DNA of 64,000 nt, taken from the NCBI GenBank assembly GCA_900315315.1, contig OMYT01000019.1, forward strand, positions 1 through 64,000, written 5' to 3'. The translations under genes and the position numbers were made by a program. The notes beneath the pieces are model-generated. The model did no database searches. It worked only from the letters and a program-made list of their open reading frames with translations, and had not been told where the DNA came from. The DNA comes from an uncultured Eubacteriales bacterium (GTDB taxonomy: Bacteria; Bacillota; Clostridia; Christensenellales; Aristaeellaceae). Shown here piece by piece: positions 1 to 64,000 of this stretch (positions are counted from its first letter, which is position 1; each line of letters begins with the position of its first letter).

Positions 1-44
1 CTATCTCCTTTAATGGCTTTCCGTTCGCATAGTCATTAAAGATC
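1..44 (-). pseudogene. Possible serine-recombinase fragment at window edge
   Basis: Read on the minus strand, the first 44 bases give IFNDYANGKPLKEI, which resembles the conserved segment after the catalytic domain of large serine recombinases (pattern IFxxYAxGKxLKEI). The frame is open to the window edge, but toward the phosphatase gene it stops at once, so if real it is only a fragment. Large serine recombinases sit at the ends of integrated elements, which would fit an element end inside the neighbouring phosphatase gene. Fourteen residues are too few to be sure. The stretch also holds an 8-bp inverted repeat (CTTTAATG 8-15, CATTAAAG 34-41). Confidence 0.25.
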
Positions 45-47
45 GGC

Positions 48-767
48 ATGGCTTACAACTTCGGCTGGAAGCGGGAAGACATCATCAAGTTCATGGAAGC
101 CATGAGCCTTTGCGGATACACGGCCAAGAACCTGTCCACCCTGCTGGTGGACGAGTGCAACAGGCTTTACGGCGGGGAGCCCGGGGACGACGCCACCTCC
201 TGCGTGGTGCGCGTCCGCAGGCGTGTGCCCATGAATATGCTTTTCGGCCCGCCCAGCAACCGGGACGACGGCGACCGGATGATGAGCCTGTTCTTCGCCA
301 AGGAAGGAAAGCATATCATCTGCGGCGGCACCACTTCCTCCATTGCAGCAAAATGGTTGAACAAACCGCTGCGCGCTTCGCTGGATTTCACAGGGGACAT
401 CCCGCCTATTGCCTATCTGGAAGGGGTCGATCTGGTGACCGAGGGCGTAATTACCGTCAACCGGGTAGTTGAATATGCCAAGGACTATATCGGTGAAAAC
501 AAACACTATGAGGACTGGAGTTTCGGGAAGGACGGCGCGTTCCTCATCAGCCGCCTGCTGTTTGAGGAAGCCACCGATATCAATTTCTATGTGGGCAAGG
601 CCATCAATCCGGCGCACCAGAATCCCGACCTTCCCATCAATTTCAATATCAAGATGAACCTGGTGCAGGAATTGTCCGAGGCTTTGAAAAAGATGGGGAA
701 GCGTATCAAAGTCAGTTATTTTAAGGAGCCATTACGCGGCAGCCTGATACCAGGGTACAGCACCTGA
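48..767 (+). CDS. SpoIIE-family serine phosphatase, C-terminal part only
   Basis: This is the C-terminal part of a SpoIIE/PP2C-type serine phosphatase. The last PP2C metal-binding motif is visible as GDDATS (about residues 46-51). It is followed by the ~165-residue C-terminal domain seen in SpoIIE-like proteins of anaerobes (IICGGTTSSIAAKWLN, about 92-107). The catalytic N-terminal half and any sensor domain are absent. The reading frame continues upstream of the first ATG as far as a TAG at 30-32, and that ATG has no ribosome site. It is therefore best read as the 3' end of a longer gene broken between about 33 and 47. In full-length relatives the residues before YNFGW belong to the phosphatase core. 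As it stands it should lack phosphatase activity. The start is arbitrary. Confidence 0.7.
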   Translation: MAYNFGWKREDIIKFMEAMSLCGYTAKNLSTLLVDECNRLYGGEPGDDATSCVVRVRRRVPMNMLFGPPSNRDDGDRMMSLFFAKEGKHIICGGTTSSIAAKWLNKPLRASLDFTGDIPPIAYLEGVDLVTEGVITVNRVVEYAKDYIGENKHYEDWSFGKDGAFLISRLLFEEATDINFYVGKAINPAHQNPDLPINFNIKMNLVQELSEALKKMGKRIKVSYFKEPLRGSLIPGYST

Positions 768-789
768 AATACAGGGAGTGAACAAAAAC

Positions 790-812
790 CGGGGCTGCAT
801 ATCGCAGCCCCG
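790..812. terminator. Bidirectional terminator hairpin
   Basis: CGGGGCTGC (790-798) and GCAGCCCCG (804-812) form a 9-bp stem with a 5-base loop. It lies between the convergent SpoIIE-like gene and the GH127 gene. An A-run precedes it and an ATTT follows, so it can serve both strands. Confidence 0.75.
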
Positions 813-850
813 ATTTGGTATGATTCCCCTTTCTCATTTGAATGGCAAAA

Positions 851-2791
851 CTATATTTCCCGGATCCATACCGCCATTTCGCCCGGTGCGCGGTTGGCCC
901 AGGCGAAATAGGGAATAAACGTCAGCTGCGTTTCAGCCGTTTCATCCGCCCGGCAGGCCGGCGCGTAAAGCTGTCCTTCCGCAAATGATCTGCTCTCGCG
1001 GAACGCGCGGCAGCGGATGGTCCGGATGCCGCCGAGCAGCTGCGGTTCGTCGCGCACTTCAAAGACGGTATTGAGCGGCAGGCGGAGCAGATGGAGACCG
1101 CTTCCGTTATCGGCTTCCTCCAGGCAGTAAACCAGCGGTCCGCGGACGACGCACAGCTTTCCGGCATCTTCCCGCACGGCAGGATTCGCCCTCATCAGCA
1201 AAACAGGCATCTCCAGGTCCAGGCCGACGATATCATTCTCCCGCCATAACCGATTCAGTTCAATATATCCCGAGACCGGCTCAGAAGGCACGCTTTCGCC
1301 GTTCACCTTCAGCTCATAGCCCCGGCACCAGCCGGGAATGCGGACAGCGATGCCGTACTGTCCCGGCGTATGCACAGCCAGGCGGATCCGGCCGTCCCAC
1401 GGATATTCGCTTTCCACGCTGAGGCGGACCTCAGTATGCGCCAGTGCAGCGCAAACATCCCCGCTGATAAACAGGTGCATATACAGCGTATCGTCTCCGG
1501 CCGAAAAGGCATAGGAGGGAAGGGAACCCAGAAGGCGCGCGAGATTGGGCGGGCAGCAGGCACAGCTGAACCATTTCTGCCGCCGCGGCTTTACATGACG
1601 GAGCCGGTCGTCCTTTTCGCAGGCTTCGGGCACGACTTCAAGCGGATTGACATAGAAGAACCTTTTCGCGTCCAGCGACATACCGCTCAGGACGCTGTTG
1701 TACAGCGCGCGCTCGAGGACATCCGCGTACCTGCCGTCCATCTGGGCGTTCAGCATGCGCCGGGCAAAGAAACACAGCCCGATCTGTGCGCAGGTTTCGC
1801 CATAGACGGCATCGTTGGGAAGATCATAATCGTAGGTAAAAGCTTCCCCTATGTGCGTGGAACCGATCGCGCCGGTGATGTACATCCTGCGGCTGGCCAT
1901 ATTGTCAAACAAAGCCCGGCAGGCTTCAAGCAGGGAGGGATCATCTGTTTCCGCCGAGACATCCGCCATGCCGCTGTACAGATACATGGCGCGAACCGCG
2001 TGCCCTTCGGCCGCGGTCTGTTCGCGCACCGGCTTCCCGGCCTGGTAGTACTGATAGCGCATGTAAGTTTCGTTCCAGATGAAGCTACGGTTTCCGTCGC
2101 GCCTCGCTTCCTCCTCGAAATACAGCGGCGCCTGTCCGCGCCGGTCGATAAAATACCGGGCCAGCATGAGATAGCGCTTTTCGCCGGTCTGCCGGAAGAG
2201 CCTGACCAGCGCCATTTCGATAATTTCATGCCCGGGATAGCCATGCAGCTTGCCCTCCTCCGGGCCGAAGGTGCGGTCAATCAGGTCCGCGAAACGGCAG
2301 GCCACGGACAGCAGGCGGGTGTCGCCGACGTTCCGCGCGAAAGCCACGGCAGCTTCAATCAGATGCCCCGCGCAGTACAGTTCATGGTTGTTTTGCAGGT
2401 TACTGAAGCGCTTTTCCTCCGGGTGGGTCTGGTAATAGGTGTTCAGGTAGCCGTCCGGGGCCTGCGCCTGCACGATCAGGCGGATGGCGCTGTCCGCCGC
2501 CTCCCGCAGCGCGGGATCAGGCGTTACGGAAAGCTGATAGGCGACGGCTTCCAGCCACTTATAAAGATCGCTGTCCTGAAAGACCATGCCGTGGTATTCT
2601 CCCCGGCTGATCCCTGCCGCGAGGCGGAAGTTTTCGATGCAATGGCTGGGCTCCGTATCCTCCAGGAGGTCGTTCAACGCTTCCCATTGGTAGGGAAGCA
2701 TCTGCGTCCGCACCAGGTCAATCCGCGGCGCAAAAAAGCGGTCGGTGATTCGCATGCCGGACAGCGGCAGCGGCTTTACCACAGGTTTCAT
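851..2791 (-). CDS. GH127 beta-L-arabinofuranosidase
   Basis: A 646-residue cytoplasmic glycoside hydrolase of family 127 (formerly DUF1680), like bifidobacterial HypBA1, which removes beta-linked L-arabinofuranose. The family's active site is intact: His264, Glu316 (in STHIGEAF), the zinc ligands Glu332 and Cys334 (in GETCAQ), and the Cys412-Cys413 pair in CACCPPN, where the first cysteine is the nucleophile and the second a zinc ligand. There is no signal peptide, so it acts on imported oligosaccharides. It is the last gene of the minus-strand sugar locus, just after the binding-protein gene and its terminator. An AGAGAGGAA ribosome site precedes the ATG. The family is clear; the exact linkage it cleaves is inferred. 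Confidence 0.9.
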   Translation of the reverse strand: MKPVVKPLPLSGMRITDRFFAPRIDLVRTQMLPYQWEALNDLLEDTEPSHCIENFRLAAGISRGEYHGMVFQDSDLYKWLEAVAYQLSVTPDPALREAADSAIRLIVQAQAPDGYLNTYYQTHPEEKRFSNLQNNHELYCAGHLIEAAVAFARNVGDTRLLSVACRFADLIDRTFGPEEGKLHGYPGHEIIEMALVRLFRQTGEKRYLMLARYFIDRRGQAPLYFEEEARRDGNRSFIWNETYMRYQYYQAGKPVREQTAAEGHAVRAMYLYSGMADVSAETDDPSLLEACRALFDNMASRRMYITGAIGSTHIGEAFTYDYDLPNDAVYGETCAQIGLCFFARRMLNAQMDGRYADVLERALYNSVLSGMSLDAKRFFYVNPLEVVPEACEKDDRLRHVKPRRQKWFSCACCPPNLARLLGSLPSYAFSAGDDTLYMHLFISGDVCAALAHTEVRLSVESEYPWDGRIRLAVHTPGQYGIAVRIPGWCRGYELKVNGESVPSEPVSGYIELNRLWRENDIVGLDLEMPVLLMRANPAVREDAGKLCVVRGPLVYCLEEADNGSGLHLLRLPLNTVFEVRDEPQLLGGIRTIRCRAFRESRSFAEGQLYAPACRADETAETQLTFIPYFAWANRAPGEMAVWIREI

Positions 2792-2876
2792 TCCAAATTC
2801 CTCTCTCGTTCAAATCTTCCGGGATGGTGCGGCGGAACGGGCTTCCGCGCGGCAGCCTTTTCCTGCGGATGGTTTT

Positions 2877-2905
2877 AAAAAAGGGCCGTGGAAAAACCAC
2901 GGCCC
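2877..2905 (-). terminator. Rho-independent terminator after binding-protein gene
   Basis: GGGCCGTGG (2883-2891) and CCACGGCCC (2897-2905) form a 9-bp stem. On the minus strand it is followed by six T (2877-2882). It lies between the binding-protein gene and GH127, so GH127 would be reached by partial read-through or its own promoter. Confidence 0.85.
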
Positions 2906-2923
2906 GGGAAGGCAAGGATCGTA

Positions 2924-4117
2924 TTACTTGAGAATGCTGTCGATGGTTGCCTGCGCTTTTTCCGCGGCCGCAACGGGATCAGTGCCGGTCATCACTTCGT
3001 TGAAGGCCAGCGAGATCGCGTCGGAGATCTGCGGCCAGGTCGGCAGCGGACCGCGGGCATTGGCGTATTTCATTTCATCGACGAACACCTGGTAGACGGG
3101 ATCCCCCTCGAACTGGCCTTCCGCGATGGTGGAGTCGGAGGAGATGTAACCCATGGCATTCATCATATACAGGCAGACATCCTTGCTGGTGGCATACTTC
3201 AGGAATTCGATGGCAGCTTCCTCATTTCCGCCGGCGATGACCGCATAGTTCTCGCCGCCGAGGCCGGAAGCCTGCACCTTGTCCTGCGGAATCGGCGCCA
3301 CGTTCCACTTGAGGTCCGGAACTTCGGAACGCATGGTCGGAATCTGCCAGGTGCCGTTAATCATCATGGCCAGGTTGCCGGAAATGAACTGGTTCATCGT
3401 GTCGCCCTGGGTCCAGTTGATGGCTTCCTGGGTCATAGCGCCTTCGTCCACCATTTTCTTCACCTGCGTCAGGGCTTTGATACCGCCTTCGGAGTTCATT
3501 TCATAAGCGGTCGCTCCGGCAGACCATACCCAGGTCAGGAAGTTGAAGGTGCCTTCCTCGTTCTGCAGGGAGGAATGGGCAAAACCGGAAACCTTATCGC
3601 TGGAGCAGGCTTTCGCTGTCTCCAGCAGCTCATCCCAGGTCGTGGGCACTTTGCAGCCGGCGGCAGCCAGCATGTCTTCGTTGTAGAACAGGACCAGGTC
3701 GTTGCTTCCGAAGGGCACGCCGTACAGTTTTCCGTCGAGGGTGCAGGAGTTGACGGGGCCCGGATAGTAGGTGCTCACGTCAAACTTGCCGGTAATGTCG
3801 GCGAATACGCCCATCGCGGCGTACGCGGCGTGGTCGGGGTTGTCCAGGATCACCAGGTCCGGCAGGGCGTCCGCGGCGGCGCCGATGGACAGCTGCTTTT
3901 TGAAATCAGCGAAGGGAACGTACTTGGCGGACACCTTGATGGCGCTCTGGCTGGCGTTGAACTCCTCGATGATGTGGCTGAGCGCCTTCTGGTGGCCCTC
4001 GGTCTCCCAGTAGTACCAGATCTCGACGTCGCCGGAAGCTCCTTCGGCGAACGCGCCCGCGGCGGCGATGCCGGTCAGCAGGCAGACAATGAGCAGGATA
4101 CCTAACAGCTTCTTCAT
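2924..4117 (-). CDS. Sugar ABC transporter substrate-binding protein (family 1)
   Basis: A 397-residue extracellular solute-binding protein of the carbohydrate (CUT1) class. It has a classical signal peptide (MKKLLGILLIVCLLTG, then a likely cut after AFA) and no convincing lipobox cysteine, which is unusual for a Gram-positive binding protein. The mature part starts with VEIWYYWETEG and contains WDELLETAKA and NGTWQIP, typical of the family. The start is placed at the ATG at 4115-4117, which has GGAGGAG eight bases upstream; an ATG ten codons earlier has no ribosome site. It lies downstream of the two permeases and the histidine kinase and ends at a strong terminator, as expected for the most abundant component of the importer. 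Substrate inferred to be an arabino- or xylo-oligosaccharide. Confidence 0.9.
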   Translation of the reverse strand: MKKLLGILLIVCLLTGIAAAGAFAEGASGDVEIWYYWETEGHQKALSHIIEEFNASQSAIKVSAKYVPFADFKKQLSIGAAADALPDLVILDNPDHAAYAAMGVFADITGKFDVSTYYPGPVNSCTLDGKLYGVPFGSNDLVLFYNEDMLAAAGCKVPTTWDELLETAKACSSDKVSGFAHSSLQNEEGTFNFLTWVWSAGATAYEMNSEGGIKALTQVKKMVDEGAMTQEAINWTQGDTMNQFISGNLAMMINGTWQIPTMRSEVPDLKWNVAPIPQDKVQASGLGGENYAVIAGGNEEAAIEFLKYATSKDVCLYMMNAMGYISSDSTIAEGQFEGDPVYQVFVDEMKYANARGPLPTWPQISDAISLAFNEVMTGTDPVAAAEKAQATIDSILK

Positions 4118-4224
4118 TTTCTTGACTCCTCCTTCATTTTTGTCCATTCTCCGGACTCTGGCCTTATTATGTTTTTGAACAGGAGAAAAAGAAACTCTAA
4201 ATTTCTTAAGAAAGGGGGAATAAA

Positions 4225-5985
4225 CTAATGTTCCGTGGAATCGTTCCCGGCCGCCGGGGAAACCGTGATCGGGAACCGGATGGTCACGGTCGTTCCCCCG
4301 TCCGGCACGCTTTGCACGCTGACCTCGTCCTGCCCTTCGCAGTAGCGGTGCAGGCGGAGGAAAGCGTTTGACAGGCCGATGCCGGCCTTGTCCCGGATCT
4401 CCTTCACATCCCCGCTGCCGAGGGCTTCGAGGATCTCCGGCGAGATGCCCTTGCCGTTGTCCGCGATGGTGATGGCCACCTGGCCGCCCTCCGCCAGCAT
4501 GCTGACCTTCAGCGTATACGTTTCCCGCTTGGTGTCGAACCCGTGCACGATCGCGTTCTCCACGAAGGGCTGGATAATCAGTTTATGCACCCGGACGTCC
4601 AGGATTTCCGGATCGGTCCGGATTTCGAAGCTGAATTTGTTTTTCAGGCGGAACTGCTGCAGGTAAACGTATTTCTTCAGCCAGTCGACCTCGTCCCGCA
4701 GGGTGACCGGCTTGTCGCTGTTGCTGATCGCGTAGCGCAGGATCGAGGCCAGCGTGCTGATCGCGTTGCTGATATCGTATTCGTCCTTTTCAATGGCGAT
4801 CCAGTTGACGGTGTCAAGGATATTATAGATGAAGTGCGGGTTGATCTGCGCCTCCAGCATCCGGATTTCCGCTTTCCGGCTGTTTTCCGCCTCTGTTTTT
4901 TCACGCAGGAGCGCCTTTTCCAGGTCGTCGATCGTGCGGTTGTACTGCTTCGCGATCACGTCGATCTCCGAAAGCATTTCGCCTTTCCGCGGCAGCCGGG
5001 CGGGGATGCTCGCCTCGTCCGTCCGCTGCATGCCCTCCACGATATCGTCGATATCCCGCGTCAGTTTGCCGGAAATCTTGCTGATGATGAAAAGCGCGGC
5101 GAACATGAGCAGCACGCCCATCCCGACGATCTGAAGCAGCTTTTCCACCAGGCTCTGCACGTAACGGCTGTTGTCGTGAACGCGGATGATGTTCCAGCCC
5201 AGGATCCCGTTTTCCAGCCGGTCGACGCCGCTTCCTGCGGCGGGCGTGAACGAAGTCCCGATCAGGCTTTTATCGGCGCAGCTGACGATCCGTCCGGTTT
5301 CGTCGGTGATGTAGACCTCGCTGTCTTCCGTCTTGACGGTCCGCATCACTTCCTCCAGGAGGCGCTCGTCGACGCTGATCACGATGACACCGTAGAGTTT
5401 TTCCAGCTGTTTGTAATTGACGATGCGGTGCGCGATGTGAAAAAGCCAGTAATCGTTGTTGGCGAAACGCGTTCCGAACTCCGTGGGCCAGACATGGCTC
5501 GCATAGTCCGCCGAGACGATCCGGTAGATTTCGCCGCTGTCTAGGCTGAAGCGGCTGATCCAGGAGTTTTCATGGATGGTGGAGGTCAGCTGGTCGTAGG
5601 TGATCACACGCCCGTTGTCCATGATGACCATGATGGATTTGATGAACCGGTTGGAGTTCAACACCGTGCTCAGGTAGCGGCGCATCTTGCTCACGCTGAC
5701 GGCCGCGTCCTCGCCGTTGTTGATATTGTCCGACCAGACGACCATGTCATCGTTGGTATACATCTGGTAAAGCAGGTTTTCATATTCGCTGAAGCGAATG
5801 CTCAGGATGCTTTCCGCGGCTTTCATGTTGATATCCGCCAGCTCCTCCGTGCCGCGCCTGAGCGTGACGGCGAAGCTGTAAGCCATATAGGCGCAGATCA
5901 GCGTGATCATGACCGCGGTCAGGATGCTGAAGCGCTTGATCAGCATTTGCCGCATGGAGCGTTTTTTTCCGCCTGCCGTTCGCAT
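4225..5985 (-). CDS. YesM-type sensor histidine kinase
   Basis: A 586-residue membrane sensor kinase. It has one membrane helix at about 20-41, an extracellular Cache-like sensor to about 285, a second helix at about 287-303 and a HAMP region at about 304-360. The His_kinase domain carries the phosphorylated His384 in INPHF, and the ATPase domain carries the N box (FVENAIVHGF), DNGKGI (509-514) and GIGLSN (535-540). This is the LytS/YesM class that normally pairs with AraC-type response regulators such as the one at 7973. AGAGGTGAT lies before the ATG. It is separated from the permease genes by a terminator-like hairpin at 6048-6071. It probably senses an extracellular sugar or the loaded binding protein. 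Confidence 0.9.
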   Translation of the reverse strand: MRTAGGKKRSMRQMLIKRFSILTAVMITLICAYMAYSFAVTLRRGTEELADINMKAAESILSIRFSEYENLLYQMYTNDDMVVWSDNINNGEDAAVSVSKMRRYLSTVLNSNRFIKSIMVIMDNGRVITYDQLTSTIHENSWISRFSLDSGEIYRIVSADYASHVWPTEFGTRFANNDYWLFHIAHRIVNYKQLEKLYGVIVISVDERLLEEVMRTVKTEDSEVYITDETGRIVSCADKSLIGTSFTPAAGSGVDRLENGILGWNIIRVHDNSRYVQSLVEKLLQIVGMGVLLMFAALFIISKISGKLTRDIDDIVEGMQRTDEASIPARLPRKGEMLSEIDVIAKQYNRTIDDLEKALLREKTEAENSRKAEIRMLEAQINPHFIYNILDTVNWIAIEKDEYDISNAISTLASILRYAISNSDKPVTLRDEVDWLKKYVYLQQFRLKNKFSFEIRTDPEILDVRVHKLIIQPFVENAIVHGFDTKRETYTLKVSMLAEGGQVAITIADNGKGISPEILEALGSGDVKEIRDKAGIGLSNAFLRLHRYCEGQDEVSVQSVPDGGTTVTIRFPITVSPAAGNDSTEH

Positions 5986-6043
5986 CGTATATCACCTCTG
6001 AAAATCTGGGGACATTGTACCGCAGCCGCGCGGAAAGCGCAAC

Positions 6044-6071
6044 GAAAATCCGGTGCGGCAGCGCACCGGAT
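6044..6071 (-). terminator. Terminator-like hairpin between permease and kinase genes
   Basis: ATCCGGTGCG (6048-6057) and CGCACCGGAT (6062-6071) make a 10-bp stem with a 4-base loop. On the minus strand TTTT follows. It would stop or reduce transcription running from the permease genes into the kinase gene. Confidence 0.75.
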
Positions 6072-6086
6072 CCGAAGGCTGTATCC

Positions 6087-6932
6087 TTATCCCTTGACGG
6101 CCCCCGCGGTCATGCCGGCAATAATGTACTTCTGCATGAAGACGAAGATGATGGCGACCGGGATCATGGAAACCACCGCGAAGGCGGACAGGTAGCTCCA
6201 CTTGGTGCCGTACTGTCCCATGAAGTTGAAAATCCCGGCTGTGATCGGGCGCATCGGCTGTTCCAGGATGAAGGTCATGCCGTAGGCCAGGTCGCCCCAG
6301 GCGTACAGGAAGGAGAAGATCGCGCAGACGGCCACGCCCGGTTTCGCCACCGGGACCAGGATCCTCATGAACGCGCCGAACCGCATGCAGCCGTCGATAT
6401 ACGCCGCTTCCTCCAGGTCCCGGGGAATGGAGGCGAAATAGTTCTTGAGGATCAGCACCGAGAACGGGATGCCGATCGTCGCGTCCGCCAGGATCGGCGC
6501 GCCCCATGTGTTGTACAGGTGCATGTTCCGGAACATGATGAACATCGGTGTGAGCAGCACGGAAACCGGGAGCATCTGCGTCACCAGGAAGCCGAGGAGC
6601 ACGGATTTATGGCCCTTGAACCGGTAGCGCGCGATGGCGTAGGAAGCAGGCACCGCCAGCACCACGGCGATCAGCATGGAACCCATGGAAATGACCAGGC
6701 TGTTGAAGAAGGACCGGAACATGTTGAAATCGCCGGTTTCGATCTGCGCGATGTAGGATTTCAGGTTGAGCGTATGCGGATAAAGCGTCGGCGGGTTCTG
6801 GAAGATTTCGGCTTCCGTTTTCAGGGACGTGTTCAGCATCCACAGCATTGGGAAGAGCAGCACCAGGGCGATCAGCACCGCGAGCGCGCAGAAAAGGAGA
6901 TTCCGGCCGCGGCTCATTTTGACGTCATTCAT
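6087..6932 (-). CDS. Sugar ABC transporter permease (MalG/LacG type)
   Basis: A 281-residue inner-membrane permease with six predicted helices. The MalG-type EAA loop that contacts the ATPase is EEAAYIDGCMRFGAFMRI (C-terminal third). The start is the ATG at 6930-6932, which overlaps the stop of the upstream permease (8 bp shared) and has GGGGAGG eight bases upstream; the open frame extends 11 codons further but without support. It forms the membrane channel together with the 6925 permease. No ATPase gene is present in the locus, so a shared MsmX-type ATPase encoded elsewhere presumably powers it, as is common for CUT1 importers in Firmicutes. Confidence 0.92.
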   Translation of the reverse strand: MNDVKMSRGRNLLFCALAVLIALVLLFPMLWMLNTSLKTEAEIFQNPPTLYPHTLNLKSYIAQIETGDFNMFRSFFNSLVISMGSMLIAVVLAVPASYAIARYRFKGHKSVLLGFLVTQMLPVSVLLTPMFIMFRNMHLYNTWGAPILADATIGIPFSVLILKNYFASIPRDLEEAAYIDGCMRFGAFMRILVPVAKPGVAVCAIFSFLYAWGDLAYGMTFILEQPMRPITAGIFNFMGQYGTKWSYLSAFAVVSMIPVAIIFVFMQKYIIAGMTAGAVKG

Positions 6933-7830
6933 AGGCTTCCTCCCCCCTGGAGGTAATCCTGACATAGACGACGCCGACCAGGAGCAGGATTACCAACAGC
7001 GCGTTGGCGACGGCGGAACCCTTGCTGTACAGGAAATTGTCGAAGGACAGTTTGTACGAGTAGGTGGACATCAGCTGTGTGGAATTGACCGGGCCGCCCG
7101 ACGTCATGACGTAGACGAGATCGAATACCTTGAACGTGTAGATAAAGCCGAGGACCAGGATGGACTCGATGGTGGAGCGCATCAGCGGAAGCGTGATGCG
7201 CGTGAACTGCTGGAAGCGGCCAGCCCCGTCGATGGACGCGCTTTCATACAGCTCGCCGGGAATGGACGTCAGGCCTGTGGAAATGAGGATCATGTTGAAC
7301 GGGATGCCGATCCAGATGTTGGTGATAATGACGGGAATCATCGCGATGCCCTGGTCCGTCAGCCATTCAATGTTTTCAGGTACGATCCCGAGGCCGGTCA
7401 GGATGTTGTTGACGACGCCGACCTTGGTCGAGAACATGAATTTGAACATCAGAGCCGTAACGGTCATCGGGATCATCCAGGGCATCATCAGGATCCCGCG
7501 GACCGGCCGGGCGATGGAGAACTTCCGGTTGAAGAAAAGCGCCAGCGCAAAACCGATCAGGAACTGGAAAACCAGGCAGCTGACCGTGAAGACGAACGTG
7601 TTGGCGACAGATTTGAAGAAGACCTCGTCGTGAAACAGCTGCACGTAATTCCCGAAACCGATAAAATGTTTCTGTCCGCGCAGGAAGTTCATCACGTCGA
7701 CGTCCTGGAAACCGAGGATGATATTATGCACGATCGGGTAGCCGACAAAAACAAGCATGTAGACGACCGCGGGCAGCGCGAAAAGCAGGCCGATGTTGTC
7801 GTGCCTGAAGAACGCTTTGATCCGGTTCAA
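6925..7830 (-). CDS. Sugar ABC transporter permease (MalF/UgpA type)
   Basis: A 301-residue permease with six predicted helices and the MalF-type EAA loop ESASIDGAGRFQQFTRITLP. The start is a TTG at 7828-7830 with a GGGGGG ribosome site seven bases upstream. It is translationally coupled to the second permease by an 8-bp overlap. With the binding protein at 2924 it forms a CUT1 oligosaccharide importer. A promoter-like pair lies about 25-50 bases upstream, and the preceding regulator gene ends at its own terminator, so the permeases probably start a new transcript controlled by the response regulator. Confidence 0.92.
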   Translation of the reverse strand: MNRIKAFFRHDNIGLLFALPAVVYMLVFVGYPIVHNIILGFQDVDVMNFLRGQKHFIGFGNYVQLFHDEVFFKSVANTFVFTVSCLVFQFLIGFALALFFNRKFSIARPVRGILMMPWMIPMTVTALMFKFMFSTKVGVVNNILTGLGIVPENIEWLTDQGIAMIPVIITNIWIGIPFNMILISTGLTSIPGELYESASIDGAGRFQQFTRITLPLMRSTIESILVLGFIYTFKVFDLVYVMTSGGPVNSTQLMSTYSYKLSFDNFLYSKGSAVANALLVILLLVGVVYVRITSRGEEAYE

Positions 7831-7854
7831 AACGATTCCCCCCTTCCATAATTC

Positions 7855-7882
7855 ATGATAGCCGTTTTGAAACCGGGATCAA
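7855..7882 (-). promoter_or_regulatory. Possible promoter for the permease genes
   Basis: On the minus strand, TTGATC (7877-7882) and TATCAT (7855-7860) are 16 bp apart. They lie between the regulator's terminator and the TTG start of the first permease. The match to the sigma-A consensus is only fair, as expected for a promoter needing an activator. Confidence 0.35.
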
Positions 7883-7924
7883 AGCGAAAAAACTAAACAA
7901 AGAGGAAAAATCAAAAGTCGTTTG

Positions 7925-7958
7925 CAAAAAAAACGCTCCACCGGTATGCGGTGAAGCG
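7925..7958 (-). terminator. Rho-independent terminator after response regulator
   Basis: CGCTCCACCG (7934-7943) pairs with CGGTGAAGCG (7949-7958) with one G-U pair. On the minus strand a run of T follows (7925-7933). It closes the response-regulator transcript. Confidence 0.85.
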
Positions 7959-7972
7959 ACTTCGCGCCGGGA

Positions 7973-9508
7973 TCAGCGCGAAGCCTGGTCGTTCTTCCGG
8001 TATTCTGCGGGCGTGAGCCCGGTCGCCTCCCGGAAAACCTTGCTGAAGTACTTCGGATCGGAATAACCCGTCTTTTCCGCGATTTCGTACAGCTTCAGCT
8101 GCGTTCCGCAAAGCAGTTCCTTCGCCTTGTCGATCCGGACGTTGCGGATGTAGGTGCTGAAGGACATGCCGACCTCGCGGTGGAAGAGCGTTCCGAGGTA
8201 TTCCGGCGTCACCCGGAGCCGGCGGCTGATCTCGTCGAGGGTGATACCGTCCTGGTAGTATTCCCGGATCAGTCCGATGGCCTTCCGCACGGTCAGGTGC
8301 GATACGCTGCCGCCGGCCTCCGCCGGCGCCAGGCAGGCGGTGATGCCTTCGGCGACGCGTTCCAGCTCCTCCCGGGTTTTCGCGTCCATGATTTCAGTCA
8401 GAAGCTTCTGGCGGTCCACCGTCTGGTCCGGGTTTCCGCCGGTTTCCTTCGCGAAAGAGATGATGAGCCACAGGAAGCGGACATAGCATTCCTTGATTTC
8501 CCGGGGCTGGTAAACCTTCCCGTCCCGGAAACAGGCGCCGAACTCCCGCAGGACCGCGGCGATTTCGTCCGCGTTGGACGCGTACATGGCGGCCCTCATC
8601 CGGTTCTCAAGTTCCATCGGATAAATGCAGGATTCTGTTTTGACCTGCGCGACCTCCGGCCAGCGGATGACGGTCCTTCCGCCCTGCGCGATATTCCAGT
8701 CCAGGTAGGGAAACATTTTTTCGTAGGCGTCGTGAAGCGAAAACGGCCCGGTCGTTTCCGCGCAGCAGACCGCCGCGACCGGCCCCAGGTCGTCCAGCCG
8801 GCTTTGCAGGATCGACTGCACGCCGCCGGGGCCGGCATAATCATACGCAACGGTTGCCAGCACCTTGCGGTAGGAGAAATCAACGGTCACAAACCTGCAC
8901 TGGGAAAACAGGGGAAGAACCCGGCCGAGGCGGCTGCCGTATTCCCTGGTTTTTTCTTCGAAAGGGCTGCCGGGACAGCACAGGATCAGCGTAAAACGGC
9001 TGTCGGAACGGATGCCGTAATTGTTGTTCAGGTAGCTTTCCAGTTCAGGGGTGGCCTTCATCCTCCCCAGCAGGAGATCCCTGAATACCTGGTCGATGCT
9101 GCCGATCTCCGCCGGCTTCCGGCTCCTGTCAAGCATCACCTGCTCTTCGACGTGCGCCATGGCCTGCTCAAAATCCATCAGGGAGGTGGGCTTGAGCAGG
9201 TATTCCGTTACCCCGTATTTCATGGCGGACCGGGCATACTCAAAATCGGAATAGGCGCTCAGCACAACCGCTTTCGCGTGCAGCCCCTCGGAAGTCATCC
9301 TTTTCAGCATCTCCAGCCCGTCCATGACCGGCATACAGATATCCGTAATGACGATATCCGGCTTCGTTTCACGGATCAGTTTCAGCCCGTCGTCGCCGTT
9401 TTCCGCGACGGCGACAATCTCGTAATCGCGGTTCAGCTTCTTCAGGAGCTTTTCAATTCCTTCCCTGATCCTGATTTCGTCCTCAACGATGGCGACTTTC
9501 ATCGGCAT
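7973..9508 (-). CDS. YesN-type AraC-family response regulator
   Basis: A 511-residue response regulator with an N-terminal receiver domain whose phospho-acceptor is Asp56 in VITDICMP, a long linker of about 250 residues, and a C-terminal AraC-type double helix-turn-helix (ITLDEISRRLRVTPEYLG; then a second HTH near the end, with YSDPKYFSKVFR). The start at the second in-frame ATG (9506-9508) is preferred because AGAGAGG lies six bases upstream; the first ATG abuts the ribosome site. It pairs with the histidine kinase at 4225 and should activate the permease, binding-protein and hydrolase genes in response to pentose-containing oligosaccharides. Confidence 0.9.
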   Translation of the reverse strand: MPMKVAIVEDEIRIREGIEKLLKKLNRDYEIVAVAENGDDGLKLIRETKPDIVITDICMPVMDGLEMLKRMTSEGLHAKAVVLSAYSDFEYARSAMKYGVTEYLLKPTSLMDFEQAMAHVEEQVMLDRSRKPAEIGSIDQVFRDLLLGRMKATPELESYLNNNYGIRSDSRFTLILCCPGSPFEEKTREYGSRLGRVLPLFSQCRFVTVDFSYRKVLATVAYDYAGPGGVQSILQSRLDDLGPVAAVCCAETTGPFSLHDAYEKMFPYLDWNIAQGGRTVIRWPEVAQVKTESCIYPMELENRMRAAMYASNADEIAAVLREFGACFRDGKVYQPREIKECYVRFLWLIISFAKETGGNPDQTVDRQKLLTEIMDAKTREELERVAEGITACLAPAEAGGSVSHLTVRKAIGLIREYYQDGITLDEISRRLRVTPEYLGTLFHREVGMSFSTYIRNVRIDKAKELLCGTQLKLYEIAEKTGYSDPKYFSKVFREATGLTPAEYRKNDQASR

Positions 9509-9690
9509 TGTCATCCTCTCTGCCCGTTCTCCTGCTCACAAATCAAGGCGGCACCGGGGCCTGCCGCATGCAAAGGAGGCTGCTTCAAATAAGGTATTCA
9601 TCACCGGGATGGGTACATACCGCAAATATCACGCTTCCGCCGGATTCATTCAGCATGGGATCCGGGGGTAGCTTCCGGGGGAAGAAGAAG

Positions 9691-11658
9691 CTATATCCGT
9701 TCCAGCACGGGAATCCGGTCCAGCGGGGCGGGAAGGGTGACCTTCCGGCCGCCGGCGTAGGTTTCACCTGTATCCACGTTTCGCCAGGAGCATCCGGCCG
9801 GCAGCATGACGTCCCGCCGTCGCAGGCCGGCATACAGCACCGGAGCCACCAGATACCGGCTGCCGAACATATACTGATCCTTCAGGCCCGCGCAGGCTTC
9901 GTCCTCCGGGAATTCGTAGGCCATGGCCCGCAGCAGGGGAGTCCCCTGAAGATGGGCAGTGTGCATGAGATCCCGAATATAATCCCTTAATTCCTCCCGG
10001 CGGCGCAGATACTTTTCCAGAATAAGCTCCGCTTCTTCGCCGCAGCTCCAGATTTCGTTGCCGCTTCCGGAAGACAGCACTTCCGTGCCGTCCCGGCGGA
10101 AGACCTTTTCCACGGGGCGGCGGTCCCCGTGGAGGCGCATCACCGGGCAGTAGCATCCCCACTGGAACCAGCGGACCAGCAGCTCCCGGAATTCCGGGCT
10201 CTCCGGCCGGCCGCCGTGGAATCCGCCGATATCCGTGGTCCACCAGGGGATGCCCGCATAGCCCATGCTGAGGCCGGCACAGACCTGCCGGCGGAAGTCC
10301 TCCCACCGGCTCATGATATCCCCGGACCAGATCAGGGCGCCATAGCGCTGGCTGCCGGCCCACGCGCAGCGAAGCAGGTTGACGGGGCGGTCCATCCCGC
10401 TTTCCCGCATGCCCTCAAAAAACCCCTGGGCATAACAACGGGGATAGATGTTGCCGACCTGCTGGCTGCTGCCCAGGAAATACCGGTAGTTTTTGAAATC
10501 GTAGGTGCCGTACTCGGGCTCCGCCTCATCCAGCCAGAAAATGCGAACGCCCGCGTCCCAGTAATTCTTTTTGCACTTTTCCCAGACATACTTCCGGGCC
10601 CGGGGGTTGGTGGCGTCGTAGAACATGCTGTCCTCCACGAAGCGCATGCCCACCTGCTCGCCGTACTCCGCGCGCACCAGCAGCCCCTGCTGCCGCATTT
10701 CCTCATAATTCTCGCTGGTCAGGGCCACCTGGGGCCAGACGCTGACCATAAGCTGGATGCCCATATCTTGAAGCTCCCGCACCATGGCGGCGGGATCCGG
10801 GAAGAACTCGGGGTCGAAACGGTAATCGCCCATTTTGGGCCAGTGGAAAAAATCGCAGACGATGACGTCAATCGGCAGATTCCTGCGCTTATACTCCCTG
10901 GCAACATTCAGGAGCTGCTCCTGATTCCAGTAACGCAGCTTGCACTGCCAGAAGCCCAGGCCGTACTCCGGCATCTCCGGCGGGAAACCGGTGGCCTCCG
11001 CATAGTGCCGGCTGATTTCCGCGGGAGTGTCCCCCGCGGTGATGAAATAATCCATCTGCTTTGTGGAATACGCCCTCCAGGTGGTGCGGTTGACACCGAA
11101 AGACACTTCTCCGATGGCGGGATTATGCCAGAGGAAGCCGTAGCCCAGGCTGGAGATGTAAAAGGGGACGCTTGCCTGGGAATTCCGGTGGGCCAGCTCC
11201 AGGGTGGAACCCTTCCAGTCCAGCGTTTCCTCCTGGTACTGCCCCATGCCGCGGATGCTCTCGCCGTCCCGGCCTTCAAAGGTGACGGTCAGGGTAAAGT
11301 CCCCGCCCAGATGGGGCTCGAATTTCCGGCTCCTGAGCGACAGGGCGTTGGCCGGGGCTGTTTCCCGGAGGAGGAGCTCCGCTTTCTGATTATAGAAGGA
11401 CAGGGTTGCGTAATGGTGCCAGTCGTCCATGGTGATGCGGGCGGTGAGCTTCCCCACTGTAATGGACGCGGATTCGTCCCGGATATCCAGCACGGCTTCC
11501 GTTGGCTGCTGATCCAGCAGGGCCCAGCGGTCATCCCGGATTTCACCCATCAGGACAGACTGGACTCTCATGCTGTCCGGACCCCAGGGGGAGATTATCA
11601 GCGTTTCGCCGTTGTTTCGCCAGATCAGCCGGCTGCCATCCTGTGTAAAATAGCGCAT
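9691..11658 (-). CDS. GH31 alpha-glycosidase (alpha-xylosidase-like)
   Basis: A 655-residue glycoside hydrolase family 31 enzyme without signal peptide. An N-terminal beta-sandwich (1-220) precedes the TIM barrel. The nucleophile is Asp377 in FWLDEAEPE and the likely acid/base is Asp447 in WSGDIMSRW; WWTTDIGGFHGG follows. The EAEPE motif after the nucleophile is typical of xylosidase-like GH31 members rather than of maltose-type glucosidases. It is the first gene of the sugar locus, with a promoter at 11719-11747 and AGGAGG nine bases before the ATG. Function in trimming xylose from imported oligosaccharides is inferred; other alpha-glycosidase specificities are possible. Confidence 0.88.
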   Translation of the reverse strand: MRYFTQDGSRLIWRNNGETLIISPWGPDSMRVQSVLMGEIRDDRWALLDQQPTEAVLDIRDESASITVGKLTARITMDDWHHYATLSFYNQKAELLLRETAPANALSLRSRKFEPHLGGDFTLTVTFEGRDGESIRGMGQYQEETLDWKGSTLELAHRNSQASVPFYISSLGYGFLWHNPAIGEVSFGVNRTTWRAYSTKQMDYFITAGDTPAEISRHYAEATGFPPEMPEYGLGFWQCKLRYWNQEQLLNVAREYKRRNLPIDVIVCDFFHWPKMGDYRFDPEFFPDPAAMVRELQDMGIQLMVSVWPQVALTSENYEEMRQQGLLVRAEYGEQVGMRFVEDSMFYDATNPRARKYVWEKCKKNYWDAGVRIFWLDEAEPEYGTYDFKNYRYFLGSSQQVGNIYPRCYAQGFFEGMRESGMDRPVNLLRCAWAGSQRYGALIWSGDIMSRWEDFRRQVCAGLSMGYAGIPWWTTDIGGFHGGRPESPEFRELLVRWFQWGCYCPVMRLHGDRRPVEKVFRRDGTEVLSSGSGNEIWSCGEEAELILEKYLRRREELRDYIRDLMHTAHLQGTPLLRAMAYEFPEDEACAGLKDQYMFGSRYLVAPVLYAGLRRRDVMLPAGCSWRNVDTGETYAGGRKVTLPAPLDRIPVLERI

Positions 11659-11718
11659 GAAAACGCACCTCCTGCATATTTTGACTCGCTTCTCCCGCCT
11701 CGCGGGTAATCTATCAAC

Positions 11719-11747
11719 AGTAAATCAGCCGGAGGCATCCGTGTCAA
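11719..11747 (-). promoter_or_regulatory. Sigma-A promoter for GH31 gene
   Basis: On the minus strand, TTGACA (11742-11747) and TTTACT (11719-11724) are 17 bp apart, about 60 bases before the GH31 start codon. The -35 is perfect and the -10 weak, consistent with a regulated promoter. Confidence 0.65.
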
Positions 11748-11870
11748 GGATTTTCCGCAAAAAAAGGCTGCCCCAATTATTGACTTTTTCTGTTGACATA
11801 TCCATGAAGACCGTCAAATCCGGAATGTTTCGTTCAGGCCGGAGGTTCCGGCGCGGCCCGCCGGGCCGGG

Positions 11871-12434
11871 TCAGCGCCTTCTCCTGTCGATTCCTTGGCT
11901 GATATAATAGTTCCGCTTGTATTCGTACATATTCTGATCCGCCGCGGCAACGATTGATTCGATACTGTCGTGGTTTTCGTTCGACGCGACCCCGGTGGAA
12001 ATGGAAATGCTGCTGTTATACCGGCCCTTCCATTGCGACATCAGGTCTTCCAGGCGTGCAATGCAAAGCTGTGCCTTCGCGATCGGGCCGGTCATGATGA
12101 CACAGAATTCGTCCCCGCCGGTGCGGTAAATGGTGTCGATTCCTTCAAAAGCGGCGGACAGGCATTCCGCGGCGCCGGTGATGAGCTCGTCACCGGCCCG
12201 GTGACCGATGGCATCGTTTGCCTTTTTCAATCCGTTCAGATCCGCCGAGACGATGCAGAATTCGGCCGGGGCATTCTTCGCGAGCCAGGACAGTTTCTCA
12301 TCGTATGCACGCTTGTTTTTCAGTCCCGTCATTGAACAACTTTCTTTCTGATAGAAAACAGTCAATATACAACGCTTTTGTAAACCTCCTTTCGTTGCGT
12401 CCACATACCACGGTTCACACGTTTCCGTGGACAT
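11871..12434 (-). CDS. GGDEF diguanylate cyclase domain, 5' end replaced by intron sequence
   Basis: A protein of up to 187 residues holding essentially one GGDEF domain. It begins MTGLKNKRAYDEKL and contains the catalytic RTGGDEF; the RxxD inhibitory site is absent. The usual sensor domain is missing. The first 34 codons are read from the group II intron remnant and have no meaning for the family: the ATG at 12432-12434 has GGGGAGAG before it, but a start at 12332 is equally possible. The tail after the last helix (DQNMYEYKRN) is short and basic. Either this is a 5'-truncated cyclase expressed from intron sequence or a pseudogene. If active it would make c-di-GMP in the cytoplasm. Confidence 0.6.
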   Translation of the reverse strand: MSTETCEPWYVDATKGGLQKRCILTVFYQKESCSMTGLKNKRAYDEKLSWLAKNAPAEFCIVSADLNGLKKANDAIGHRAGDELITGAAECLSAAFEGIDTIYRTGGDEFCVIMTGPIAKAQLCIARLEDLMSQWKGRYNSSISISTGVASNENHDSIESIVAAADQNMYEYKRNYYISQGIDRRRR

Positions 12435-12734
12435 TGTAGGCTCTCCCCAGTTGACTCGATAGCATTGTACAGCATGAATAGGCCTTAGACACCGCCGTGA
12501 CCATTCTGGGGCTCGCCTCTGACGCCCCTCATGGTGTTGATTTCCCCGCTTCCCACTAGGTCATCTCACGGTTCTTCTCAGTTTCGGTGCTCTATACTAT
12601 CCCTGCTGCCTTCTTTCCCACGCTTTACGTCAAGCGTTACCGCTTGCCGCACAGGGTCAGTACTGATGATCTGGCTGGGATCTTTTCAGACCGGGTTTCC
12701 ACCAGCTAACTATCTTGCCCTTTGCTGGGCGCAC
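12350..12734 (-). mobile_element. Group II intron, 5' fragment (domain I onward), no ORF
   Basis: On the minus strand the sequence opens with the conserved group II intron 5' end GTGCG (12730-12734). It continues with features I recognise from bacterial group II introns: GCTGGTGGAAACCC, AGTACTGACCC, CGGTAACG, and the stretch GAGATGACCTAGTGGGAAGC. It runs to an AAAGGAGG that in complete introns precedes the intron-encoded reverse transcriptase. No reverse transcriptase, domain V or domain VI follows; the sequence passes straight into a GGDEF domain. It is therefore a 3'-truncated intron and cannot splice. The exact 3' limit is uncertain (about 12340-12390). Confidence 0.8.
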
Positions 12735-12839
12735 GGGAAGTCTGAGTTAGCTCATTTATAACCGCATTTAATCAACATCAAACATCCCGAAAGCAATCGG
12801 GGGTGTGGAGAAAAGGCTTCCCATCAACTTCACTGCCGA

Positions 12840-12923
12840 TGAAGTTAAACTGAAGTAATGTTGAAGAAGCTATTGAAGTAATATTGAAGTTGACACTGAA
12901 GTAACGTTGAAGTAATATTGAAG
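12840..12923 (+). repeat. Eight TGAAG elements phased at one helical turn
   Basis: TGAAG occurs at 12840, 12851, 12862, 12874, 12885, 12897, 12908 and 12919, so the spacing is 11 or 12 bases throughout. Within this, TTGAAGTAATATTGAAGT is present twice exactly (12873-12890 and 12907-12924). The array ends ten bases before the ribosome site of the AlbA_2 gene and is followed by an inverted copy (ACTTCA). Such face-of-helix phasing suggests cooperative protein binding, perhaps by the adjacent regulator itself. Confidence 0.8.
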
Positions 12924-12950
12924 TGACTTCAACAAGGAGAGGTGCGGCCT

Positions 12951-14396
12951 ATGTATCTGGAAGAACTGACAGGAAGCATCACGCTGGAAAACCTTGAGGT
13001 AGAATGCAAGGCGCGGCTGGACAGAAACAATCCTCATAGCTGGATTAAAACAGTTGGCGGCTTTTCAAACGCCGCGGGCGGAACGTTTTACATCGGTGCT
13101 GAAGACAAGACTTTCAAGCTAATTGGTTTCACGCGCAAGGATGCTGATAACGAACGGAACTACTTCAATAACCAAATCAACGAGCATGTTTCACCGAGAC
13201 CGCAGTACACCATTTCATTTCTTCGGTATGAGGTGAATCAGAAAGAGCTGTTCATTCTCAAAATTGAAGTCGCTGAATCCCCGTATAAGCCTGTGATTGT
13301 AAAGTATGACGGCGTACCATCCATTTACATGCGCAGGCAGGGATTTACGAACGGTGCGACATACGAAGAGATTGTTGAAATGAGCCGCAGCAGCAAAGCG
13401 GTTCAATATGATGTGCTTCCTACAGATGAGGATTATCACCCGGAAGATTTCCAGGATCTCTTTGCCTTCTGCAAGGATCGAAACGAAGGGAAAAACACCC
13501 TGACCGAAAAAGCGCTGGCCTCTATGGGCTTCTTTACGAAGAACGGCAAGCTGACAAACGGCGCGCTTCTGTTCCGTGACAGATATCAAGATGGCAAAAC
13601 GGAAATCCACTGTTCTGTATTCTCCGGCTTTACAAAAGGCAGCGAAAGAATCGTCTCCCTGAATAAATACCGCGGGAATATTACCGGCGGCATCCAGTAT
13701 ATGCTGGAATACGTCCGGCAGCGGATGAATCATTCCATCATCAAGCTCGCTGATTCAAGGCTGAATATTGATGCTTTCCCGGAAAGGGCCCTGTTTGAAG
13801 GAATCATCAACGCGATAGCTCACCGGGATTATGAGATGGACGGCACGCAGATTCAGCTGAGCATTTTCCGGGACCGGCTGGAGATCATGTCTCCGGGCGG
13901 CTTTTATCAGCGGGAAAAGATACAGAAGACCTATGATCTGTCTTCCATCATTTCAAAACGGCGGAATGAGCTGATCTGCAATGTGCTGGTCAAATGCAAC
14001 GCCATGGAAGCATCAGGAACTGGATTTGAAAAGATTGAAGAAGCATATCTTTCCGCGGATGAGCGCCATAAACCGTATATTTGCACAGAATCAGACCATT
14101 TCAAGCTTGTGCTTCCGGATCTGACCTATGAAGCAGGAACACAGGATGATGATATTCCCGCACTGGAGTTTATTCCTGTAGCCAGCGGAACAAAGCACGA
14201 TAAAGCGGTGCTTGGATACTGCTATGCATCAGCGCGGACAACGAAAGAGATCGCTGCTTATCTGGGCATCAGCGATTCCAGCTATCTGCGGAAGAGCATT
14301 CTGGAAAACCTGGTTTCAGCCGGTTGCCTGATTGAGATGACAATCGGCAGATCAAAGGCATATAAAACAAATCCGGAGGCTGTCCGCATTCTGTAA
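12951..14396 (+). CDS. AlbA_2/Schlafen-type DNA-binding, RecG C-terminal-like regulator
   Basis: A 481-residue protein of the widespread AlbA_2 (Schlafen) family. The N-terminal AlbA_2 domain reads LEVECKARLD (about 17-26) and AAGGTFYIGAED (about 42-53). A central GHKL-like region follows with FPERALFEGIINAIAHRDY and FRDRLEIMSPGGF, the part often annotated as RecG C-terminal. The C-terminal end has a winged helix (TTKEIAAYLGISDSSYLRK). Start at ATG 12951, eight bases after GGAGAGG; an upstream GTG overlaps the ribosome site. Members act as regulators or defence-associated proteins. The phased TGAAG array directly upstream suggests autoregulation. Specific role unknown. Confidence 0.8.
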   Translation: MYLEELTGSITLENLEVECKARLDRNNPHSWIKTVGGFSNAAGGTFYIGAEDKTFKLIGFTRKDADNERNYFNNQINEHVSPRPQYTISFLRYEVNQKELFILKIEVAESPYKPVIVKYDGVPSIYMRRQGFTNGATYEEIVEMSRSSKAVQYDVLPTDEDYHPEDFQDLFAFCKDRNEGKNTLTEKALASMGFFTKNGKLTNGALLFRDRYQDGKTEIHCSVFSGFTKGSERIVSLNKYRGNITGGIQYMLEYVRQRMNHSIIKLADSRLNIDAFPERALFEGIINAIAHRDYEMDGTQIQLSIFRDRLEIMSPGGFYQREKIQKTYDLSSIISKRRNELICNVLVKCNAMEASGTGFEKIEEAYLSADERHKPYICTESDHFKLVLPDLTYEAGTQDDDIPALEFIPVASGTKHDKAVLGYCYASARTTKEIAAYLGISDSSYLRKSILENLVSAGCLIEMTIGRSKAYKTNPEAVRIL

Positions 14397-14415
14397 AAAA
14401 GTTTTTTCGAATTTC

Positions 14416-14451
14416 CGGAAGGATTCGGAAACTTTCGGAAGGATTCGGAAA
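14416..14451 (+). repeat. Short tandem direct repeat
   Basis: CGGAAGGATTCGGAAA occurs at 14416-14431 and again at 14436-14451 (period 20). It lies just past the stop of the AlbA_2 gene, in a 234-base gap where I see no gene. Function unknown; it could be a binding site for a dimeric regulator of the next gene. Confidence 0.7.
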
Positions 14452-14630
14452 TCCGCGGTTATTGAAAATCAATTGAAAGTCCATATGATGGGGTTTGTTG
14501 AATACCTTTGCACTATGAGATTGCTGTTCTGTATTCTTCCGGCAAATACCGGGAAAGGAATTTGACCGGGTCTGCAAGAATTATTAAGACAGAGAACGGC
14601 GCAAAACGCCGATTGTGAAGGAGGATTACG

Positions 14631-15149
14631 ATGGTTGAATTAAGCAATGAAAGAATTGAGCAGATGCTGCACGATGAAACGAAGAAAACAGAAGCTTTGC
14701 CAACGCTTCTTCGCTGTATCTATACCCGGTATATGTACCTGTTCGGGCTTTATTTTGATAACCTGGAGACCCTGAACGACGATAAAATCGCTGAGTTCAA
14801 AAAATATCATGCGGAAACCCAGGCCCTGATCAGGTATTATTACATGGATATTCCTCAGGATGTCTGCTCGGAAATCAGAGAATTTGAGGAAAAGGGCACT
14901 GACAATCTGCTCGGACGCGAATGGAAGAAAAACCTTTACGATACCTATGAAAAGTTCAAAAACGAAAACAGCGTCTGGGATATGAGTGAAAACTATTATA
15001 TGGCAGAGTTTAAAAAGGAGGCTGTGAAGGGCTTCTATGAGGCCATGGAAAAAATCTTCAGAAGCGGTTTCGGCACTGAAAGCGAGACCGAAAAAAGGAC
15101 ACTGAACGGACTCTCGGGACTGTTGTTCGGCGGGAGAGGCAAGGACTGA
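14631..15149 (+). CDS. Hypothetical protein, helical and acidic
   Basis: A 172-residue protein that I do not recognise. It is rich in Glu, Lys and Tyr and predicted mostly helical, with no signal peptide or membrane segment. A Gly/Arg-rich tail (LSGLLFGGRGKD) ends it. An ideal ribosome site (AAGGAGG, seven bases before the ATG) supports expression, and a clear terminator follows at 15182-15212. The upstream gene is the AlbA_2 regulator, 234 bases away, so co-transcription is possible but not shown. Confidence 0.7.
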   Translation: MVELSNERIEQMLHDETKKTEALPTLLRCIYTRYMYLFGLYFDNLETLNDDKIAEFKKYHAETQALIRYYYMDIPQDVCSEIREFEEKGTDNLLGREWKKNLYDTYEKFKNENSVWDMSENYYMAEFKKEAVKGFYEAMEKIFRSGFGTESETEKRTLNGLSGLLFGGRGKD

Positions 15150-15181
15150 ACGGAGGAACAATTCAGCTCCTGGGGCAAAGA

Positions 15182-15215
15182 AACCGGCCTGCTCTTTTCG
15201 AGTCGGCCGGTTGTT
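15182..15215. terminator. Bidirectional terminator
   Basis: AACCGGCC (15182-15189) and GGCCGGTT (15205-15212) form a stem, with T-rich sequence after it on the plus strand and A-rich before it. It separates the convergent 14631 and AarF genes. Confidence 0.7.
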
Positions 15216-15238
15216 TATTGAATCAGACTGCCAGTTGC

Positions 15239-17326
15239 TTACTTTTTGTTTCCCATCCGCCTGATCGTGTAAATTGCCAGTGCAATGGAGAACACGATTC
15301 CGGCAATGGCGATCAGCGGCTGGCCGTCCGGCGTCTTGGGATTGATATCCGCCGAGGACAGCAGACATGAGCCGATAAACAGGACGCAGGCAAACAGTGC
15401 CAGCACGATATTCTTGACCGTGAGGTTGATGCCTGTCAGGAATTCCTCGTATCCCGTCAGTTCAAAGTTGATCTTCGTCCGGCCCTTGACCACGTTGTTC
15501 AGCGCGTCGTACGCCAGTTCCGGCATCTTTGAAACCTTCCTGCCGATTTCCAGCGCATCCTTGCCGGCCGCAACGAGTTCCTGCTGTACGTCGAAGTTTT
15601 TCTTCACCCGCTCCATCAGCCGGTCGGTAATCTGCGCAAACAGATTCAGTTCCGGACAGAGCTGCTCCATCACGCCCTCAATCGTGGCGATGGAGCGCAC
15701 CAGCATCGTATACTTGCCGGGCAAGGAGATGTGATGCTTGTCCGCCAGGTCCGTAACTTCTTCCAGCAGCGTGGACAGATCCAGATCGTTCAGGTTCTGG
15801 ACGTTCATATACTTGTCGAACATCGTGTCCGCGTCGGTCATCAGCTTGTTCCGGTCCGTCTTGGGAGATGTCGCGCCCATGGACATAATGGTGTTGACCA
15901 TTTTGTCAAGATCCCGGTCAATCAGCGACAGGATCAGGTTCTGGAGCATATTCACATCCGCGTCGGTGATCCGCCCGATCATACCGAAATCGATCCAGAC
16001 CGGCTTTCCGTGGCTGACCATCAGATTGCCCTGATGGGGGTCGGCATGGAACGTGCCCACATCCAGCACCTGGTGAATGTAGTTGTCAAGGATCACGGAA
16101 CCGATCTGTTCCGGATCATAGCCGTCCTCGATCAGCCGGTCCTTCTTGGCGATGGAATAGCCGTCCACAAACGTCATCGTAAAGATGCGCTCGGTGGTCA
16201 GCTCGTCGATCACCGTCGGGCAGGAAATCTTCTCTTCGTCGTCGATACAGTTCTCCTTGAAGAAGCGCGTATTTTCCGCTTCCACTCGGAAATCCAGCTC
16301 TTCGTTCGTCACCTTTTCCAGCTCATCGATAACAGATACCAGGTCGATCATCTGTTCGCTGTCATCGTCGGTCTGGCTGACCATGTTAATGAGGCTGCCC
16401 AGCTTCTTCAGCAGCACAAAGTCTTCGCGCATCATCTCCGCGATCAGCGGGCGCTGCACCTTCGTCACGACCTGCGTGCCGTCCTTCAGCACGGCATAGT
16501 GGGCCTGGCCGACGGACGCGGATCCCAGGGGCTTGTCCCTGAATTCCTGATAGATCTCACTGATCTTCTTGCCCGTTTCCTGCTCGATCACGGCCTTGGC
16601 GATCTCGGGATCCAGTTCCTTCACGTTCTGCCGCAGTTTCTCAAGCTCCCTGCAGTAGCTTTCCGGCAGCATATCCACGCGGCTGGACATGATCTGGCCG
16701 ATCTTGACATATGTCGGACCCAGGTCTTCCAGCGTGGTGCGCAGTTCTTCGGGCGTGAAGCCGTTGGCGTAGAAATTGTGCTTGGCAAACACGGCCATAA
16801 TCTCAACGCCGCGGGTCTTTTCCCGTTTCTCCATGTCCTTGAGTTCGCCGGACAGCAGCTGCTTCATCCTCGCGCTCAGTTCTTCTTTGGTATGCTTCAG
16901 GGACTGCTTGCGGCGGTCAAGTTCCTCCTGGCGTTCCCGCTTGCTCTTGGCGGCGGCATCCTGCTTTTTCTGCTTTTTATCTTCCCGCTCGGCCTGCCTG
17001 GTCTGCTTTTTCTGGACTGCCAGGGCCTTCTTGGCTTCGGCGGCTTCTTTGCTCGCCTTTGCAGCCCGTTCCTTGTTCAGCTCGATTTTCTCTTCAGCCT
17101 TCTGGACTGCCAGTTCCGCTTCAGCCAGCTGGGTCTTCTGTTTTTCGACCTCGCTCACTGCCTGCTCTTCCGGAGCTTTCGGCGCCTTCGCCGCTTTGGT
17201 GCTCCTGGCCGGCTTCTTGGCGGCCGCGGTCTTCTCTTTCGTCTGCGTGTCCTGAGCTTTCAGTTCCTTTTCCTGTTCCTGAGCGGCGGACGTCTGCGCC
17301 GTATCATTGACTTTTTTCGTAGCCAT
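15239..17326 (-). CDS. AarF/UbiB (ABC1) atypical kinase with long charged N-terminal extension
   Basis: A 695-residue ABC1/AarF-family protein. Residues 1-170 are a low-complexity Lys/Ala/Glu-rich extension likely to form a coiled coil. The kinase core has the family KxGQ motif (VKIGQ, 207-211), the GSASVGQAH loop (268-276) replacing a standard P-loop, HADPHQGN and IDFGMIG. Two membrane helices close the C-terminus. Usual AarF proteins are about 550 residues, so the extension is the odd part. UbiB/AarF kinases are linked to isoprenoid lipid metabolism. In a presumed anaerobe without ubiquinone the substrate is unknown. AGGAGG overlaps the end of the 17330 gene, so the two are co-transcribed. 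Confidence 0.88.
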   Translation of the reverse strand: MATKKVNDTAQTSAAQEQEKELKAQDTQTKEKTAAAKKPARSTKAAKAPKAPEEQAVSEVEKQKTQLAEAELAVQKAEEKIELNKERAAKASKEAAEAKKALAVQKKQTRQAEREDKKQKKQDAAAKSKRERQEELDRRKQSLKHTKEELSARMKQLLSGELKDMEKREKTRGVEIMAVFAKHNFYANGFTPEELRTTLEDLGPTYVKIGQIMSSRVDMLPESYCRELEKLRQNVKELDPEIAKAVIEQETGKKISEIYQEFRDKPLGSASVGQAHYAVLKDGTQVVTKVQRPLIAEMMREDFVLLKKLGSLINMVSQTDDDSEQMIDLVSVIDELEKVTNEELDFRVEAENTRFFKENCIDDEEKISCPTVIDELTTERIFTMTFVDGYSIAKKDRLIEDGYDPEQIGSVILDNYIHQVLDVGTFHADPHQGNLMVSHGKPVWIDFGMIGRITDADVNMLQNLILSLIDRDLDKMVNTIMSMGATSPKTDRNKLMTDADTMFDKYMNVQNLNDLDLSTLLEEVTDLADKHHISLPGKYTMLVRSIATIEGVMEQLCPELNLFAQITDRLMERVKKNFDVQQELVAAGKDALEIGRKVSKMPELAYDALNNVVKGRTKINFELTGYEEFLTGINLTVKNIVLALFACVLFIGSCLLSSADINPKTPDGQPLIAIAGIVFSIALAIYTIRRMGNKK

Positions 17327-17329
17327 CGT

Positions 17330-17884
17330 TTAGTCCTCCTTCTCCAACTTGATCGGCCAGATGATGTACAGACGCACGATGCTCACCATAGAGGAGAACA
17401 GCAGAGCGATACCGATGACATCAAACAGCCTGACAGGCTCAGACCACCAGGGGTTGATCAGAATCATCAGCCCCAGAACAACGAGGATCGCGGAAAGCCC
17501 GACCAGCAGGGACCAGCCTTCGCGCTCGGCCCGCCGTGCGTACGTGCATGCGTTGAAGATCCCGATGCCGCCGGCGAGAATCAACCCCAGGCCGAATATG
17601 ATGCCGATGATCAGCACGATATTTTCAAAGATCAGTACCGCCAGGCCCACCAGGAACATAATCAGCGCGCAGGTAAGCTTAATGTAGTTTATCAGTGACT
17701 TTGTGCCGGAAATAAAGTCCAGAATCACAACCGTGGCGAAAACAATCATTCCGACTCCCAGCACGGCAACCAGCGAATTGACGTACTGCGGAGGGCATAT
17801 GATCATCACAATGCCGACCGCCGCCATGACGATCGATGTCATGATTGAAGATCGCTTGATTTTACCCAGTTCCTCAAAAACCAT
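17330..17884 (-). CDS. HdeD/DUF308-like multi-pass membrane protein
   Basis: A 184-residue membrane protein with about six hydrophobic helices in pairs, the pattern of the HdeD/DUF308 family (for example MTSIVMAAVGIVMIICPP and GLGLILAGGIGIFNA). The start at ATG 17884 is preferred, with AAGGAAG seven bases upstream; ATG 17890 is too close to the ribosome site. It is first in a two-gene transcript with the AarF kinase, driven by the promoter at 17922-17950. Function is not known; HdeD relatives are tied to acid stress in enterobacteria, but that does not transfer safely. Confidence 0.75.
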   Translation of the reverse strand: MVFEELGKIKRSSIMTSIVMAAVGIVMIICPPQYVNSLVAVLGVGMIVFATVVILDFISGTKSLINYIKLTCALIMFLVGLAVLIFENIVLIIGIIFGLGLILAGGIGIFNACTYARRAEREGWSLLVGLSAILVVLGLMILINPWWSEPVRLFDVIGIALLFSSMVSIVRLYIIWPIKLEKED

Positions 17885-17921
17885 ATTCATTCTTCCTTTC
17901 CGTGTAATGCCGGTTTTGGCT

Positions 17922-17950
17922 ATTATGCCATAAAACACCGCGGTTTTCAA
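17922..17950 (-). promoter_or_regulatory. Sigma-A promoter for the HdeD-like/AarF pair
   Basis: On the minus strand, TTGAAA (17945-17950) and CATAAT (17922-17927) are 17 bp apart, about 40 bases before the HdeD-like start. Confidence 0.7.
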
Positions 17951-17970
17951 TAAAAATGTATGTGTCCGCC

Positions 17971-17999
17971 TTTTCAACTTCCGCCGCCCATGATAGAAT
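17971..17999 (+). promoter_or_regulatory. Promoter for the YlmH-like gene
   Basis: TTTTCA (17971-17976) and TAGAAT (17994-17999) are 17 bp apart. They lie about 45 bases before the YlmH-like start and diverge from the promoter for the HdeD-like gene. Confidence 0.45.
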
Positions 18000-18043
18000 A
18001 CCCCCATATTCTGACTGCCGCACTGCGGGCAAAGGGAGTTCAT

Positions 18044-18817
18044 ATGCTGACCATGACACGGGATCAGGCAAGGGCGAATGACGTGACGCTCCGGCATCTG
18101 CTGGATCTCTGCCGCCGGAGCGAAAAAACCGGTATCTGGCAGTATTCCGCCTTTTTATCCCCTGCCGAGCAGGAGGATCTGTTCCGCAGCGGGGAGGCTG
18201 CGGGCTTTGCTTTTCAGCTGACCGGCGGATATGAAAACGCCGAGCGGAAAATTCTTGCCGCCGGCAATGAAGCTGAGATGGGGCACCCCGAGCCGCCGGT
18301 CCGTGTCATCGCGGTGAAACCGAAGTCGGAGAAATTCGCGGAGAAACTGACGCACAGGGATTATCTGGGATCGGTTCTCGCCCTGGGCATTGACCGCAGT
18401 CTGATCGGCGATATCATCGTCCGGGATCAGGGCGCCTGGGTCTTCTGCCTCTCCTCCGCTGCCGGTCTGATCACTTCTTCCCTGACCCAGGTACGCAGGA
18501 CCGCTGTCCGTGCGGAAGTCACGGCAGCAGATATTCCCGAACTGCAGCCGCAGTATGCAGCGCTCACGCTGAATGTGGCGTCTGAGCGTCTGGACGCGGT
18601 GACAGCGGCCTTCACCGGTATTTCCCGCGCCCAGGCGGACAGGTTGTTCGCTTCGGAAAAGGTCTTCGTCAACGGGCGGACTGTCACGGACCGGAGTTTC
18701 CGTCTGAAGGAAGGGGACGTCCTTTCCGTGCGCGGGTTCGGGAAAGCAATTTACGACGGGATCGATCACGAAACCCGGAAGAACAGGTACCAGGTCCGTC
18801 TCCGGAAACTGGTCTGA
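18044..18817 (+). CDS. YlmH-like RNA-binding protein with C-terminal S4 domain
   Basis: A 257-residue protein matching the YlmH family: an N-terminal and middle region with HRDYLGSVLALGIDRSLIGDI and a C-terminal S4 RNA-binding domain (SRAQADRLFASEKVFVNGRT). The start is ATG 18044, six bases after GGGAG; the upstream in-frame ATGs fall in the promoter. YlmH homologues act on stalled ribosome-tRNA complexes and are often near division genes, which is not the case here. It is followed closely by a hydroxyacid dehydrogenase, 40 bases on. Confidence 0.88.
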   Translation: MLTMTRDQARANDVTLRHLLDLCRRSEKTGIWQYSAFLSPAEQEDLFRSGEAAGFAFQLTGGYENAERKILAAGNEAEMGHPEPPVRVIAVKPKSEKFAEKLTHRDYLGSVLALGIDRSLIGDIIVRDQGAWVFCLSSAAGLITSSLTQVRRTAVRAEVTAADIPELQPQYAALTLNVASERLDAVTAAFTGISRAQADRLFASEKVFVNGRTVTDRSFRLKEGDVLSVRGFGKAIYDGIDHETRKNRYQVRLRKLV

Positions 18818-18857
18818 AGCGGCCTTTCAGAAATGCGGGAAAGGAGATCGGAAAACC

Positions 18858-19820
18858 ATGAAAAAGCATCTGGTGATCATTCTTCCGGATCTGACGGAAA
18901 ACCACAGAGCCTCCATTTGCGCTGCCGCCGGCAGGCACGGCTTTGACTGCCGTTTTTTTGACGAGCCGTCCCAAAGCCTGCCGTTCCTGCAGGATGCAGA
19001 GATCATTGTCGGCACGGATCCTTTCCTGTCCCGGAACGCCCCGAACCTTCGCTGGCTCTGCAGCCCCTTCGCCGGCGTAGACCCGTTTCTGGCCGATGAT
19101 GCCTTTGCGGCCCCGTCGGCTTTGCTGACATGTTCTTCCGGGGCCTACGGCGTGACCATTTCAGAGCATGTGATCATGCTCCTGCTCGAAATCCTCCGCC
19201 GGCGGCCGGAATACCGGGCGCATACGGACAGGCGGGAATGGGTCCGCCGTCTTCCCGTCCGCGCGATCTTTGACAGCAGGATCACGCTCCTTGGAACGGG
19301 GGATATCGGTCAGGAAACTCTGCGCCGCCTCCGACCCTTCGCGCCGAAGCAGATCCTCGGCGTCAATCGCATGGGCCTGAATCCCGGCGGTCTTTTTGAC
19401 CGGATTGTCCAGCGGGATCATCTGGATGAAATTCTCCCGGAAACGGATATCCTGATCATCTCGCTTCCGGGAACGCGGGACACTTTCCGGATCATTTCTG
19501 AAAAGCAGCTGAAGCGCCTCCCGGACGACGCGGTTATCATCAATGTCGGCCGCGGCTCCGTGATCGATCAGCAGGCGCTTGAAGCGGAACTGCGCAGCGG
19601 GCGGCTGTATGCCGGGCTGGATGTGTTTGAGGAGGAACCCGTTCCGCCGGATTCTTCGCTCTGGACCTGTCCCCGGCTGATCATGACCTCCCATGTGGCC
19701 GGGGACACCACCCTGCCCCATACCGTGGACCGGATTGTTGAACTGTTCCTCACGGATTTTGAAAACTACTGTGCCGGCCGGCCGCTGACGCAGCTGGTGG
19801 ACCGTGAAATCGGATATTGA
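18858..19820 (+). CDS. D-2-hydroxyacid dehydrogenase (NAD-dependent)
   Basis: A 320-residue member of the D-isomer-specific 2-hydroxyacid dehydrogenase family. The NAD-binding Rossmann motif is LLGTGDIGQETLRRL (about 138-152). The catalytic Arg is in NVGRGSVID, the Glu in GLDVFEEEP and the His in SHVAGDT. It reduces a 2-keto acid or oxidises the matching D-hydroxyacid; the substrate cannot be read from the sequence. Probably co-transcribed with the YlmH-like gene, with AAGGAG 11 bases before the ATG. It ends at a heptamer repeat shared with five other junctions in the window. Confidence 0.88.
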   Translation: MKKHLVIILPDLTENHRASICAAAGRHGFDCRFFDEPSQSLPFLQDAEIIVGTDPFLSRNAPNLRWLCSPFAGVDPFLADDAFAAPSALLTCSSGAYGVTISEHVIMLLLEILRRRPEYRAHTDRREWVRRLPVRAIFDSRITLLGTGDIGQETLRRLRPFAPKQILGVNRMGLNPGGLFDRIVQRDHLDEILPETDILIISLPGTRDTFRIISEKQLKRLPDDAVIINVGRGSVIDQQALEAELRSGRLYAGLDVFEEEPVPPDSSLWTCPRLIMTSHVAGDTTLPHTVDRIVELFLTDFENYCAGRPLTQLVDREIGY

Positions 19821-19827
19821 CTGCCAG

Positions 19828-19856
19828 CCACTCTCCACTCTTCACTCTCCACTCTG
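19828..19856 (-). repeat. Heptamer (GAGTGGA-type) repeat, copy a
   Basis: Plus-strand CTCTCCACTCTTCACTCTCC-like sequence; on the minus strand it reads as tandem GAGTGGA/GAGTGAA units. It fills the gap between the convergent dehydrogenase and GH51 genes. It is one of six such arrays in the window, all at gene boundaries. Confidence 0.85.
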
Positions 19857-19864
19857 GCCACTGA

Positions 19865-22312
19865 TCAGGTCTTGACCAGCGTCAGGACGCTGACGGACAG
19901 CGCCGGCGCGTCATAGGCAAAGAAGCGGCCGGCCCCGGAAGCCTGAATCAGCACGTCATGAACGTTTTCCGGGGCATCGGGACTGTTTTCATCCGTCGCC
20001 CTCCCCGTCAGCAAACCGACGGTATACTCCGTTTCCACGTCACAATCCAGGTTGATCTCCACGGGTTCGTTTTGATCGCTGAAATTGACGATCTTGAGGA
20101 TCACCGTATCATCGGTATCGGTCGCCGCCGTCCCCATCGCCGGATAGGACGGCAGTTCCACCGTGTCGATGATTTCCCCGTTGACTTCCAGCGTCACGTT
20201 ATGCCCGGACACGGTATATTTCAGATGGTTGAAAGCGTTTGCCTTCAGGCTGACTTCCTTTGCCTCCGAGATGTCCCGGGGCGGAAAGCTGTCCCGGGCT
20301 ACCCGGGACGTACCGCCGGACAGGATCCACCGGGAAACTTCCAGGAAGCGCATACTCCAGGGATCGCACGGATTCGGATTGGTCCTGTCATAGTAGGACA
20401 GCGGCTTCGGGGAAACCAGGATCCCCAGCGCAATGTCTTTTCCTTCCTCATACCAGGCATCCGTTTCAAACACGCCTTCCCGGCATTCCATGTCTTCGCC
20501 GAGCGTGACCAGCGGATAAACTTTGAACGGGAACGCCGGCATCTCCGGATCTGTTTTCCGGATCACGGTAATCTCATTTCCGTTCACTTCGGCTTCGGCC
20601 AGAATGCCGCGGGACGGCAGGACGGGAGACCCGTTCCAGACCGGGTTGCGGTACCGGACCCCGTCGTCTCCGGAGAGGGCCGGCAGTCCGTGAATGTCGT
20701 AGTAAATCTTCGGGACCTCTTCCTCGGACGCCACGACGTTTTTCCCGCGGTTCCCGCCGAAGAGCCGCCAGCTGTAATAGGTCGGAATGGCAAAGCTCCG
20801 CCGGTTATCATAGATGATCAGGTTCGGGAACCAGGACCCGTACCGGATATGCTGGAACAGCGGCGCGTAGGACGCAAGCCTGACCTTGTCCTGGTTCCGC
20901 TCGAAACCCACCATGAACATCGCTTCGGCAACCGCGGCCCGCAGCTGGCCCTCATAGGTCTGGTTGACCGAGAATTCTCCGACAAACACATCCGCGTCCT
21001 GCCGGTCGTAGCTGTCGTAATGCGTGATTCCCTCGGCAAAGAATTCGGGCATGTTGTAATAGTGGTCGTCCGCAATATCCGCTTCCAGCCTGCAGGTGCG
21101 CCCGCGATCGTTGGTGATGATGGTCAGGTGCGGCCAGCGCTCCAGCACGGCCTTTTTGATCATGTTAAACCGCCATTCGTATTCCGGCCCGAAGTTCTCG
21201 TTTCCGATTTCCAGGTAATCCAGGCGGAAAGGCGCTTTATGCCCCATCTTTGCGCGCAGGCTTCCCCATTCGGAATCGGCCGGGCCCAGCGCGTATTCCA
21301 GCGCGTTCAGGATATCGCCGACCATGTCCGCCTGTTCTTCTTCGTTGAAATACCGGGGATTCCGCCCCTGGCAGGTCATCCCGCAGTTGCAAACGTACAG
21401 CGGCGTCACCCCGAGATCCTCGCACAGCTGCAGATATTCATGGAACCCAAGGCCGTTGCTCGCCCGGTAATGCCACAGCAGCCAGTGGGACGGCCGTTCC
21501 CATACGGGGCCGACGGTATTGCGGAAATACCATACGGTCTCCATGGAAAAGCCTTCCACGATGCAGCCGCCGGGGAAACGCATGAAAGCGGGATTGATAT
21601 CCCGGAGCTTCTCCGCCAGGTCCTTTCGGAGGCCGTGACCCATAAATGTTTCCGCCGGCATCAGGGACGTGAATCCGAAGTACACCGTTACGTCCGCGGC
21701 ACAGCTGATGCGGAATTCCGCGTCATCCGCGGAACCCTGCGCGCTGAAAGCCGCGTCGTATCTGGCCCAGTCCCCCGGTCTGACTTTAGCCTCAGCAGAC
21801 CCGTATACCTGCCCGTTTTTTTCGATGGTCAGTGTCAGCGGAACTTCCTGCCCGGCCCGGGCAAACATGTAGAAATGGTATTCCTTTCCCGTTTCCTGGG
21901 GAATCCCGCAGAAGCCGATGTTGCGGATGCTGCCGCCGGCGCTGAAATGCACCTTCAGAGAAACCCTGCGGTGAGGGTTCAGGACTGTCTCATGGTCCAG
22001 TTCCATCTCCGCCCGGTCGCTGTACCAGGCCGGAACCGGTGTGGGAAGAATCCGGTTGTCCTTCACCCACTGGTTCATTCCTTCGCCGTTGTTGAATTCG
22101 TCGATCCATCCGGTGGGCGAAACAAAGGTCCTTCCCCCGTCCTTCGTGACACATCCTTCCGGCAGAAGGGAATCCTCGAAGGACCTGTTCCGGAGCATCT
22201 CGGGATAAAGGCCGCCGTCGCCGGCCCTGCTGATATCTTCGAAGAAAAGGCCGTAAAGATCCGGCGCCACCGGGAATCGCTTTTCATGGGTCCGCACTGT
22301 CATTTTACTCAT
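19865..22312 (-). CDS. GH51 alpha-L-arabinofuranosidase with internal carbohydrate-binding-like domain
   Basis: An 815-residue glycoside hydrolase family 51 enzyme. The N-terminus opens with the family segment DLYGLFFEDISRAGDGGLYPE (18-38). Residues about 100-220 look like a CBM4/9-type beta-sandwich inserted before the barrel. The acid/base is Glu372 in EIGNENFGP and the nucleophile is Glu446 in VGEFSVN. A C-terminal beta domain follows. There is no signal peptide, so it acts inside the cell on imported arabino-oligosaccharides, complementing GH127 and GH31 of the locus at 851-11658. Its GAGAGGAG ribosome site lies in a degenerate heptamer repeat. Genes further upstream on the same strand (NUDIX, MATE) are unrelated in function. 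Confidence 0.9.
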   Translation of the reverse strand: MSKMTVRTHEKRFPVAPDLYGLFFEDISRAGDGGLYPEMLRNRSFEDSLLPEGCVTKDGGRTFVSPTGWIDEFNNGEGMNQWVKDNRILPTPVPAWYSDRAEMELDHETVLNPHRRVSLKVHFSAGGSIRNIGFCGIPQETGKEYHFYMFARAGQEVPLTLTIEKNGQVYGSAEAKVRPGDWARYDAAFSAQGSADDAEFRISCAADVTVYFGFTSLMPAETFMGHGLRKDLAEKLRDINPAFMRFPGGCIVEGFSMETVWYFRNTVGPVWERPSHWLLWHYRASNGLGFHEYLQLCEDLGVTPLYVCNCGMTCQGRNPRYFNEEEQADMVGDILNALEYALGPADSEWGSLRAKMGHKAPFRLDYLEIGNENFGPEYEWRFNMIKKAVLERWPHLTIITNDRGRTCRLEADIADDHYYNMPEFFAEGITHYDSYDRQDADVFVGEFSVNQTYEGQLRAAVAEAMFMVGFERNQDKVRLASYAPLFQHIRYGSWFPNLIIYDNRRSFAIPTYYSWRLFGGNRGKNVVASEEEVPKIYYDIHGLPALSGDDGVRYRNPVWNGSPVLPSRGILAEAEVNGNEITVIRKTDPEMPAFPFKVYPLVTLGEDMECREGVFETDAWYEEGKDIALGILVSPKPLSYYDRTNPNPCDPWSMRFLEVSRWILSGGTSRVARDSFPPRDISEAKEVSLKANAFNHLKYTVSGHNVTLEVNGEIIDTVELPSYPAMGTAATDTDDTVILKIVNFSDQNEPVEINLDCDVETEYTVGLLTGRATDENSPDAPENVHDVLIQASGAGRFFAYDAPALSVSVLTLVKT

Positions 22313-22320
22313 AACCGTTC

Positions 22321-22345
22321 TCCTCTCTCAACTCTTCACTCCCTG
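22321..22345 (-). repeat. Heptamer (GAGTGGA-type) repeat, copy b (degenerate)
   Basis: Minus-strand GAGTGAAGAGTTGAGAGAGG. It contains the NUDIX gene's TGA stop and supplies the GAGAGG ribosome site of the GH51 gene. Confidence 0.6.
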
Positions 22346-22809
22346 CAAGGGTTCTCCTGCAGCAGCGGATACCGCACTCCCCGTTTCCAGGCTTCCATCG
22401 CTGCGATATGGTCCTCCGCAAACAGAGGCGGAAGTTCATCCGCTCCGAAGAAGCTCAGTTCATAGGATTCCTCGTCAATCCTCGGCTCGCCGCTGACGAT
22501 CTCAGCCGTGTACATGGCGGAGATCACATGTGCCGCGTCCCCGTTGCTCCAGACCATGTTGTGGTTGTGAAAGATCCCGAGAAAGCTGTTCAGCTTCACT
22601 TCCAGCCCCGTCTCCTCCCGGATCTCCCGCAGGGCCGCTTCTTCATAGGTCTCGTTCATTTCCACCAGCCCGCCGATCAGGCCCCACTGGCCGTTGTCGG
22701 TCCGCCGCTGGAACAGGATCTTTCCGTCCCGGATGATCAGCGCTCCGGCACAATTCAGGATAATCTTCCGGTGGCCGATCTCTTTGCGCAGTTCATGAAT
22801 GTAGTCCAT
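22336..22809 (-). CDS. NUDIX hydrolase
   Basis: A 157-residue NUDIX protein. The Nudix box GX5EX7REUXEEXGU is complete at residues 47-69, including REIREETGL, giving the Mg-binding catalytic helix. Such enzymes hydrolyse nucleoside diphosphates linked to another group; the substrate is not evident. Start at ATG 22809, with GGAG eight bases upstream; an earlier GTG overlaps the ribosome site. It lies 28 bases after the MATE gene on the minus strand, likely in the same transcript. Its last codons and stop fall in a heptamer repeat. Confidence 0.9.
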   Translation of the reverse strand: MDYIHELRKEIGHRKIILNCAGALIIRDGKILFQRRTDNGQWGLIGGLVEMNETYEEAALREIREETGLEVKLNSFLGIFHNHNMVWSNGDAAHVISAMYTAEIVSGEPRIDEESYELSFFGADELPPLFAEDHIAAMEAWKRGVRYPLLQENPCRE

Positions 22810-22837
22810 CTGTCTCACTCCATCGTCATCAGTTAGC

Positions 22838-24226
22838 TTATTCTGCCGTTCTCTGCTCCGCTTTCATATGCCGCCAGATTACCATATACATCGTTGTAAA
22901 ACAAGCCGTCGCGCCGATCACCTGGCTGACGAATTCCGCCCAGAATACGCCGTACACGCCCAGTCCGATATTCGGCAGCAGCAGTGTCAGCGGCGCAACC
23001 AGCACGATCTTTCTCAGCAAGGAAAAGAACAGCGCGTACCGGGGATAGTTCAGCGCCACAAAGGTGGACTGCCCTGCCTGCTGCAAGGCCATGAAGGGGA
23101 ACGCGCCGAAGTAGATCCTTGCGCAGACAATACCGGTCGCGATCAGCTGCCCGTCATCCGTAAAAATCCGCAGCAGCGGTTCCGGAATAAACATAACCAG
23201 CGCCCACATGACAATGTTAATCGCCAGCCCGCTCAGAAAGATGAAACGGATGCTCTCCGATACGCGCCCGTACAGTTTGGCGCCGTAGTTATAGCTCATC
23301 ACGCTCTGCCCGCCCATAACGATCCCGCTGTTCGGCAGGCTCATGATTTCCCGCAGGGAATTGATCAGGCTCATCGCGCCGACATAGATTGTGCTGAGCG
23401 GCCCGCCCCAGGCCTTGAGCATAATGTTCACAATCGCCTGCGTGATGCTGTTCGTCACCTTGAACGTGAACCCGGTCACTCCGAGCTTCACGATTCCCGC
23501 GAGTTCAGCCCTGTCAAGATACAGCCCTGTCAGGCGCAGCGCCGCCCGCCTGCTTCGGAGGAAACCCAACACCCAGATCGCGCTGGCCGTCTGGGAAATG
23601 ACGGTTGCCAGCGCCGCGCCGCGGATACCCATGTCCAGCGTATAAATCATCAGCGGATCCAGCGCGATGTTCAGCGCCGCGCCGATCAGGATCGTCATCA
23701 TGCCGATCTTCGGGAATCCCTGCGCGCTGATAAACGGGTTCATCCCCAGGCTGATCAGCACCGGTATCGTCCCCGCAACGTAAATCCGGAAATAATCCAT
23801 CGCCGCCGGAATCGTCTCGTCATCCCCGCCGAGCCAGCGCAGCGTAACCGGCGCCGAAATGTACAGGATCACCGTCAGCAGAAAGCCGGTGATCAGCAGC
23901 ATGGTGAACGAGGTCCCCATGATTCGTTCTGCCTTCCGGTCATCCTGTTCTCCCCTTGCGATGGTAGCCAGTGTGGCTCCGCCGGTGGAGTACAGGTTGG
24001 CAAAAGCGCCGATCAGCGTGATCAGGGGAAAACAGATCCCCAGTCCGGTCAGCGCCAGCGTCCCGCCCTGCGCCATATGACCGATGTACATCCGGTCCAC
24101 GATGTTATACAGCACATGAACAAACTCGGCCAGCATCATCGGCAGGCCGAGTCTCATGATCACCAGCGAAACCCGTCCCTGTGAAAAATCTCCGGCCTTC
24201 GCGGATGTTTTCCCCTGCCCGGTCAT
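22838..24226 (-). CDS. MATE-family multidrug/toxin efflux transporter
   Basis: A 462-residue membrane protein with about 12 helices of the MATE family (DinF/NorM-like). Family segments seen: LGLPMMLAEFVHVLYNIVDR near the N-terminus, and NPFISAQGFPKIGMMTIL in the middle. It would export cationic compounds using a Na+ or H+ gradient. The ATG overlaps the stop of the AlkD gene by four bases (ATGA), so the two are translationally coupled. Substrate unknown. Confidence 0.92.
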   Translation of the reverse strand: MTGQGKTSAKAGDFSQGRVSLVIMRLGLPMMLAEFVHVLYNIVDRMYIGHMAQGGTLALTGLGICFPLITLIGAFANLYSTGGATLATIARGEQDDRKAERIMGTSFTMLLITGFLLTVILYISAPVTLRWLGGDDETIPAAMDYFRIYVAGTIPVLISLGMNPFISAQGFPKIGMMTILIGAALNIALDPLMIYTLDMGIRGAALATVISQTASAIWVLGFLRSRRAALRLTGLYLDRAELAGIVKLGVTGFTFKVTNSITQAIVNIMLKAWGGPLSTIYVGAMSLINSLREIMSLPNSGIVMGGQSVMSYNYGAKLYGRVSESIRFIFLSGLAINIVMWALVMFIPEPLLRIFTDDGQLIATGIVCARIYFGAFPFMALQQAGQSTFVALNYPRYALFFSLLRKIVLVAPLTLLLPNIGLGVYGVFWAEFVSQVIGATACFTTMYMVIWRHMKAEQRTAE

Positions 24227-24921
24227 TTTGTGTTCCCCCTGATCTTCAGGGATCTCAGGTACTCTTTCTGTTCCGGTGTGATCCGGTAGCTTTCGATGGA
24301 TTTCTGGATTGTCTTGTTATGCGTCCAGGTGTCCAGCCGTTTATTCTCAATATACAGCAGCGCCGTCTCATACTGCTTTGCCAGCGCCGTCGCAAAATAC
24401 CAGGCGATCATCATTCTGACATAGTATTCTTCTGACCGGATCCCCGCAACCATTTCCGGATAAGCGGGATCAAAGTCTTCCTCCAGATAGTGTTCCATCA
24501 GCATCCCGATGCCGAACCGGACCGTATAGGATTCCGTCGAACCGATCCAGTTCCTGACGGGGGTCAGCAATTCCGGACGGTGTTTCCTGAATACTTTGGG
24601 AGACATCTGGTCACAGGTCGCCCAGTTGTCCACATAAGGCAGGAACTTCTCCAGCCTGTCCAGGCATCCGGCGTAATCCTTCATCCCTGAAAGTATAAAA
24701 GCGTGCAGTTGGTTTTCTTCGAAATACAGATGCGGCAGATCGTTCAGAAATACCTCGATCTCCTCTTCCCGGCTCAGTTCCTTTGCCATCGCGCGCAGCT
24801 CCGGCGTCCGCACCCCGATGATCGCTTCCGCTTTCACCGTCGGAATCGTTCGGATCTGCATCTCCCGGTACTTCAGGTCCTGCCGCCGGAACAGTTCCTC
24901 CCTGATCCTGTCAACAATCAT
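24223..24921 (-). CDS. AlkD-like DNA alkylation repair glycosylase
   Basis: A 232-residue HEAT-repeat-like protein of the DNA alkylation repair (AlkD) family. AlkD excises 3- and 7-alkylpurines without flipping the base. The segment VDNWATCDQMSPK holds the Trp and Asp positions that correspond to the AlkD active site, and GIRSEEYYVRMMIAWYFATA is a family segment. The start at ATG 24921 has GGAG upstream, supplied by a heptamer repeat. The gene is coupled to MATE downstream and follows TcdA. Confidence 0.88.
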   Translation of the reverse strand: MIVDRIREELFRRQDLKYREMQIRTIPTVKAEAIIGVRTPELRAMAKELSREEEIEVFLNDLPHLYFEENQLHAFILSGMKDYAGCLDRLEKFLPYVDNWATCDQMSPKVFRKHRPELLTPVRNWIGSTESYTVRFGIGMLMEHYLEEDFDPAYPEMVAGIRSEEYYVRMMIAWYFATALAKQYETALLYIENKRLDTWTHNKTIQKSIESYRITPEQKEYLRSLKIRGNTK

Positions 24922-24963
24922 TCCACTCCACTCTCCACTCTCCACTCTTCACGCTCAACTCTG
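24922..24963 (-). repeat. Heptamer (GAGTGGA-type) repeat, copy c
   Basis: Minus-strand tandem GAGTGGA units fill the 33-base gap between the TcdA stop (24955) and the AlkD start (24921). The array includes the last codons and stop of TcdA (AGT TGA) and the GGAGTGGA directly before the AlkD ATG. Confidence 0.85.
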
Positions 24964-25671
24964 AATCAGTTCCCGGATCACTTTTCCCGCGATAATCATC
25001 CCGGCCACCGACGGCACAAACGCCACAGATCCCGGGATATCTCTTCTTCCGGCATTCCCTTCTTCTTCCGGTTTCTCCTCCGGATGCAGGGGCGGCTCTG
25101 TGGAATAGACCACTTTCAGGTGGTCGATTCCCCGTTTCCGGCATTCGCTGCGCATGATCCTGGCCAGCGGACAGACGCTCGTCTCATGGATATCCGCCAC
25201 CCGGAAAGCGGTCGGATCCAGCTTGTTCCCGGCTCCCATGCTGCTGATCACCGGCGTGCCGGCTGCCCTGGCCGCCTCGATCAGGCTCAGCTTTCCGGTC
25301 ACTGTATCAATCGCGTCAATAACATAGTCGAATCGGGAAAAATCAAACTGATCCCGCGTTTCCGGCAGAAAAAAAGTCCGGTACGCGTTGATCCTGCAGT
25401 CCGGATTGATTTCATGCGCCCGTTCCGCCGCCACATCCACCTTGTATTCGCCGACAGTCTTCCTTGTCGCATGCAGCTGACGGTTCAGGTTTGTCAGGCT
25501 GACCCGGTCGTGATCGATCAGATCCAGCATCCCGATGCCAGAGCGCACCAGTGCTTCGACCGCATACCCGCCTACGCCGCCGATCCCGAACACCGCTACC
25601 CGGCTCCTGCGCAGCTTCTCCAGCCCATCCTGCCCGATCAAAAGCCGCGTTCTCGAAAACTGATCTGTCAT
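24955..25671 (-). CDS. tcdA: TcdA/CsdL-like tRNA threonylcarbamoyladenosine dehydratase
   Basis: A 238-residue E1-like (ThiF-fold) ATP-dependent enzyme. TcdA cyclises the t6A37 modification of ANN-decoding tRNAs to ct6A. The nucleotide-binding loop is FGIGGVGGYAVEAL (about 29-42), followed by DLIDHDRVSLTNLNRQ and the C-terminal PGSVAFVPSVAGM. The ATG at 25671 has GGAG six bases upstream that lies inside the end of CysK, so the genes are tightly coupled. Residues 190-205 (HPEEKPEEEGNAGRRD) are a charged loop typical of the family. Confidence 0.9.
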   Translation of the reverse strand: MTDQFSRTRLLIGQDGLEKLRRSRVAVFGIGGVGGYAVEALVRSGIGMLDLIDHDRVSLTNLNRQLHATRKTVGEYKVDVAAERAHEINPDCRINAYRTFFLPETRDQFDFSRFDYVIDAIDTVTGKLSLIEAARAAGTPVISSMGAGNKLDPTAFRVADIHETSVCPLARIMRSECRKRGIDHLKVVYSTEPPLHPEEKPEEEGNAGRRDIPGSVAFVPSVAGMIIAGKVIRELIQS

Positions 25672-25672
25672 C

Positions 25673-26602
25673 TTATTCTCCAAACAGCTGTGTTGAATAA
25701 TACCTCTCCGCCGTATCCGGCAGCACCGTCACCACCGTCTTCCCCGGGCCCAGCTTCTCCGCCAGCCGGATCGCGGCCGCCACATTGGTTCCGCTGGAGA
25801 TGCCGCAGGCAAGGCCTTCTTCCCTGGCCAGTCTGCGGGCGGTCTCAATCGCTTCCTGATCGGTTACCACGTAAATATCATCATAGATTTCCCGGTTCAG
25901 GATATCAGGAATGATCCCGTCGCCGATCCCCATCTGCAGATGGGTCCCGATGGTTCCGCCGGCCAGAATCGCGGCGTTTTCCGGTTCCACTGCCCAGATC
26001 TCAATCTCGGGATACTGTGCCTTCAGCACCTCCCCGATGCCCGTCAGCGTTCCGCCGGTGCCGATCCCGCTGCAGAAACCGTGGATCGGTTTCGCCACCT
26101 GCGCCATGATCTCCAGCGCGGTATGTTTCTTGTGGGCCAGCGTGTTGTTCGGATTCTCAAACTGCTGGGGCACGAACACCTTCGGGTTCTTCTTTTTCAT
26201 GTTCAGCGCCGCCTGCAGGCACTCTTCCATGCACTTGCCGATATCCCCCGCGTCATGGATCAGCTTAACCTCCGCCCCGTAATGGCGGACCAGCTTCCGG
26301 CGCTCCTCGCTCACGGAATCCGGCATAATGATGATCGTCCGGTATCCGCGCACCGCGCCGACCAGCGCCAGACCGATCCCCTGGTTCCCGCTGGTCGGTT
26401 CCACGATGATGCTGTCCGGGCCGATCAGCCCTTCCTTCTCCGCCTGCAGGATCATATTCATCGCCGTCCGGGTTTTGATGGATCCGCCGACGTTGAGCGG
26501 TTCCACTTTGACCAGAATCTCCGCGCTGTTTTCCTTCGGCAGTTTGTTCAGCCGCACAACCGGCGTATTGCCGATCGCTTCCAAAATATTCTCACAGATC
26601 AA
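25673..26602 (-). CDS. cysK: Cysteine synthase (O-acetylserine sulfhydrylase)
   Basis: A 309-residue PLP enzyme making cysteine from O-acetylserine and sulfide. The PLP lysine is in GGSIKTRTA, the substrate loop is PTSGNQGIG, the phosphate-binding loop is GIGTGGTLTG, and the C-terminal SSGTNVAA follows. The family normally begins MxxxENILEAIGNTP. Here that point corresponds to a TTG start at 26602 with GGAGG eight bases upstream. The frame stays open 30 codons further but runs through the terminator at 26657-26678, so that part is not coding. It overlaps the TcdA translation start region by its ribosome site. Confidence 0.92.
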   Translation of the reverse strand: MICENILEAIGNTPVVRLNKLPKENSAEILVKVEPLNVGGSIKTRTAMNMILQAEKEGLIGPDSIIVEPTSGNQGIGLALVGAVRGYRTIIIMPDSVSEERRKLVRHYGAEVKLIHDAGDIGKCMEECLQAALNMKKKNPKVFVPQQFENPNNTLAHKKHTALEIMAQVAKPIHGFCSGIGTGGTLTGIGEVLKAQYPEIEIWAVEPENAAILAGGTIGTHLQMGIGDGIIPDILNREIYDDIYVVTDQEAIETARRLAREEGLACGISSGTNVAAAIRLAEKLGPGKTVVTVLPDTAERYYSTQLFGE

Positions 26603-26652
26603 TGCCTTGTCCTCCGCTTCCGTTTGTCTGAAACTGCCTGCCATTTTAACAG

Positions 26653-26678
26653 GAAAATGCGGATCTGTCCATCCGCAT
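26653..26678 (-). terminator. Terminator after the MutS2-like gene
   Basis: ATGCGGAT (26657-26664) and ATCCGCAT (26671-26678) form a perfect 8-bp stem; on the minus strand TTTTCC follows. It ends transcription from the MutS2-like gene before cysK. Confidence 0.75.
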
Positions 26679-26790
26679 CTCTGTTTCCCCATCGATTTTC
26701 CGGCTGTTCTTCACCAGGTCCGTTCCCCGAACCTCCCTGCAGGTTTTCCCGCTGATATGCAGCTGCCGGAAAACCTCTGATCGTTTACGG

Positions 26791-28695
26791 TTAAGGTTCT
26801 TTTCCTTCCTTCAGCACAATCACGGCGTTTGGATCAAATTTGCGTTCCATGGTATGCGCCGCCTTGCGATTTGCCACAGTGTCGAAAATGATTGAGAAAT
26901 CATAGTCCGGCGGGTACAAACCGGACGCCGGCACCAGGAGCTTCAGCCGGTTATGCTTTACGGTCATCTTCCGTCCCCGGAACTGGATGATCACGTTACC
27001 GTCATCGTCCGCCGGCTGATAAACAATCGCGTTCTTCCTGTCCGGAAGCAGCAGGACGCTGTCTCCCATACTGAACCTTTCGAATGTTCCTTCCGTTTTT
27101 ACGGAAAGGCGCTGCAGACGGCCCGTCGGAATACGCATCTCTTTTCGTGTTCGTTCCGGTTTTGCGTCCGGCCCGTGATCAGCAACCTGCCTTGCTCTCG
27201 CAAGCAGGCTCTCATCCATCCCGAGACGCCGTGCAATCTCAATCGCGCAGCTTTCCCCGCTCATGCCCATTTCCAGATGATACAGCGGTTTCAGGCTCAT
27301 CCGGTCAAAAGCCATCCGCGCGGAAATGACCTTGTCTGTCTGCTCCGCCCACTGCTTGATCTGCGGATCATGGGTAGTCACCATGAAGAAGCATCCGCGC
27401 CGGAGCAACTCTTCCAGAATGGCTGCCGCCAGGCCCGATCCCTCCGCGGGATCTGTCCCGCTGCCCAGTTCATCCAGCAGAACCAAGCTGTCCCTGCTGC
27501 ACTCGCCCAGAATCCGGATCACATTGATCATATGGCCGGAAAAAGTAGACAGGTTCTGGCTGATGCTCTGGCTGTCCCCGATGTCGCAAAGCACACGGTC
27601 CATCATGGCAATGACAGTGCCTTCTCCGCAGGGAATGTGCAATCCGCTTTGCGCCATCAGCGTCAGCAAGCCCACCGTTTTGAGACACACAGTCTTCCCG
27701 CCCGTATTCGGCCCGGTAACAGCAATACCGTTATCCGGCAGGGTCAGTTCCAGATTCAGCGGCACGCATGTTTTCCGGTTCAGCAGCGGATGCCGCGCCT
27801 CTGTCAGGCGAATCTTTCTCTCAGCAGTCAGTTTCACCGGCCGCGCCTTCATTTCCAGACTCAGCTTTGCCCTGGCAAAAACCACGTCCAGATCTGTCAT
27901 CACCCGAATGGCATCACGCAGGGATGTTTCGTCAGAAGCAACCCGGTCGGTGAGTTCCCAGAGGATCCGCCGCTCCTCCGTATCGATATCGATGGCCAGC
28001 GCTTCCGTTTCCTGCCGAAGTGTCCGAACCGCCGACGGTTCCATGAACACGGTGCTTCCCTTGGCGGAAACATCCACAGCCGTCCCGGGAAATACGCTCT
28101 GGAACTTTTTCTGTACGGGAATCACATAGATGCCGTTCCTTTGGGTAACAAAGCTGTCCGCCAGTTCTTTCCTGTGATGGAGCAGAATCTGATTGAGCTT
28201 CTCACGGATCGCCTGTTCAGTATGCTCCCGCTGACGGCGAAGATTTCGCAGCGCGGGAGAAGCATCGTCCAGAACGGTATCTTCCCGGATGGATCTTTCG
28301 ATCTCATGCTGCAGTTCGTTCAGATCCGGCAGTTCCGTATGCCAGGAAGCAATCCCGGCACTGAATATCTGTACCCCTTGCAGATATCTGCGAAGCCGCT
28401 GAACCGTCGAACAGAAGCGTGCGATAAAAGTCAGCTGCGCCGGCAGAAGCATTCCGCCCTGTGAGGCCTCGATCAGTCCGTTTTCCGTTCCTTCCGTATT
28501 CGTAAACGGCGGAGTGCCCGCGTTTTCCATCACACAGCGCGCGGCTGTCGTTTCCTCCATCCGGGCCCTGCAAAGCCCTTCGTGAAGAATCGGTTCCGTT
28601 TCGGCCAGTTTCTGACGCGCGGCCTGTGAAACCGCCTGATCCTGAAGTTGTTGAATAATTTTGTCAAACCCGAGTGTAATCATATCCTGTGTCAT
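26791..28695 (-). CDS. MutS2-like ATPase without Smr nuclease domain
   Basis: A 634-residue MutS-family ATPase of the MutS2 branch. It has the MutS2-type core and clamp helices (about 130-260), Walker A TGPNTGGKT (327-335), Walker B LVLLDE (404-409) and the ABC-like STFSGHM motif. Full MutS2 is about 780 residues and ends in an Smr nuclease domain; here the protein ends after a short KOW-like beta region (SMGDSVLLLPD) with no Smr motif. MutS2 acts on collided ribosomes or recombination intermediates. Start at ATG 28695 with GAGGG seven bases upstream, after a ~220-base leader from a consensus promoter. Confidence 0.88.
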   Translation of the reverse strand: MTQDMITLGFDKIIQQLQDQAVSQAARQKLAETEPILHEGLCRARMEETTAARCVMENAGTPPFTNTEGTENGLIEASQGGMLLPAQLTFIARFCSTVQRLRRYLQGVQIFSAGIASWHTELPDLNELQHEIERSIREDTVLDDASPALRNLRRQREHTEQAIREKLNQILLHHRKELADSFVTQRNGIYVIPVQKKFQSVFPGTAVDVSAKGSTVFMEPSAVRTLRQETEALAIDIDTEERRILWELTDRVASDETSLRDAIRVMTDLDVVFARAKLSLEMKARPVKLTAERKIRLTEARHPLLNRKTCVPLNLELTLPDNGIAVTGPNTGGKTVCLKTVGLLTLMAQSGLHIPCGEGTVIAMMDRVLCDIGDSQSISQNLSTFSGHMINVIRILGECSRDSLVLLDELGSGTDPAEGSGLAAAILEELLRRGCFFMVTTHDPQIKQWAEQTDKVISARMAFDRMSLKPLYHLEMGMSGESCAIEIARRLGMDESLLARARQVADHGPDAKPERTRKEMRIPTGRLQRLSVKTEGTFERFSMGDSVLLLPDRKNAIVYQPADDDGNVIIQFRGRKMTVKHNRLKLLVPASGLYPPDYDFSIIFDTVANRKAAHTMERKFDPNAVIVLKEGKEP

Positions 28696-28925
28696 TGTAA
28701 TCCCTCTTGTTCTGTTTTTATTCGACATGAACAAGATTCGGGGAGTGCGACACCAAAAAGGCATACAAAAAAGTGCCCGGCATCAGTCCGTACCGCGTCA
28801 TGGCATCAGCAAACAGGCGGTCATGTCACCGCATGCTCCGTTCAACCATGCTCCCCGTTAACGAACCGACTCCAAACACTACCTCCCCGGGATTGCCTGC
28901 TCTGATCAGGATCCCCGTTGCCCGC

Positions 28926-28954
28926 ATTATAGAGCGTTCTCCGGATCCTGTCAA
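28926..28954 (-). promoter_or_regulatory. Consensus sigma-A promoter with ~220-base leader before the MutS2-like gene
   Basis: On the minus strand, TTGACA (28949-28954) and TATAAT (28926-28931) are 17 bp apart, a perfect match. The first start codon downstream is at 28695. The ~220-base leader (28696-28918) carries no convincing gene. It has small inverted repeats (GCGGT/ACCGC) and a T-rich stretch, and might be a structured leader or a small RNA. I recognise no riboswitch class in it. Confidence 0.8.
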
Positions 28955-28993
28955 CCGTAAGTCACATGATGCTTTAATCCGTCTGACTCCGGC

Positions 28994-29434
28994 TTATCTG
29001 TCCAAAGTCATGATAACGGATCTTTCTCTGAAACCGTATTTTTCATAAAGATGGATTGCTTCATTGCCATAGACAACTTTCACATCGATCTCATTGATTC
29101 CGAGTTTTTGAAATGTGTTCAGCGCCCAATCCATTAACGCCGCGCCGTAGCCTTTTCCTCTTTCCCGGTCCAGAACGACAAGGTATTCCAGAATTCCTGT
29201 ATTTCCATCTGTACCGATCTTGCAGAATCCAACAATACTGCTGTCGTTTTCAATCACAGCAATGCTGGATTTTCCCTCTTCAAGTTCGCTTTCAAACTGT
29301 TTGATTTTCTCCCTGGAAGGTGTTTGGGGATAGCGCCCTTTAAAATGTACGGAAACCCTGTTATGATGCTCCGCCAATGCTTCCAGGCATTCATAAAGCT
29401 TCCCGGTTTCTTCTGAATGGATTTCTCTGATCAT
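28994..29434 (-). CDS. GNAT acetyltransferase
   Basis: A 146-residue single-domain GNAT N-acetyltransferase. The acetyl-CoA-binding motif is RERGKGYGAALMDWA (motif A, about 93-107) and the C-terminal IHLYEKYGFRERS matches motif B. Start at ATG 29434, with GGGAGG five bases upstream. It is the first (most downstream) of six GNAT genes between 28994 and 33540. Acceptor substrate unknown. Confidence 0.88.
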   Translation of the reverse strand: MIREIHSEETGKLYECLEALAEHHNRVSVHFKGRYPQTPSREKIKQFESELEEGKSSIAVIENDSSIVGFCKIGTDGNTGILEYLVVLDRERGKGYGAALMDWALNTFQKLGINEIDVKVVYGNEAIHLYEKYGFRERSVIMTLDR

Positions 29435-29467
29435 TTCTGCCTCCCTGCTCAGCATCTCAATGAGCAG

Positions 29468-30022
29468 TCAGATGCTCTCTTTCCGTCTGTCCTGCAGCCA
29501 CTGATCTTTTGTAATGCTGCTTACATGACCTGTCCGTTTCTCATGCATCAGCGGCACATCAACATCTTCCGATTTCCATTGATATCGGAATCCGCTTTTC
29601 TCCTGGACACGCTTTGATTTGGTATTGCCTTCATAATATCCGACCCAGACTCTGGTCATGCCAATATCCTCAAAAGCATGACGGAGCATTTCCCTGACAG
29701 CTTCCGGCATAATACCCTTGCCCCAAAAAGGTTTCCCCAGCCAGTATCCCAGCTCGCATTCATCATCGCGTTCGGTCATGTCGGTACGGCCCTTCAGCTT
29801 CAGCTCAAATGCTCCGATTGCCTTGTTGTCGCTTTTCAGGCAGACGGCATAGGCTTCTTTACCGGAAAGAACATTCTTTATGATATCCCGGCTCTCACCG
29901 ATATTCTGATGAGGAGGCCAGCCGGCAATCGGGCCGACGTCCGGATCCCTGGCATATTGATATAGGTTTTCCGCATCACTGTCTTTCCAGCGGCGCAGGA
30001 TAAGTCGTTCTGTTTCAAGCAT
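29468..30022 (-). CDS. RimJ/RimL-type GNAT acetyltransferase
   Basis: A 184-residue GNAT of the RimJ/RimL class. It opens with METERLILRRW-like sequence (MLETERLILRRWKDSDAE), has GYWLGKPFWGKGIMPEAVRE as the CoA-binding part and NTKSKRVQEKSGF as the C-terminal motif. The class acetylates N-termini of ribosomal or other proteins, or small amines. GGGGAG lies 11 bases before the ATG. It runs into the 28994 GNAT gene after 33 bases. Confidence 0.88.
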   Translation of the reverse strand: MLETERLILRRWKDSDAENLYQYARDPDVGPIAGWPPHQNIGESRDIIKNVLSGKEAYAVCLKSDNKAIGAFELKLKGRTDMTERDDECELGYWLGKPFWGKGIMPEAVREMLRHAFEDIGMTRVWVGYYEGNTKSKRVQEKSGFRYQWKSEDVDVPLMHEKRTGHVSSITKDQWLQDRRKESI

Positions 30023-30087
30023 AGCTGATCATCTCCCCTGAGGCAGTTATTATCCTCAATATACCATATTCAAAAAAGGCATATACC

Positions 30088-30774
30088 TCACCCGTTTCCT
30101 TCCAGCAAATCCTGAATAATGATCTCCGGAGAAAGCGGCGTCCAGTGCCCGGGCAGGCAGATCTCCGGTTTAATCTTTCCGACAGTCTCCGCCAGTTTTC
30201 CGGCCAAAACCGGATCCACCGTCCATTCCGGGAAAGCGCCGCCGGTGGAATCGCCGAGGATCAGCACCTTTTCTCCGGGCACTTCAACCAGGGTTGAGTC
30301 ATCTGTGTGCGGAGCCTCAGCCTGAAACACCCGGATCCGGCAGTTGCCTGCATCCAGCAGTATCTCTCCCCGGAAAACCAGATCAGCAGGCGTCACAATC
30401 ACCGGCTTGCCGTCAACATATTCATTTCGGATCCGTTTCTCCATCTCCAGGAAGAATGCTGTGCCTTCAGCTTCAAGTCGCTCACGGAAAGCCTTCAGAT
30501 ACTGGTTTGTCCGCTCATTCGCAAGACACAGTCCGTGTACAGCGTGCATCCCGAAGGTATGATCCCAATGCCAGTGGGTCAGCACGGTCAGCTTTGGCAT
30601 CGGCAGTCCCGCTTCTTCCAGCGCCCGGTAGAATTCCTGCGTGTGTTCCGCAGAATGGCCCGCGTCCACCGCCATACTCCAGCGGTCTCCGCGAATATAG
30701 CTGAGGTTGGGGCGATCCCGTTCCGGCTCAAAAGGATATACCCAAATCCGTTCTGTCAGTCTGTTCAGATTCAT
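30088..30774 (-). CDS. MBL-fold metallo-hydrolase
   Basis: A 228-residue metallo-beta-lactamase-fold protein. The HxHxDH metal site is LTHWHWDHTFG (about 66-76). Later ligands are suggested by LPGHWTPL near the C-terminus (His) and LILGDSTGG (Asp). The fold covers glyoxalase II, lactonases and phosphodiesterases; nothing points to one substrate. AAGGGG precedes the ATG. It sits among the GNAT genes on the same strand. Confidence 0.85.
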   Translation of the reverse strand: MNLNRLTERIWVYPFEPERDRPNLSYIRGDRWSMAVDAGHSAEHTQEFYRALEEAGLPMPKLTVLTHWHWDHTFGMHAVHGLCLANERTNQYLKAFRERLEAEGTAFFLEMEKRIRNEYVDGKPVIVTPADLVFRGEILLDAGNCRIRVFQAEAPHTDDSTLVEVPGEKVLILGDSTGGAFPEWTVDPVLAGKLAETVGKIKPEICLPGHWTPLSPEIIIQDLLEGNG

Positions 30775-30815
30775 TCTGTTTTCCCCTTCTCATACCTGCT
30801 TAGACAATCAGCAGT

Positions 30816-31259
30816 TCAGTCTTCCAGGCGCATGTCAAACGCCTTCTTGGAGGTTCCGCTGAAGCCTTTACTTTCATAAAAGTGATGTGCTTCCGTCCGG
30901 GATATTCCGCTCTGCAGGATCACCTTATAGCAATGGCGCTCTTTTGCGAACGCGATTGCCATATCGATCACCCGGGAAGCCAGTCCCCGTTTTCTGTATG
31001 CCCGGTCCGTGACGACATTCTCGATGAAGCAGATTCCCCGGTTCCCCCGTGTGAGATTCGGAATGTAGACCGCGTAGCAGCTCGACACGACTCTGCCGTC
31101 GTCAACCGCGCCAAAGTACCGGATATCATCATTGCGCCCGATCTCTTCCCAGACCTGCCTGCTGTGTTCTTCCGAAATCTCGGCGTCGTCCGCGTCGAGC
31201 TGCCTGTACAGCTGGAGCAGCGACGCCAGATCCGATGCTGTCAATTCCCTGAATTCCAT
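30816..31259 (-). CDS. GNAT acetyltransferase
   Basis: A 147-residue GNAT. Motif A is TDRAYRKRGLASRVIDMAIA and motif B is AHHFYESKGFSG. GGGAGG lies before the ATG. It starts 17 bases after the stop of the two-domain GNAT gene at 31277, so these are co-transcribed. Confidence 0.9.
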   Translation of the reverse strand: MEFRELTASDLASLLQLYRQLDADDAEISEEHSRQVWEEIGRNDDIRYFGAVDDGRVVSSCYAVYIPNLTRGNRGICFIENVVTDRAYRKRGLASRVIDMAIAFAKERHCYKVILQSGISRTEAHHFYESKGFSGTSKKAFDMRLED

Positions 31260-31276
31260 GTGATTTCCCTCCCGTG

Positions 31277-32173
31277 TCAGCGGGGTGATTTGACCATTGC
31301 CCGGCCGTTGACTGTCTCAAATCCGTATTTCTCATACAGGCCGTGTGCGTCCCTGGTAAACAGAAAACCGCGAAGCCCGGCGTATTCCGGCAGAGATGCA
31401 ATATGGGATACCAACGCTTTTCCAAGTCCCCGGTGCTGATAAGCCGGATCAATAATCACGTCGCATAAATACCAGGTTGTCGCATAATCGCTGATCACCC
31501 GGGCAAATCCGGCCAACTTTTGTTCATCCTCCAGATAAACGCCGTAGCAGGCCGAGTGCTCCATGGATTTTTGGATCTGTCCCTTTGAGCGTTTGCCCGC
31601 CCAATAGGTGGTTCTCAGAAGCCTGACAACCTCGTCGACATCGATCCGTTCCGCGCCTTCAACGATCCTGCAGTTCGGATTTCCTGTTTCCTCCAGCATG
31701 ATCTTCATATAGCCGCAGGTAAACGGGAAAAAATCAAACTTCTCCGTTCCCGTATGGACTGCCCCGTAGCTTTCATACCAGCTTCTCAGTACAGTGTTTT
31801 CCTCCACAATGCTCAGGTTCATGACGGTGCATCCCTGCTCTCCGGCAGTTTTCACGGCATGCAGAAGCAGGTTTCCGCCGATTCCCCTGTGCCGGTATTC
31901 GGGAAGCACGGAAAGGCTGCCCAACTCACATTCTCCCGGATCCCGGAGCAGCAGGGAGTAATAGCCGCAGATTCTGCCTTCTTCCTCATCCAGATACATA
32001 AGCCGGTGCTCGCCGTCCATGTGCCATTTCAATCGTTCTTCCGTCGTGGCGAAGGCCGTGAACCGGGGAGCATTTTCTTCGGTAAAGCCGAACTCATCGG
32101 CAACAGTCTGAAAACTTTTCCTGATCAATTCGGCGCATGCGGAAAGCTCGTCACGTTTTACTTCTCTGATCAT
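31277..32173 (-). CDS. Tandem double-GNAT acetyltransferase
   Basis: A 298-residue protein with two GNAT domains in tandem. The first (about 1-155) has LPEYRHRGIGGNLLLHAVK as its acetyl-CoA motif. The second (about 165-298) has DPAYQHRGLGKALVSHIAS and ends AHGLYEKYGFETV. Tandem GNATs are known (for example mycothiol synthase), but usually one domain has lost its CoA motif; here both keep Q/RxxGxG/A. Start at ATG 32173, eight bases after CGGAGG; an upstream GTG overlaps the ribosome site. Confidence 0.88.
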   Translation of the reverse strand: MIREVKRDELSACAELIRKSFQTVADEFGFTEENAPRFTAFATTEERLKWHMDGEHRLMYLDEEEGRICGYYSLLLRDPGECELGSLSVLPEYRHRGIGGNLLLHAVKTAGEQGCTVMNLSIVEENTVLRSWYESYGAVHTGTEKFDFFPFTCGYMKIMLEETGNPNCRIVEGAERIDVDEVVRLLRTTYWAGKRSKGQIQKSMEHSACYGVYLEDEQKLAGFARVISDYATTWYLCDVIIDPAYQHRGLGKALVSHIASLPEYAGLRGFLFTRDAHGLYEKYGFETVNGRAMVKSPR

Positions 32174-32209
32174 CGCAACCACCTCCGTTTTTTACCCTGT
32201 GAAACAGTC

Positions 32210-32689
32210 TCATGATCTGATCTTTTCCAGCCGGTACAGCTGTTCCTCATCGATCTCAGCGTTCCCGTTCTTGAAAGAATAGCCCATCTTCTGATAGAAC
32301 GGAAGGCCGGTAATGGAGGCCGGGATTTCAATCCGTCTGGCCCGCAGGGCAAACTCATCTTTTTCCAGCGTCTCCACGATGGCCCGGCCGACGCCTTTTC
32401 CCTGACAGTCCGGACGAACAAAGATGCTGAACAGGCTGCTTTCATCCTCTTTGCCCCAGTAGGGTCCGATCGCGCCGCAGCCAATGATCGCGCCTGCGTC
32501 TTCAGCAACATAAAAATGTGTCCATGAGGCCCGCTGCATCACATGCTCCGGCGTCTGTGTTTTCACCAGTTCTTCCATCAGTTCTGCGGAATAATCCCCG
32601 ACGTTTGAAATCCGGATCGTTGTAATAATCAGTTCAGAAACCGCCTGAGCATCCTGCTCTGTCAGCCTTCTGATCATCATGTCATTCAT
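32210..32689 (-). CDS. GNAT acetyltransferase
   Basis: A 159-residue GNAT. Motif A is RPDCQGKGVGRAIVETLEK and the C-terminal part LPFYQKMGYSFKNGN fits motif B. The start is ambiguous: ATG 32689 is only two bases from GGGG, ATG 32680 is 11 bases away. It reads toward the two-domain GNAT gene with a 36-base gap. Confidence 0.87.
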   Translation of the reverse strand: MNDMMIRRLTEQDAQAVSELIITTIRISNVGDYSAELMEELVKTQTPEHVMQRASWTHFYVAEDAGAIIGCGAIGPYWGKEDESSLFSIFVRPDCQGKGVGRAIVETLEKDEFALRARRIEIPASITGLPFYQKMGYSFKNGNAEIDEEQLYRLEKIRS

Positions 32690-32707
32690 TTCCCCTTTCC
32701 GTGAAAT

Positions 32708-32741
32708 TAAAAAGCCGCTTATCCGTCAGAGATAAGCGGCT
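32708..32741 (-). terminator. Terminator of the mini-gene
   Basis: AGCCGCTTATC (32713-32723) and GATAAGCGGCT (32731-32741) make an 11-bp stem. On the minus strand TTTTT follows, then the GNAT gene start. It ends the transcript of the 34-codon gene at 32767. Confidence 0.85.
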
Positions 32742-32766
32742 GGCTGATCGATACGAATATACCAGT

Positions 32767-32871
32767 TTACTCTTCCCTGACCTTCTGATGATCGGATACA
32801 TCAATAGTGCGGACATGTTCCACAGTGTTCGCAGACATCATCATGGCAGAAACAAATCCGAACCTGATCAT
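32767..32871 (-). CDS. 34-residue small protein with its own promoter and terminator
   Basis: A 34-codon frame: MIRFGFVSAMMMSANTVEHV followed by RTIDVSDHQKVREE. AAGGAG lies eight bases before the ATG, a near-consensus promoter lies at 32903-32932 and a strong terminator at 32713-32741, so a complete transcription unit of about 190 bases surrounds it. The first half is weakly hydrophobic and methionine-rich, the second half charged. I recognise no family. It could be a small protein, a leader peptide or the visible part of a small RNA. The surrounding 32690-33105 stretch holds no other gene. Confidence 0.6.
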   Translation of the reverse strand: MIRFGFVSAMMMSANTVEHVRTIDVSDHQKVREE

Positions 32872-32902
32872 GGGAGGGGCTCCTTTCCGGAAGTTTGCGT
32901 AG

Positions 32903-32932
32903 ACTATACTACAGAAAACCTGCACTTGTCAA
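32903..32932 (-). promoter_or_regulatory. Sigma-A promoter of the mini-gene
   Basis: On the minus strand, TTGACA (32927-32932) and TATAGT (32903-32908) are 18 bp apart, 32 bases before the small start codon. Confidence 0.75.
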
Positions 32933-33014
32933 TGAGTCTGCCGGCTGTGACTTACGCTTGACAGGAGCTGAAGAACGCATGGGAATATGAAGTCGGTTGT
33001 CTCAATAGCACAAC

Positions 33015-33042
33015 TTGACGCGCAGTATATCATCAGTATATC
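33015..33042 (+). promoter_or_regulatory. Possible promoter for the 33106-35107 genes
   Basis: TTGACG (33015-33020) and TATATC (33037-33042) are 16 bp apart, about 65 bases before the GNAT start at 33106. Confidence 0.45.
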
Positions 33043-33105
33043 TTATTCATGGCGAGTGGTGTCATATTTTTACTGCTGCAATTCCTGCTCCGCGGAGGTT
33101 GTCAT

Positions 33106-33540
33106 ATGATCAATTATACCATAAAGCATAATGAATTAACGGCGGAGGAATTTATCCTGCTGTGGGAATCTGTATGGGGTAACGGCCCTTCACTGGAGCA
33201 GACACGGCTGGCAATGGACCACACTTTGTTCAGGGTCTCCGTTTTTGACGGTGACACCGTTGTCGCAATGGCAAGGGTGATTGGAGATCTGGGACTCGAC
33301 TACTATATCAAGGATGTGATTGTGAAGCCCGAATATCAGGGGCAGGGAATCGGACGCCTCATGATCAACGAAATCCTCACATTCATCAATGACCACGGTG
33401 TTCCCGGAACAGATATATTTGTTGAACTGTGTGCCATGCCTGACAAGATTCCGTTTTATGAAAAGTTCGGATTCAGTGCAAATGAAGCACAGCGTTTACG
33501 AAAGTATCTGCGGGTTTCACCATCATCAGAAATGAGGTAA
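33106..33540 (+). CDS. GNAT acetyltransferase
   Basis: A 144-residue GNAT. Motif A is KPEYQGQGIGRLMINEILT and IPFYEKFGFSANE matches motif B. The start ATG 33106 has GGAGG seven bases upstream; the frame extends further upstream without support. It is the only GNAT of the cluster on the plus strand and heads a set of four plus-strand genes with short gaps ending at the terminator near 35190. Substrate unknown. Confidence 0.9.
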   Translation: MINYTIKHNELTAEEFILLWESVWGNGPSLEQTRLAMDHTLFRVSVFDGDTVVAMARVIGDLGLDYYIKDVIVKPEYQGQGIGRLMINEILTFINDHGVPGTDIFVELCAMPDKIPFYEKFGFSANEAQRLRKYLRVSPSSEMR

Positions 33541-33544
33541 AACA

Positions 33545-33913
33545 ATGGACCTGAAAGCTTTCTGGCAGAATATCCTGTCACAGAACAGGGAACAGCTTCT
33601 TTCTTATTTTTCAGAGGATGCCGTTATCCGCTGGTATTGTACAAACGAACAGTTTACCGTCCCGGAATATTTACAGGCCAATTGTGAATACCCGGGAGAC
33701 TGGACCGGAAAAATCGAACGGGTCGAAAATTTCGGAAACACAGTCGTGATGGCCGGACGCGTTTTCCCGGCAGAAGGAAGCGGTTCTTTTCATGTTGTGA
33801 GTTTCATCAGACTTCAAAATGACAGGATCATTGAAATGGACGAATACTGGGCCGATGACGGTGATGCTCCCGCATGGCGCAGGGAGATGAAAATCGGAAA
33901 GCCGATATACTGA
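33545..33913 (+). CDS. NTF2-like (SnoaL-type) small protein
   Basis: A 122-residue protein of the NTF2-like/SnoaL fold: MDLKAFWQNILSQNREQLLSYF with later DAVIRWYCTNEQF and a conserved RIIEMDEYWADDGDAPAWR end. Such cone-shaped domains bind small ligands or act as isomerases or cyclases. It starts four bases after the GNAT stop, with GAGGTAA inside the GNAT end as ribosome site. Exact role unknown. Confidence 0.8.
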   Translation: MDLKAFWQNILSQNREQLLSYFSEDAVIRWYCTNEQFTVPEYLQANCEYPGDWTGKIERVENFGNTVVMAGRVFPAEGSGSFHVVSFIRLQNDRIIEMDEYWADDGDAPAWRREMKIGKPIY

Positions 33914-33937
33914 AAAAGCCGGAGGAATGATCCAGTA

Positions 33938-34492
33938 ATGGAAATCAAGAAAAAGCATCTGGACAGAAGAGAATGGTATACCGATGCCGAACGCAATTAT
34001 TCCTGTCTGTACCATCGCGATGAGTATTTTCAGGGCGGCATCGGATTGATTACCTTTACCGGTTTGGCGAAACCTGATATAGTGGATACCGTTGAAGGTC
34101 CGTTCTGTATTGCCGATCAGGGATATCAGTGGCTGGAACTTGCGCCTGAAAACGGCCATTTTGTCCTGACCGCCATGTTTCATGACGAACAGTTGTTCCA
34201 GCAATATATCGATATCACGCTGATGAATGACGTTGCGGAAAACGGCGATGCCGTATTTTTCGACTTGTTTCTGGATGTCGTCATTTTGACGGACGGAACG
34301 CCGCGCATTGTGGATTCCGAAGAACTGGATGCAGCGTTATCCGGCGGAATCATCACCCGGAAGGAGTACGATCTCGCAACACATACAGCCAAAAGAGTTG
34401 TTGATTTATATCATTCAGAAGACCGACTGATCAGGCAGAAGCTGTATGAATACAGAGCATTCTTCAATCACGGATCGAACACATCAAAATGA
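33938..34492 (+). CDS. DUF402-domain protein
   Basis: A 184-residue protein resembling the DUF402 family (nucleoside tri-/diphosphate phosphatase and FomD-like fold). Seen in it: the FFDLFLDVVILTDGTPRIVD core with its acidic residues, then DSEELDAAL and a helical tail YRAFFNH. DUF402 enzymes bind divalent metal through such Asp/Glu residues and hydrolyse nucleotides or CMP-linked intermediates. GGAGG precedes the ATG. It continues the plus-strand set behind the NTF2-like gene. Confidence 0.75.
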   Translation: MEIKKKHLDRREWYTDAERNYSCLYHRDEYFQGGIGLITFTGLAKPDIVDTVEGPFCIADQGYQWLELAPENGHFVLTAMFHDEQLFQQYIDITLMNDVAENGDAVFFDLFLDVVILTDGTPRIVDSEELDAALSGGIITRKEYDLATHTAKRVVDLYHSEDRLIRQKLYEYRAFFNHGSNTSK

Positions 34493-34537
34493 GATCAAAT
34501 AATATGCCAGGAGCATTCAGCTCGGAAAGGAAACACC

Positions 34538-35107
34538 ATGAGTAAGATCAGCCTCTCCCCCACCAATGACTACTGTCCCCAGACACTTTTCCTCTATGGT
34601 ACCTATGACGATGAAGGCAAAGCCGATTTCGGGCTCTTCTGCTGGTTCAGCTATATCTGGCACGGCGAGCTCGGCGTCATGGCCTGCATCGGCGGCGAAA
34701 AACTGACAAAGGAAAACATCCACAAGCAGAAAATCTTTTCTGCCAATCTGGTGACTGAAGCGCTCTTGCCGCTTGCCGATTATCTCGGAAACACCGACGG
34801 TCACGACCCTGAGAAAATGAGTCTGGATTTGGACATCGAGAAGGGCCGTGTTCTTCCCGTTCCGATCCTGACTGCTTCCCCTGTTTCCTTTGAACTGGAA
34901 GTGAAGCAGTTCATTCCTCTGCACGACGGAGAAGTCATGCTCTGCAGCATCCGCAATGTGCTGCAGGACGATTTGCTGGCAAACGACGCCGGCGGTTCTC
35001 CGGAAAAACTGGCCGCCATCGCTCCGGTCAGAACGACCTGCAACCATTACTTCGGCTGGAACGGCAGCAATCTCGGCGCATGGGGTGAACCCCGGAAAGA
35101 TCTTTGA
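34538..35107 (+). CDS. Flavin reductase-like (flavoredoxin) protein
   Basis: A 189-residue flavin-reductase-like FMN-binding protein. It opens with PTNDYCPQTLFLYGTYDDEG and has GVMACIGGEKLTKENI, FSANLVTEALLPLADYLGN and a C-terminal YFGWNGSNLGAWGEP, as in flavoredoxin-type proteins of anaerobes. It would bind FMN and pass electrons between carriers. GGAAAGG lies before the ATG. It is the last of the plus-strand set and is followed by a terminator. Confidence 0.85.
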   Translation: MSKISLSPTNDYCPQTLFLYGTYDDEGKADFGLFCWFSYIWHGELGVMACIGGEKLTKENIHKQKIFSANLVTEALLPLADYLGNTDGHDPEKMSLDLDIEKGRVLPVPILTASPVSFELEVKQFIPLHDGEVMLCSIRNVLQDDLLANDAGGSPEKLAAIAPVRTTCNHYFGWNGSNLGAWGEPRKDL

Positions 35108-35154
35108 TAACCGCAGGAAGATTGAACTGCCTGTCCGCGGACAGCGACTGAAGA

Positions 35155-35200
35155 AACCCGTGATGCCTTCTTTGCAAGGAATCACGGGTTCTTATTTTTT
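35155..35200 (+). terminator. Rho-independent terminator after flavin reductase gene
   Basis: AACCCGTGAT (35155-35164) pairs with ATCACGGGTT (35181-35190), followed by a T-rich run (35191-35200). Confidence 0.85.
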
Positions 35201-35203
35201 CTG

Positions 35204-35232
35204 TTGACAAGCCTGTGCCGAATGCCTATAAT
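35204..35232 (+). promoter_or_regulatory. Consensus sigma-A promoter
   Basis: TTGACA (35204-35209) and TATAAT (35227-35232) are exactly 17 bp apart, a perfect match, about 90 bases before the broken small gene at 35321. The leader holds ACCGACCGA twice (about 35260 and 35285). Confidence 0.85.
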
Positions 35233-35320
35233 AGGCACAATTTCATTCTGCACTTTGCTGACCGACCGAGATGGAAACGTGTAAACCGACCGATCGATTT
35301 GGGAAGGAAGGGGTAGTACA

Positions 35321-35593
35321 ATGGAAAACAGAAATCTTACCAACAATCAATGTATCGAAGCAAAGATGCCGGAAAAGAAAAAGCACGGCTTCAATCCTGA
35401 AAAAATGTATACTTTTCTTCGAGGTTAACTCATCAGCTACATCGAGGAAACCCGCCAATATGTCCTTCCGCTTCTGCGAAAAGCCAAGTCAAGGTATCCC
35501 GCGGATGCGGATGTTCTTTTTATCCTGAAATACCACATGATCAGCGTCGTGGATTCGATTGAAGCCGCCATGCAGGCATATGAGAACGCCTGA
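35321..35593 (+). pseudogene. Small gene interrupted by an in-frame TAA
   Basis: ATG 35321, with GGAAGGAAGGGG upstream, opens a frame of 35 codons ending in TAA at 35426-35428. The same frame then continues for 54 more codons to TGA 35591-35593 with coding-like sequence (YIEETRQYVLPLLRKAKSRY). The joined 90-residue product would be helical and charged. One base change (TAA from GAA) explains the break. The codon is not TGA, so selenocysteine does not apply. Product not recognised. The perfect promoter upstream shows the unit is still transcribed. The rest of the 35108-35808 gap holds terminators and regulatory sites. Confidence 0.55.
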
Positions 35594-35673
35594 CAAAAAG
35601 CTTCCGGATCCTCCCGAGCCGGAAAAATACACTTGAGATTGACGAACGGGCTGGATTCTGTTATCCTGTCCAT

Positions 35674-35691
35674 GGTTAGAGTTTCCTAATC
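35674..35691 (+). promoter_or_regulatory. Possible DtxR-type operator
   Basis: GGTTAG (35674-35679) and CTAATC (35686-35691) form an imperfect inverted repeat, similar to half-sites of DtxR/IdeR/MntR operators. It lies just after a TTGACG..TTATCC promoter-like pair (35639-35666) and ahead of a DtxR-like regulator gene, which suggests autoregulation. Confidence 0.35.
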
Positions 35692-35716
35692 AATAATCTG
35701 TGATCCATCAGAGAGG

Positions 35717-35748
35717 CGGGATGCCGAACCATAGTGGCATCCCGTTTT
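35717..35748 (+). terminator. Hairpin with T-run in the regulator leader
   Basis: CGGGATGCC (35717-35725) and GGCATCCCG (35736-35744) form a 9-bp stem followed by TTTT. It lies 60 bases before the DtxR-like start, so it is either a terminator of an upstream transcript or an attenuator of the operon. Confidence 0.75.
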
Positions 35749-35808
35749 GGTAATCAATTGAAACTGCCGGGAACAGAATTCCTCCGACTGTCAGGAAAGG
35801 AGCACACT

Positions 35809-36168
35809 ATGAACATCTATGAATCCGGGGAAGACTATCTGGAGCAGATTCTGATGCTGCTCGAAACCAAGGGACACGCGCGTTCCATCGACATTGCCAT
35901 CGGGCTGAATGTCTCCAAGCCCTCCGTCAGTGTTGCCATGAAAAAACTGAGGGAAAACGGATACATCACCATGAGTTCCGACGGCATGATTTCTTTGACT
36001 GACAAAGGTTATGCGATCGCGCGGAGAATCTACGACCGGCATCAGGCGCTGACCAAGTATCTGATCCAGCTCGGCGTGCCGGAGGAAATTGCCAGGGAGG
36101 ATGCCTGCAAAGTTGAGCACGATCTCTCCGAGGAGTCTTTTGCCGCGATTTGCAGGCAAATCAAATAA
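35809..36168 (+). CDS. DtxR/MntR-family metal-dependent regulator, iron-type site
   Basis: A 119-residue regulator with an N-terminal winged helix (about 1-65; SKPSVSVAMKKLRENGYI is the recognition part) and a metal-binding dimerisation domain; no SH3/FeoA tail. Aligned with MntR (ligands D8, E11, H77, E99, E102, H103), the residues here are D9, E12, H78, C100, E103 and H104. The Glu-to-Cys change at position 100 matches the iron-responsive DtxR/IdeR type. It therefore probably senses Fe2+. AAAGGAG precedes the ATG. It is followed after 38 bases by the DUF2229 gene, so it likely controls the whole operon. Confidence 0.85.
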   Translation: MNIYESGEDYLEQILMLLETKGHARSIDIAIGLNVSKPSVSVAMKKLRENGYITMSSDGMISLTDKGYAIARRIYDRHQALTKYLIQLGVPEEIAREDACKVEHDLSEESFAAICRQIK

Positions 36169-36206
36169 CCGGCATTGCCAAGAAAAACGAGGAAGAAGGA
36201 ATTTCG

Positions 36207-37142
36207 TTGGCCGTGAATTCGGTTCCTGCTGTCGGCATCCCCCGCGCCATGCTGTATTACCGGTATGGAATACTGTGGGAGCATTTCTTTCAGACATTGG
36301 GTGTTTCAACCATGCTGAGCCCGCCGGGCAGCCGCGGCATCCTGGAAGCCGGCACAAAGCTTGCGCCGGATGAAAGCTGCCTTTCCATGAAAATGTTCAT
36401 GGGTCATGTAGACACGCTGATCGGAAAGTGCGACAGCATTTTTATTCCCAGATACAGCAACTATGGATACACCGAGCTGTTCTGCACCCGCTACGAGGGG
36501 ATCTATGATCAGGCCCGGAATATCTTCCGTGCGTCCGGTCAGCGATTCATCACCTGCAATATCGACGCCCAGAACGGTTCCCCGGAGCCCAAAGCCTTTG
36601 AACAGTTCGGTGTAGAACTGGGATTTTCGGCACGGGAAAGCCGGCATGCCTGGCGGGAAGCATCCAGAGCGCTGAAGCAGCACCAGAAAGCGGAAGAACA
36701 CGCCCAGAAGGAGCTTGCCTCCAGGCCGGGCATGAAAATCCTGATCGCGGGGCACAGCTATGTCCTGTCCGATGCTTATCTCGGAAAACCCATCCTGGAT
36801 TATCTGGATGCCGCCGGTACGATTTCTTTGCGCGCAGACGCGCCGGAGCCGGAAACAGCCCGGAAAGTCTGCGCCAAATTTTCCCCCACCTGCCGCTGGC
36901 TTGTCAGCGAAGAGATTGTCGGCGGTGTGCTGATGTGGAAAGACCAGGTGGACGGGATTATCCTGGTCAGCGCTTTCCCCTGCGGCCCGGATTCCATGAC
37001 CAATGAACTGCTGGTCCGGCGGATCAAAGGCATCCCCATTCTGACGCTGGTGCTGGACACCCAGAGCGGGATGGCCGGGATTGAAACGCGCATTGAGAGT
37101 TTTCTGGATATTATCCGGTTTCAGAAGGGGGAAATGGGATGA
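36207..37142 (+). CDS. DUF2229 acyl-CoA dehydratase activase-related protein
   Basis: A 311-residue protein of the DUF2229 family found with ATP-driven 2-hydroxyacyl-CoA dehydratase-type systems. Family segments: VGIPRAMLYYRYGILWEHFF, GTKLAPDESCLSMKMFMGHV, IFIPRYSNY and near the end SAFPCGPDSMTNELL, with conserved cysteines that could hold an Fe-S cluster. The start is placed at TTG 36207 (AAGGA six bases upstream); the frame stays open into the regulator gene. It overlaps the next gene by ATGA. In many genomes this domain is part of one very large protein with the activase; here the parts are separate genes. Reaction unknown. Confidence 0.8.
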   Translation: MAVNSVPAVGIPRAMLYYRYGILWEHFFQTLGVSTMLSPPGSRGILEAGTKLAPDESCLSMKMFMGHVDTLIGKCDSIFIPRYSNYGYTELFCTRYEGIYDQARNIFRASGQRFITCNIDAQNGSPEPKAFEQFGVELGFSARESRHAWREASRALKQHQKAEEHAQKELASRPGMKILIAGHSYVLSDAYLGKPILDYLDAAGTISLRADAPEPETARKVCAKFSPTCRWLVSEEIVGGVLMWKDQVDGIILVSAFPCGPDSMTNELLVRRIKGIPILTLVLDTQSGMAGIETRIESFLDIIRFQKGEMG

Positions 37143-38206
37143 AGCAGGAACGAAAAGCAGCCCTCCCCCGTTACGGCGAATACAACTGCGCCCTGAAGTA
37201 TCTTGTGGAACAGGGGTTTGAAACCAAATGCATCCTCCCGCCGCCGCTTTCCAGGCGGACGGAGGATCTCGGCGCCAAGAACAGTCCGGATCTGGTCTGC
37301 ACGCCGTTCAAAACAACGCTCGGAAGTATGATTGAAGCGCTGGAAGCCGGCGCGGATACCATCATCATGGTCCTCGGCGCCTGCCGCCTGAACTACTTCG
37401 GAGAACTGCAGGAACAGATTCTCCGGGATCTCGGCTATACCTTTGATTTCATCAACCTTTCCATATACAACACCGGGAAAAAGTGGGATATCCTCCGGGC
37501 GCTGAAAGGAATCAATCCCCGCTGCAGCATGGTAAAGGCAGGCAAAGCCCTGTATGAAGCCGTTCAGATGATAGAACACCTGGACGATATCACTTCGCTC
37601 TACTATCAGAACTGCGGTTTTGATCCGACCGGAACTTACCCGAAAATCTACAGGCAGTTTATTTCCGACATGTATGCCGCGCAAAACCTCGCGGAGATCC
37701 GGGAGGGATACCGGAACGCAAGCCGCGCGTTCGCGGAGATTACGCTGCATAAGCCTCAGGATCCGATCCGCATCGGGATCATCGGCGACTACTACACCGT
37801 CATGGATCCTTTCTCCAACCTGGAAATCGAGCAGAAACTGGCCGATATGGGCGTGGAAGTTCACCGGCTGATGAACATTACAAACGATATGCTGCGGAAC
37901 AGCGAAAAAAACAAACAGGCAAAAATCCGGGAATTCAGCGAATACTCCATGGGCGCCAGTTCCACTTCCGATCTCTGGCAGGCGCAAAACTTTGCCGAAC
38001 GGGGATTCGACGGCCTGATCCAGGTCAAGTCCGCCTGCTGCATGCCGGAAACGGATATCATGCCGGTGCTTGCCAACCTGTCTCAGGACTATAAAATGCC
38101 CGTGCTGTATCTGACCTATGATACCCAGAGCAGCGACGTCGGCCTGACGACCCGGCTGGAAGCCTTTTATGATATGGTCGAAATGAGAAAGAAGGTGGCG
38201 CATTGA
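37139..38206 (+). CDS. DUF2229/HgdB-like CoA-protein activase component
   Basis: A 355-residue protein related to the D-subunit of 2-hydroxyglutaryl-CoA dehydratase and to DUF2229 proteins. Conserved cysteines lie in VLGACRLNYFGELQ (about 77-90), PRCSM, QNCGFDP and SACCMPETDIMPVL. Such residues bind 4Fe-4S or double-cubane clusters in the family. It shares four bases with the gene before it and, through TTGA, with the activase gene after it, so the three are made together. Partner for an ATP-driven electron transfer is inferred; the substrate is not known. Confidence 0.78.
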   Translation: MKQERKAALPRYGEYNCALKYLVEQGFETKCILPPPLSRRTEDLGAKNSPDLVCTPFKTTLGSMIEALEAGADTIIMVLGACRLNYFGELQEQILRDLGYTFDFINLSIYNTGKKWDILRALKGINPRCSMVKAGKALYEAVQMIEHLDDITSLYYQNCGFDPTGTYPKIYRQFISDMYAAQNLAEIREGYRNASRAFAEITLHKPQDPIRIGIIGDYYTVMDPFSNLEIEQKLADMGVEVHRLMNITNDMLRNSEKNKQAKIREFSEYSMGASSTSDLWQAQNFAERGFDGLIQVKSACCMPETDIMPVLANLSQDYKMPVLYLTYDTQSSDVGLTTRLEAFYDMVEMRKKVAH

Positions 38207-39165
38207 ACGTTCGGGACGCATTTCTCGGCATAGATGTGGGATCAATCTCCACGAAAGCCGTCATCATTGACGAGGGCAACGCAATCCTGGCACAGGAATA
38301 TATCTGGACGGAAGGCAATCCGATCGGGGCGGTCAAAAAGCTGCTGGACCTGCTGGAAAAGCAGTTTGACCGGGAAGCCTGGCAGATCGTCGGCATCGGG
38401 GCGACCGGAAGCGCCCGAAGGCTGGTCGGATCCATCGTCGGCGCCACCGTCGTCAAAAACGAAATCACCGCGCACGCTGTCGGCACCACAACCTTTCATC
38501 CGGAAGTGCGGACCATTCTGGAGATCGGCGGCCAGGATTCAAAGATCATCCTCGTGGAAAACGGGATTGCGGTCGATTATGCCATGAACACGCTCTGCGC
38601 CGCCGGTACCGGGGCTTTTCTTTCCAGCCAGGCAAGGCGCCTCGGCATTGATGTGGAGGAAATGGGGCAGTACGCCCTGCAGTCCACCCACCCGACCATG
38701 ATCGCCGCCCGCTGCACCGTGTTCGCCGAATCGGATCTGGTTCACAAGATCCAGATGGGCCACCCGCGGGAGGATATTATCGCCGGCGTCTGCCGGGCCG
38801 TTGCCTCCAACTATATCAACAATGTGGGCAAGGGGAAGAAAATCTGCTCCCCGGTCGTCTTCCAGGGCGGCGTCAGCAAAAACGTCGGTGTCGTACGCGC
38901 CTTTGAGGATCTGCTCCGGTGTCCGGTCATCGTGGATGATAACGGGCACCTGATGGGCGCCATGGGTGCGGCCATTCTCGCGAAGCGCAGCCTGAAAAGG
39001 ACGCTTTTCGATTTTTCCGTGAAAAACATGGATTTCGTAACGCGTGACCGCAACTGTGGCGGATGTTCCAACAACTGCGAGGTCATCTGCGTATACCGTA
39101 ACGGAGACCTGATTGATTTCTGGGGCAATCGCTGCGAACGCGGCGCTCCGCGGACAAGCCCCTGA
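38203..39165 (+). CDS. BadF/BadG/HgdC-type acyl-CoA dehydratase activase
   Basis: A 320-residue ASKHA-fold ATPase activase. The phosphate loops are GIDVGSISTKAV (9-20) and IGGQDSKII. Cys132 (in NTLCAAGTGAFL) and Cys171 (in AARCTVF) are the ligands of the 4Fe-4S cluster bridging the dimer. An extra C-terminal cysteine group (CGGCSNNCEVIC) may hold a second cluster. It injects single low-potential electrons into its partner with ATP hydrolysis. The TTG start overlaps the previous stop. It completes the DtxR-like/DUF2229 operon. Confidence 0.88.
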   Translation: MNVRDAFLGIDVGSISTKAVIIDEGNAILAQEYIWTEGNPIGAVKKLLDLLEKQFDREAWQIVGIGATGSARRLVGSIVGATVVKNEITAHAVGTTTFHPEVRTILEIGGQDSKIILVENGIAVDYAMNTLCAAGTGAFLSSQARRLGIDVEEMGQYALQSTHPTMIAARCTVFAESDLVHKIQMGHPREDIIAGVCRAVASNYINNVGKGKKICSPVVFQGGVSKNVGVVRAFEDLLRCPVIVDDNGHLMGAMGAAILAKRSLKRTLFDFSVKNMDFVTRDRNCGGCSNNCEVICVYRNGDLIDFWGNRCERGAPRTSP

Positions 39166-39245
39166 AAACCATGTCATCCCGAAGAATCTCATGTCGTTCA
39201 TTATTACACTTCATTCTGAAATATATATAAGGAGAGGACTGACCC

Positions 39246-40136
39246 ATGTTCGGACACAGACCAGACGGAAGACGAGTAAAGAAACTGGACCCGATTGTAC
39301 AGATTACCCCCTATCTGATGCCTATGCGCTGCGACGCCCAGGTATTCCTTGAGCACAAGGCCGACTATGAGAAAATGAGCCGCTACATTGTCCGCAAAAG
39401 CCAGGAAGGCGAGAAAATCACCTTCATGCAGATTCTCATAGCGGCCTATGTACGGGCCGTCAGCAGGCATCCGGAAGTCAACCGGTTTATTTTCAATAAA
39501 CAGTATTTTTCCCGAAACAACTGCTCCGTATCCTATACCGTCCTGAAAAATCCGCAGGACACCGACAGCAACGAGGATACCGTCCGCATTCTCTTCGACC
39601 TGACGGACACGATCTTTGACGTCCGGGACCGGATGAATGACGCGGTGGAAAAAGCCCGGACGGCGGAAACCGACGGCTTTGTGATCAAACTGTGTTCGGG
39701 GGTGCTGGCGGTTCCCGGTCTCGCCACGCTGATTGTCGGCCTGGTGCGGCTGCTGGACCGGTACGGGCTCGCGCCGGCCGCGCTGATCAGGGAGCTGCCG
39801 CTGTACAGCGGCCTGTATGTCACCAACAACGGTTCCATCGGCCTGCATCATCCCCTGCATCACATCTATAACTTCGGCAATGTCAGCCTGTTCTTCGGCA
39901 TGGGCAGCATTCTGAAGGAAGCTGTCGTGACGTCGGACGGTAATGCCAGAATGCGCCGTGTTCTCCCGATCGGCATCACGGCGGATGAGCGCGTCTGTTC
40001 CGGAGCACATTACGCAGCCTTCTTCTTTGATGTCATCCATCTGATGGACCACCCCGAGGAATTGGAAACGCCGCCTGAGAAAGTCCGCTTTGACCCGGGC
40101 GTGGAATACCATGTACCCAAGGTACAAAAACAATAA
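39246..40136 (+). CDS. E2/CAT-fold acyltransferase-like protein lacking the catalytic His
   Basis: A 296-residue protein with the fold of 2-oxo acid dehydrogenase E2 catalytic domains and chloramphenicol acetyltransferase (segments FMQILIAAYVRAVSRHPEVN and LPIGITADERVCSGAHYAAF). There is no lipoyl domain. In E2 and CAT the motif is H-x-x-x-D-G; here it reads ERVCSG, with Glu in place of His and Ser in place of Asp. It is thus probably not an ordinary acyltransferase. AAGGAGAGG precedes the ATG. It lies 80 bases after the activase gene, perhaps in the same transcript, and ends at a strong terminator. Confidence 0.78.
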   Translation: MFGHRPDGRRVKKLDPIVQITPYLMPMRCDAQVFLEHKADYEKMSRYIVRKSQEGEKITFMQILIAAYVRAVSRHPEVNRFIFNKQYFSRNNCSVSYTVLKNPQDTDSNEDTVRILFDLTDTIFDVRDRMNDAVEKARTAETDGFVIKLCSGVLAVPGLATLIVGLVRLLDRYGLAPAALIRELPLYSGLYVTNNGSIGLHHPLHHIYNFGNVSLFFGMGSILKEAVVTSDGNARMRRVLPIGITADERVCSGAHYAAFFFDVIHLMDHPEELETPPEKVRFDPGVEYHVPKVQKQ

Positions 40137-40148
40137 CGGAAATATACA

Positions 40149-40190
40149 CAGGGAGCAGGCTCCCGGCATCGGAGCCTGCTCCCTGTCATT
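40149..40190. terminator. Strong bidirectional terminator
   Basis: CAGGGAGCAGGCTCC (40149-40163) and GGAGCCTGCTCCCTG (40171-40185) form a 15-bp stem, with ATTTTATT after it on the plus strand. It separates convergent genes. Confidence 0.9.
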
Positions 40191-40195
40191 TTATT

Positions 40196-41662
40196 TCACT
40201 GCAAATCTGTCCGGATGATATAGGCCGTCACGGTCTTCATTCCCTCCGGACGCAGGTCGTATCCGTCCTTTCCGGCGTTCTGCGCGATCTTTTCCCAGAT
40301 TCGCATCGCATCCGGCACAGTACCTTCCAGATACGGAAGCAGCTTTTCCGCCGCCGCCTGCTCCGCGCCCAGGATCTGTGTCTTCAGGTTTCCCGTGCCG
40401 ATCAGCTGCAGCGCCGTCGCCCCGAGATTCAGCTTCGCCGCGCCTGCCGCCAGGGAGGAGGAACCTTCCGCCGCCTGCGCAACCCCGTCCGTGTAGGCTT
40501 TCAGGCCGGTCACGAATTCGTTTGCCTGATCCAGCTGATTCTTCAGCGCGGTCAGGCTTTCCTTCGCTTCGGGAATCTGTTCCAGCCCGGCAATCGCACC
40601 GTCCAGCACCTGGGCATAGTTCTCCGCCGTCAGTTCCGGCAGCTTTACGCCGGCCGCTTCCAGTCCGCTTCCGGCAATCTGCTTGTTGGCAAACGCCAGC
40701 GTCGCGGCCATCATCTGCTGCGCGCCGCCGTTCAGTTCCTCGTTCCGGCCCGTCAGTTTTTCCAGTCCGTTTTTCAGATCGGCCGCCCCGTCAGAAACCT
40801 CGCCGGCGCCTTCCGCCACCTGTTTCGCGCTGTCGTCCAGCTGGGTCAGTCCGCTGTTCAGCGCTCTGAGTTTCTCCACGATTTCCGCGGTCTTTCCGGT
40901 CACCTGCGGCAGTTCCTCCCCGGCTTTCATCGCCGTCAGCACTGCACCGATTTCCTGTATTTCCGTCTGCAGGTTCAGATCGAGCCGACCATCCGCTTCA
41001 CGCAGCAGCATATTCACCGGTTCCGAAGTCGCCAGCGTCATCATCCAGCCCAGATCCGCATGATCCGCTTTGAACCTGGCGGAGAAAGAAGCCGGCAGTT
41101 TCAGCGTTTCGTCCGCGCCCGGAACGGCCCAGCCGACCAGCACCCTGCGTCCCATTTCGGTCACGACCGCCGCGTTTGTCAGCTCCAGGCCGCTCACGCC
41201 TTCCTCCGGCAGCGGCAGAACCGTCACCGCCAGCGCCGGCAGTTCGCCGCTGCTTACATAGCTCACCGTCAGTTCCGCCTCCCCGGTCTTTGTTTTCAGT
41301 TCCTCCGCGGAAACTTCCCCGCCGTCCAGCGTCAGCCTGACCGTCGGGATCACCGCCGGCTGCCTGTCGCTTGTTCCCTGATAGATGATGTCCTTCCCGT
41401 CCGCCTGCCAGGTCAGTGTTTCTCCGTCCAGCGTGAAGCTTTCCTTTCCGCCCGCGTTGACGATTTCCGTCATCATCGTCCGGTCTGTCAGCTCATTCAG
41501 CCCGTCTGCGTTCTCCAGGCGGATGCTGTCCGTGATGCTTCTGACCGTACCCCCGGCGTCGGTGACCACATAAACCCTCTCATGCTTGGTATTCTCCGCC
41601 ATCGCGGATCCGCAGCCCAGCACCATGATCAGCGCCATTGCCATCGCAATCAGTTTTTTCAT
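40196..41662 (-). CDS. Secreted heptad-repeat protein, partner of the MMPL transporter
   Basis: A 488-residue exported protein. The signal peptide is MKKLIAMAMALIMVLGCGSA with a cut near AMA; a cysteine is present but not in a clear lipobox. Residues about 280-440 carry Leu/Gly heptads (LDDSAKQVAEGAGEVSDGAA, SSSLAAGAAKLNLGA), the X3LX2G pattern found in YhgE/Pip-type and MMPL-linked proteins, predicted as a long coiled coil. It follows the MMPL gene by 19 bases on the minus strand and should form an envelope complex with it. Start at ATG 41662 with GGAAGG nine bases upstream. Confidence 0.78.
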   Translation of the reverse strand: MKKLIAMAMALIMVLGCGSAMAENTKHERVYVVTDAGGTVRSITDSIRLENADGLNELTDRTMMTEIVNAGGKESFTLDGETLTWQADGKDIIYQGTSDRQPAVIPTVRLTLDGGEVSAEELKTKTGEAELTVSYVSSGELPALAVTVLPLPEEGVSGLELTNAAVVTEMGRRVLVGWAVPGADETLKLPASFSARFKADHADLGWMMTLATSEPVNMLLREADGRLDLNLQTEIQEIGAVLTAMKAGEELPQVTGKTAEIVEKLRALNSGLTQLDDSAKQVAEGAGEVSDGAADLKNGLEKLTGRNEELNGGAQQMMAATLAFANKQIAGSGLEAAGVKLPELTAENYAQVLDGAIAGLEQIPEAKESLTALKNQLDQANEFVTGLKAYTDGVAQAAEGSSSLAAGAAKLNLGATALQLIGTGNLKTQILGAEQAAAEKLLPYLEGTVPDAMRIWEKIAQNAGKDGYDLRPEGMKTVTAYIIRTDLQ

Positions 41663-41681
41663 CGTCAAAGACCTTCCTTTC

Positions 41682-43748
41682 TCATTTCAGGCAGCGCATA
41701 TCCGCCGTCGTATGAACGATCAGTTTATCCAGGAGCAGCAGCACCGCAGGCAAAAGCAGCAGCACCACCGCCACGCTCAGCAACGCGCCCCGGGCAATCA
41801 GCCGGCACATGGAGGAGATGATATCCACCCTGGAATACAGGCCCACGCCGTATGTGGCGGCAAAGAAGCCCAGTCCGCTGACCAGGATGCTCTGCGCCGC
41901 AGAGGATACGGCGTTCTGCACCGCTTCTTTCCGGTCCATCCCGCTCAGCCGGTTCCGCTTGTACCGGGTCGTCATCAGGATCGCGTAGTCCACCGTGGCA
42001 CCCAATTGAATCGTCGAAATCAGAATCGGGCCGACGAAGGGCAGCTGCTGCCCGAAGTAATACGGCAGGCAGAGGTTTGCGGCAATGGCCAGCTCGATCA
42101 CCGCGACAAGCAGCACCGGCAGGCTGATCGATTTCTGCACCAGCAGGATAATCACAAAGATCGCTGCGATGGAAATCAGGCTGACCACGGTAAAATCGTG
42201 GTCCGTGCAGGCGATCAGGTCCTTTGTGCACGACGCCTCGCCGATCAGCATCCCGCCTTCATCGTACTTCTTCAGGATCCCGTTCAGCGTATCGATCTGC
42301 GCGTTCACCTCGTCCGATGAGATCACATAGGCGGAGTTAATCAGCATCAGCTGATACCGGTCGCTCTTCACCATGCCCAGGACGTCCTTTGGCACGATGC
42401 TTTCCGGAATTCCGGCTCCCAGCAGGCTGTCGATGCCGATCACGCTCCTGACCCCGTCCACCTGCTGCATCTCTTCCGTCATGTTCCGCACGTCCTGCTG
42501 CGGCACATCGCTGTCCACCAGCAGCAGGTGCGTCGTCGCCATGTTGAAGGTTTCCTCCAGTTTTTTGTTGGCGATCACGGATTCAAGCTCCTGCGGCATC
42601 ACCCTGCTCATGTCGTAATAGACATTCACATGGGCATAGCCGTAGAACGCCGGAACGATCATAATCACCAGGATCACAGCCAGCACCTTATAGTGCTTTG
42701 TCACAAACCGGCCGATTCCGCCGACATCCGGCAGCAGCGGCCTGTGGCTGGTCTTTTCGATTGCCCCGTCCAGCAGCCGGATCACGCAGGGCAGCAGCAC
42801 CACCGTGCCCAGCACCCCCATCACGACACCCTTGCTCATCACAATGCCCAGATCCCTGCCCAGCGTAAAGCTCATGAAACAGATGCTCACGAAGCCCGCC
42901 ACCGTGGTCAGGCTGGAGCCGAGGATTGACATGAAAGTCAGGTGAATCGCCTCCACCATCGCCTCGTCCTTGTCCCCGGTCTTTTCCTTCTGTTCCCTGT
43001 AGCTGTGCCACAGGAAGATGGAGTAGTCCAGCGTTACGCCCAGCTGAAGCACTGCCGCCACGGCTTTGGTAATGTAGCTGATCTCACCCAGGAAGTAATT
43101 CGACCCGAGATTCCACAGCACAGAAACCCCGATGCACGCCAGGAAAATGATCGGCAGCAGGAACGAATCCATCGTGATCATCAGCACCACCGCGCACAGC
43201 GCCACGGCGATTCCGACGTAAATGGCTTCCTGGTCTTCGACCATCTTCTTCGTATCCGTCACCACGGCGGACAGGCCGCTGACAAAACACTTCTCCCCGG
43301 CTGTCTTCCGCACCTGTTCAATGGCTTCCATCGTTTCCTCGGAGGAGGATCCCTCATCGAAGAACACAGCGCTCAGCATACAGTCTCCCCGGCTGAATTT
43401 TTCCCGGATCTCCTCCGGGATGATTTCAACCGGCAGCATTCCCTTTGTCAGGGAAGCATATCCGATCACGGAGTCGACATGGGGAATCTCTTTCAGCGCG
43501 TTCTCCATGTTCTGCTGTTCCGGAATGCTCATGCCCTCCGTCACCAGCAGGGAAAAAGCACCTTTCCCGAAGTCCTCCAGCAGGATCTTCTGCCCTTTCA
43601 CCGTATCCAGGTCCTGGGGCAGATAATAAAGCAGATCATATTTGGTCTTTGTCGCTGCCATTCCCAGGATCGACGGGATCAGCAACAGCAGGCAGAGGAT
43701 CACCACAATTCCTCTGTGCCGGACCATCCATTTGGTAAAACGCTTCAC
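41682..43748 (-). CDS. MMPL/RND-family transporter
   Basis: A 688-residue RND-superfamily transporter of the MMPL/YdfJ type with two similar halves, each one helix, a large outer loop and a five-helix bundle (12 helices). The repeated motif is LGVTLDYSIFLWHSYR in half one and LGATVDYAILMTTRYK in half two, both with the Asp-Tyr pair that carries protons. It would export lipids or amphipathic compounds. GTG start at 43748 with GAGGAGG seven bases upstream. It is divergent from the TetR gene, with shared promoter DNA, so TetR surely controls it. Confidence 0.9.
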   Translation of the reverse strand: MKRFTKWMVRHRGIVVILCLLLLIPSILGMAATKTKYDLLYYLPQDLDTVKGQKILLEDFGKGAFSLLVTEGMSIPEQQNMENALKEIPHVDSVIGYASLTKGMLPVEIIPEEIREKFSRGDCMLSAVFFDEGSSSEETMEAIEQVRKTAGEKCFVSGLSAVVTDTKKMVEDQEAIYVGIAVALCAVVLMITMDSFLLPIIFLACIGVSVLWNLGSNYFLGEISYITKAVAAVLQLGVTLDYSIFLWHSYREQKEKTGDKDEAMVEAIHLTFMSILGSSLTTVAGFVSICFMSFTLGRDLGIVMSKGVVMGVLGTVVLLPCVIRLLDGAIEKTSHRPLLPDVGGIGRFVTKHYKVLAVILVIMIVPAFYGYAHVNVYYDMSRVMPQELESVIANKKLEETFNMATTHLLLVDSDVPQQDVRNMTEEMQQVDGVRSVIGIDSLLGAGIPESIVPKDVLGMVKSDRYQLMLINSAYVISSDEVNAQIDTLNGILKKYDEGGMLIGEASCTKDLIACTDHDFTVVSLISIAAIFVIILLVQKSISLPVLLVAVIELAIAANLCLPYYFGQQLPFVGPILISTIQLGATVDYAILMTTRYKRNRLSGMDRKEAVQNAVSSAAQSILVSGLGFFAATYGVGLYSRVDIISSMCRLIARGALLSVAVVLLLLPAVLLLLDKLIVHTTADMRCLK

Positions 43749-43778
43749 GTTTGTCCCTCCTCATTTTCCAACATGGTG

Positions 43779-43828
43779 TTGACTTTCTCAACGCAACGCA
43801 TTATAATCGCCTCGTTGATTGAAATCAA
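43779..43828. promoter_or_regulatory. Overlapping divergent promoters sharing one -10 palindrome
   Basis: Plus strand: TTGACT (43779-43784), 17 bp, TATAAT (43802-43807), toward tetR. Minus strand: TTGATT (43823-43828), 17 bp, TATAAT (43800-43805), toward MMPL. The -10 is the palindrome ATTATAAT (43800-43807) used in both directions. Confidence 0.8.
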
Positions 43829-43847
43829 TAATCAATTTGATTATCAA
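43818..43847. promoter_or_regulatory. Nested TTGAT/ATCAA palindromes, likely TetR operator
   Basis: ATTGAAATCAAT (43818-43829), AATCAATTTGATT (43830-43842) and TTGATTATCAA (43837-43847) are three palindromes built from the same half-site. The first covers the -35 of the MMPL promoter and lies just past the tetR start point, so binding would block both. Confidence 0.65.
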
Positions 43848-43985
43848 TCGTCCGTTAATCAACACCCTTGGTCCCGCCGGGAGTTATTCAACACCAGCCG
43901 CCCCATTTGTTCAGAATCTCGCCGTCACGCGAAGAGATCTTTCCACCGGCTTTCGGATTCGATAAACAGAAAGAAGGTTTACCAA

Positions 43986-44570
43986 ATGGAATTAACCGAA
44001 AAAAAAGAAGACCGCCGCGTTCGCCGTACCAAAAAGCTCCTCACCCAGGCCCTGACCCAGTTGCTCCAGGAAAAGCAGGTCAACGAAATCACCGTCCGGG
44101 AGCTGACGGACCTGGCGGATATGAACCGCGGTACCTTCTATCTGTATTATAAGGATATCTATGACATGCTCGAAAAAATCGAGGACAGCATGTTCAGCGC
44201 CCTCAACCAGATCATGGATCTCCATGAAAAAGAGGCGGCCGGTCTGCAGACCAGACCCCTCCTGCTGGATCTGTTTCATTTTATAGAGGAAAACAAGGAA
44301 ATGGTGCGCGTCCTCCTCAGCCCCAACGGGGACATCAACTTCCTGCACCGTCTCTTCGAAGTCATCCGGGAAAAATGCCTTCATGTCTTTCCAGCCCTGC
44401 CGGACAATCAGAGCGAGACGGACTTTGACTACCGCTACAGTTTCGTGGTCTTCGGCACTGCCGGTCTCATCCGCGCCTGGGTCAGCCGCGACTGTAAGGA
44501 ACCGGCTGATCAAATGGCTGATCTGGCCGACGCCCTGATCCGCCAGGGCAGTCTGAATGACCTAAGCTAA
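43986..44570 (+). CDS. TetR/AcrR-family regulator of the MMPL genes
   Basis: A 194-residue regulator. The N-terminal helix-turn-helix reads VNEITVRELTDLADMNRGTF and is followed by YLYYKDIYDMLEKIE, standard for TetR. The C-terminal ligand domain (about 80-194) resembles that of FASIII-type TetR regulators of Firmicutes. AAGAAGG lies eight bases before ATG 43986. It is divergent from the MMPL gene and probably represses both genes until a lipophilic ligand binds. The frame stays open far upstream antisense to MMPL, which has no meaning. Confidence 0.9.
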   Translation: MELTEKKEDRRVRRTKKLLTQALTQLLQEKQVNEITVRELTDLADMNRGTFYLYYKDIYDMLEKIEDSMFSALNQIMDLHEKEAAGLQTRPLLLDLFHFIEENKEMVRVLLSPNGDINFLHRLFEVIREKCLHVFPALPDNQSETDFDYRYSFVVFGTAGLIRAWVSRDCKEPADQMADLADALIRQGSLNDLS

Positions 44571-44581
44571 AAAGTAATCCT

Positions 44582-44689
44582 GACCGAAGGGGTCAAGGGG
44601 GGTTCGCAGCGCCCGGAAATAGAGCCAGTGGCTCTATTTCAGCGGAGAACGGGCGGCAGCCCCGGGCACTCGGAAAGCCCCCTTATTCA
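44582..44689 (-). repeat. Structured ~100-bp repeat, copy 1
   Basis: One of four copies. The central hairpin is GAAATAGAGCC (44616-44626), AGT, GGCTCTATTTC (44630-44640). It is flanked by conserved CGGGCGGCAGCCCCGGGC and GACCGAAGG blocks. It lies at the 3' end of the HAD gene, whose last ~18 codons and TAG stop are inside it, and between convergent genes. It shares the outer TGAATAAGGGGG end with copy 2. Confidence 0.9.
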
Positions 44690-45506
44690 TTTCCTCGATC
44701 ATTCTGCCGACCCCGTCCTCATCATTCCCCGGGGCGATCCGGTCAGCGGCGTCCTTTGCCGCCTGGACCCCGTTCTCCATCGCCACCCCGATTCCGGCCG
44801 TGCGGATCATGCTCAGGTCGTTGGAGCCGTCCCCGAAGGCGGCAGCCGCTTCCGTCCCGATCCCCAGATAATCGCATAAAGCCTGCAGCGCCGCCCCCTT
44901 GTTCGCCCGCCCGTCATTGATTTCGATGTTCCGGGCGATCGATGAGGTGACCGCCAGCTGCGGGAACCGCTCCGCCGTCTTTATCATCACGAACTCCTGG
45001 ATCTCTGCAGTTTCACAGAAAGCCTGGATTTTCTGTACGGCCTTTCCTTCTGTGCGGATGCGCTCCTTCAGATCCGGCACGGGCTTGCGCAGCGCCAGGA
45101 TCATCTTCAGGTAGATCGGGCTCGGCGCGTAGCGGTCAGCTTTCTTCAGCATCTCCGCCGTCATATAGGCCTGTCCGTCCTGATAGCAGTCATAGATTGC
45201 CGGAAAACCGTCCAGCCAGGTCATGACCTCCAGCGCCGTCTCCTGCGGAATCTCCGCACGGTACAGTATCCGGTCCTCTTCCCTGTCGTATACAGCCGCG
45301 CCGTTGGCCAGGATCAGATAGCGGATGAAGGAAAGATCCCGGATCTCTTCCGGAAGGCCGGTATAGATCCTCCCCGTAGCCGGCACGATGAAGATCCCCG
45401 CCTCCGCCGCTTTTTCCATGGCATTCCTGTTCCGTTCCGTCAGCCGCTTGTCCGTCGTCAGCAGCGTCCCGTCCAGATCCATCGCGATCAGTTGTATTTC
45501 ACCCAT
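44634..45506 (-). CDS. HAD-superfamily Cof-type sugar phosphatase
   Basis: A 290-residue haloacid dehalogenase-like hydrolase of the Cof/YbiV type (cap C2B). Motif I is MDLDGTLLTTD (9-19), motif II is PATGR, motif III includes the Lys in NKGAALQALCDY and motif IV is FGDGSNDLSMI. It dephosphorylates sugar phosphates or FMN-like compounds. The ATG follows GAGGG. The last residues (GAFRVPGAAARSPLK) are encoded by the structured repeat, which replaced or extended the native end; the family normally ends soon after the final helix. Confidence 0.9.
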   Translation of the reverse strand: MGEIQLIAMDLDGTLLTTDKRLTERNRNAMEKAAEAGIFIVPATGRIYTGLPEEIRDLSFIRYLILANGAAVYDREEDRILYRAEIPQETALEVMTWLDGFPAIYDCYQDGQAYMTAEMLKKADRYAPSPIYLKMILALRKPVPDLKERIRTEGKAVQKIQAFCETAEIQEFVMIKTAERFPQLAVTSSIARNIEINDGRANKGAALQALCDYLGIGTEAAAAFGDGSNDLSMIRTAGIGVAMENGVQAAKDAADRIAPGNDEDGVGRMIEEMNKGAFRVPGAAARSPLK

Positions 45507-45528
45507 AACCAGCCCTCAAAACCATTCC

Positions 45529-45632
45529 GACCGAAGGTCCAGGGGTTCGTCGCGCCCGGAAAACTGTCCAGTGGACAGTTTTCAGCAAAGAACGGGCGGC
45601 AGCCCCGGGCACTCGGAAAGCCCCCTTATTCA
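45529..45632 (-). repeat. Structured ~100-bp repeat, copy 2
   Basis: Central hairpin GAAAACTGTCC (45559-45569), AGT, GGACAGTTTTC (45573-45583), with the outer CGCCCG/CGGGCG helix around it. It starts at the TAA stop of the GH13 gene and ends 22 bases before the HAD start, so it is an intercistronic spacer on the minus strand. Confidence 0.9.
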
Positions 45633-47473
45633 AACCTGTGACACAACCACCTGAATCCTCCGGCCGGCACCTTCACCGCCCCGGCGTCTCTGACCGTCCC
45701 GTCCATCAGATCCGTGTATTCTTTCTCATCCCGCAGCCAGGCTGTCGCGTCCTCGCTTCCGAAGTTGAACAGGGCCAGGATCTGCTCTTTCCGGTAATAC
45801 CGGCCGATCCCCACGATGTGGTTGTTCCCCGTGTCCAGGATCCATGTATCCGCCTCCGTGTCAAAGGCGGCATGTTCCGCGCGCTGCGTTTCCAGTTTCC
45901 TGATCGCGGTGAACACACGCCCCTCCGGAGTATCTTCCCTTGTCCTCAGTTCGGCTTTGGTCCAATCCATGTTTCCGCGGTGCAGATACCGGCTGTCCTC
46001 CCGCTTCAGCGGATCGTCGTGGTATGCGTTGTCGTTTTCCTGGGCAATCTCGTCCCCGCTGTATAGCACCGGCACTCCGCTCAGCGTGAAGATGAACGCG
46101 TGCAGCATAATGTCCAGCCGGATCGCTTCCTCCATGGCCAGTTTGTCCCCGCTCTCCCGGGCGGACTCTATTCCGCACAGGGAGGCTGTCGTGCCGCACA
46201 GGCGCGCGTCCCCCAGCCGCGGGTCATCGTTGTACAGTTCGCCCCGTGCCGGACTGTCCGGCCATTTTCCCGTCAGGTAGTTGTTCAGGAACCGCTTATG
46301 CGGGATCTCCTCCTGACCGAACTGCCGTAGGAAATCATAGTCCAGTCCCCAGCCGATATCGTCGTGGCAGCGCAGATAGTTGAGGAACGTGTATGCCTTC
46401 GGCAGCGAGAATACCTGCTGCAGCTGATGCGTCAGCAGCCGCACATCCCGTGACGCCACCGTATGCCAGATTGTCGCCATCGTGGTTACGTTGTACAGCA
46501 GATGGCATTCCGGCCTCTCCACCGTCCCGAAGTAAGGCGCCACCTTGCTGGGCTCCATCACGACCTCGCCCAGCAGCAGCGTGCCGGGGCAGACGATTTC
46601 GCAGACAATCCGCATCATCCTCACCAGCGAATGCACCTGTCTCAGATTCCGGCAGGTTGTCCCCAGCGTTTTCCAGATATACGGCACTGCGTCCAGCCGG
46701 ATAATATCAATCCCGTTGTTGCACAGGAACAGCATGTTCTCCGTCATGTCGTTGAACACCGTGGGGTTGGCGTAGTTCAGATCCCACTGATAGGGATAGA
46801 AGGTCGTCATGACGATCTTTTGTGCTTCCTCGCACCAGGTAAAGTTCCCCGGCGCCGTGGTTGGAAACACTTGCGGCATCGTCTCGTTGTACCAGTTCGG
46901 AATACTCCAGTCATCGTAGAAGAAATACCGGTGCTGGAATTCCTCCTCCCCGGCCCGCGCCCGGCGCGCCCATTCATGGTCCTCGCTGGTGTGGTTCATC
47001 ACAAAGTCCAGGCAGAGCGCAATGCCGCGTTCATGGCAGTCCGCCGCCAGTTCCGCCAGGTCCTCCATCGTCCCCAGTTCCGGCTGAACCTTACGGAAAT
47101 CGCTCACCGCGTAGCCGCCGTCGCTGCGCCCCTCCGGACTTTCCAGCAGCGGCATCAGGTGCAGGTAATTGAGTCCGCATTCCGCGATGTAGTCAAGCTT
47201 TTTCCTGACGCCCTGCAGATTCCCCGCGAACGGCTTCACATACATCAGCATGCCGACCATCTCATGGCCCTTATACCAGTCCGGGCATTCTTCCCGGGCC
47301 CGGTCCATCATTTTCAGTTTTTCCGGCCTCTCCAGCCACATGCGATACAGCATCTCGGTAAAGTAGTCGTAGGCCCCCATATCATTGTGATACAGTTCGC
47401 AGTACAGCCATTTCAGCTCGTTCGCGTGCAAGCGGTACCGGATTGAATATTCTTTCTCCCACGTTTTGTTCAT
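45626..47473 (-). CDS. GH13 amylosucrase-like glucan/sucrose enzyme
   Basis: A 615-residue glycoside hydrolase family 13 protein close to amylosucrases (subfamily 4). Motifs: LDFVMNHTSEDHEW (155-168), nucleophile Asp261 in IIRLDAVPY, acid/base Glu303 in LLGEVV and HDDIGW (370-375). A C-terminal beta domain follows. No signal peptide. Amylosucrases make alpha-glucan from sucrose; some relatives are sucrose hydrolases. Start at ATG 47473, with GGAGGAGG upstream. Its last codon runs into the structured repeat copy 2. Confidence 0.88.
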   Translation of the reverse strand: MNKTWEKEYSIRYRLHANELKWLYCELYHNDMGAYDYFTEMLYRMWLERPEKLKMMDRAREECPDWYKGHEMVGMLMYVKPFAGNLQGVRKKLDYIAECGLNYLHLMPLLESPEGRSDGGYAVSDFRKVQPELGTMEDLAELAADCHERGIALCLDFVMNHTSEDHEWARRARAGEEEFQHRYFFYDDWSIPNWYNETMPQVFPTTAPGNFTWCEEAQKIVMTTFYPYQWDLNYANPTVFNDMTENMLFLCNNGIDIIRLDAVPYIWKTLGTTCRNLRQVHSLVRMMRIVCEIVCPGTLLLGEVVMEPSKVAPYFGTVERPECHLLYNVTTMATIWHTVASRDVRLLTHQLQQVFSLPKAYTFLNYLRCHDDIGWGLDYDFLRQFGQEEIPHKRFLNNYLTGKWPDSPARGELYNDDPRLGDARLCGTTASLCGIESARESGDKLAMEEAIRLDIMLHAFIFTLSGVPVLYSGDEIAQENDNAYHDDPLKREDSRYLHRGNMDWTKAELRTREDTPEGRVFTAIRKLETQRAEHAAFDTEADTWILDTGNNHIVGIGRYYRKEQILALFNFGSEDATAWLRDEKEYTDLMDGTVRDAGAVKVPAGGFRWLCHRFE

Positions 47474-47563
47474 GCTGTTCCTCCTCCTGCCCGTCCGTCG
47501 GAAAAGAAATGGATTCAAAAGCCGGTTCCCCGGCATATTTGTTTCATTCATTCTGTATATATG

Positions 47564-47593
47564 ATTGTATCATGAGTGTATCAGTCTTCGCAA
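47564..47593 (-). promoter_or_regulatory. Possible promoter for the GH13 gene
   Basis: On the minus strand, TTGCGA (47588-47593) and TACAAT (47564-47569) are 18 bp apart, overlapping the end of the CapA gene. A small hairpin GCCGG/CCGGC with TTTT (about 47518-47535) lies in the leader. Confidence 0.4.
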
Positions 47594-48693
47594 TACTTAA
47601 TGGTTGCCGACCCGTCCGGATTCCGAACGTCCGGGTCGGTTCCTGTCGTTTCCGCCATTTTCTTCAGCACCCGTTCCGCATCCTCTCCCGTCAGCAGGCA
47701 GGGGGAGTAATTATTGTGCCGTTTATCGCTGGTAATGCTGATCGGGTAAAACGTCAGTGCGATCTCCTTCAATTCTCCGTCCTCAAAGCGCAGTTCCGCC
47801 CGCACCACCAGCGCGTCGTTATCCTTCGCGAAAGTCGTCCCGCCGAAGGAGCAGTTACCGAGGCTGTAAACAACCGGCACGTCATCTTTCAGCACCAGGC
47901 CCTGCAGCACATGCGGATGGTGCCCGATCACCAGGCAGGAGCCGGCTTTCACTGCCCGCTCGACAATCTGCGCCTGATAATTGTCCGGCGGGCGGTAGCT
48001 GTATTCCGTCCCCGCGTGCATGACCGTGATCACCGCCGCGCAGCCGAGGTCTCTCAGTTTTTCCGCCTGCGCTGCAAAGCGCTTCGCCCGGTTTCCCGTC
48101 AGGGAATAGTTAACCCCGAGAAAACCGATCATCAGGCCTTCATCGCTCCGCCAGATCGCCGGCGCGTCCACACCGAACCAGCAGATTCCCGCCTCTTCCA
48201 GCGCTTTCTTTGTGTCCGCGTATCCTTCGTCCCCGTAGTCATGGGTATGGTTGTTCGCTACCGTCACGCATTCGATGCTGCCTTCCTTCAGGATCTGCGT
48301 GTTGGCCGTCGGTCCGATGAAGTTGAATTCCTTTTTCTCTTTTTTCAGTTTCCGGTCGCTCAGCACAACCTCCAGGTTCGCAACCGTCAGGTCGTCCGCT
48401 TCAGTCAGCTGCTTCAGGCCCCGGAAGGGAAAATCCATCCCGTTCTCCGCGATCCGGCTGGCGAAACTCAGGGCCTGCCCGGCCTTTTTCTCTTCTCCTC
48501 CGAGTGTGCAGTCCCCCAGAAAGGTCATCGTCACAGTGCCGGTATATTCGTCGTCCGGAAGTCCGAGCATCTCCGCGGAAACCTCATCCGTCACCGTATA
48601 CCAGTTCCCGGAAGCCAGACAAAAACACGGAATCATCATGAAAATCATGACCCAGGCTGCCATTTTTCTGAACCTCATCCGCTCTCCACTCAT
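47581..48693 (-). CDS. CapA-family poly-gamma-glutamate-type protein
   Basis: A 370-residue secreted or membrane-anchored protein of the CapA/PGA-cap metallophosphatase-like family. N-terminal hydrophobic segment AAWVMIFMMIPCFCLA; then FLGDCTLGG, NLEVVLSD, TVANNHTHDYGDEG, VMHAGTEY and IGHHPHVLQG carry the Asp/His residues of the family's metal site. The start is uncertain: ATG 48693 (GGAGAG ten bases upstream) or ATG 48678 (ribosome site very close), both in a heptamer-repeat region. CapA proteins take part in capsule or polyglutamate anchoring; a role here is inferred only. Confidence 0.85.
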   Translation of the reverse strand: MSGERMRFRKMAAWVMIFMMIPCFCLASGNWYTVTDEVSAEMLGLPDDEYTGTVTMTFLGDCTLGGEEKKAGQALSFASRIAENGMDFPFRGLKQLTEADDLTVANLEVVLSDRKLKKEKKEFNFIGPTANTQILKEGSIECVTVANNHTHDYGDEGYADTKKALEEAGICWFGVDAPAIWRSDEGLMIGFLGVNYSLTGNRAKRFAAQAEKLRDLGCAAVITVMHAGTEYSYRPPDNYQAQIVERAVKAGSCLVIGHHPHVLQGLVLKDDVPVVYSLGNCSFGGTTFAKDNDALVVRAELRFEDGELKEIALTFYPISITSDKRHNNYSPCLLTGEDAERVLKKMAETTGTDPDVRNPDGSATIKYCED

Positions 48694-48737
48694 CAGCTTT
48701 CTACTCTCCACTCTCCACTCTTCACTCTCCAGTCTCA
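48682..48737 (-). repeat. Heptamer (GAGTGGA-type) repeat, copy d
   Basis: Minus-strand GAGTGAAGAGTGGAGAGTGG and a further GAGTGGAGAG fill the gap between the YdcF-like stop and the CapA start and supply its ribosome site. Confidence 0.85.
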
Positions 48738-48745
48738 GCTACCCA

Positions 48746-50215
48746 CTAGCCCAGCGTGGCGGTAAGTATACTGAAGAACACAATCAGCAGAATCAGCATC
48801 ACCAGCTCCGTCTTCCATCGCTTCTGCAGCAGCCCGATCGTCTCCCGCATGAAGGCGTTCGGCCAGAACCACCATTTGGTTCTGCTGCCGAGTCCCTCCG
48901 CCCGCACGCCGGCTTCCGCCGCCCACAGGCCGCTGCGGAACACATGATAACTGGTCGTAGCAAAGGCGATCTTTCCGTCCGGCTGCATCTCCTCCACGAT
49001 TTTCCGGGAAAAAGCCATATTCTCAAGCGTCGTCCTGGACTGATCCTCCATCCGGATATACTCCTCCGGAATTCCCTGTTCCAGCAGATAGCGTTTCATC
49101 GCTTCCGCCTCGGGCATTACCTCGTCCTTCCCCTGCCCTCCGGAGGGGATCAGGATCGCCGTCCGGCCGTTTTCCTCCCGCTGTTTTTTCCAGAAGGCAA
49201 TGGCGCGGTCCACCCGCCCCCGCAGCAGCGGAGGCAGCGTTCCGTCCTTGCGGAAGCCGCACCCGAGAATAATGATGAAATCCTTGTCCGGTTCCGGAAT
49301 CATCTTCGGCGCCAGCAGGCCGCAGATCACCGCGCCTGCCAGCATACATTCAAGGTAGACAAATACCGTCGCGTAAACATTCTGGAAAACATTTTCCGCC
49401 CGTCCGACCCATTCCGGCCCGGGAAGATCCCGGTTAAGCAGCAGCCAGCCGATCACCTCACCGAGAATCATCGCAACACCGATCCCCAGGCCCAGTATGT
49501 TCTGGATCCGCGGCCGCTCGTGTCGCAGCAGCGCAATATTGCTGATGATCATCGCCAGGGCAAAGCACAGCACCAGCGGAGCCGTCAGCATCATAAACTG
49601 CCAGGGAGCCGACGCGATCGCCGAGTATGCGTTCATCATTGTAAAACCGACCGGGTTCACTATATGCCGGAGCGTCAGGTTCAGCATCACCACGCCGGTC
49701 ACCAGGGCAAAAATCGAAAACCCCGAGAAGTAGAGCGACATATAATCATAGAAGTCAGATCCCCTGATCTGCCGGAAGCTCCACGCCATGATCGCCCATA
49801 GCAGCAGGCTGAACACCGTGAAAGCGATCATCACCGCCGTGTCCCCGGTGAATCCGCCGGTGCTTGTATCATATACCGTTTTGTCCCGGCCGACCTTCAG
49901 TTCATGTTGCGCAACCACGTTTCCTTCCCGGTCCAGCACGTTCAGGGTGGTATCCCCCTTCTGCCCCGGGCGGATCGGCACCCGCAGATAGCCGTCCTTC
50001 ACCTGCGGCGTTCCTTCCAGGATCACTTCCTGTCCTTCCGCCTCCACCCGCAGTTCATCCGCCCGTTCAACAGCAGTCTCCGGCAGGGGGATCACCGCGT
50101 AATAGGTATTCTTCACCGTCAGGCGGCAGACTACACAGAACACCAGCAGGATTCCTGCGATGACCGCCATCTGTTTGACCGCCTGTCTCATAAGCCTTGT
50201 CCCCTTCCGCTCCAT
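48746..50215 (-). CDS. YdcF/DUF218 membrane protein (SanA-like)
   Basis: A 489-residue membrane protein. It has one N-terminal helix (AVIAGILLVFCVVCRL), an outer beta domain (about 40-110), then about five helices and a C-terminal DUF218 domain: IILGCGFRKDGTLPPLLRGRV, LIPSGGQGKDE, SEAMKRYLLEQG-like and TTSYHVFRSG, ending in one more helix. DUF218 proteins (YdcF, SanA) are linked to envelope barrier function. The start ATG 50215 has GGGGAG nearby; ATG 50191 is an alternative. Upstream is the helicase gene, with the heptamer repeat between. Confidence 0.82.
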   Translation of the reverse strand: MERKGTRLMRQAVKQMAVIAGILLVFCVVCRLTVKNTYYAVIPLPETAVERADELRVEAEGQEVILEGTPQVKDGYLRVPIRPGQKGDTTLNVLDREGNVVAQHELKVGRDKTVYDTSTGGFTGDTAVMIAFTVFSLLLWAIMAWSFRQIRGSDFYDYMSLYFSGFSIFALVTGVVMLNLTLRHIVNPVGFTMMNAYSAIASAPWQFMMLTAPLVLCFALAMIISNIALLRHERPRIQNILGLGIGVAMILGEVIGWLLLNRDLPGPEWVGRAENVFQNVYATVFVYLECMLAGAVICGLLAPKMIPEPDKDFIIILGCGFRKDGTLPPLLRGRVDRAIAFWKKQREENGRTAILIPSGGQGKDEVMPEAEAMKRYLLEQGIPEEYIRMEDQSRTTLENMAFSRKIVEEMQPDGKIAFATTSYHVFRSGLWAAEAGVRAEGLGSRTKWWFWPNAFMRETIGLLQKRWKTELVMLILLIVFFSILTATLG

Positions 50216-50238
50216 CTTCTCCCCCCGTGTGCATCCCG

Positions 50239-50268
50239 AGCTCTCCACTCTCCACTCTTCACTCTCTC
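50239..50268 (-). repeat. Heptamer (GAGTGGA-type) repeat, copy e
   Basis: Minus-strand GAGAGAGTGAAGAGTGGAGA and GTGGAGAG lie directly after the helicase TAA (50269) and 24 bases before the YdcF-like start. Confidence 0.85.
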
Positions 50269-52656
50269 TTACCGTCTCCACCTTCCGCTGCCGCGGCCGT
50301 TCCCGTGGCAGCTGTCGCACAGCCGGTACGGCCAGTTCCACGGCAGATGCCGCCGGCAGGAAGGGCAGGTCCGCTGCTGCAGCTTCTGGGTGGACAGGAT
50401 GTGCACGATCCCCCGGGAAATCAGATCCTTCCGTCGCTGGATCTCGTCCATCAGCTCCTCCGGTTCCGGCAGGAACAGCCGTGTATAGTTGTAGTACAGG
50501 TCACATCTCCGGTAGTCCGCCTCCATCGCGTCCAGCATCCGGATCGTGCAGCTCTCCGGGTCCAGGATTTCCGGCATCTCCGGAATCACGTCGATATGTT
50601 CTCCCCGGCACTCGGCATGGTACATTGCCTTCCATCGGCCCAGCAGGTCGGGATCCTTTTCGTCGAAAGGAATGCAGATAAACCGGTACAGCAGCTGCCG
50701 GTCGGTTTTCGGCGTTTCCATCATCTCCGCCAGTTCCGCCATCCGCACCGTCGACGCCTTTGAGAAACACCCTTTGTCCTGCATCCGCAGCCACTGATCC
50801 AGGATCTGCGTCAGCGGCAGGGGGATGCCCAGCAGGGAATCCGGAAACCCGATCACGCCCTCGACCAGCGGCAGCAGCGGCCGGGCCAGCGCCCGCGCGA
50901 CCTCTTTCCGGAATCCGAAGGCGTTCACATAGCCGATCTCGTATTTTCCGTACCGCCCCGCCCGTCCGGCGATCTGCTTGATTTCCGCATCCGTCAGCAG
51001 TCTGACCATGTCCCCGTCAAACTTTTCATTTTCCAGAAACACGACCCGCTGGATCGGCAGGTTCATTCCCATGGCGATCGCATCCGTCGAAACGACCACC
51101 TCCGTCTCGCCCTTCATGAAGCGGTCCGCCTGGTTCCGCCGCACGTCCGGCGGCAGTGCCCCGTAAATCAGGGAAACCTTGTATCCCCGGGTCTTCAGTT
51201 CCGCTGCTACCGCATGCACCCGCGCCTTGGAAAAAACGATCAGTGCGTCTCCCGGCTGCACGGAGTTCGGAAACTGGAATCCGACCGTCTCGACCTCCAG
51301 CGGCGTCATCCGCTCATGCCGGATCACCGTCAGCTCGTCCCCGCATTCTTCAATAATCCTGGTCAGCAGCTGCTCCGCGTCCGGCGACGCGCAGGCGTGG
51401 ATTTCCTCCGCGCACAATCCGAGAATGGCCGCCGTCCAGGCGCCGCCCCGGTCCCGGTCCGCGATCATCTGACATTCGTCGATCACTGCCACGTCATACC
51501 GGGTTTTCAGGTCAGCCATTTCCACCGTCGATGACTGGACGCGGCTGAAGGGAACCCGGATCTGCTCCTCTCCTGTCACCAGCGAGCAGGGAACATCGTC
51601 CAGATTCAGTGCCTCAAACTGCTCCGCAGCAAGCAGCCGCAGCGGCCCGAGATAGACCCCGCACTCCGCGCCGTGCAGGCGCTGCACGCCCTCGTAGGTC
51701 TTTCCGGAGTTAGTCGGCCCCAGGTGTAGATAGAAATGACGTTTCATCTGCCGGGCCAGCGGATAGAGGTCCCGGTAATGCTCGGGGATCGCATCCAGCA
51801 GCGCCGCGCGAATCTGCTTCTCCCGCTGCCAGACTGCATCTGCTTCCTTCTGCAGGCGGATCAGTCCCGGGTTCTTTTCCAGCAGCCGCCGGATCCGTTC
51901 CCGGGAAAACTTCTTTTCCAGCGCATTCAGGATCATCCGGCCGCTCCGCTCCGCCTCCCGGCGCACCGCGTTGGCCACGGTCTCGCCCGATGGCAGTTTC
52001 ACGTTCCGGCAGGCCGCGAGCTCCGGCATCGCCTTCCCCGCTTCATTGCGCAGGAAGGATCCCAGGGATCCCGGCTGAAACGCCCGGTTCACCGCCTTGT
52101 GCGTCAGCCCGCCCGGGAAACCGGTTTCCATCACCCGGCGGATCACAAAGCGTTCCCCCTCCGGATCCCCGAGCCGCGCCGCCTGGTCCCCGGTCCGCAG
52201 CCACAGAACCACCCGGTTCTCCGCCCGGTTGGTCAACTGTCCGATGTTGTCGTCAAAAAATTTCCGAAGTTCTCCGTCCCGGACGATTCTGCGGGCTTCA
52301 TAAGCCTTCTCCAGTGAAACCCGGCTCTTCTCCACCGTCCGCAGAAACGCGAGGTCAATCTTCCTGCCGGCCTTCCCTTCGGCTTCGATCAGCTTTTCCA
52401 GACGATCAAATTCCGCCCGGTCCCCGCTGAGAACCAGTTCGCCCCGCAGCAGGCCCTGCCATACCCGGTCCCGCCGCTGCAGCTGCCGCAGCGTGCTCTG
52501 AAACGCCTCGCTGTTCAGGTATTCCGCTTTTTCCGCCGCGGACATCGCGCGGGTAATCACCCGTGTCTTGTTCAGCGCGTGCTGATACAGCCACCGTTCC
52601 CGCTCGGGCAGAACAGCCTGAATATATGCTTCCAGCGCCCTGCTCTCCCGTTTCAT
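50269..52656 (-). CDS. Suv3-like superfamily II RNA helicase with C-terminal zinc motif
   Basis: A 795-residue SF2 helicase resembling mitochondrial Suv3. Walker A is GPTNSGKTY (about 313-321), motif II DECQM, motif V TDAIAMGMNLP and motif VI QIAGRAGRYG. A ~300-residue N-terminal helical region precedes the helicase core and is not recognised. The end has CPSCRRHLPWNWPYRLCDSC, a four-cysteine zinc ribbon, and a basic tail. Suv3 helicases work with exoribonucleases in RNA decay. The promoter at 52690-52718 and GGGGAGG before the ATG support expression. Confidence 0.88.
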   Translation of the reverse strand: MKRESRALEAYIQAVLPERERWLYQHALNKTRVITRAMSAAEKAEYLNSEAFQSTLRQLQRRDRVWQGLLRGELVLSGDRAEFDRLEKLIEAEGKAGRKIDLAFLRTVEKSRVSLEKAYEARRIVRDGELRKFFDDNIGQLTNRAENRVVLWLRTGDQAARLGDPEGERFVIRRVMETGFPGGLTHKAVNRAFQPGSLGSFLRNEAGKAMPELAACRNVKLPSGETVANAVRREAERSGRMILNALEKKFSRERIRRLLEKNPGLIRLQKEADAVWQREKQIRAALLDAIPEHYRDLYPLARQMKRHFYLHLGPTNSGKTYEGVQRLHGAECGVYLGPLRLLAAEQFEALNLDDVPCSLVTGEEQIRVPFSRVQSSTVEMADLKTRYDVAVIDECQMIADRDRGGAWTAAILGLCAEEIHACASPDAEQLLTRIIEECGDELTVIRHERMTPLEVETVGFQFPNSVQPGDALIVFSKARVHAVAAELKTRGYKVSLIYGALPPDVRRNQADRFMKGETEVVVSTDAIAMGMNLPIQRVVFLENEKFDGDMVRLLTDAEIKQIAGRAGRYGKYEIGYVNAFGFRKEVARALARPLLPLVEGVIGFPDSLLGIPLPLTQILDQWLRMQDKGCFSKASTVRMAELAEMMETPKTDRQLLYRFICIPFDEKDPDLLGRWKAMYHAECRGEHIDVIPEMPEILDPESCTIRMLDAMEADYRRCDLYYNYTRLFLPEPEELMDEIQRRKDLISRGIVHILSTQKLQQRTCPSCRRHLPWNWPYRLCDSCHGNGRGSGRWRR

Positions 52657-52689
52657 CCCGGCAGCCTCCCCGCTTCCTTATCTGGTGTT

Positions 52690-52718
52690 ATTCTATCACA
52701 AAAACCAAACTCAATCAA
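52690..52718 (-). promoter_or_regulatory. Sigma-A promoter of the helicase gene
   Basis: On the minus strand, TTGATT (52713-52718) and TAGAAT (52690-52695) are 17 bp apart, about 35 bases before the start codon. Confidence 0.65.
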
Positions 52719-52767
52719 AAGACTCTCCTTCCGGCCTGAAGCCGGCTTTGTATTATGTTCCTTTTCC

Positions 52768-52796
52768 TTGTCTCATAAGCGTTTCTCTGATATACT
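52768..52796 (+). promoter_or_regulatory. Sigma-A promoter of the nitroreductase gene
   Basis: TTGTCT (52768-52773) and TATACT (52791-52796) are 17 bp apart, 24 bases before ATG 52820. Confidence 0.65.
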
Positions 52797-52819
52797 GTCC
52801 GCCTGAAGGGAGGGACATC

Positions 52820-53482
52820 ATGATGACGATCCTGGAAGCAATCGATACCCGGCATTCTGTACGGGCCTATCAGGATAAACCGATCGACGAAGAAACCCGC
52901 AAGCATCTGGACGCATTTCTGGCTGACTGCAATCAGGAATCCGGGCTGAATATCTTCATCCGTTATGATGATCCGGATGGCTTTGATTCCAAGCTGGCTC
53001 ATTATGGCAGCTTCAGAAATGTCAGGAACTACATCGTACTCTCCGGAAAGAAGTCAGATGATTTCGATTACCTGTGCGGCTACTTCGGCGAGAAGGTTGT
53101 ACTGTTTGCTCAGCAGCTCGGTCTGAATACCTGCTGGGCAGCATTGACTTTCAATAAGAAAAAAGTCAAGGAACTGATTCCCGCAGGCGAAACACTCTGC
53201 ATGGTAATTTCCCTTGGCTATGGAGAGACGCAAGGCGTAAACCGGAAGAGCAAATCCGCTCAGGATGTCACTGAGGGCATCATTGATCAGCCCTGGTTCA
53301 GCAAAGGAATCGATGCAGCTCTTAAAGCCCCCACCGCTGTGAACCAGCAAAAATTCCAGTTCAGTCTCAAAGATGGTGAGCCCTTCATCCGGGTGAAGGG
53401 TCTCGGAGCATACGCGAAAGTGGATCTGGGCATCGTTGCCTATCACTTTGAGGTTGCGTCCGGAAAAAAGGTTCTTCACTGA
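52820..53482 (+). CDS. Nitroreductase-family flavoprotein
   Basis: A 220-residue nitroreductase-fold protein. The FMN-binding N-terminus is IDTRHSVRAYQDKPID (about 8-23); HYGSFRNVRNYIVLSGKK, GLNTCWAALTFNKK and KAPTAVNQQKFQF follow. It probably oxidises NAD(P)H to reduce a nitro group or quinone-like compound. GGGAGGG lies six bases before ATG 52820; the frame extends upstream through the promoter and is not used. It is a single-gene unit divergent from the helicase gene. Confidence 0.88.
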   Translation: MMTILEAIDTRHSVRAYQDKPIDEETRKHLDAFLADCNQESGLNIFIRYDDPDGFDSKLAHYGSFRNVRNYIVLSGKKSDDFDYLCGYFGEKVVLFAQQLGLNTCWAALTFNKKKVKELIPAGETLCMVISLGYGETQGVNRKSKSAQDVTEGIIDQPWFSKGIDAALKAPTAVNQQKFQFSLKDGEPFIRVKGLGAYAKVDLGIVAYHFEVASGKKVLH

Positions 53483-53505
53483 ACCGCCAAAGCTGAAAAA
53501 ACTCT

Positions 53506-54315
53506 TTATTCCTTCTGCCGGGTTTTCCGACCCTGGATGATCATGGACAGCGGGAAACCGCTGTGATCGATCGCAGCAAAACCGCCGCTGATATCGCTGT
53601 CAAACTCCCGAAGATCGGTAATCACCATTCCGTTGCAGCACATCCCGGATATAATTTCGGACATCGAATGGGTAAAGTCAGTGAAGGTTTTGGAATGATA
53701 GCTTTTCTGCGTCATATAATACATTCCTCCGTTACCGGTCCACTCGTGCTCGAAATATGAAAACCGGCATTCCTTCCTGTGCTCCGGATCGAACTCTTCA
53801 TCGCCTTCAGAAGCAAGCATATTCGTGCAGGGATGCTGTTCATTGATTAAAATGACAGCACCCGGTTTCATACACTTTGCGACAACGGCAAAAAAGCGGT
53901 TCAGGTCATCAAACCAGCAGAGCGCGCCGATCGTAATGATCACAATATCAAATTGTTCCTTATACCGGTCATCAATATCATATACGTTTACAGCTTCAAA
54001 CACGCAGGGCAGGCCCAGCTCCTTTGCTTTTTCATTGGCAAAGGCCACCTGGTTTTCAACAATATCAAAACCGATCCCTTTCGCTGCATTTCCGCTTTTC
54101 ACAAGGGAAAGCAGTTCGCGTCCGTTATTGCAGCAGAACTGGCCGATTACCGTCCCCTCTGCGTGTAATTTCCGCAGGGCATCCACCGTTTCTTTGTTGA
54201 AAAAAGCGTAGTCCTCCTTCTGAATGCGGTCCGTTATATCGGCTCCCCAGGAAGCATGCCTCTGATCAAAAGCTTCCTCCCACGCCGCTTTATTTCCTTC
54301 GATATACTTTTCCAT
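53506..54315 (-). CDS. SAM-dependent methyltransferase
   Basis: A 269-residue class I methyltransferase. The AdoMet-binding motif is QFCCNNGRELLSLVKSG with GIGFDIVENQ after it, then IVIITIGALCWFDDLNRFF and an NEQHP segment. Its relatives methylate small molecules. GAGGAAG precedes the ATG. It is a single gene convergent with the nitroreductase gene; a 150-base A+T-rich gap without gene separates it from the flavodoxin-like remnant. Substrate unknown. Confidence 0.85.
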   Translation of the reverse strand: MEKYIEGNKAAWEEAFDQRHASWGADITDRIQKEDYAFFNKETVDALRKLHAEGTVIGQFCCNNGRELLSLVKSGNAAKGIGFDIVENQVAFANEKAKELGLPCVFEAVNVYDIDDRYKEQFDIVIITIGALCWFDDLNRFFAVVAKCMKPGAVILINEQHPCTNMLASEGDEEFDPEHRKECRFSYFEHEWTGNGGMYYMTQKSYHSKTFTDFTHSMSEIISGMCCNGMVITDLREFDSDISGGFAAIDHSGFPLSMIIQGRKTRQKE

Positions 54316-54465
54316 GAAATCTTCCTCTCTGTTTCACAGCAGCCCAATCACTATTAATAATACGATATCAGCCATGTCTCTGCCGTCTTTGCTGTGTATG
54401 TCTTGCTTCAGCAAATTGTGAGCTATTGATTCTATGAATTCCGGTTTTTCTCTGCATGCGTTTTT

Positions 54466-54747
54466 TTATTTTTCAATAATATGATTGATCGTGAGATTTA
54501 TCTGCCCGGCAAGATCCGGATCCTCCTGAACGGAAACGCTGTTCGTATTGAGTGATTGTACGCAATCCAAAGCAGGGTCAAAACTTGCGTTCAGAAAACG
54601 AAAAGCTGTTTTTGCGATGCTGATCGCTGGATTTGGAGAACCATCTCCACCACCTGTCAGTATGAGTATACCCTTTTTTGCCTTCATTTCTTTGGAGCTT
54701 TTCAGGAAAAAATGATTGCTCCAGATAAAATTCAGCCTGCTGATTTC
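54466..54747 (-). pseudogene. Flavodoxin/FMN-reductase C-terminal remnant
   Basis: The frame encodes the C-terminal part of an NAD(P)H-dependent FMN reductase/flavodoxin-like protein: FIWSNHFFLKSSKEM, then KAKKGILILTGGGDGSPNPA and a tail to IIEK. The N-terminal FMN-binding half is missing. The frame begins directly after the TAA of the VWA gene with no start codon or ribosome site; an ATG at 54687 opens only a 73-residue piece. This is a deletion junction, so the remnant is probably not functional. Confidence 0.65.
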
Positions 54748-54750
54748 ATG

Positions 54751-57390
54751 TTACATCCTCTTCTTATTCTTCATGCTCTGCCACAGCACATCCGCGGCGT
54801 CCGGCGCCTGTTCCGCCGGCTTGGTTTTTTTCTCCGGCTTTTCCCTGACCGCTTTCTGTTGCGGTTTATCTTCCTTCTCTGCCGCCTTTTCCGGCGCCTC
54901 GCGGAACAGATCCAACCGCCGCTGGGCCACATCAAACACGAACAGCAGCATCGCCAGACCCAGCAGGATCGGGCTCAGGTCCGTCCGTTTCCGGGCGGCG
55001 GTATCCGGGAACGACAGCAGCCCCTGCGGGGTTTCGCAGACTGCGCCGCCGCTTTCGGCCGCCAGTTTTTCCAGCGCGCCTGAGTCCTCCCGCCGCTGGT
55101 CGTATTCGCCCGTCCAGCCGATCACCGCGCCGCTCTCGACCGTTGTTACTTCTCTCCCGTTTCCATCCTCAGCCGTGATCCGCACCGCGTACGCGCCGGC
55201 CGCGGAGGTATCCGTTTTCCCCTCAAACCGGGTATCGGAAACACGCTCCAGCCTGACCATATCCTGTGTTCCGTCCGGCCGGATCACCGTCGCGACAGCA
55301 TGCGCCGCCTCTTCCGGCACCTCTGCTTCCCAGATGATCTGCCCCTCGCTCAGGGACAGTTCTCCCGCACCGCTCCTCTCCGGCAGGATGAAGGAGAGAA
55401 TCCCGGCGAAAAACTCCGCCGCACTGTCCCAGTTCAGGAAGGCTTCGCTCCATCCGCCCTGCACGTCGCTTGTCCAGCAGACGACCCGGCCCGCGCCGTA
55501 CTGCCACCAGGCCAGCACCGGATCCTTCCGGTCGCTGCACAGGGACACTGTCGCCAGCGGTTTTTCCGTGGCTGCCAGATAGCCGCCCAGCTCCGGGAAA
55601 CCGGGAAAATCCGTCATCGAGCTGTCCGTCACCGCCGGCGTGAAGACGCGATTCTGCACATATGCGCCGGAAATCATCATCGTTTCCTTGGTAAAAATCC
55701 TCGGCAGGCTGTCAAAGGGTCCCGCCGCGTACATCCGGCCGTTCCCGGCTTCCGCCATGCGGGTCAGGCCGCTGTAGTCGGCCCCGTCCCCCACGGCGAC
55801 CGTCGTCACTGTGATTCCCGCTTCCGCCATCTGCCGGATTACGTCGAGGTATCCGGTATCCCCGGCTTCCCCGTCCGTCAGGAAAATCACATGACGGTAA
55901 TGGGCGTTCGAGTTCTTCAGCGCGTTGTAGGCCATCAGCAGGGGGGAATAGAATGCCGTACCGCCGCCGGAGCGGATCGTGCCGATCTGCTCCTGCATTG
56001 CCGCCACGTCTGTCACCGGGCTCAGCGGCACCACCCATTTCGCCGCATCGTCAAAAGCGATCACCCCGGCCTGATCCCGCTCGTCCAGAATTTCCAGCGC
56101 GCTGCATGCAGCTTCCCGCGCCAGTGCCAGCCGGGTGACGCCGTATTCGCCCTCCAGCATGGAACCGCTCTTGTCGATTGCCAGCACCAGCGCCGTCGTC
56201 GGCAGATCCATCCGGTTCCGCACATCGATCGTCACCGGAAGCATATTCTCCAGCGCGCTTCCCCGGTATCCGCCCAGGGCGTAGCTCTGGTCCCCGCCGA
56301 ACACGGCCACCCCGACGCCCAGTTCCTTCGCGGCGCTGTCCAGCGCCGCCGTTTGATCGTCGTTTATCTGCCCCGCGTCCACGTTTACCAGCGCCACCGC
56401 GTGCCAGGCCAGCAGGTCCGCCGCCTTCTCCGGCAGCATGCCCGCCGGCAGCGTCCGCACCTTCATTCCTGCCGCTTCCAGCATGTTTTTCAGTTGTGTT
56501 CCGGCGCCGCTCTGCCCCTCGGCGATCAGAACCGACGGTTCGCCCGCGATCACCGTATAAGCAGCCCCGCCGTCATTGGCGGATACCGCGTCCCCCGGCA
56601 GGATCACTTTGGCTTCCACGGTGCTCACGCCCGTGCCTGCCGCCGTCTGTTCAAAGGCAAAGGTGTTTTCCCCGCGCCGCAGGGTCACTTCCCGGCTCTC
56701 GGTCTCCCCCTGGTTCCGCGTCAGCAGCAGTGTCGCCTTTCCGGCGGCGTTGGCGTGCACCGTCACCCGGGTCGTATATTTCTGTCCTGTATAGAGAGAG
56801 GCCGGCACCGTCACAGCCGTTACCTGGGCATCCGCCGCGTTCCGCGCGCCGGTTTTCAGCACGTTCACCGGCAGCCCGCCCGCTGCCTGAAGCAGGTTCT
56901 CCTCCCCGGTCACCACGCCGTCGCTGATCACCGCGATTCCGCCGTTGGAATCCTGCGGCAGCAGCGCGCCCGCCATCTGCAGCGCTCCGTACAGGTCGCT
57001 GCCCCCGCGGTCCGCCTGTATTTCGGAAGCGTCAAACGCAGTCTCCTGTCCCGGGGAGCGCAGCACCGTCGAGTCCCCGCCGAAGGCAATCACGCCGGTC
57101 TTCCGTTCGCCGGCTTCCGCCAGCGCTTCCTTTGCCAGCCGCAGCGTTTCCTCTTCGTTCACCGATGCGGAAACGTCGATCAGCAGGAAGGCCGTCCGGT
57201 CCGGGCTTTTGGTCAGCAATCCCGTGCCGGCCAGCGCCAGCGCCGCCAGAACAATCAGGATATACCGCAGCGCATGGGAAATCCGTTCCTTCCGGGAGCG
57301 GCTTTTTCTGAAATGGCAGATCAGCCACACGACCAGTGCACACACAGGGATCGCCAGCAGCCTCATCGGGTGCAGAAACTCAACCGACAT
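54751..57390 (-). CDS. Large membrane VWA-domain protein (BatA/BatB-like)
   Basis: An 879-residue membrane protein. Two N-terminal helices (LAIPVCALVVWLICHF; YILIVLAALALAGTGLL), a first VWA-like domain with LIDVSASVNEEE (MIDAS), a glutamine amidotransferase-like beta domain and a second VWA domain with AIDKSGSM and FLTDGEAGDTG; one C-terminal helix (ILLGLAMLLFVFDVA) and a Lys/Glu-rich tail. It shares 11 bp with the previous VWA gene. With DUF58 and MoxR it forms a conserved envelope-linked operon whose exact task is unknown. Confidence 0.85.
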   Translation of the reverse strand: MSVEFLHPMRLLAIPVCALVVWLICHFRKSRSRKERISHALRYILIVLAALALAGTGLLTKSPDRTAFLLIDVSASVNEEETLRLAKEALAEAGERKTGVIAFGGDSTVLRSPGQETAFDASEIQADRGGSDLYGALQMAGALLPQDSNGGIAVISDGVVTGEENLLQAAGGLPVNVLKTGARNAADAQVTAVTVPASLYTGQKYTTRVTVHANAAGKATLLLTRNQGETESREVTLRRGENTFAFEQTAAGTGVSTVEAKVILPGDAVSANDGGAAYTVIAGEPSVLIAEGQSGAGTQLKNMLEAAGMKVRTLPAGMLPEKAADLLAWHAVALVNVDAGQINDDQTAALDSAAKELGVGVAVFGGDQSYALGGYRGSALENMLPVTIDVRNRMDLPTTALVLAIDKSGSMLEGEYGVTRLALAREAACSALEILDERDQAGVIAFDDAAKWVVPLSPVTDVAAMQEQIGTIRSGGGTAFYSPLLMAYNALKNSNAHYRHVIFLTDGEAGDTGYLDVIRQMAEAGITVTTVAVGDGADYSGLTRMAEAGNGRMYAAGPFDSLPRIFTKETMMISGAYVQNRVFTPAVTDSSMTDFPGFPELGGYLAATEKPLATVSLCSDRKDPVLAWWQYGAGRVVCWTSDVQGGWSEAFLNWDSAAEFFAGILSFILPERSGAGELSLSEGQIIWEAEVPEEAAHAVATVIRPDGTQDMVRLERVSDTRFEGKTDTSAAGAYAVRITAEDGNGREVTTVESGAVIGWTGEYDQRREDSGALEKLAAESGGAVCETPQGLLSFPDTAARKRTDLSPILLGLAMLLFVFDVAQRRLDLFREAPEKAAEKEDKPQQKAVREKPEKKTKPAEQAPDAADVLWQSMKNKKRM

Positions 57391-58999
57391 ACCGGCTCAC
57401 CCCCATTTCCGCCGCCAGCAGCAGCAGGAACAGCAGCAGCAGAATATCCTTCAGCTCCCGTCCCTGTTCGTTTGTCCTTTCGTTCTGTTCCGCTTCAGCG
57501 CTCGGCGCGGTGTCCCGCGTGTCGCTCTCGGAAAGCGGCATAACCTTCGCCGCCGTTTCTTCCGCCGCCTGTTCTTCTTTCAGCAGCGTGTTCAGGATGT
57601 TCTGGACCAGCACCGGGAAATCATATTTCAGCGGCAGGTTCGTCTCGTGCAGATCAAAACCGAGCACCGCCGTATCCTCTGTCCATACGATCACCGGATC
57701 CTCGCCCAGCCTGACCGCTGTCCGGCCGCCGCTGATCGGGCGCCAGCTGCGGAAGAATACGTTTTTCATCGTAACCCCGGCTGTCAGCGGGCTCTCCAGC
57801 ACCTCCGCCGCCGGGCTCTCTGCCGTCCCGGCTGAAGTCGAGGTCTCCCCATCTTCCCAGCCGAAAACTCCGAAGCCCGTCGCCGCGGAATCATATCCTT
57901 CCTCCGGTTTCCGCGTGGTCAGGATCAGCGGATCGATCCCCAGGATATACAGGTCCGCCTCCGTGGAGGCCAGCGCATCCGCCTCCGTCCGCATCACGGT
58001 CAGGTTCGGCCGTACCTTCAGCGCGCTTTCCAGGAAAACGTTGTCCTCTGTTACCGCGACCCGCAGGCCGTTGTCGTGTTTCACGGCCGCTTCCGCCATG
58101 TTGTCGGCCTCCAGCGCATCCTTTTCCCGGATTTTCACCCGCACCCGTTCTGTTTCTTCCGGAATGTCAAAGCTGACTCCCGCCGTTTCCCCCGCGGGAA
58201 TCGTGATCTCGCTTGCCCCGCACAGGGTCCCGTCCGCCTCGCAGGCCAGGGTAACCGTACAGTCCTTTCCGAAGTTCGCCGCCCGCGCGTAGGCTTTGCC
58301 GTTTTCCGCCGTCAGCGAATAGACCGCCCGGTTCTCCGCCGATTCTCCCACATTGATGATCGAAACAGTGCTTCCGCCTTTCGTATGCAGATCCGACAGC
58401 CGCAGCGCGTCCGAAAAGATCGTAATCCGGAGGGCTTTCCGGTCACCTTCCGAGTCTCCTTCGGTCTGTCCCAATGCCCTGGCCAGCGTCAATGCCCGGT
58501 CGATATCCGCCCCGCCCCGTCCGCAGGTCATGGAGGCAATCACTTTTTCCGCTTCCTCCCGGTTTCCGTTCAGGCTCAGCCGCTGCACCTCATCCCCGGC
58601 GGTGATCATGGTGATCTCCTCCTCCGCCGGCAGTTCGCCGATCCGCTTCAGTGCTTCCTCTTTCGCCGCCTCCAGCCGGCTTCTTCCGCCGCTTTCCGCC
58701 TGCATGCTGCCGGAAATATCAAAGATGAAAACGCTTCTCCCGGCCGTGCCGCCCGGCAGCGCGGGACGCATCAGCGCCAGGGCCAGCGTCAGCGCCGCCA
58801 GCACCTGCAGCGGCAGCAGCAGGTTTTTCATCAGCCGCTGGAAAGGCCGGTTTGCCGCATAGTCACGCACGCTCTTCCGCCAGAGAAAGACAGACGGAAC
58901 CTGCCGCGGCAGAAATCTCCTGCGCAGCAGATACAGCACCACAATCATCACCGGCGCTGCCAGCATCCATGCAAATCCCGGGCTCAGAAACCTGATCAT
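57380..58999 (-). CDS. BatA-like VWA-domain membrane protein
   Basis: A 539-residue protein starting with the aerotolerance-regulator type N-terminus (FLSPGFAWMLAAPVMIVVLY; WRKSVRDYAANRPFQRLMKN), two helices and a VWA domain with the MIDAS FIFDISGSMQ. A long beta-rich part and a C-terminal helix (ILLLLFLLLLAAEMGV) follow. Start at ATG 58999, with AAGGAG upstream. Between it and the DUF58 gene lies copy 3 of the structured repeat. Confidence 0.87.
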   Translation of the reverse strand: MIRFLSPGFAWMLAAPVMIVVLYLLRRRFLPRQVPSVFLWRKSVRDYAANRPFQRLMKNLLLPLQVLAALTLALALMRPALPGGTAGRSVFIFDISGSMQAESGGRSRLEAAKEEALKRIGELPAEEEITMITAGDEVQRLSLNGNREEAEKVIASMTCGRGGADIDRALTLARALGQTEGDSEGDRKALRITIFSDALRLSDLHTKGGSTVSIINVGESAENRAVYSLTAENGKAYARAANFGKDCTVTLACEADGTLCGASEITIPAGETAGVSFDIPEETERVRVKIREKDALEADNMAEAAVKHDNGLRVAVTEDNVFLESALKVRPNLTVMRTEADALASTEADLYILGIDPLILTTRKPEEGYDSAATGFGVFGWEDGETSTSAGTAESPAAEVLESPLTAGVTMKNVFFRSWRPISGGRTAVRLGEDPVIVWTEDTAVLGFDLHETNLPLKYDFPVLVQNILNTLLKEEQAAEETAAKVMPLSESDTRDTAPSAEAEQNERTNEQGRELKDILLLLFLLLLAAEMGVSRYVG

Positions 59000-59040
59000 G
59001 TTTCTCCTTATATCATCCTGCGCCACACACATACATGCGG

Positions 59041-59136
59041 GCCGAAGGTCCAGGGGTTCCGCACGCCCGGAAAACGGGCCAGTGTGCCCGTTTTCAGTAA
59101 GGAACGGGCGGCAGCCCCGGGCACTCGGACAGCCCT
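59041..59136 (-). repeat. Structured ~100-bp repeat, copy 3
   Basis: Central hairpin GAAAACGGGC (59070-59079) and GCCCGTTTTC (59086-59095). It sits between the DUF58 stop (59162) and the BatA-like ribosome site. A further CGCGCCTGCGGGCGCG-like hairpin on the minus strand (59140-59155) follows the DUF58 stop. Confidence 0.9.
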
Positions 59137-59161
59137 GGTCGCGCCCGCAGGCGCGAAATCC

Positions 59162-60013
59162 CTATATCATCCTGCTGTTTGACAACAGCTGTATAAATCT
59201 CTTCTCAAACGGTTCACTGCCGTCCAGCAGCATATACGGCGCCTCGCACCTAGAGCAGTTCTCCCGTACCGCTTTCAGGAAATCACCCAACGCCTCCCGG
59301 TAATTCTCCAGCGCGTTCCGGTCCGCCAGCAGATCGATCTGCTCCCCGCTCTCGCTGTCCGTCAGCTTCAGCGCCCCTTCCATCTCCGGCCGCAGCTCCC
59401 CGCCGCTCATCACCTGGATCACCGCCGTCTCCTGCCGCATATAGCGCAGATAGTCCAGCGCCTCTTTCAGCGCGTCCTCGGTATATCCGTCGGTAATCAG
59501 GAAACTCAATCCTTTCCGCAGCCCTTCGGTTCGCTTCACCGCATCGGTAAGGGTTCCCTCTTTGCCGTCCGGAGCACAGCTGTCCAGAAACATGTTCAGC
59601 CTCGCAAATGGCGCCCGGCCGGACAGCTGCGGGAATCCCGCGGCTTTCCCGTTCTTCAGCACATGCAGCTGAAGACGGTCTCCCCCCGTCAATGCCAGAT
59701 AGCCGACTGCTTCCGCGGCACATCGCGCCGCGTCCCATTTGGCCCCCATGGAGGCGCTTGCATCCAGCAGAATCGTCACCTGGCTCTCCTGCTCCTCCAT
59801 GAACAGCTTCATATACAGCCGGTCAAACCGTGCCAGCGCATTCCAGTCCAGCCGGCGGATATCGTCGCCCGGAATGTATTCCCGGTAGTCGGAAAACTCC
59901 GCTGAGGATCCGGTCTGCCGGGACCGCCGGCTTCCGCCCGCGCCGCCCTGCGCCCGTCCCCTCATCGCCAGCCGAAGCGCATCCAGCCTGGCTAAAAAAG
60001 CATCTGTTAACAT
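59162..60013 (-). CDS. DUF58-domain protein
   Basis: A 283-residue DUF58 protein: a basic N-terminus, the family motif FSDYREYIPGDDIRRLDWNA (about 40-59) and a VWA-like part with LLDASASMG and FLITDGYTED. DUF58 proteins are partners of MoxR ATPases. GGAG lies nine bases before the ATG, within the MoxR end, so it is coupled to MoxR. It sits in the usual order MoxR, DUF58, VWA, VWA. Confidence 0.9.
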   Translation of the reverse strand: MLTDAFLARLDALRLAMRGRAQGGAGGSRRSRQTGSSAEFSDYREYIPGDDIRRLDWNALARFDRLYMKLFMEEQESQVTILLDASASMGAKWDAARCAAEAVGYLALTGGDRLQLHVLKNGKAAGFPQLSGRAPFARLNMFLDSCAPDGKEGTLTDAVKRTEGLRKGLSFLITDGYTEDALKEALDYLRYMRQETAVIQVMSGGELRPEMEGALKLTDSESGEQIDLLADRNALENYREALGDFLKAVRENCSRCEAPYMLLDGSEPFEKRFIQLLSNSRMI

Positions 60014-60016
60014 TCC

Positions 60017-61003
60017 TTACTTCTCCGAAACAGAAGAGATGATCTCCTGCAAGAGCGTCTCTCCGTCCTTCCCGTCCGAGATCGCCTCAAAATTGAGCGC
60101 GATCCGGTGCCTCAGGCATGCCGGCGCCGCTGCCCGAATATCCTCAAACGCCACATTGAACCGTCCCTTCGCCAGCGCGCGCACCCGCGACACCGACAGC
60201 AGAGCCTGCGCCGCCCGGGGGCTCGCCCCGAACCGCAGATACTTCTTCGTCACCTCCGGTGCGTCCGCGTTCTCCGGATGGGTTGCCAGCACCAGCCGCA
60301 GCGCATATTCCTGCACGCCGGAAGCCACCGGCACACTCCGCGCGGCCGCCCGCATGGCCAGCAGTTCTTCCGCTCCGATCACCTGCTGCGCCTCCGCCCC
60401 GCCGTCCTTCACGGTCAGGTCCACGATGGCGCTCAGTTCCTCCAGTGTCGGGAACGGCACCAGCACCTTGAACAGGAACCTGTCCAGCTGCGCCTCCGGC
60501 AGGGGATAGGTTCCCTCCTGTTCCACCGGGTTCTGCGTTGCCAGCACAAAGTAGGGTTCCGGCAGTTTCCTCGTTTCCCCGGCCACGGTCACCGCATGCT
60601 CCTGCATTGCTTCCAGCAGCGCTGCCTGCGTCTTGGGCGTCGCGCGGTTGATCTCATCCGCCAGCACGATGGAAGAAAACAGCGGTCCCTCCTGGAAGCG
60701 GAAGGTATTTCCTTCCTCCGTCCGCACCAGGATATTCGTCCCGGTAATATCCGCCGGCATCAGGTCCGGCGTAAACTGGATCCGGGAAAAAGGCAGGTTC
60801 AGCACCTTCCCCAGCACCCGCACCAGATGGGTCTTTCCCAGCCCGGGCACACCTTCCAGCAGCACATTGCCCCCGGCGATCACCGCCATCAGCAGGTGTT
60901 CCACCACCTCCTGCTGACCGATCATTTCCTTGGCGATCTCCGCCCTGATCCGTTCATACTGCTCCGCGAATTTCTCCGCCCCGCTTCTGCTCTGTTCGCT
61001 CAT
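60017..61003 (-). CDS. MoxR-family AAA+ ATPase
   Basis: A 328-residue AAA+ ATPase of the MoxR type. Walker A is EGVPGLGKTH, Walker B LADEINR, sensor 1 ATQNP; the C-terminal lid has RFGASPRAAQALL. MoxR ATPases assemble or insert cofactors into complexes with VWA proteins. Start at ATG 61003, seven bases after GGAGG. Copy 4 of the structured repeat lies between it and the gene before it. Confidence 0.92.
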   Translation of the reverse strand: MSEQSRSGAEKFAEQYERIRAEIAKEMIGQQEVVEHLLMAVIAGGNVLLEGVPGLGKTHLVRVLGKVLNLPFSRIQFTPDLMPADITGTNILVRTEEGNTFRFQEGPLFSSIVLADEINRATPKTQAALLEAMQEHAVTVAGETRKLPEPYFVLATQNPVEQEGTYPLPEAQLDRFLFKVLVPFPTLEELSAIVDLTVKDGGAEAQQVIGAEELLAMRAAARSVPVASGVQEYALRLVLATHPENADAPEVTKKYLRFGASPRAAQALLSVSRVRALAKGRFNVAFEDIRAAAPACLRHRIALNFEAISDGKDGETLLQEIISSVSEK

Positions 61004-61036
61004 GAATCTACCTCCACATATAAATACCGGCATTCT

Positions 61037-61135
61037 GGCCGAAGGTCCAGGGGTTCCGCACGCCCGGAAAACGGGCCAGTGTGCCCGTTTTCAGTAAGGA
61101 ACGGGCGGCAGCCCCGGGCACTCGGAAAGCCCTGG
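61037..61135 (-). repeat. Structured ~100-bp repeat, copy 4
   Basis: Nearly identical to copy 3, with the same GAAAACGGGC/GCCCGTTTTC hairpin. It supplies the last ~15 codons (to PGLPPVPY) and TGA stop of the 61091 gene and ends about 15 bases before the MoxR ribosome site. Confidence 0.9.
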
Positions 61136-62512
61136 ATCATTCACCCACTGCCGTTCTTTCGTCGTCAGGTTCTCCCGTTCTGCCGATCTCGTCTCCGTTT
61201 CCTCATACTCACGGAATACCTCGTTCCAGGGCACGCTGCCTCCGAGGCTTCCCTTTCCGGGTCCGGTCTCCACTTGCAGGCTCTCCTCGTTCCCCAGCCG
61301 GTTCTGGTTCGTCATCTCGTCCCGGACCGATGCTTCAACCCGCTCGGGATCGTAGATGGTTTCGTACTCCGCTTCCTTGTATTTCGGGTCCCGGCTCCCT
61401 TTGGTATGCCCGCTGTCTTTTTCCCCGCCGGCTGTGCCTTCCAGGTTGGTGCTGCCTTCGCCCGCTCCGGTCGCGGCCTTGTTTCCGCTGCCGCCCCCGG
61501 CCGCCGCCGTTCCCTGTCCGTTCTGTCCTTCTCCCTGTCCGTCACCCCGGGTGCCCGAGGCCGTCGCCTGGGAGCCCTTCCGGGCTTCGGACGGATTCAC
61601 AGCCGATTTCAGGGCGGTCAATGCTTTCTGGGTCGACAGTTTCCCGGCCTTGATGCTGCTGTCCGCAGATTCCTGCGCGGTTTTTCCGTCCGCTGTCGTT
61701 CCGGTTCCGTCGGCGGTTTCCCCGTCCCGGGCTCCCTCGCCGGCGGTGCCTTCACTTCCCGCCGCGTCCGCCGCTGCCTCAGCGTCTCCGGCTGTCCTGG
61801 TCTGCATCTGTTCCAGCCGCTGTTCCGCCCGGTCCAGCGCCACCAGCACGTCCGTTTCGTCCCGGCTGTCCAGCAGTTCCCGCTTCAGTTCTTCCGTCAG
61901 GCGCCTCAGTTCGCTGCGTTTTTCCGGGCTCAGCCGTTCCTCATCTTCCTGCGCAGCCCGGGCGATCTCTTCCGTCCCTTCCTTCAGCGTTTTCCGCAGC
62001 GCCTGCCGGGCTTCCGCCTCCCGGTCCCTCGGGTTCGGAATCACCAGCAGCGTCACCGCAAGCAGTCCGCAGCCCAGCGCCGTCAGCAGCTGTTTCTTCA
62101 CGCTTTCCGGGCGGATCCGCCGGGTATCCAGCTCCCGCAAGGCCCGGCAGGCATCCTCCCGCTGCAGCGCGCAGATCTCCGTTTCGGATCCTGCCTGCTC
62201 CAGCGCAGTCACGGTTCTCTCCTTCAGGCCGCAGCTGTCCGCGGTTTCCGCCGCCGTAAGGTCCTTCACGGGCCGCAGCGCGTTCCCGGCCGCGCCCAGC
62301 AGCACAAACCCCGCCACAGGCAGTACCGCCCACAGCCATTTGCCTGCCATCGGCGTAAACAGCGCGATGATCCTCACGATCAGCGCCGCCCCGGCTCCCG
62401 CCGCCAGGCCCCATGCCGTGCCCTGCAAAAACCGGTTCCGCCGTATCCGCCGCTTCACCGGCCTGAGGCCCGCAAAGAGTTCATTCCCGCCTCTCAACTC
62501 TCCACTCTCCAC
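61091..62512 (-). CDS. Hypothetical DUF4175-like protein with low-complexity region
   Basis: A protein of up to 473 residues: a basic N-terminus (RPVKRRIRRNRF), two helices (TAWGLAAGAGAALIVRIIAL; WAVLPVAGFVLLGAAG), a further helix near 145-160, a charged coiled coil and a Gly/Thr/Ala-rich disordered stretch (about 240-370). It resembles DUF4175-type proteins in MoxR operons. It has no ATG start; GTG 62512 or TTG 62497 lie within the heptamer repeat. Its C-terminus is encoded by structured repeat copy 4. Function unknown. Confidence 0.7.
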   Translation of the reverse strand: MESGELRGGNELFAGLRPVKRRIRRNRFLQGTAWGLAAGAGAALIVRIIALFTPMAGKWLWAVLPVAGFVLLGAAGNALRPVKDLTAAETADSCGLKERTVTALEQAGSETEICALQREDACRALRELDTRRIRPESVKKQLLTALGCGLLAVTLLVIPNPRDREAEARQALRKTLKEGTEEIARAAQEDEERLSPEKRSELRRLTEELKRELLDSRDETDVLVALDRAEQRLEQMQTRTAGDAEAAADAAGSEGTAGEGARDGETADGTGTTADGKTAQESADSSIKAGKLSTQKALTALKSAVNPSEARKGSQATASGTRGDGQGEGQNGQGTAAAGGGSGNKAATGAGEGSTNLEGTAGGEKDSGHTKGSRDPKYKEAEYETIYDPERVEASVRDEMTNQNRLGNEESLQVETGPGKGSLGGSVPWNEVFREYEETETRSAERENLTTKERQWVNDPGLSECPGLPPVPY

Positions 62513-62529
62513 TCTTCACTCTCAGCTCT
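62491..62529 (-). repeat. Heptamer (GAGTGGA-type) repeat, copy f
   Basis: Minus-strand TGAGAGTGAAGAGTGGAGAG and GTGGAGAGTTGAGAG. It includes the stop of the ABC permease gene (TGA 62522) and the ribosome site and start codon of the 61091 gene. Confidence 0.85.
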
Positions 62530-63430
62530 TGACTGTCTGTGTTCTCCTGCGGATCAGGAGCGCCGCTCCCCCCGCCAGCGCAGCGGAAACCAGCACCAGC
62601 CCTCCCGCGCAGATCACCGCAATCATCCCGCAGTCCGCCCGGTCCATCATCAGCCACGTACAGTAGATCCTGCCCCAGCCGTGCCCGGTCATATAGCCGG
62701 TCAGCACATGCAGCTGTCCCTGGATCAGACTCAGCAGCCCGAACCCCGGGTTCAGGTACAGCAGTGCCGGAATCATCGCCCTTGCACCCGCAGGCGTCAG
62801 TTCCGCATACAATTCCGCATCATATACCACGTCCGTGATCCTCCGCGGATAGCCGAAAACGAACGGCAGCGCCGTCACCACGCCGATTCCCAGCAGCACA
62901 ATATAGCTCATCACGCCGCTGGCCACCGTGCTCCTGCACATGGAGGAGCAGAACACCCCCACCGCCGAGCAGGCCAGCGCAACCGCCAGCAGAAACAGCG
63001 TCCCGGTCAGGATCTGCAGGATCGTCACCCCGCCCGTCATCAGGCACAGGCATTCCACCGGTACCGCGCAGATGATCAGCAGTGCCAGCAGCGCGAAGCT
63101 CTCGAGGATCTTTCCCGTGATAATCCGGAAGGATCCCGTATTCGTCACCAGCAGCAGATCCAGCGTCTGCCGTTCGCGTTCCCCGGCCACTGCGCCGGAG
63201 GTCATCGCCGGGGCGATCAGGAAAAGCATTACAAACTGCGCGCCCAGCATCACCGCGTAGCACAGGGGCCCGCGTTCCATCATGTTCAGATACAGTTCGT
63301 CCTTCAGGAATCCGCCCGTGATCGCCATCGCGAGCACCAGCAGTGCCGCCTCATAGGCGATCACAATCAGCATCGTCCGGAATGTTCTCATCCGGCGGAT
63401 GGCCGAAAAGCTCAGAATCGGATTAAGCAT
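62522..63430 (-). CDS. ABC-2 type transporter permease
   Basis: A 302-residue ABC-2 permease with six predicted helices and the family's SGAVAGERERQTLDLLLVTN segment between helices 2 and 3. GGAGG precedes the ATG, and it overlaps the ATPase gene by 8 bp. Together they form an export or gliding-type ABC transporter placed ahead of the MoxR/VWA set, an arrangement known from other Firmicutes and Bacteroidetes. Confidence 0.88.
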   Translation of the reverse strand: MLNPILSFSAIRRMRTFRTMLIVIAYEAALLVLAMAITGGFLKDELYLNMMERGPLCYAVMLGAQFVMLFLIAPAMTSGAVAGERERQTLDLLLVTNTGSFRIITGKILESFALLALLIICAVPVECLCLMTGGVTILQILTGTLFLLAVALACSAVGVFCSSMCRSTVASGVMSYIVLLGIGVVTALPFVFGYPRRITDVVYDAELYAELTPAGARAMIPALLYLNPGFGLLSLIQGQLHVLTGYMTGHGWGRIYCTWLMMDRADCGMIAVICAGGLVLVSAALAGGAALLIRRRTQTVKS

Positions 63431-64000
63431 CCTGTGTCACCTCCATAAAGACTTTCTCCAGGTTCATCGGTGCCCGGTGGAAGTCGCATACCGGCACGTT
63501 CCGGGTCACCAGTTCCCGCATCGCGGCCATGCAGACGTCCTCTCCCCCGTCCAGCCGCACCCGCAGCAGGAACGGCTCCTCCTGCAGAATTTCAGTGATG
63601 TACGGTAGTTCCCGCAGGCAGCGGACCGCCTCCTCCACTGCCTCCGCGCCGGCGGTCTCCGCCAGGCGGATGTCCAGCGGCGCGTTTCCGTTCATCCGGT
63701 CCGACAGTTCCTCCACGCTTCCGGAGAAAACCAGTTCCCCGTGATCCAGGATCGTCAGGCTGTCGCACATTTCCGACAGTTCCGGCAGGATGTGGGAGGA
63801 GATCAGCACCGTCTTGCCCATTTCCCGCAGCGTTCTCAGGATGCCCTTCATCTCCGCCCGCGCCCGCGGATCCATTCCCGACGCGGGTTCGTCCAGGATC
63901 AGCAGTTTCGGGTCATGGATCAGGCTTCGCGCCAGGCACAGTCTTTGCTTCATGCCCCGGGACAGCCCGTTCACATATTCGTTTTCCTTTTCCTGCAGCT
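63423..64000 (-). CDS. ABC transporter ATP-binding protein (5' end beyond window)
   Basis: The C-terminal part (about 192 residues) of an ABC ATPase whose start lies beyond the window. Seen: signature LSRGMKQRLCLARSLIH, Walker B LLILDEPASGMDPRAR, H-loop LISSHILPELSEM, then a C-terminal regulatory part. Its Walker A is outside. It overlaps the permease start by 8 bp and heads the operon reaching to 54751. Confidence 0.9.
   Translation of the reverse strand, partial: LQEKENEYVNGLSRGMKQRLCLARSLIHDPKLLILDEPASGMDPRARAEMKGILRTLREMGKTVLISSHILPELSEMCDSLTILDHGELVFSGSVEELSDRMNGNAPLDIRLAETAGAEAVEEAVRCLRELPYITEILQEEPFLLRVRLDGGEDVCMAAMRELVTRNVPVCDFHRAPMNLEKVFMEVTQDA

Follow-up and report, generated by a model that had tools for sequence, protein, structure and literature searches.

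It has long been asked how repeats of less than 100 nt spread through genomes when no gene for it can be seen. Among the closest described systems are the small dispersed repeats (SDRs) of Nostoc, which Elhai et al. in 2008 reportedly described as very small, hairpin-forming and covarying, and which are said to sit inside other repeats and inside their own copies. Their units reportedly measure 21–27 nt, and movement via an RNA intermediate is said to have been proposed for them. The repeats analysed here, found in a window of 64,000 nt (the whole stretch of DNA that was analysed) from a Clostridia genome and elsewhere in the same genome, share with the Nostoc SDRs a small hairpin with compensatory changes, presence or absence at the same site between relatives (window copies 3 and 4, and locus L100) and nesting in other repeats. 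They differ in belonging to another phylum and in their longer units (60–61 nt), and what is documented here, compared with SDRs, is an orientation related to GC skew and the nesting of units within the loops of several families of host repeats.

The SDR name also appears in the accessible text of PMC3116915. In Streptococcus pneumoniae, according to the accessible part of PMC3049150, the BOX, RUP and SPRITE repeats form hairpins, BOX is modular, and the repeats insert into one another; they are over-represented between convergent genes, with SPRITE near gene 3' ends, and are able to disrupt genes or form reading frames. The leading-strand shares of 60.8, 60.9 and 63.3% given there set them apart from the elements here. 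Compared by architecture only, BOX consists of boxA, boxB and boxC in series, whereas the modules here lie inside each other's loops. REP and REPIN repeats with their RAYT transposases, as presented in the accessible sections of PMC3116915 and PMC2817692, are similar in being mobile extragenic palindromes with many copies and paired arms; however, our elements have no GT(A/G)G head, inverted doublets or linked RAYT, and the RAYT-like loci of the genus carry other repeats, unlike REP/REPIN systems with their own RAYT. CGTC-tagged REPs (PMC3733652, accessible part) are likewise palindromic repeats without a dedicated transposase, but the CGTC tag is absent from the elements here; the CCGTCCC repeats beside RAYT-like genes of the genus resemble them, by motif only.

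No paper on these repeats was among those listed by a literature search with most subscription journals outside its coverage. Rfam 15 gave no match at the elements: the one match in the window at gathering level lay elsewhere, as did the single sub-threshold match obtained from five loci with E up to 5. The repeats appear to form a very small type of mobile element, new and specific to this lineage. With a probability of roughly 60%, we read them as small non-autonomous mobile hairpins that insert strand-specifically and nest in one another's loops, like the Nostoc SDRs, with the help of a putative enzyme; of this reading, the copies, their pairing, nesting, absence in relatives and strand orientation are observed directly. 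The old question becomes testable in this genus (which strand, which loop and which enzyme), since it has similar copies by the dozen, sites that are empty in some genomes, genomes that are closed, an inner unit of near-constant length in several unrelated hosts and, in one species, a strong strand bias.

Composite elements and their hosts

An initial annotation had described four copies of about 100 nt in one orientation, each located where a minus-strand gene ends. All four were recovered within a few bases of where it had placed them, with the shared orientation, the reported arms and the minus-strand gene ends. Each is a composite, namely an outer mini-hairpin with an inner unit in its loop:

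44584..44684 (+): copy 1, whole composite; inner 60-nt unit within the loop of outer mini-element CCGAAGGGGTCAAGGGGG ... CACTCGGAAAGCCCCCTT
44603..44662 (+): copy 1, inner 60-nt unit; central arms GAAATAGAGCC/GGCTCTATTTC within CGCCCG/CGGGCG
44634..45506 (-): Cof-type HAD hydrolase gene; family match over residues 6-270 of 290
45531..45627 (+): copy 2, whole composite; TCCAGGGG ... CCCCCTT
45546..45605 (+): copy 2, inner 60-nt unit; arms GAAAACTGTCC/GGACAGTTTTC
59009..59021 (+): left 13-nt direct repeat TATATCATCCTGC bracketing insertion 3
59042..59138 (+): copy 3, whole composite; TCCAGGG ... CCCTGG
59057..59117 (+): copy 3, inner 61-nt unit; arms GAAAACGGGC/GCCCGTTTTC
59139..59156 (+): small hairpin appended to copy 3; TCGCGCCCGCAGGCGCGA
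59163..59175 (+): right 13-nt direct repeat TATATCATCCTGC bracketing insertion 3
61039..61135 (+): copy 4, whole composite; TCCAGGG ... CCCTGG
61054..61114 (+): copy 4, inner 61-nt unit
61091..62428 (-): gene with recoded C-terminus, ending ...QWVNDPGLSECPGLPPVPY (stop)

Copy 1 lies between convergent genes and copies 2-4 between tandem genes, as placed by a simple codon-score caller trained on this genome rather than by an annotation. The elements reach into these genes: the final ~16 residues of the hydrolase (KGAFRVPGAAARSPLK, then stop) are read from copy 1, the stop codon of gene 45626-47551 (-) overlaps the right edge of copy 2, and copy 4 encodes the last 14 residues of gene 61091..62428, whose counterparts in five relatives end ...QWVKDYYSLLTDQR (stop) or similarly. 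Small hairpins of the TCGCGCCCGCAGGCGCGA type follow many CCCTGG-type copies, with variant arms GCGGC/GCCGC elsewhere. With 3 mismatches allowed, a 17-base core matched the window five times (0.63 expected; 0/100 shuffles reached five), at the four copies exactly and at one unrelated site with 3 mismatches.

The outer mini-hairpin (CCGAAGG-arm-GGGG ... GGAAAG-CCCC-arm') is found on its own as well. Such mini-elements of ~35-40 nt (CCGAAGG-arm-GGGG-CGATCGGAAAG-CCCC-arm') are dispersed as singles, and their core motif was found at 187 places in the genome. The inner unit has 60-61 nt (59-61 among matches) and reads TTCGnnGCGCCCG-central hairpin-nnnAGAACGGGCGGCAGCCC; further modules can sit within it. 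The flanking blocks that had been called conserved are so, but the right one is not a single piece, as it joins the end of the inner unit (...GGGCGGCAGCCC) to the outer mini-element (GGGCACTCGGAAAGCCC). Both lone mini-elements and nested forms occur among 97 matches to the shared ends at 54 loci of the source genome, some matches spanning two neighbours.

Host repeats and orientation were counted in 81 copies of the source genome, which remained of 99 matches after dropping overlapping-locus duplicates and matches below ~61 bits. The host was a mini-element for 63 copies, a TCATCC repeat for 6, a GGCGCCAGTGG hairpin for 3 and a CTTGAGGGG hairpin for 2; the remaining 7 fit no host class, five of them resembling degenerate mini-elements by eye. 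The 52 matches in relatives, at least one of them spurious (L248:616), lay in 15 TCATCC repeats, 7 repeats of the CAGTGG/CGGTGG type, 4 mini-element-like repeats and 26 others. In this genome and in relatives, the inner unit is flanked by short direct repeats within unrelated hairpin repeats. For 49 copies not recognised as mini-hosted, shared words spanning the junction were longer, at 3.57 compared with 3.10 for shuffled partners (0/500 shuffles); these direct repeats are short and G-rich, so target preference accounts for part of the junction signal. Outer-arm type was associated with central-hairpin type (0.78 vs 0.48 bits, 0/2000 shuffles, 65 copies), and the larger arm types hold more than one central type, which indicates that the modules both travel together and mix.

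Pairing, copy number and spread

In 30 aligned copies (sequences from 30 loci given for 40 core places, duplicates removed), 300/300 cells of the central helix were paired, with double-sided changes in 6/10 pairs. None of 500 shuffles reached the covariation score; the number of pairs with a double-sided change was reached by 15/500, and the count of further pair types was not above shuffles (419/500 reached the observed value). In a wider set, central arms vary and still pair, as had been claimed from the window: 724/726 cells were paired across 66 distinct 60-mers with 19 arm sequences (maximum 599 in 500 shuffles), and frequent non-complementary arms were not found. The regular expression behind this count, the relatives' host count and the junction and stop-codon analyses misses the TTCCGC/CGGGC and TTTCGC/CGAGCC types, including window copies 3 and 4; a set that includes these types gave the same picture, its 890 central cells containing 4 wobble pairs and 2 mismatches.

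The suggested third layer, an outer helix, was 91.7% paired, with double-sided changes in 3/6 pairs. The middle helix CGCCCG/CGGGCG, 97.2% paired, is conserved as described, although, having no double-sided change, it does not covary. An alternative fold (CCGA with TCGG, GGGGTT with AGCCCC) pairs in 96.1% of cells; its extra helices also show no double-sided change, and we keep it only as what may be a competing or pseudoknot-like fold. Of the earlier proposal of selection for structure, the part that the hairpin itself is kept is strongly supported, while the cause may be selection or copying. Near-perfect covariation in a repeat does not by itself prove a functional RNA.

A 25-base core with up to 3 mismatches was found at 40 places genome-wide (reversed control, 0). 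A covariance model gave at least 94 matches, the four window copies among them, a number that may be a lower bound as scoring covered 150 of 2820 first-look candidates. The same model matched in 22/36 congeneric relatives versus 0/24 genomes of the same order from other families, and the source genome was the most copy-rich of this survey. The CTGTCC-type hairpin string (up to 3 mismatches) occurred at 78 places in the source genome and in 1/390 other genomes of the class, as one single match with 3 mismatches; this search used one central-hairpin type, so that other types and diverged relatives could escape it.

Comparison with relatives indicates that sites are variably occupied. Window copies 3 and 4 were missing in 6/6 relatives, chosen by match from 41 genomes searched, and the TATATCATCCTGC direct repeat around insertion 3 corresponds to one similar stretch at the empty site of relative G062. 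At the copy 2 site, a 2.8-kb stretch of G062 contains one mini motif but lacks the inner unit; for copy 1, no relative has both flanks. At locus L100, compared with loci from 13 relatives, 6/7 element sites gave 26 site-relative pairs, and the composite was present in 0/26. Neither inner unit nor mini motif occurred in 24/26 pairs, setting aside a single inner-motif match (G068 at 8027) read as chance in flanking coding sequence, where the 31-base gap is too short to hold an inner unit. The two occupied pairs held family members of other build: an inner unit inside another repeat (G008), and two mini-elements with another module (G066).

Orientation and gene ends

Element orientation opposes GC skew in 59/61 scorable mini-hosted copies and in 72/78 of all scorable copies; the rule is broken by 2/61 mini-hosted and 3/6 TCATCC-hosted copies of the source genome. 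Within contigs the right-end motif is coherent in 124/128 cases, compared with 75.5% for gene bases, and among the 100 of 187 mini places listed, no contig has the mini motif on both strands. In contig C168, skew sign and element orientation flip together. The strand rule is weaker in closed relatives than in the source genome, being kept, by eye, in 10/15 scorable copies of G002 and 9/10 of G035.

Elements also run against the gene majority in 22/26 contigs. Gene direction and skew coincide in most contigs. Gene 3' position, emphasised in the initial annotation, is not the best predictor of orientation: among 37 copies without minus/minus neighbours, 30 follow the skew, 6 do not and 1 is flat. 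We therefore rejected transcription-linked orientation as the main rule (30/36 scorable copies of this kind still follow the skew). Abutment on stop codons is nevertheless real but side-specific. In the 65 of 81 copies with both ends found by motif, right-hand genes ending at the element had their stop within 13 nt or overlapping in 32/46 cases, versus 4/16 for left-hand genes, an asymmetry that one-strand insertion alone does not explain.

Proposed mechanism and alternatives

If the elements are mobile hairpins, the inner unit would insert after GG(G) with a 3-5-nt direct repeat, into the mini-element loop or into unrelated hairpin repeats. Insertion would be tied to one replication strand: CCGAAGG lies on the C-rich strand, which would place the GGGGGCTTTCC strand in the lagging-strand template. 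Loops may be favoured either for their single-stranded state there or because insertions elsewhere would not preserve the hairpin, and central arms may stay complementary because the unit must fold for copying or because hairpin-templated repair perfects palindromes. Effects on genes (new C-termini, 3'-end hairpins) would be by-products, some possibly co-opted. A tighter version, which we offer tentatively and regard as somewhat doubtful, is that the 60-nt hairpin moves as a unit in its own right, recognising the loops of other hairpins extruded on the lagging-strand template as its insertion sites and thereby making nested structures out of unrelated palindromic repeats; its arms would stay complementary while their sequence drifts because a foldable strand is needed for copying or integration, and no RAYT or reverse transcriptase of the host genus would be needed.

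Selection for RNA pairing in a transcribed 3' structure, be it a terminator, an mRNA stabiliser or a processing signal, appears unlikely. It would account for the near-perfect covariation, the elements directly after stop codons, the minus-strand genes at all four window copies and the direction against the gene majority. However, copies without minus/minus neighbours still follow the skew, and elements are missing from orthologous gene ends in relatives, which together weaken a 3' mRNA stabiliser as the primary reason for the arrangement; Rfam matches at the elements are absent, and the few wobble and mismatched cells would be fewer intermediates than stepwise compensation implies. Distinctly unlikely is a REP/REPIN system, whose Y1 transposase (RAYT) would mobilise the hairpin by binding it in single-stranded DNA form. 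The hairpins are mostly extragenic, their strand bias is the expectation for single-strand transposition, Y1_Tnp matches occur in 28/45 congeneric genomes, and the best model for the four Y1 proteins checked was the NCBI REP-associated tyrosine transposase (68-74 bits, below the 80-bit cut-off). Yet the source genome, the copy-richest of those surveyed (89% complete assembly), yielded no RAYT-like gene, its TnpA content being one broken-frame IS200-type gene with a TnpB-like frame and one contig-end fragment. The inner unit was at 0/18 Y1 loci of relatives, 17/18 of which have other palindromic motifs of the GGGACGG/CCGTCCC or CAGTCCC type. No unpaired GT(A/G)G or CGTC tag stands at the hairpin end (outer ends CCGAAGG...AAAGCCC, inner TTCG...AGCCC), and inverted doublets were not seen, the right-end motif being same-oriented within contigs. 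The term REP-like intercistronic element holds loosely (dispersed, mostly extragenic, palindromic), whereas its TnpA-REP version fails in the checks made here, and a RAYT as mover was rejected for want of linkage to the elements.

Spread without a dedicated enzyme, with replication template switching and palindrome-templated correction keeping the repeats perfect, is very unlikely: imperfect arms are nearly absent and orientation follows the replication strand, but unit length and boundaries are near-constant and the same inner unit sits in several unrelated hosts. Ordinary MITEs, derivatives of DDE insertion sequences moved in trans, are highly improbable. Short direct repeats at junctions and non-coding, multi-copy sequence would suit them, but no terminal inverted repeat was seen beyond GGGTT/AGCCC, and DDE insertion predicts neither replication-strand orientation nor loop nesting. 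As for partners of the mobile hairpins favoured here, a reverse transcriptase as an obligatory one is unsupported, because the closed or near-closed genomes G002, G023 and G035 carry 18, 14 and 11 element matches and no RVT_1 match, which also argues mildly against RNA-intermediate movement of the kind proposed for SDRs; the source genome has one RVT_1 match. At the relatives' Y1 loci, the short left-end motif of the mini-element occurs somewhere in 8/18, and the right-end motif in 1/15 checked.

Copies and pairing of a variable hairpin

Inspection of the window sequence confirmed the positions at which the initial annotation had placed four repeats of about 100 nt (copies 1–4). The covariance-model search that it had proposed for the genome and its relatives, run with a model built from 30 copies of the source assembly (GCA_900315315.1; 4.26 Mb, 197 contigs, 89% complete), returned at least 94 matches in that genome, where 150 of 2,820 first-look candidates were scored, and, with stricter filters, matched 22 of the 36 congeneric genomes and none of 24 that belong to other families within the order. 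A 25-base core motif (≤3 mismatches) was found at 40 places in the source genome (reversed control, 0) and a CTGTCC-type hairpin string (≤3 mismatches) at 78; one of 390 other genomes of the class contained the latter, as a single match at 3 mismatches. Rfam gave no match at the elements in the window and five loci searched.

The claim that the central hairpin varies in sequence yet stays paired held among exact 60-mers from the source genome and relatives, using an expression that fixes some letters outside this hairpin and misses two unit types, including copies 3 and 4: 724 of 726 central cells paired. The 66 distinct copies had 19 arm sequences between them, and 500 shuffles gave a mean of 578.5 paired cells and a maximum of 599. 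Across 30 aligned copies, all 300 cells of the central helix were paired, with both-sided changes at 6 of its 10 pairs. The source-genome matches contained 14 different 5′ arms, and 2 cells were unpaired and 4 wobble among 890 scorable cells in 89 copies, a count resting on an alignment fitted to the covariance model. Of 500 shuffles, none reached the covariation score of the 30-copy alignment, 15 had at least as many doubly changed pairs and 419 at least as many further pair types. The outer helix, the suggested third layer, was 91.7% paired with both-sided changes at 3 of 6 pairs, and the middle helix (CGCCCG/CGGGCG) was 97.2% paired with none.

Composite architecture and hosts

A shared-end search of 54 source-genome loci gave 97 matches, some stretching over two neighbours, which shows that the approximately 100-nt element is a composite. 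Its outer part also occurs alone, as a mini-element of about 35–40 nt with two complementary arms (for example TTTAAGGGGG/CCCCCTTA, GCGCGAGGG/CCCTCGC and TCCAGGG/CCCTGG), and the mini-element core GCGATCGGAAAGCCC (≤1 mismatch) was found at 187 places (control, 0). Within the composite, an inner unit of 60–61 nt lies in the loop between GGGG and GGAAAG; a GC-rich module can occupy this slot instead or be nested within the inner unit, and at L087, a locus of a relative, the central hairpin holds an additional module in its apical loop.

The inner unit can also be held in the loop of a GGCGCCAGTGGCGCC hairpin, and it also splits repeats of the TCATCC type, a hairpin repeat of type CTTGAGGGG and further repeats; these split repeats together outnumber mini-elements as hosts in the relatives' fetched loci. 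Around 49 inner units not recognised as mini-hosted, G occupied position −1 in 49, −2 in 48 and +2 in 48, and words common to both flanks (such as TGAGG/TGAGG and AGAGG/GAGAGG) were longer than with shuffled flanks (3.57 vs 3.10; 0/500). A dispersed repeat family that hosts the inner unit, TGTCATCC(C/T)GA (L136, L137, L138, L141 and relatives' loci), numbered 27 repeats in 498 kb of source-genome loci and was the commonest recognised host in the relatives' fetched loci. Short tandem-like tracts also occur between genes (CACTCTCCACTCTTCACTC at window positions 48697–48743 and 50241–50273; AATTCAAAATTCATAATT in a relative, L172).

Absence from relatives and strand orientation

Copies 3 and 4 were absent from all six relatives examined (G062, G017, G064, G002, G005 and G016), picked by match out of 41 searched genomes. 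A TATATCATCCTGC repeat flanks copy 3 together with a short stretch to its left; copy 4 alters a gene end (...DPGLSECPGLPPVPY, vs ...DYYSLLTDQR or similar in five relatives), and a Cof-type HAD hydrolase takes its C-terminus from copy 1. At L100, a 20-kb source-genome locus with seven elements, six sites were comparable, and the composite occurred in 0 of 26 site–relative pairs. Neither inner-unit nor mini-element motifs were present in 24; the exceptions were G008, where another repeat holds an inner unit, and G066, with two mini-elements bearing another module. G002 and other relatives carry unrelated repeats at these sites. Gain cannot be separated from loss at single sites but is favoured by the absence of the elements from all comparable relatives. 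At the site of L100:17988, different repeats per species adjoin one gene 3′ end (L202, G066; L195, G008; L196, G002), as if such ends were recurrent insertion sites.

Within source-genome contigs, right-end motif orientation was coherent for 124 of 128 motifs (gene bases, 75.5%). Of 26 contigs, 24 had elements running against GC skew and 22 had them running against the gene majority; among single copies, 72 of 78 scorable ones opposed the skew (mini-hosted, 59/61). Skew was computed on fetched stretches, so that of short contigs is uncertain. Contig C168 has a minus copy where skew is positive and, elsewhere, two plus copies where it is negative, and 9 of 13 copies flanked on both sides by genes of unusual direction still obeyed skew. 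The rule was weaker in two closed or near-closed relatives, judged by eye (G002, 10/15; G035, 9/10), in which many copies occupy other hosts. Among 65 of 81 copies usable for stop-codon distances, genes ending at the element had stops within 13 nt or overlapping in 32 of 46 cases on the right and 4 of 16 on the left (Fisher p = 0.003); the right-side excess may partly reflect gene ends encoded by the element, and TTA stops completed by the TT at its edge.

Known systems and candidate enzymes

Multiple copies that pair, nest, are absent from relatives and keep a strand orientation fit very small mobile hairpins. Such an element would move as a single strand, its insertion would target loops and its copying would depend on the fold. 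The nearest described case is reportedly the work on small dispersed repeats (SDRs) of Nostoc. SDRs are mentioned in PMC3116915; PMC3049150 describes modular BOX elements, pneumococcal repeats inserting into one another and leading-strand shares near 61–63%.

The alternative that the elements are TnpA-REP-type substrates was not borne out. According to PMC2817692 and PMC3733652, what defines a REP is its tag together with a linked RAYT; the elements here have neither. Transposases of the Y1 family, which includes TnpA/RAYT, were present in 28 of 45 congeneric genomes, and the inner unit was at none of 18 Y1 loci examined in relatives. Other short palindromic motifs accompanied 17 of these; the remaining locus, L274, shows repeats of another kind. 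The 8-base mini-element left-end motif CCGAAGG[GT] occurred somewhere in 8 of 18 Y1 loci; of the 15 checked for the right-end motif, one had it. Four Y1 proteins best matched the NCBI REP-associated tyrosine transposase model, below its cut-off. The RAYT-like genes of the genus (L270–L284, L286, L287, L289) mostly adjoin GGGACGG/CCGTCCC- or CAGTCCC-type palindromes, which are a separate REP-like system.

Reverse transcriptase (RVT_1) matches occurred in 14 of 45 genomes; G002, G023 and G035, all three of which carry element copies, had none. No mover was identified among the Y1 and RVT_1 searches. A Group II intron RNA match (RF02005, 123 bits) lies at window positions 12480–12699 (minus strand); this copy seems to be without its own reverse transcriptase, since the genome's only RVT_1 match is on C168, a different contig. 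Y1 content in the 89%-complete source assembly comprised IS200-type remnants only. Locus L148 (G000 contig C49) is a degraded IS605-type element in which TnpA is divided between two frames that overlap slightly; after them comes a TnpB-like frame that scores below the TnpB model's cut-off.
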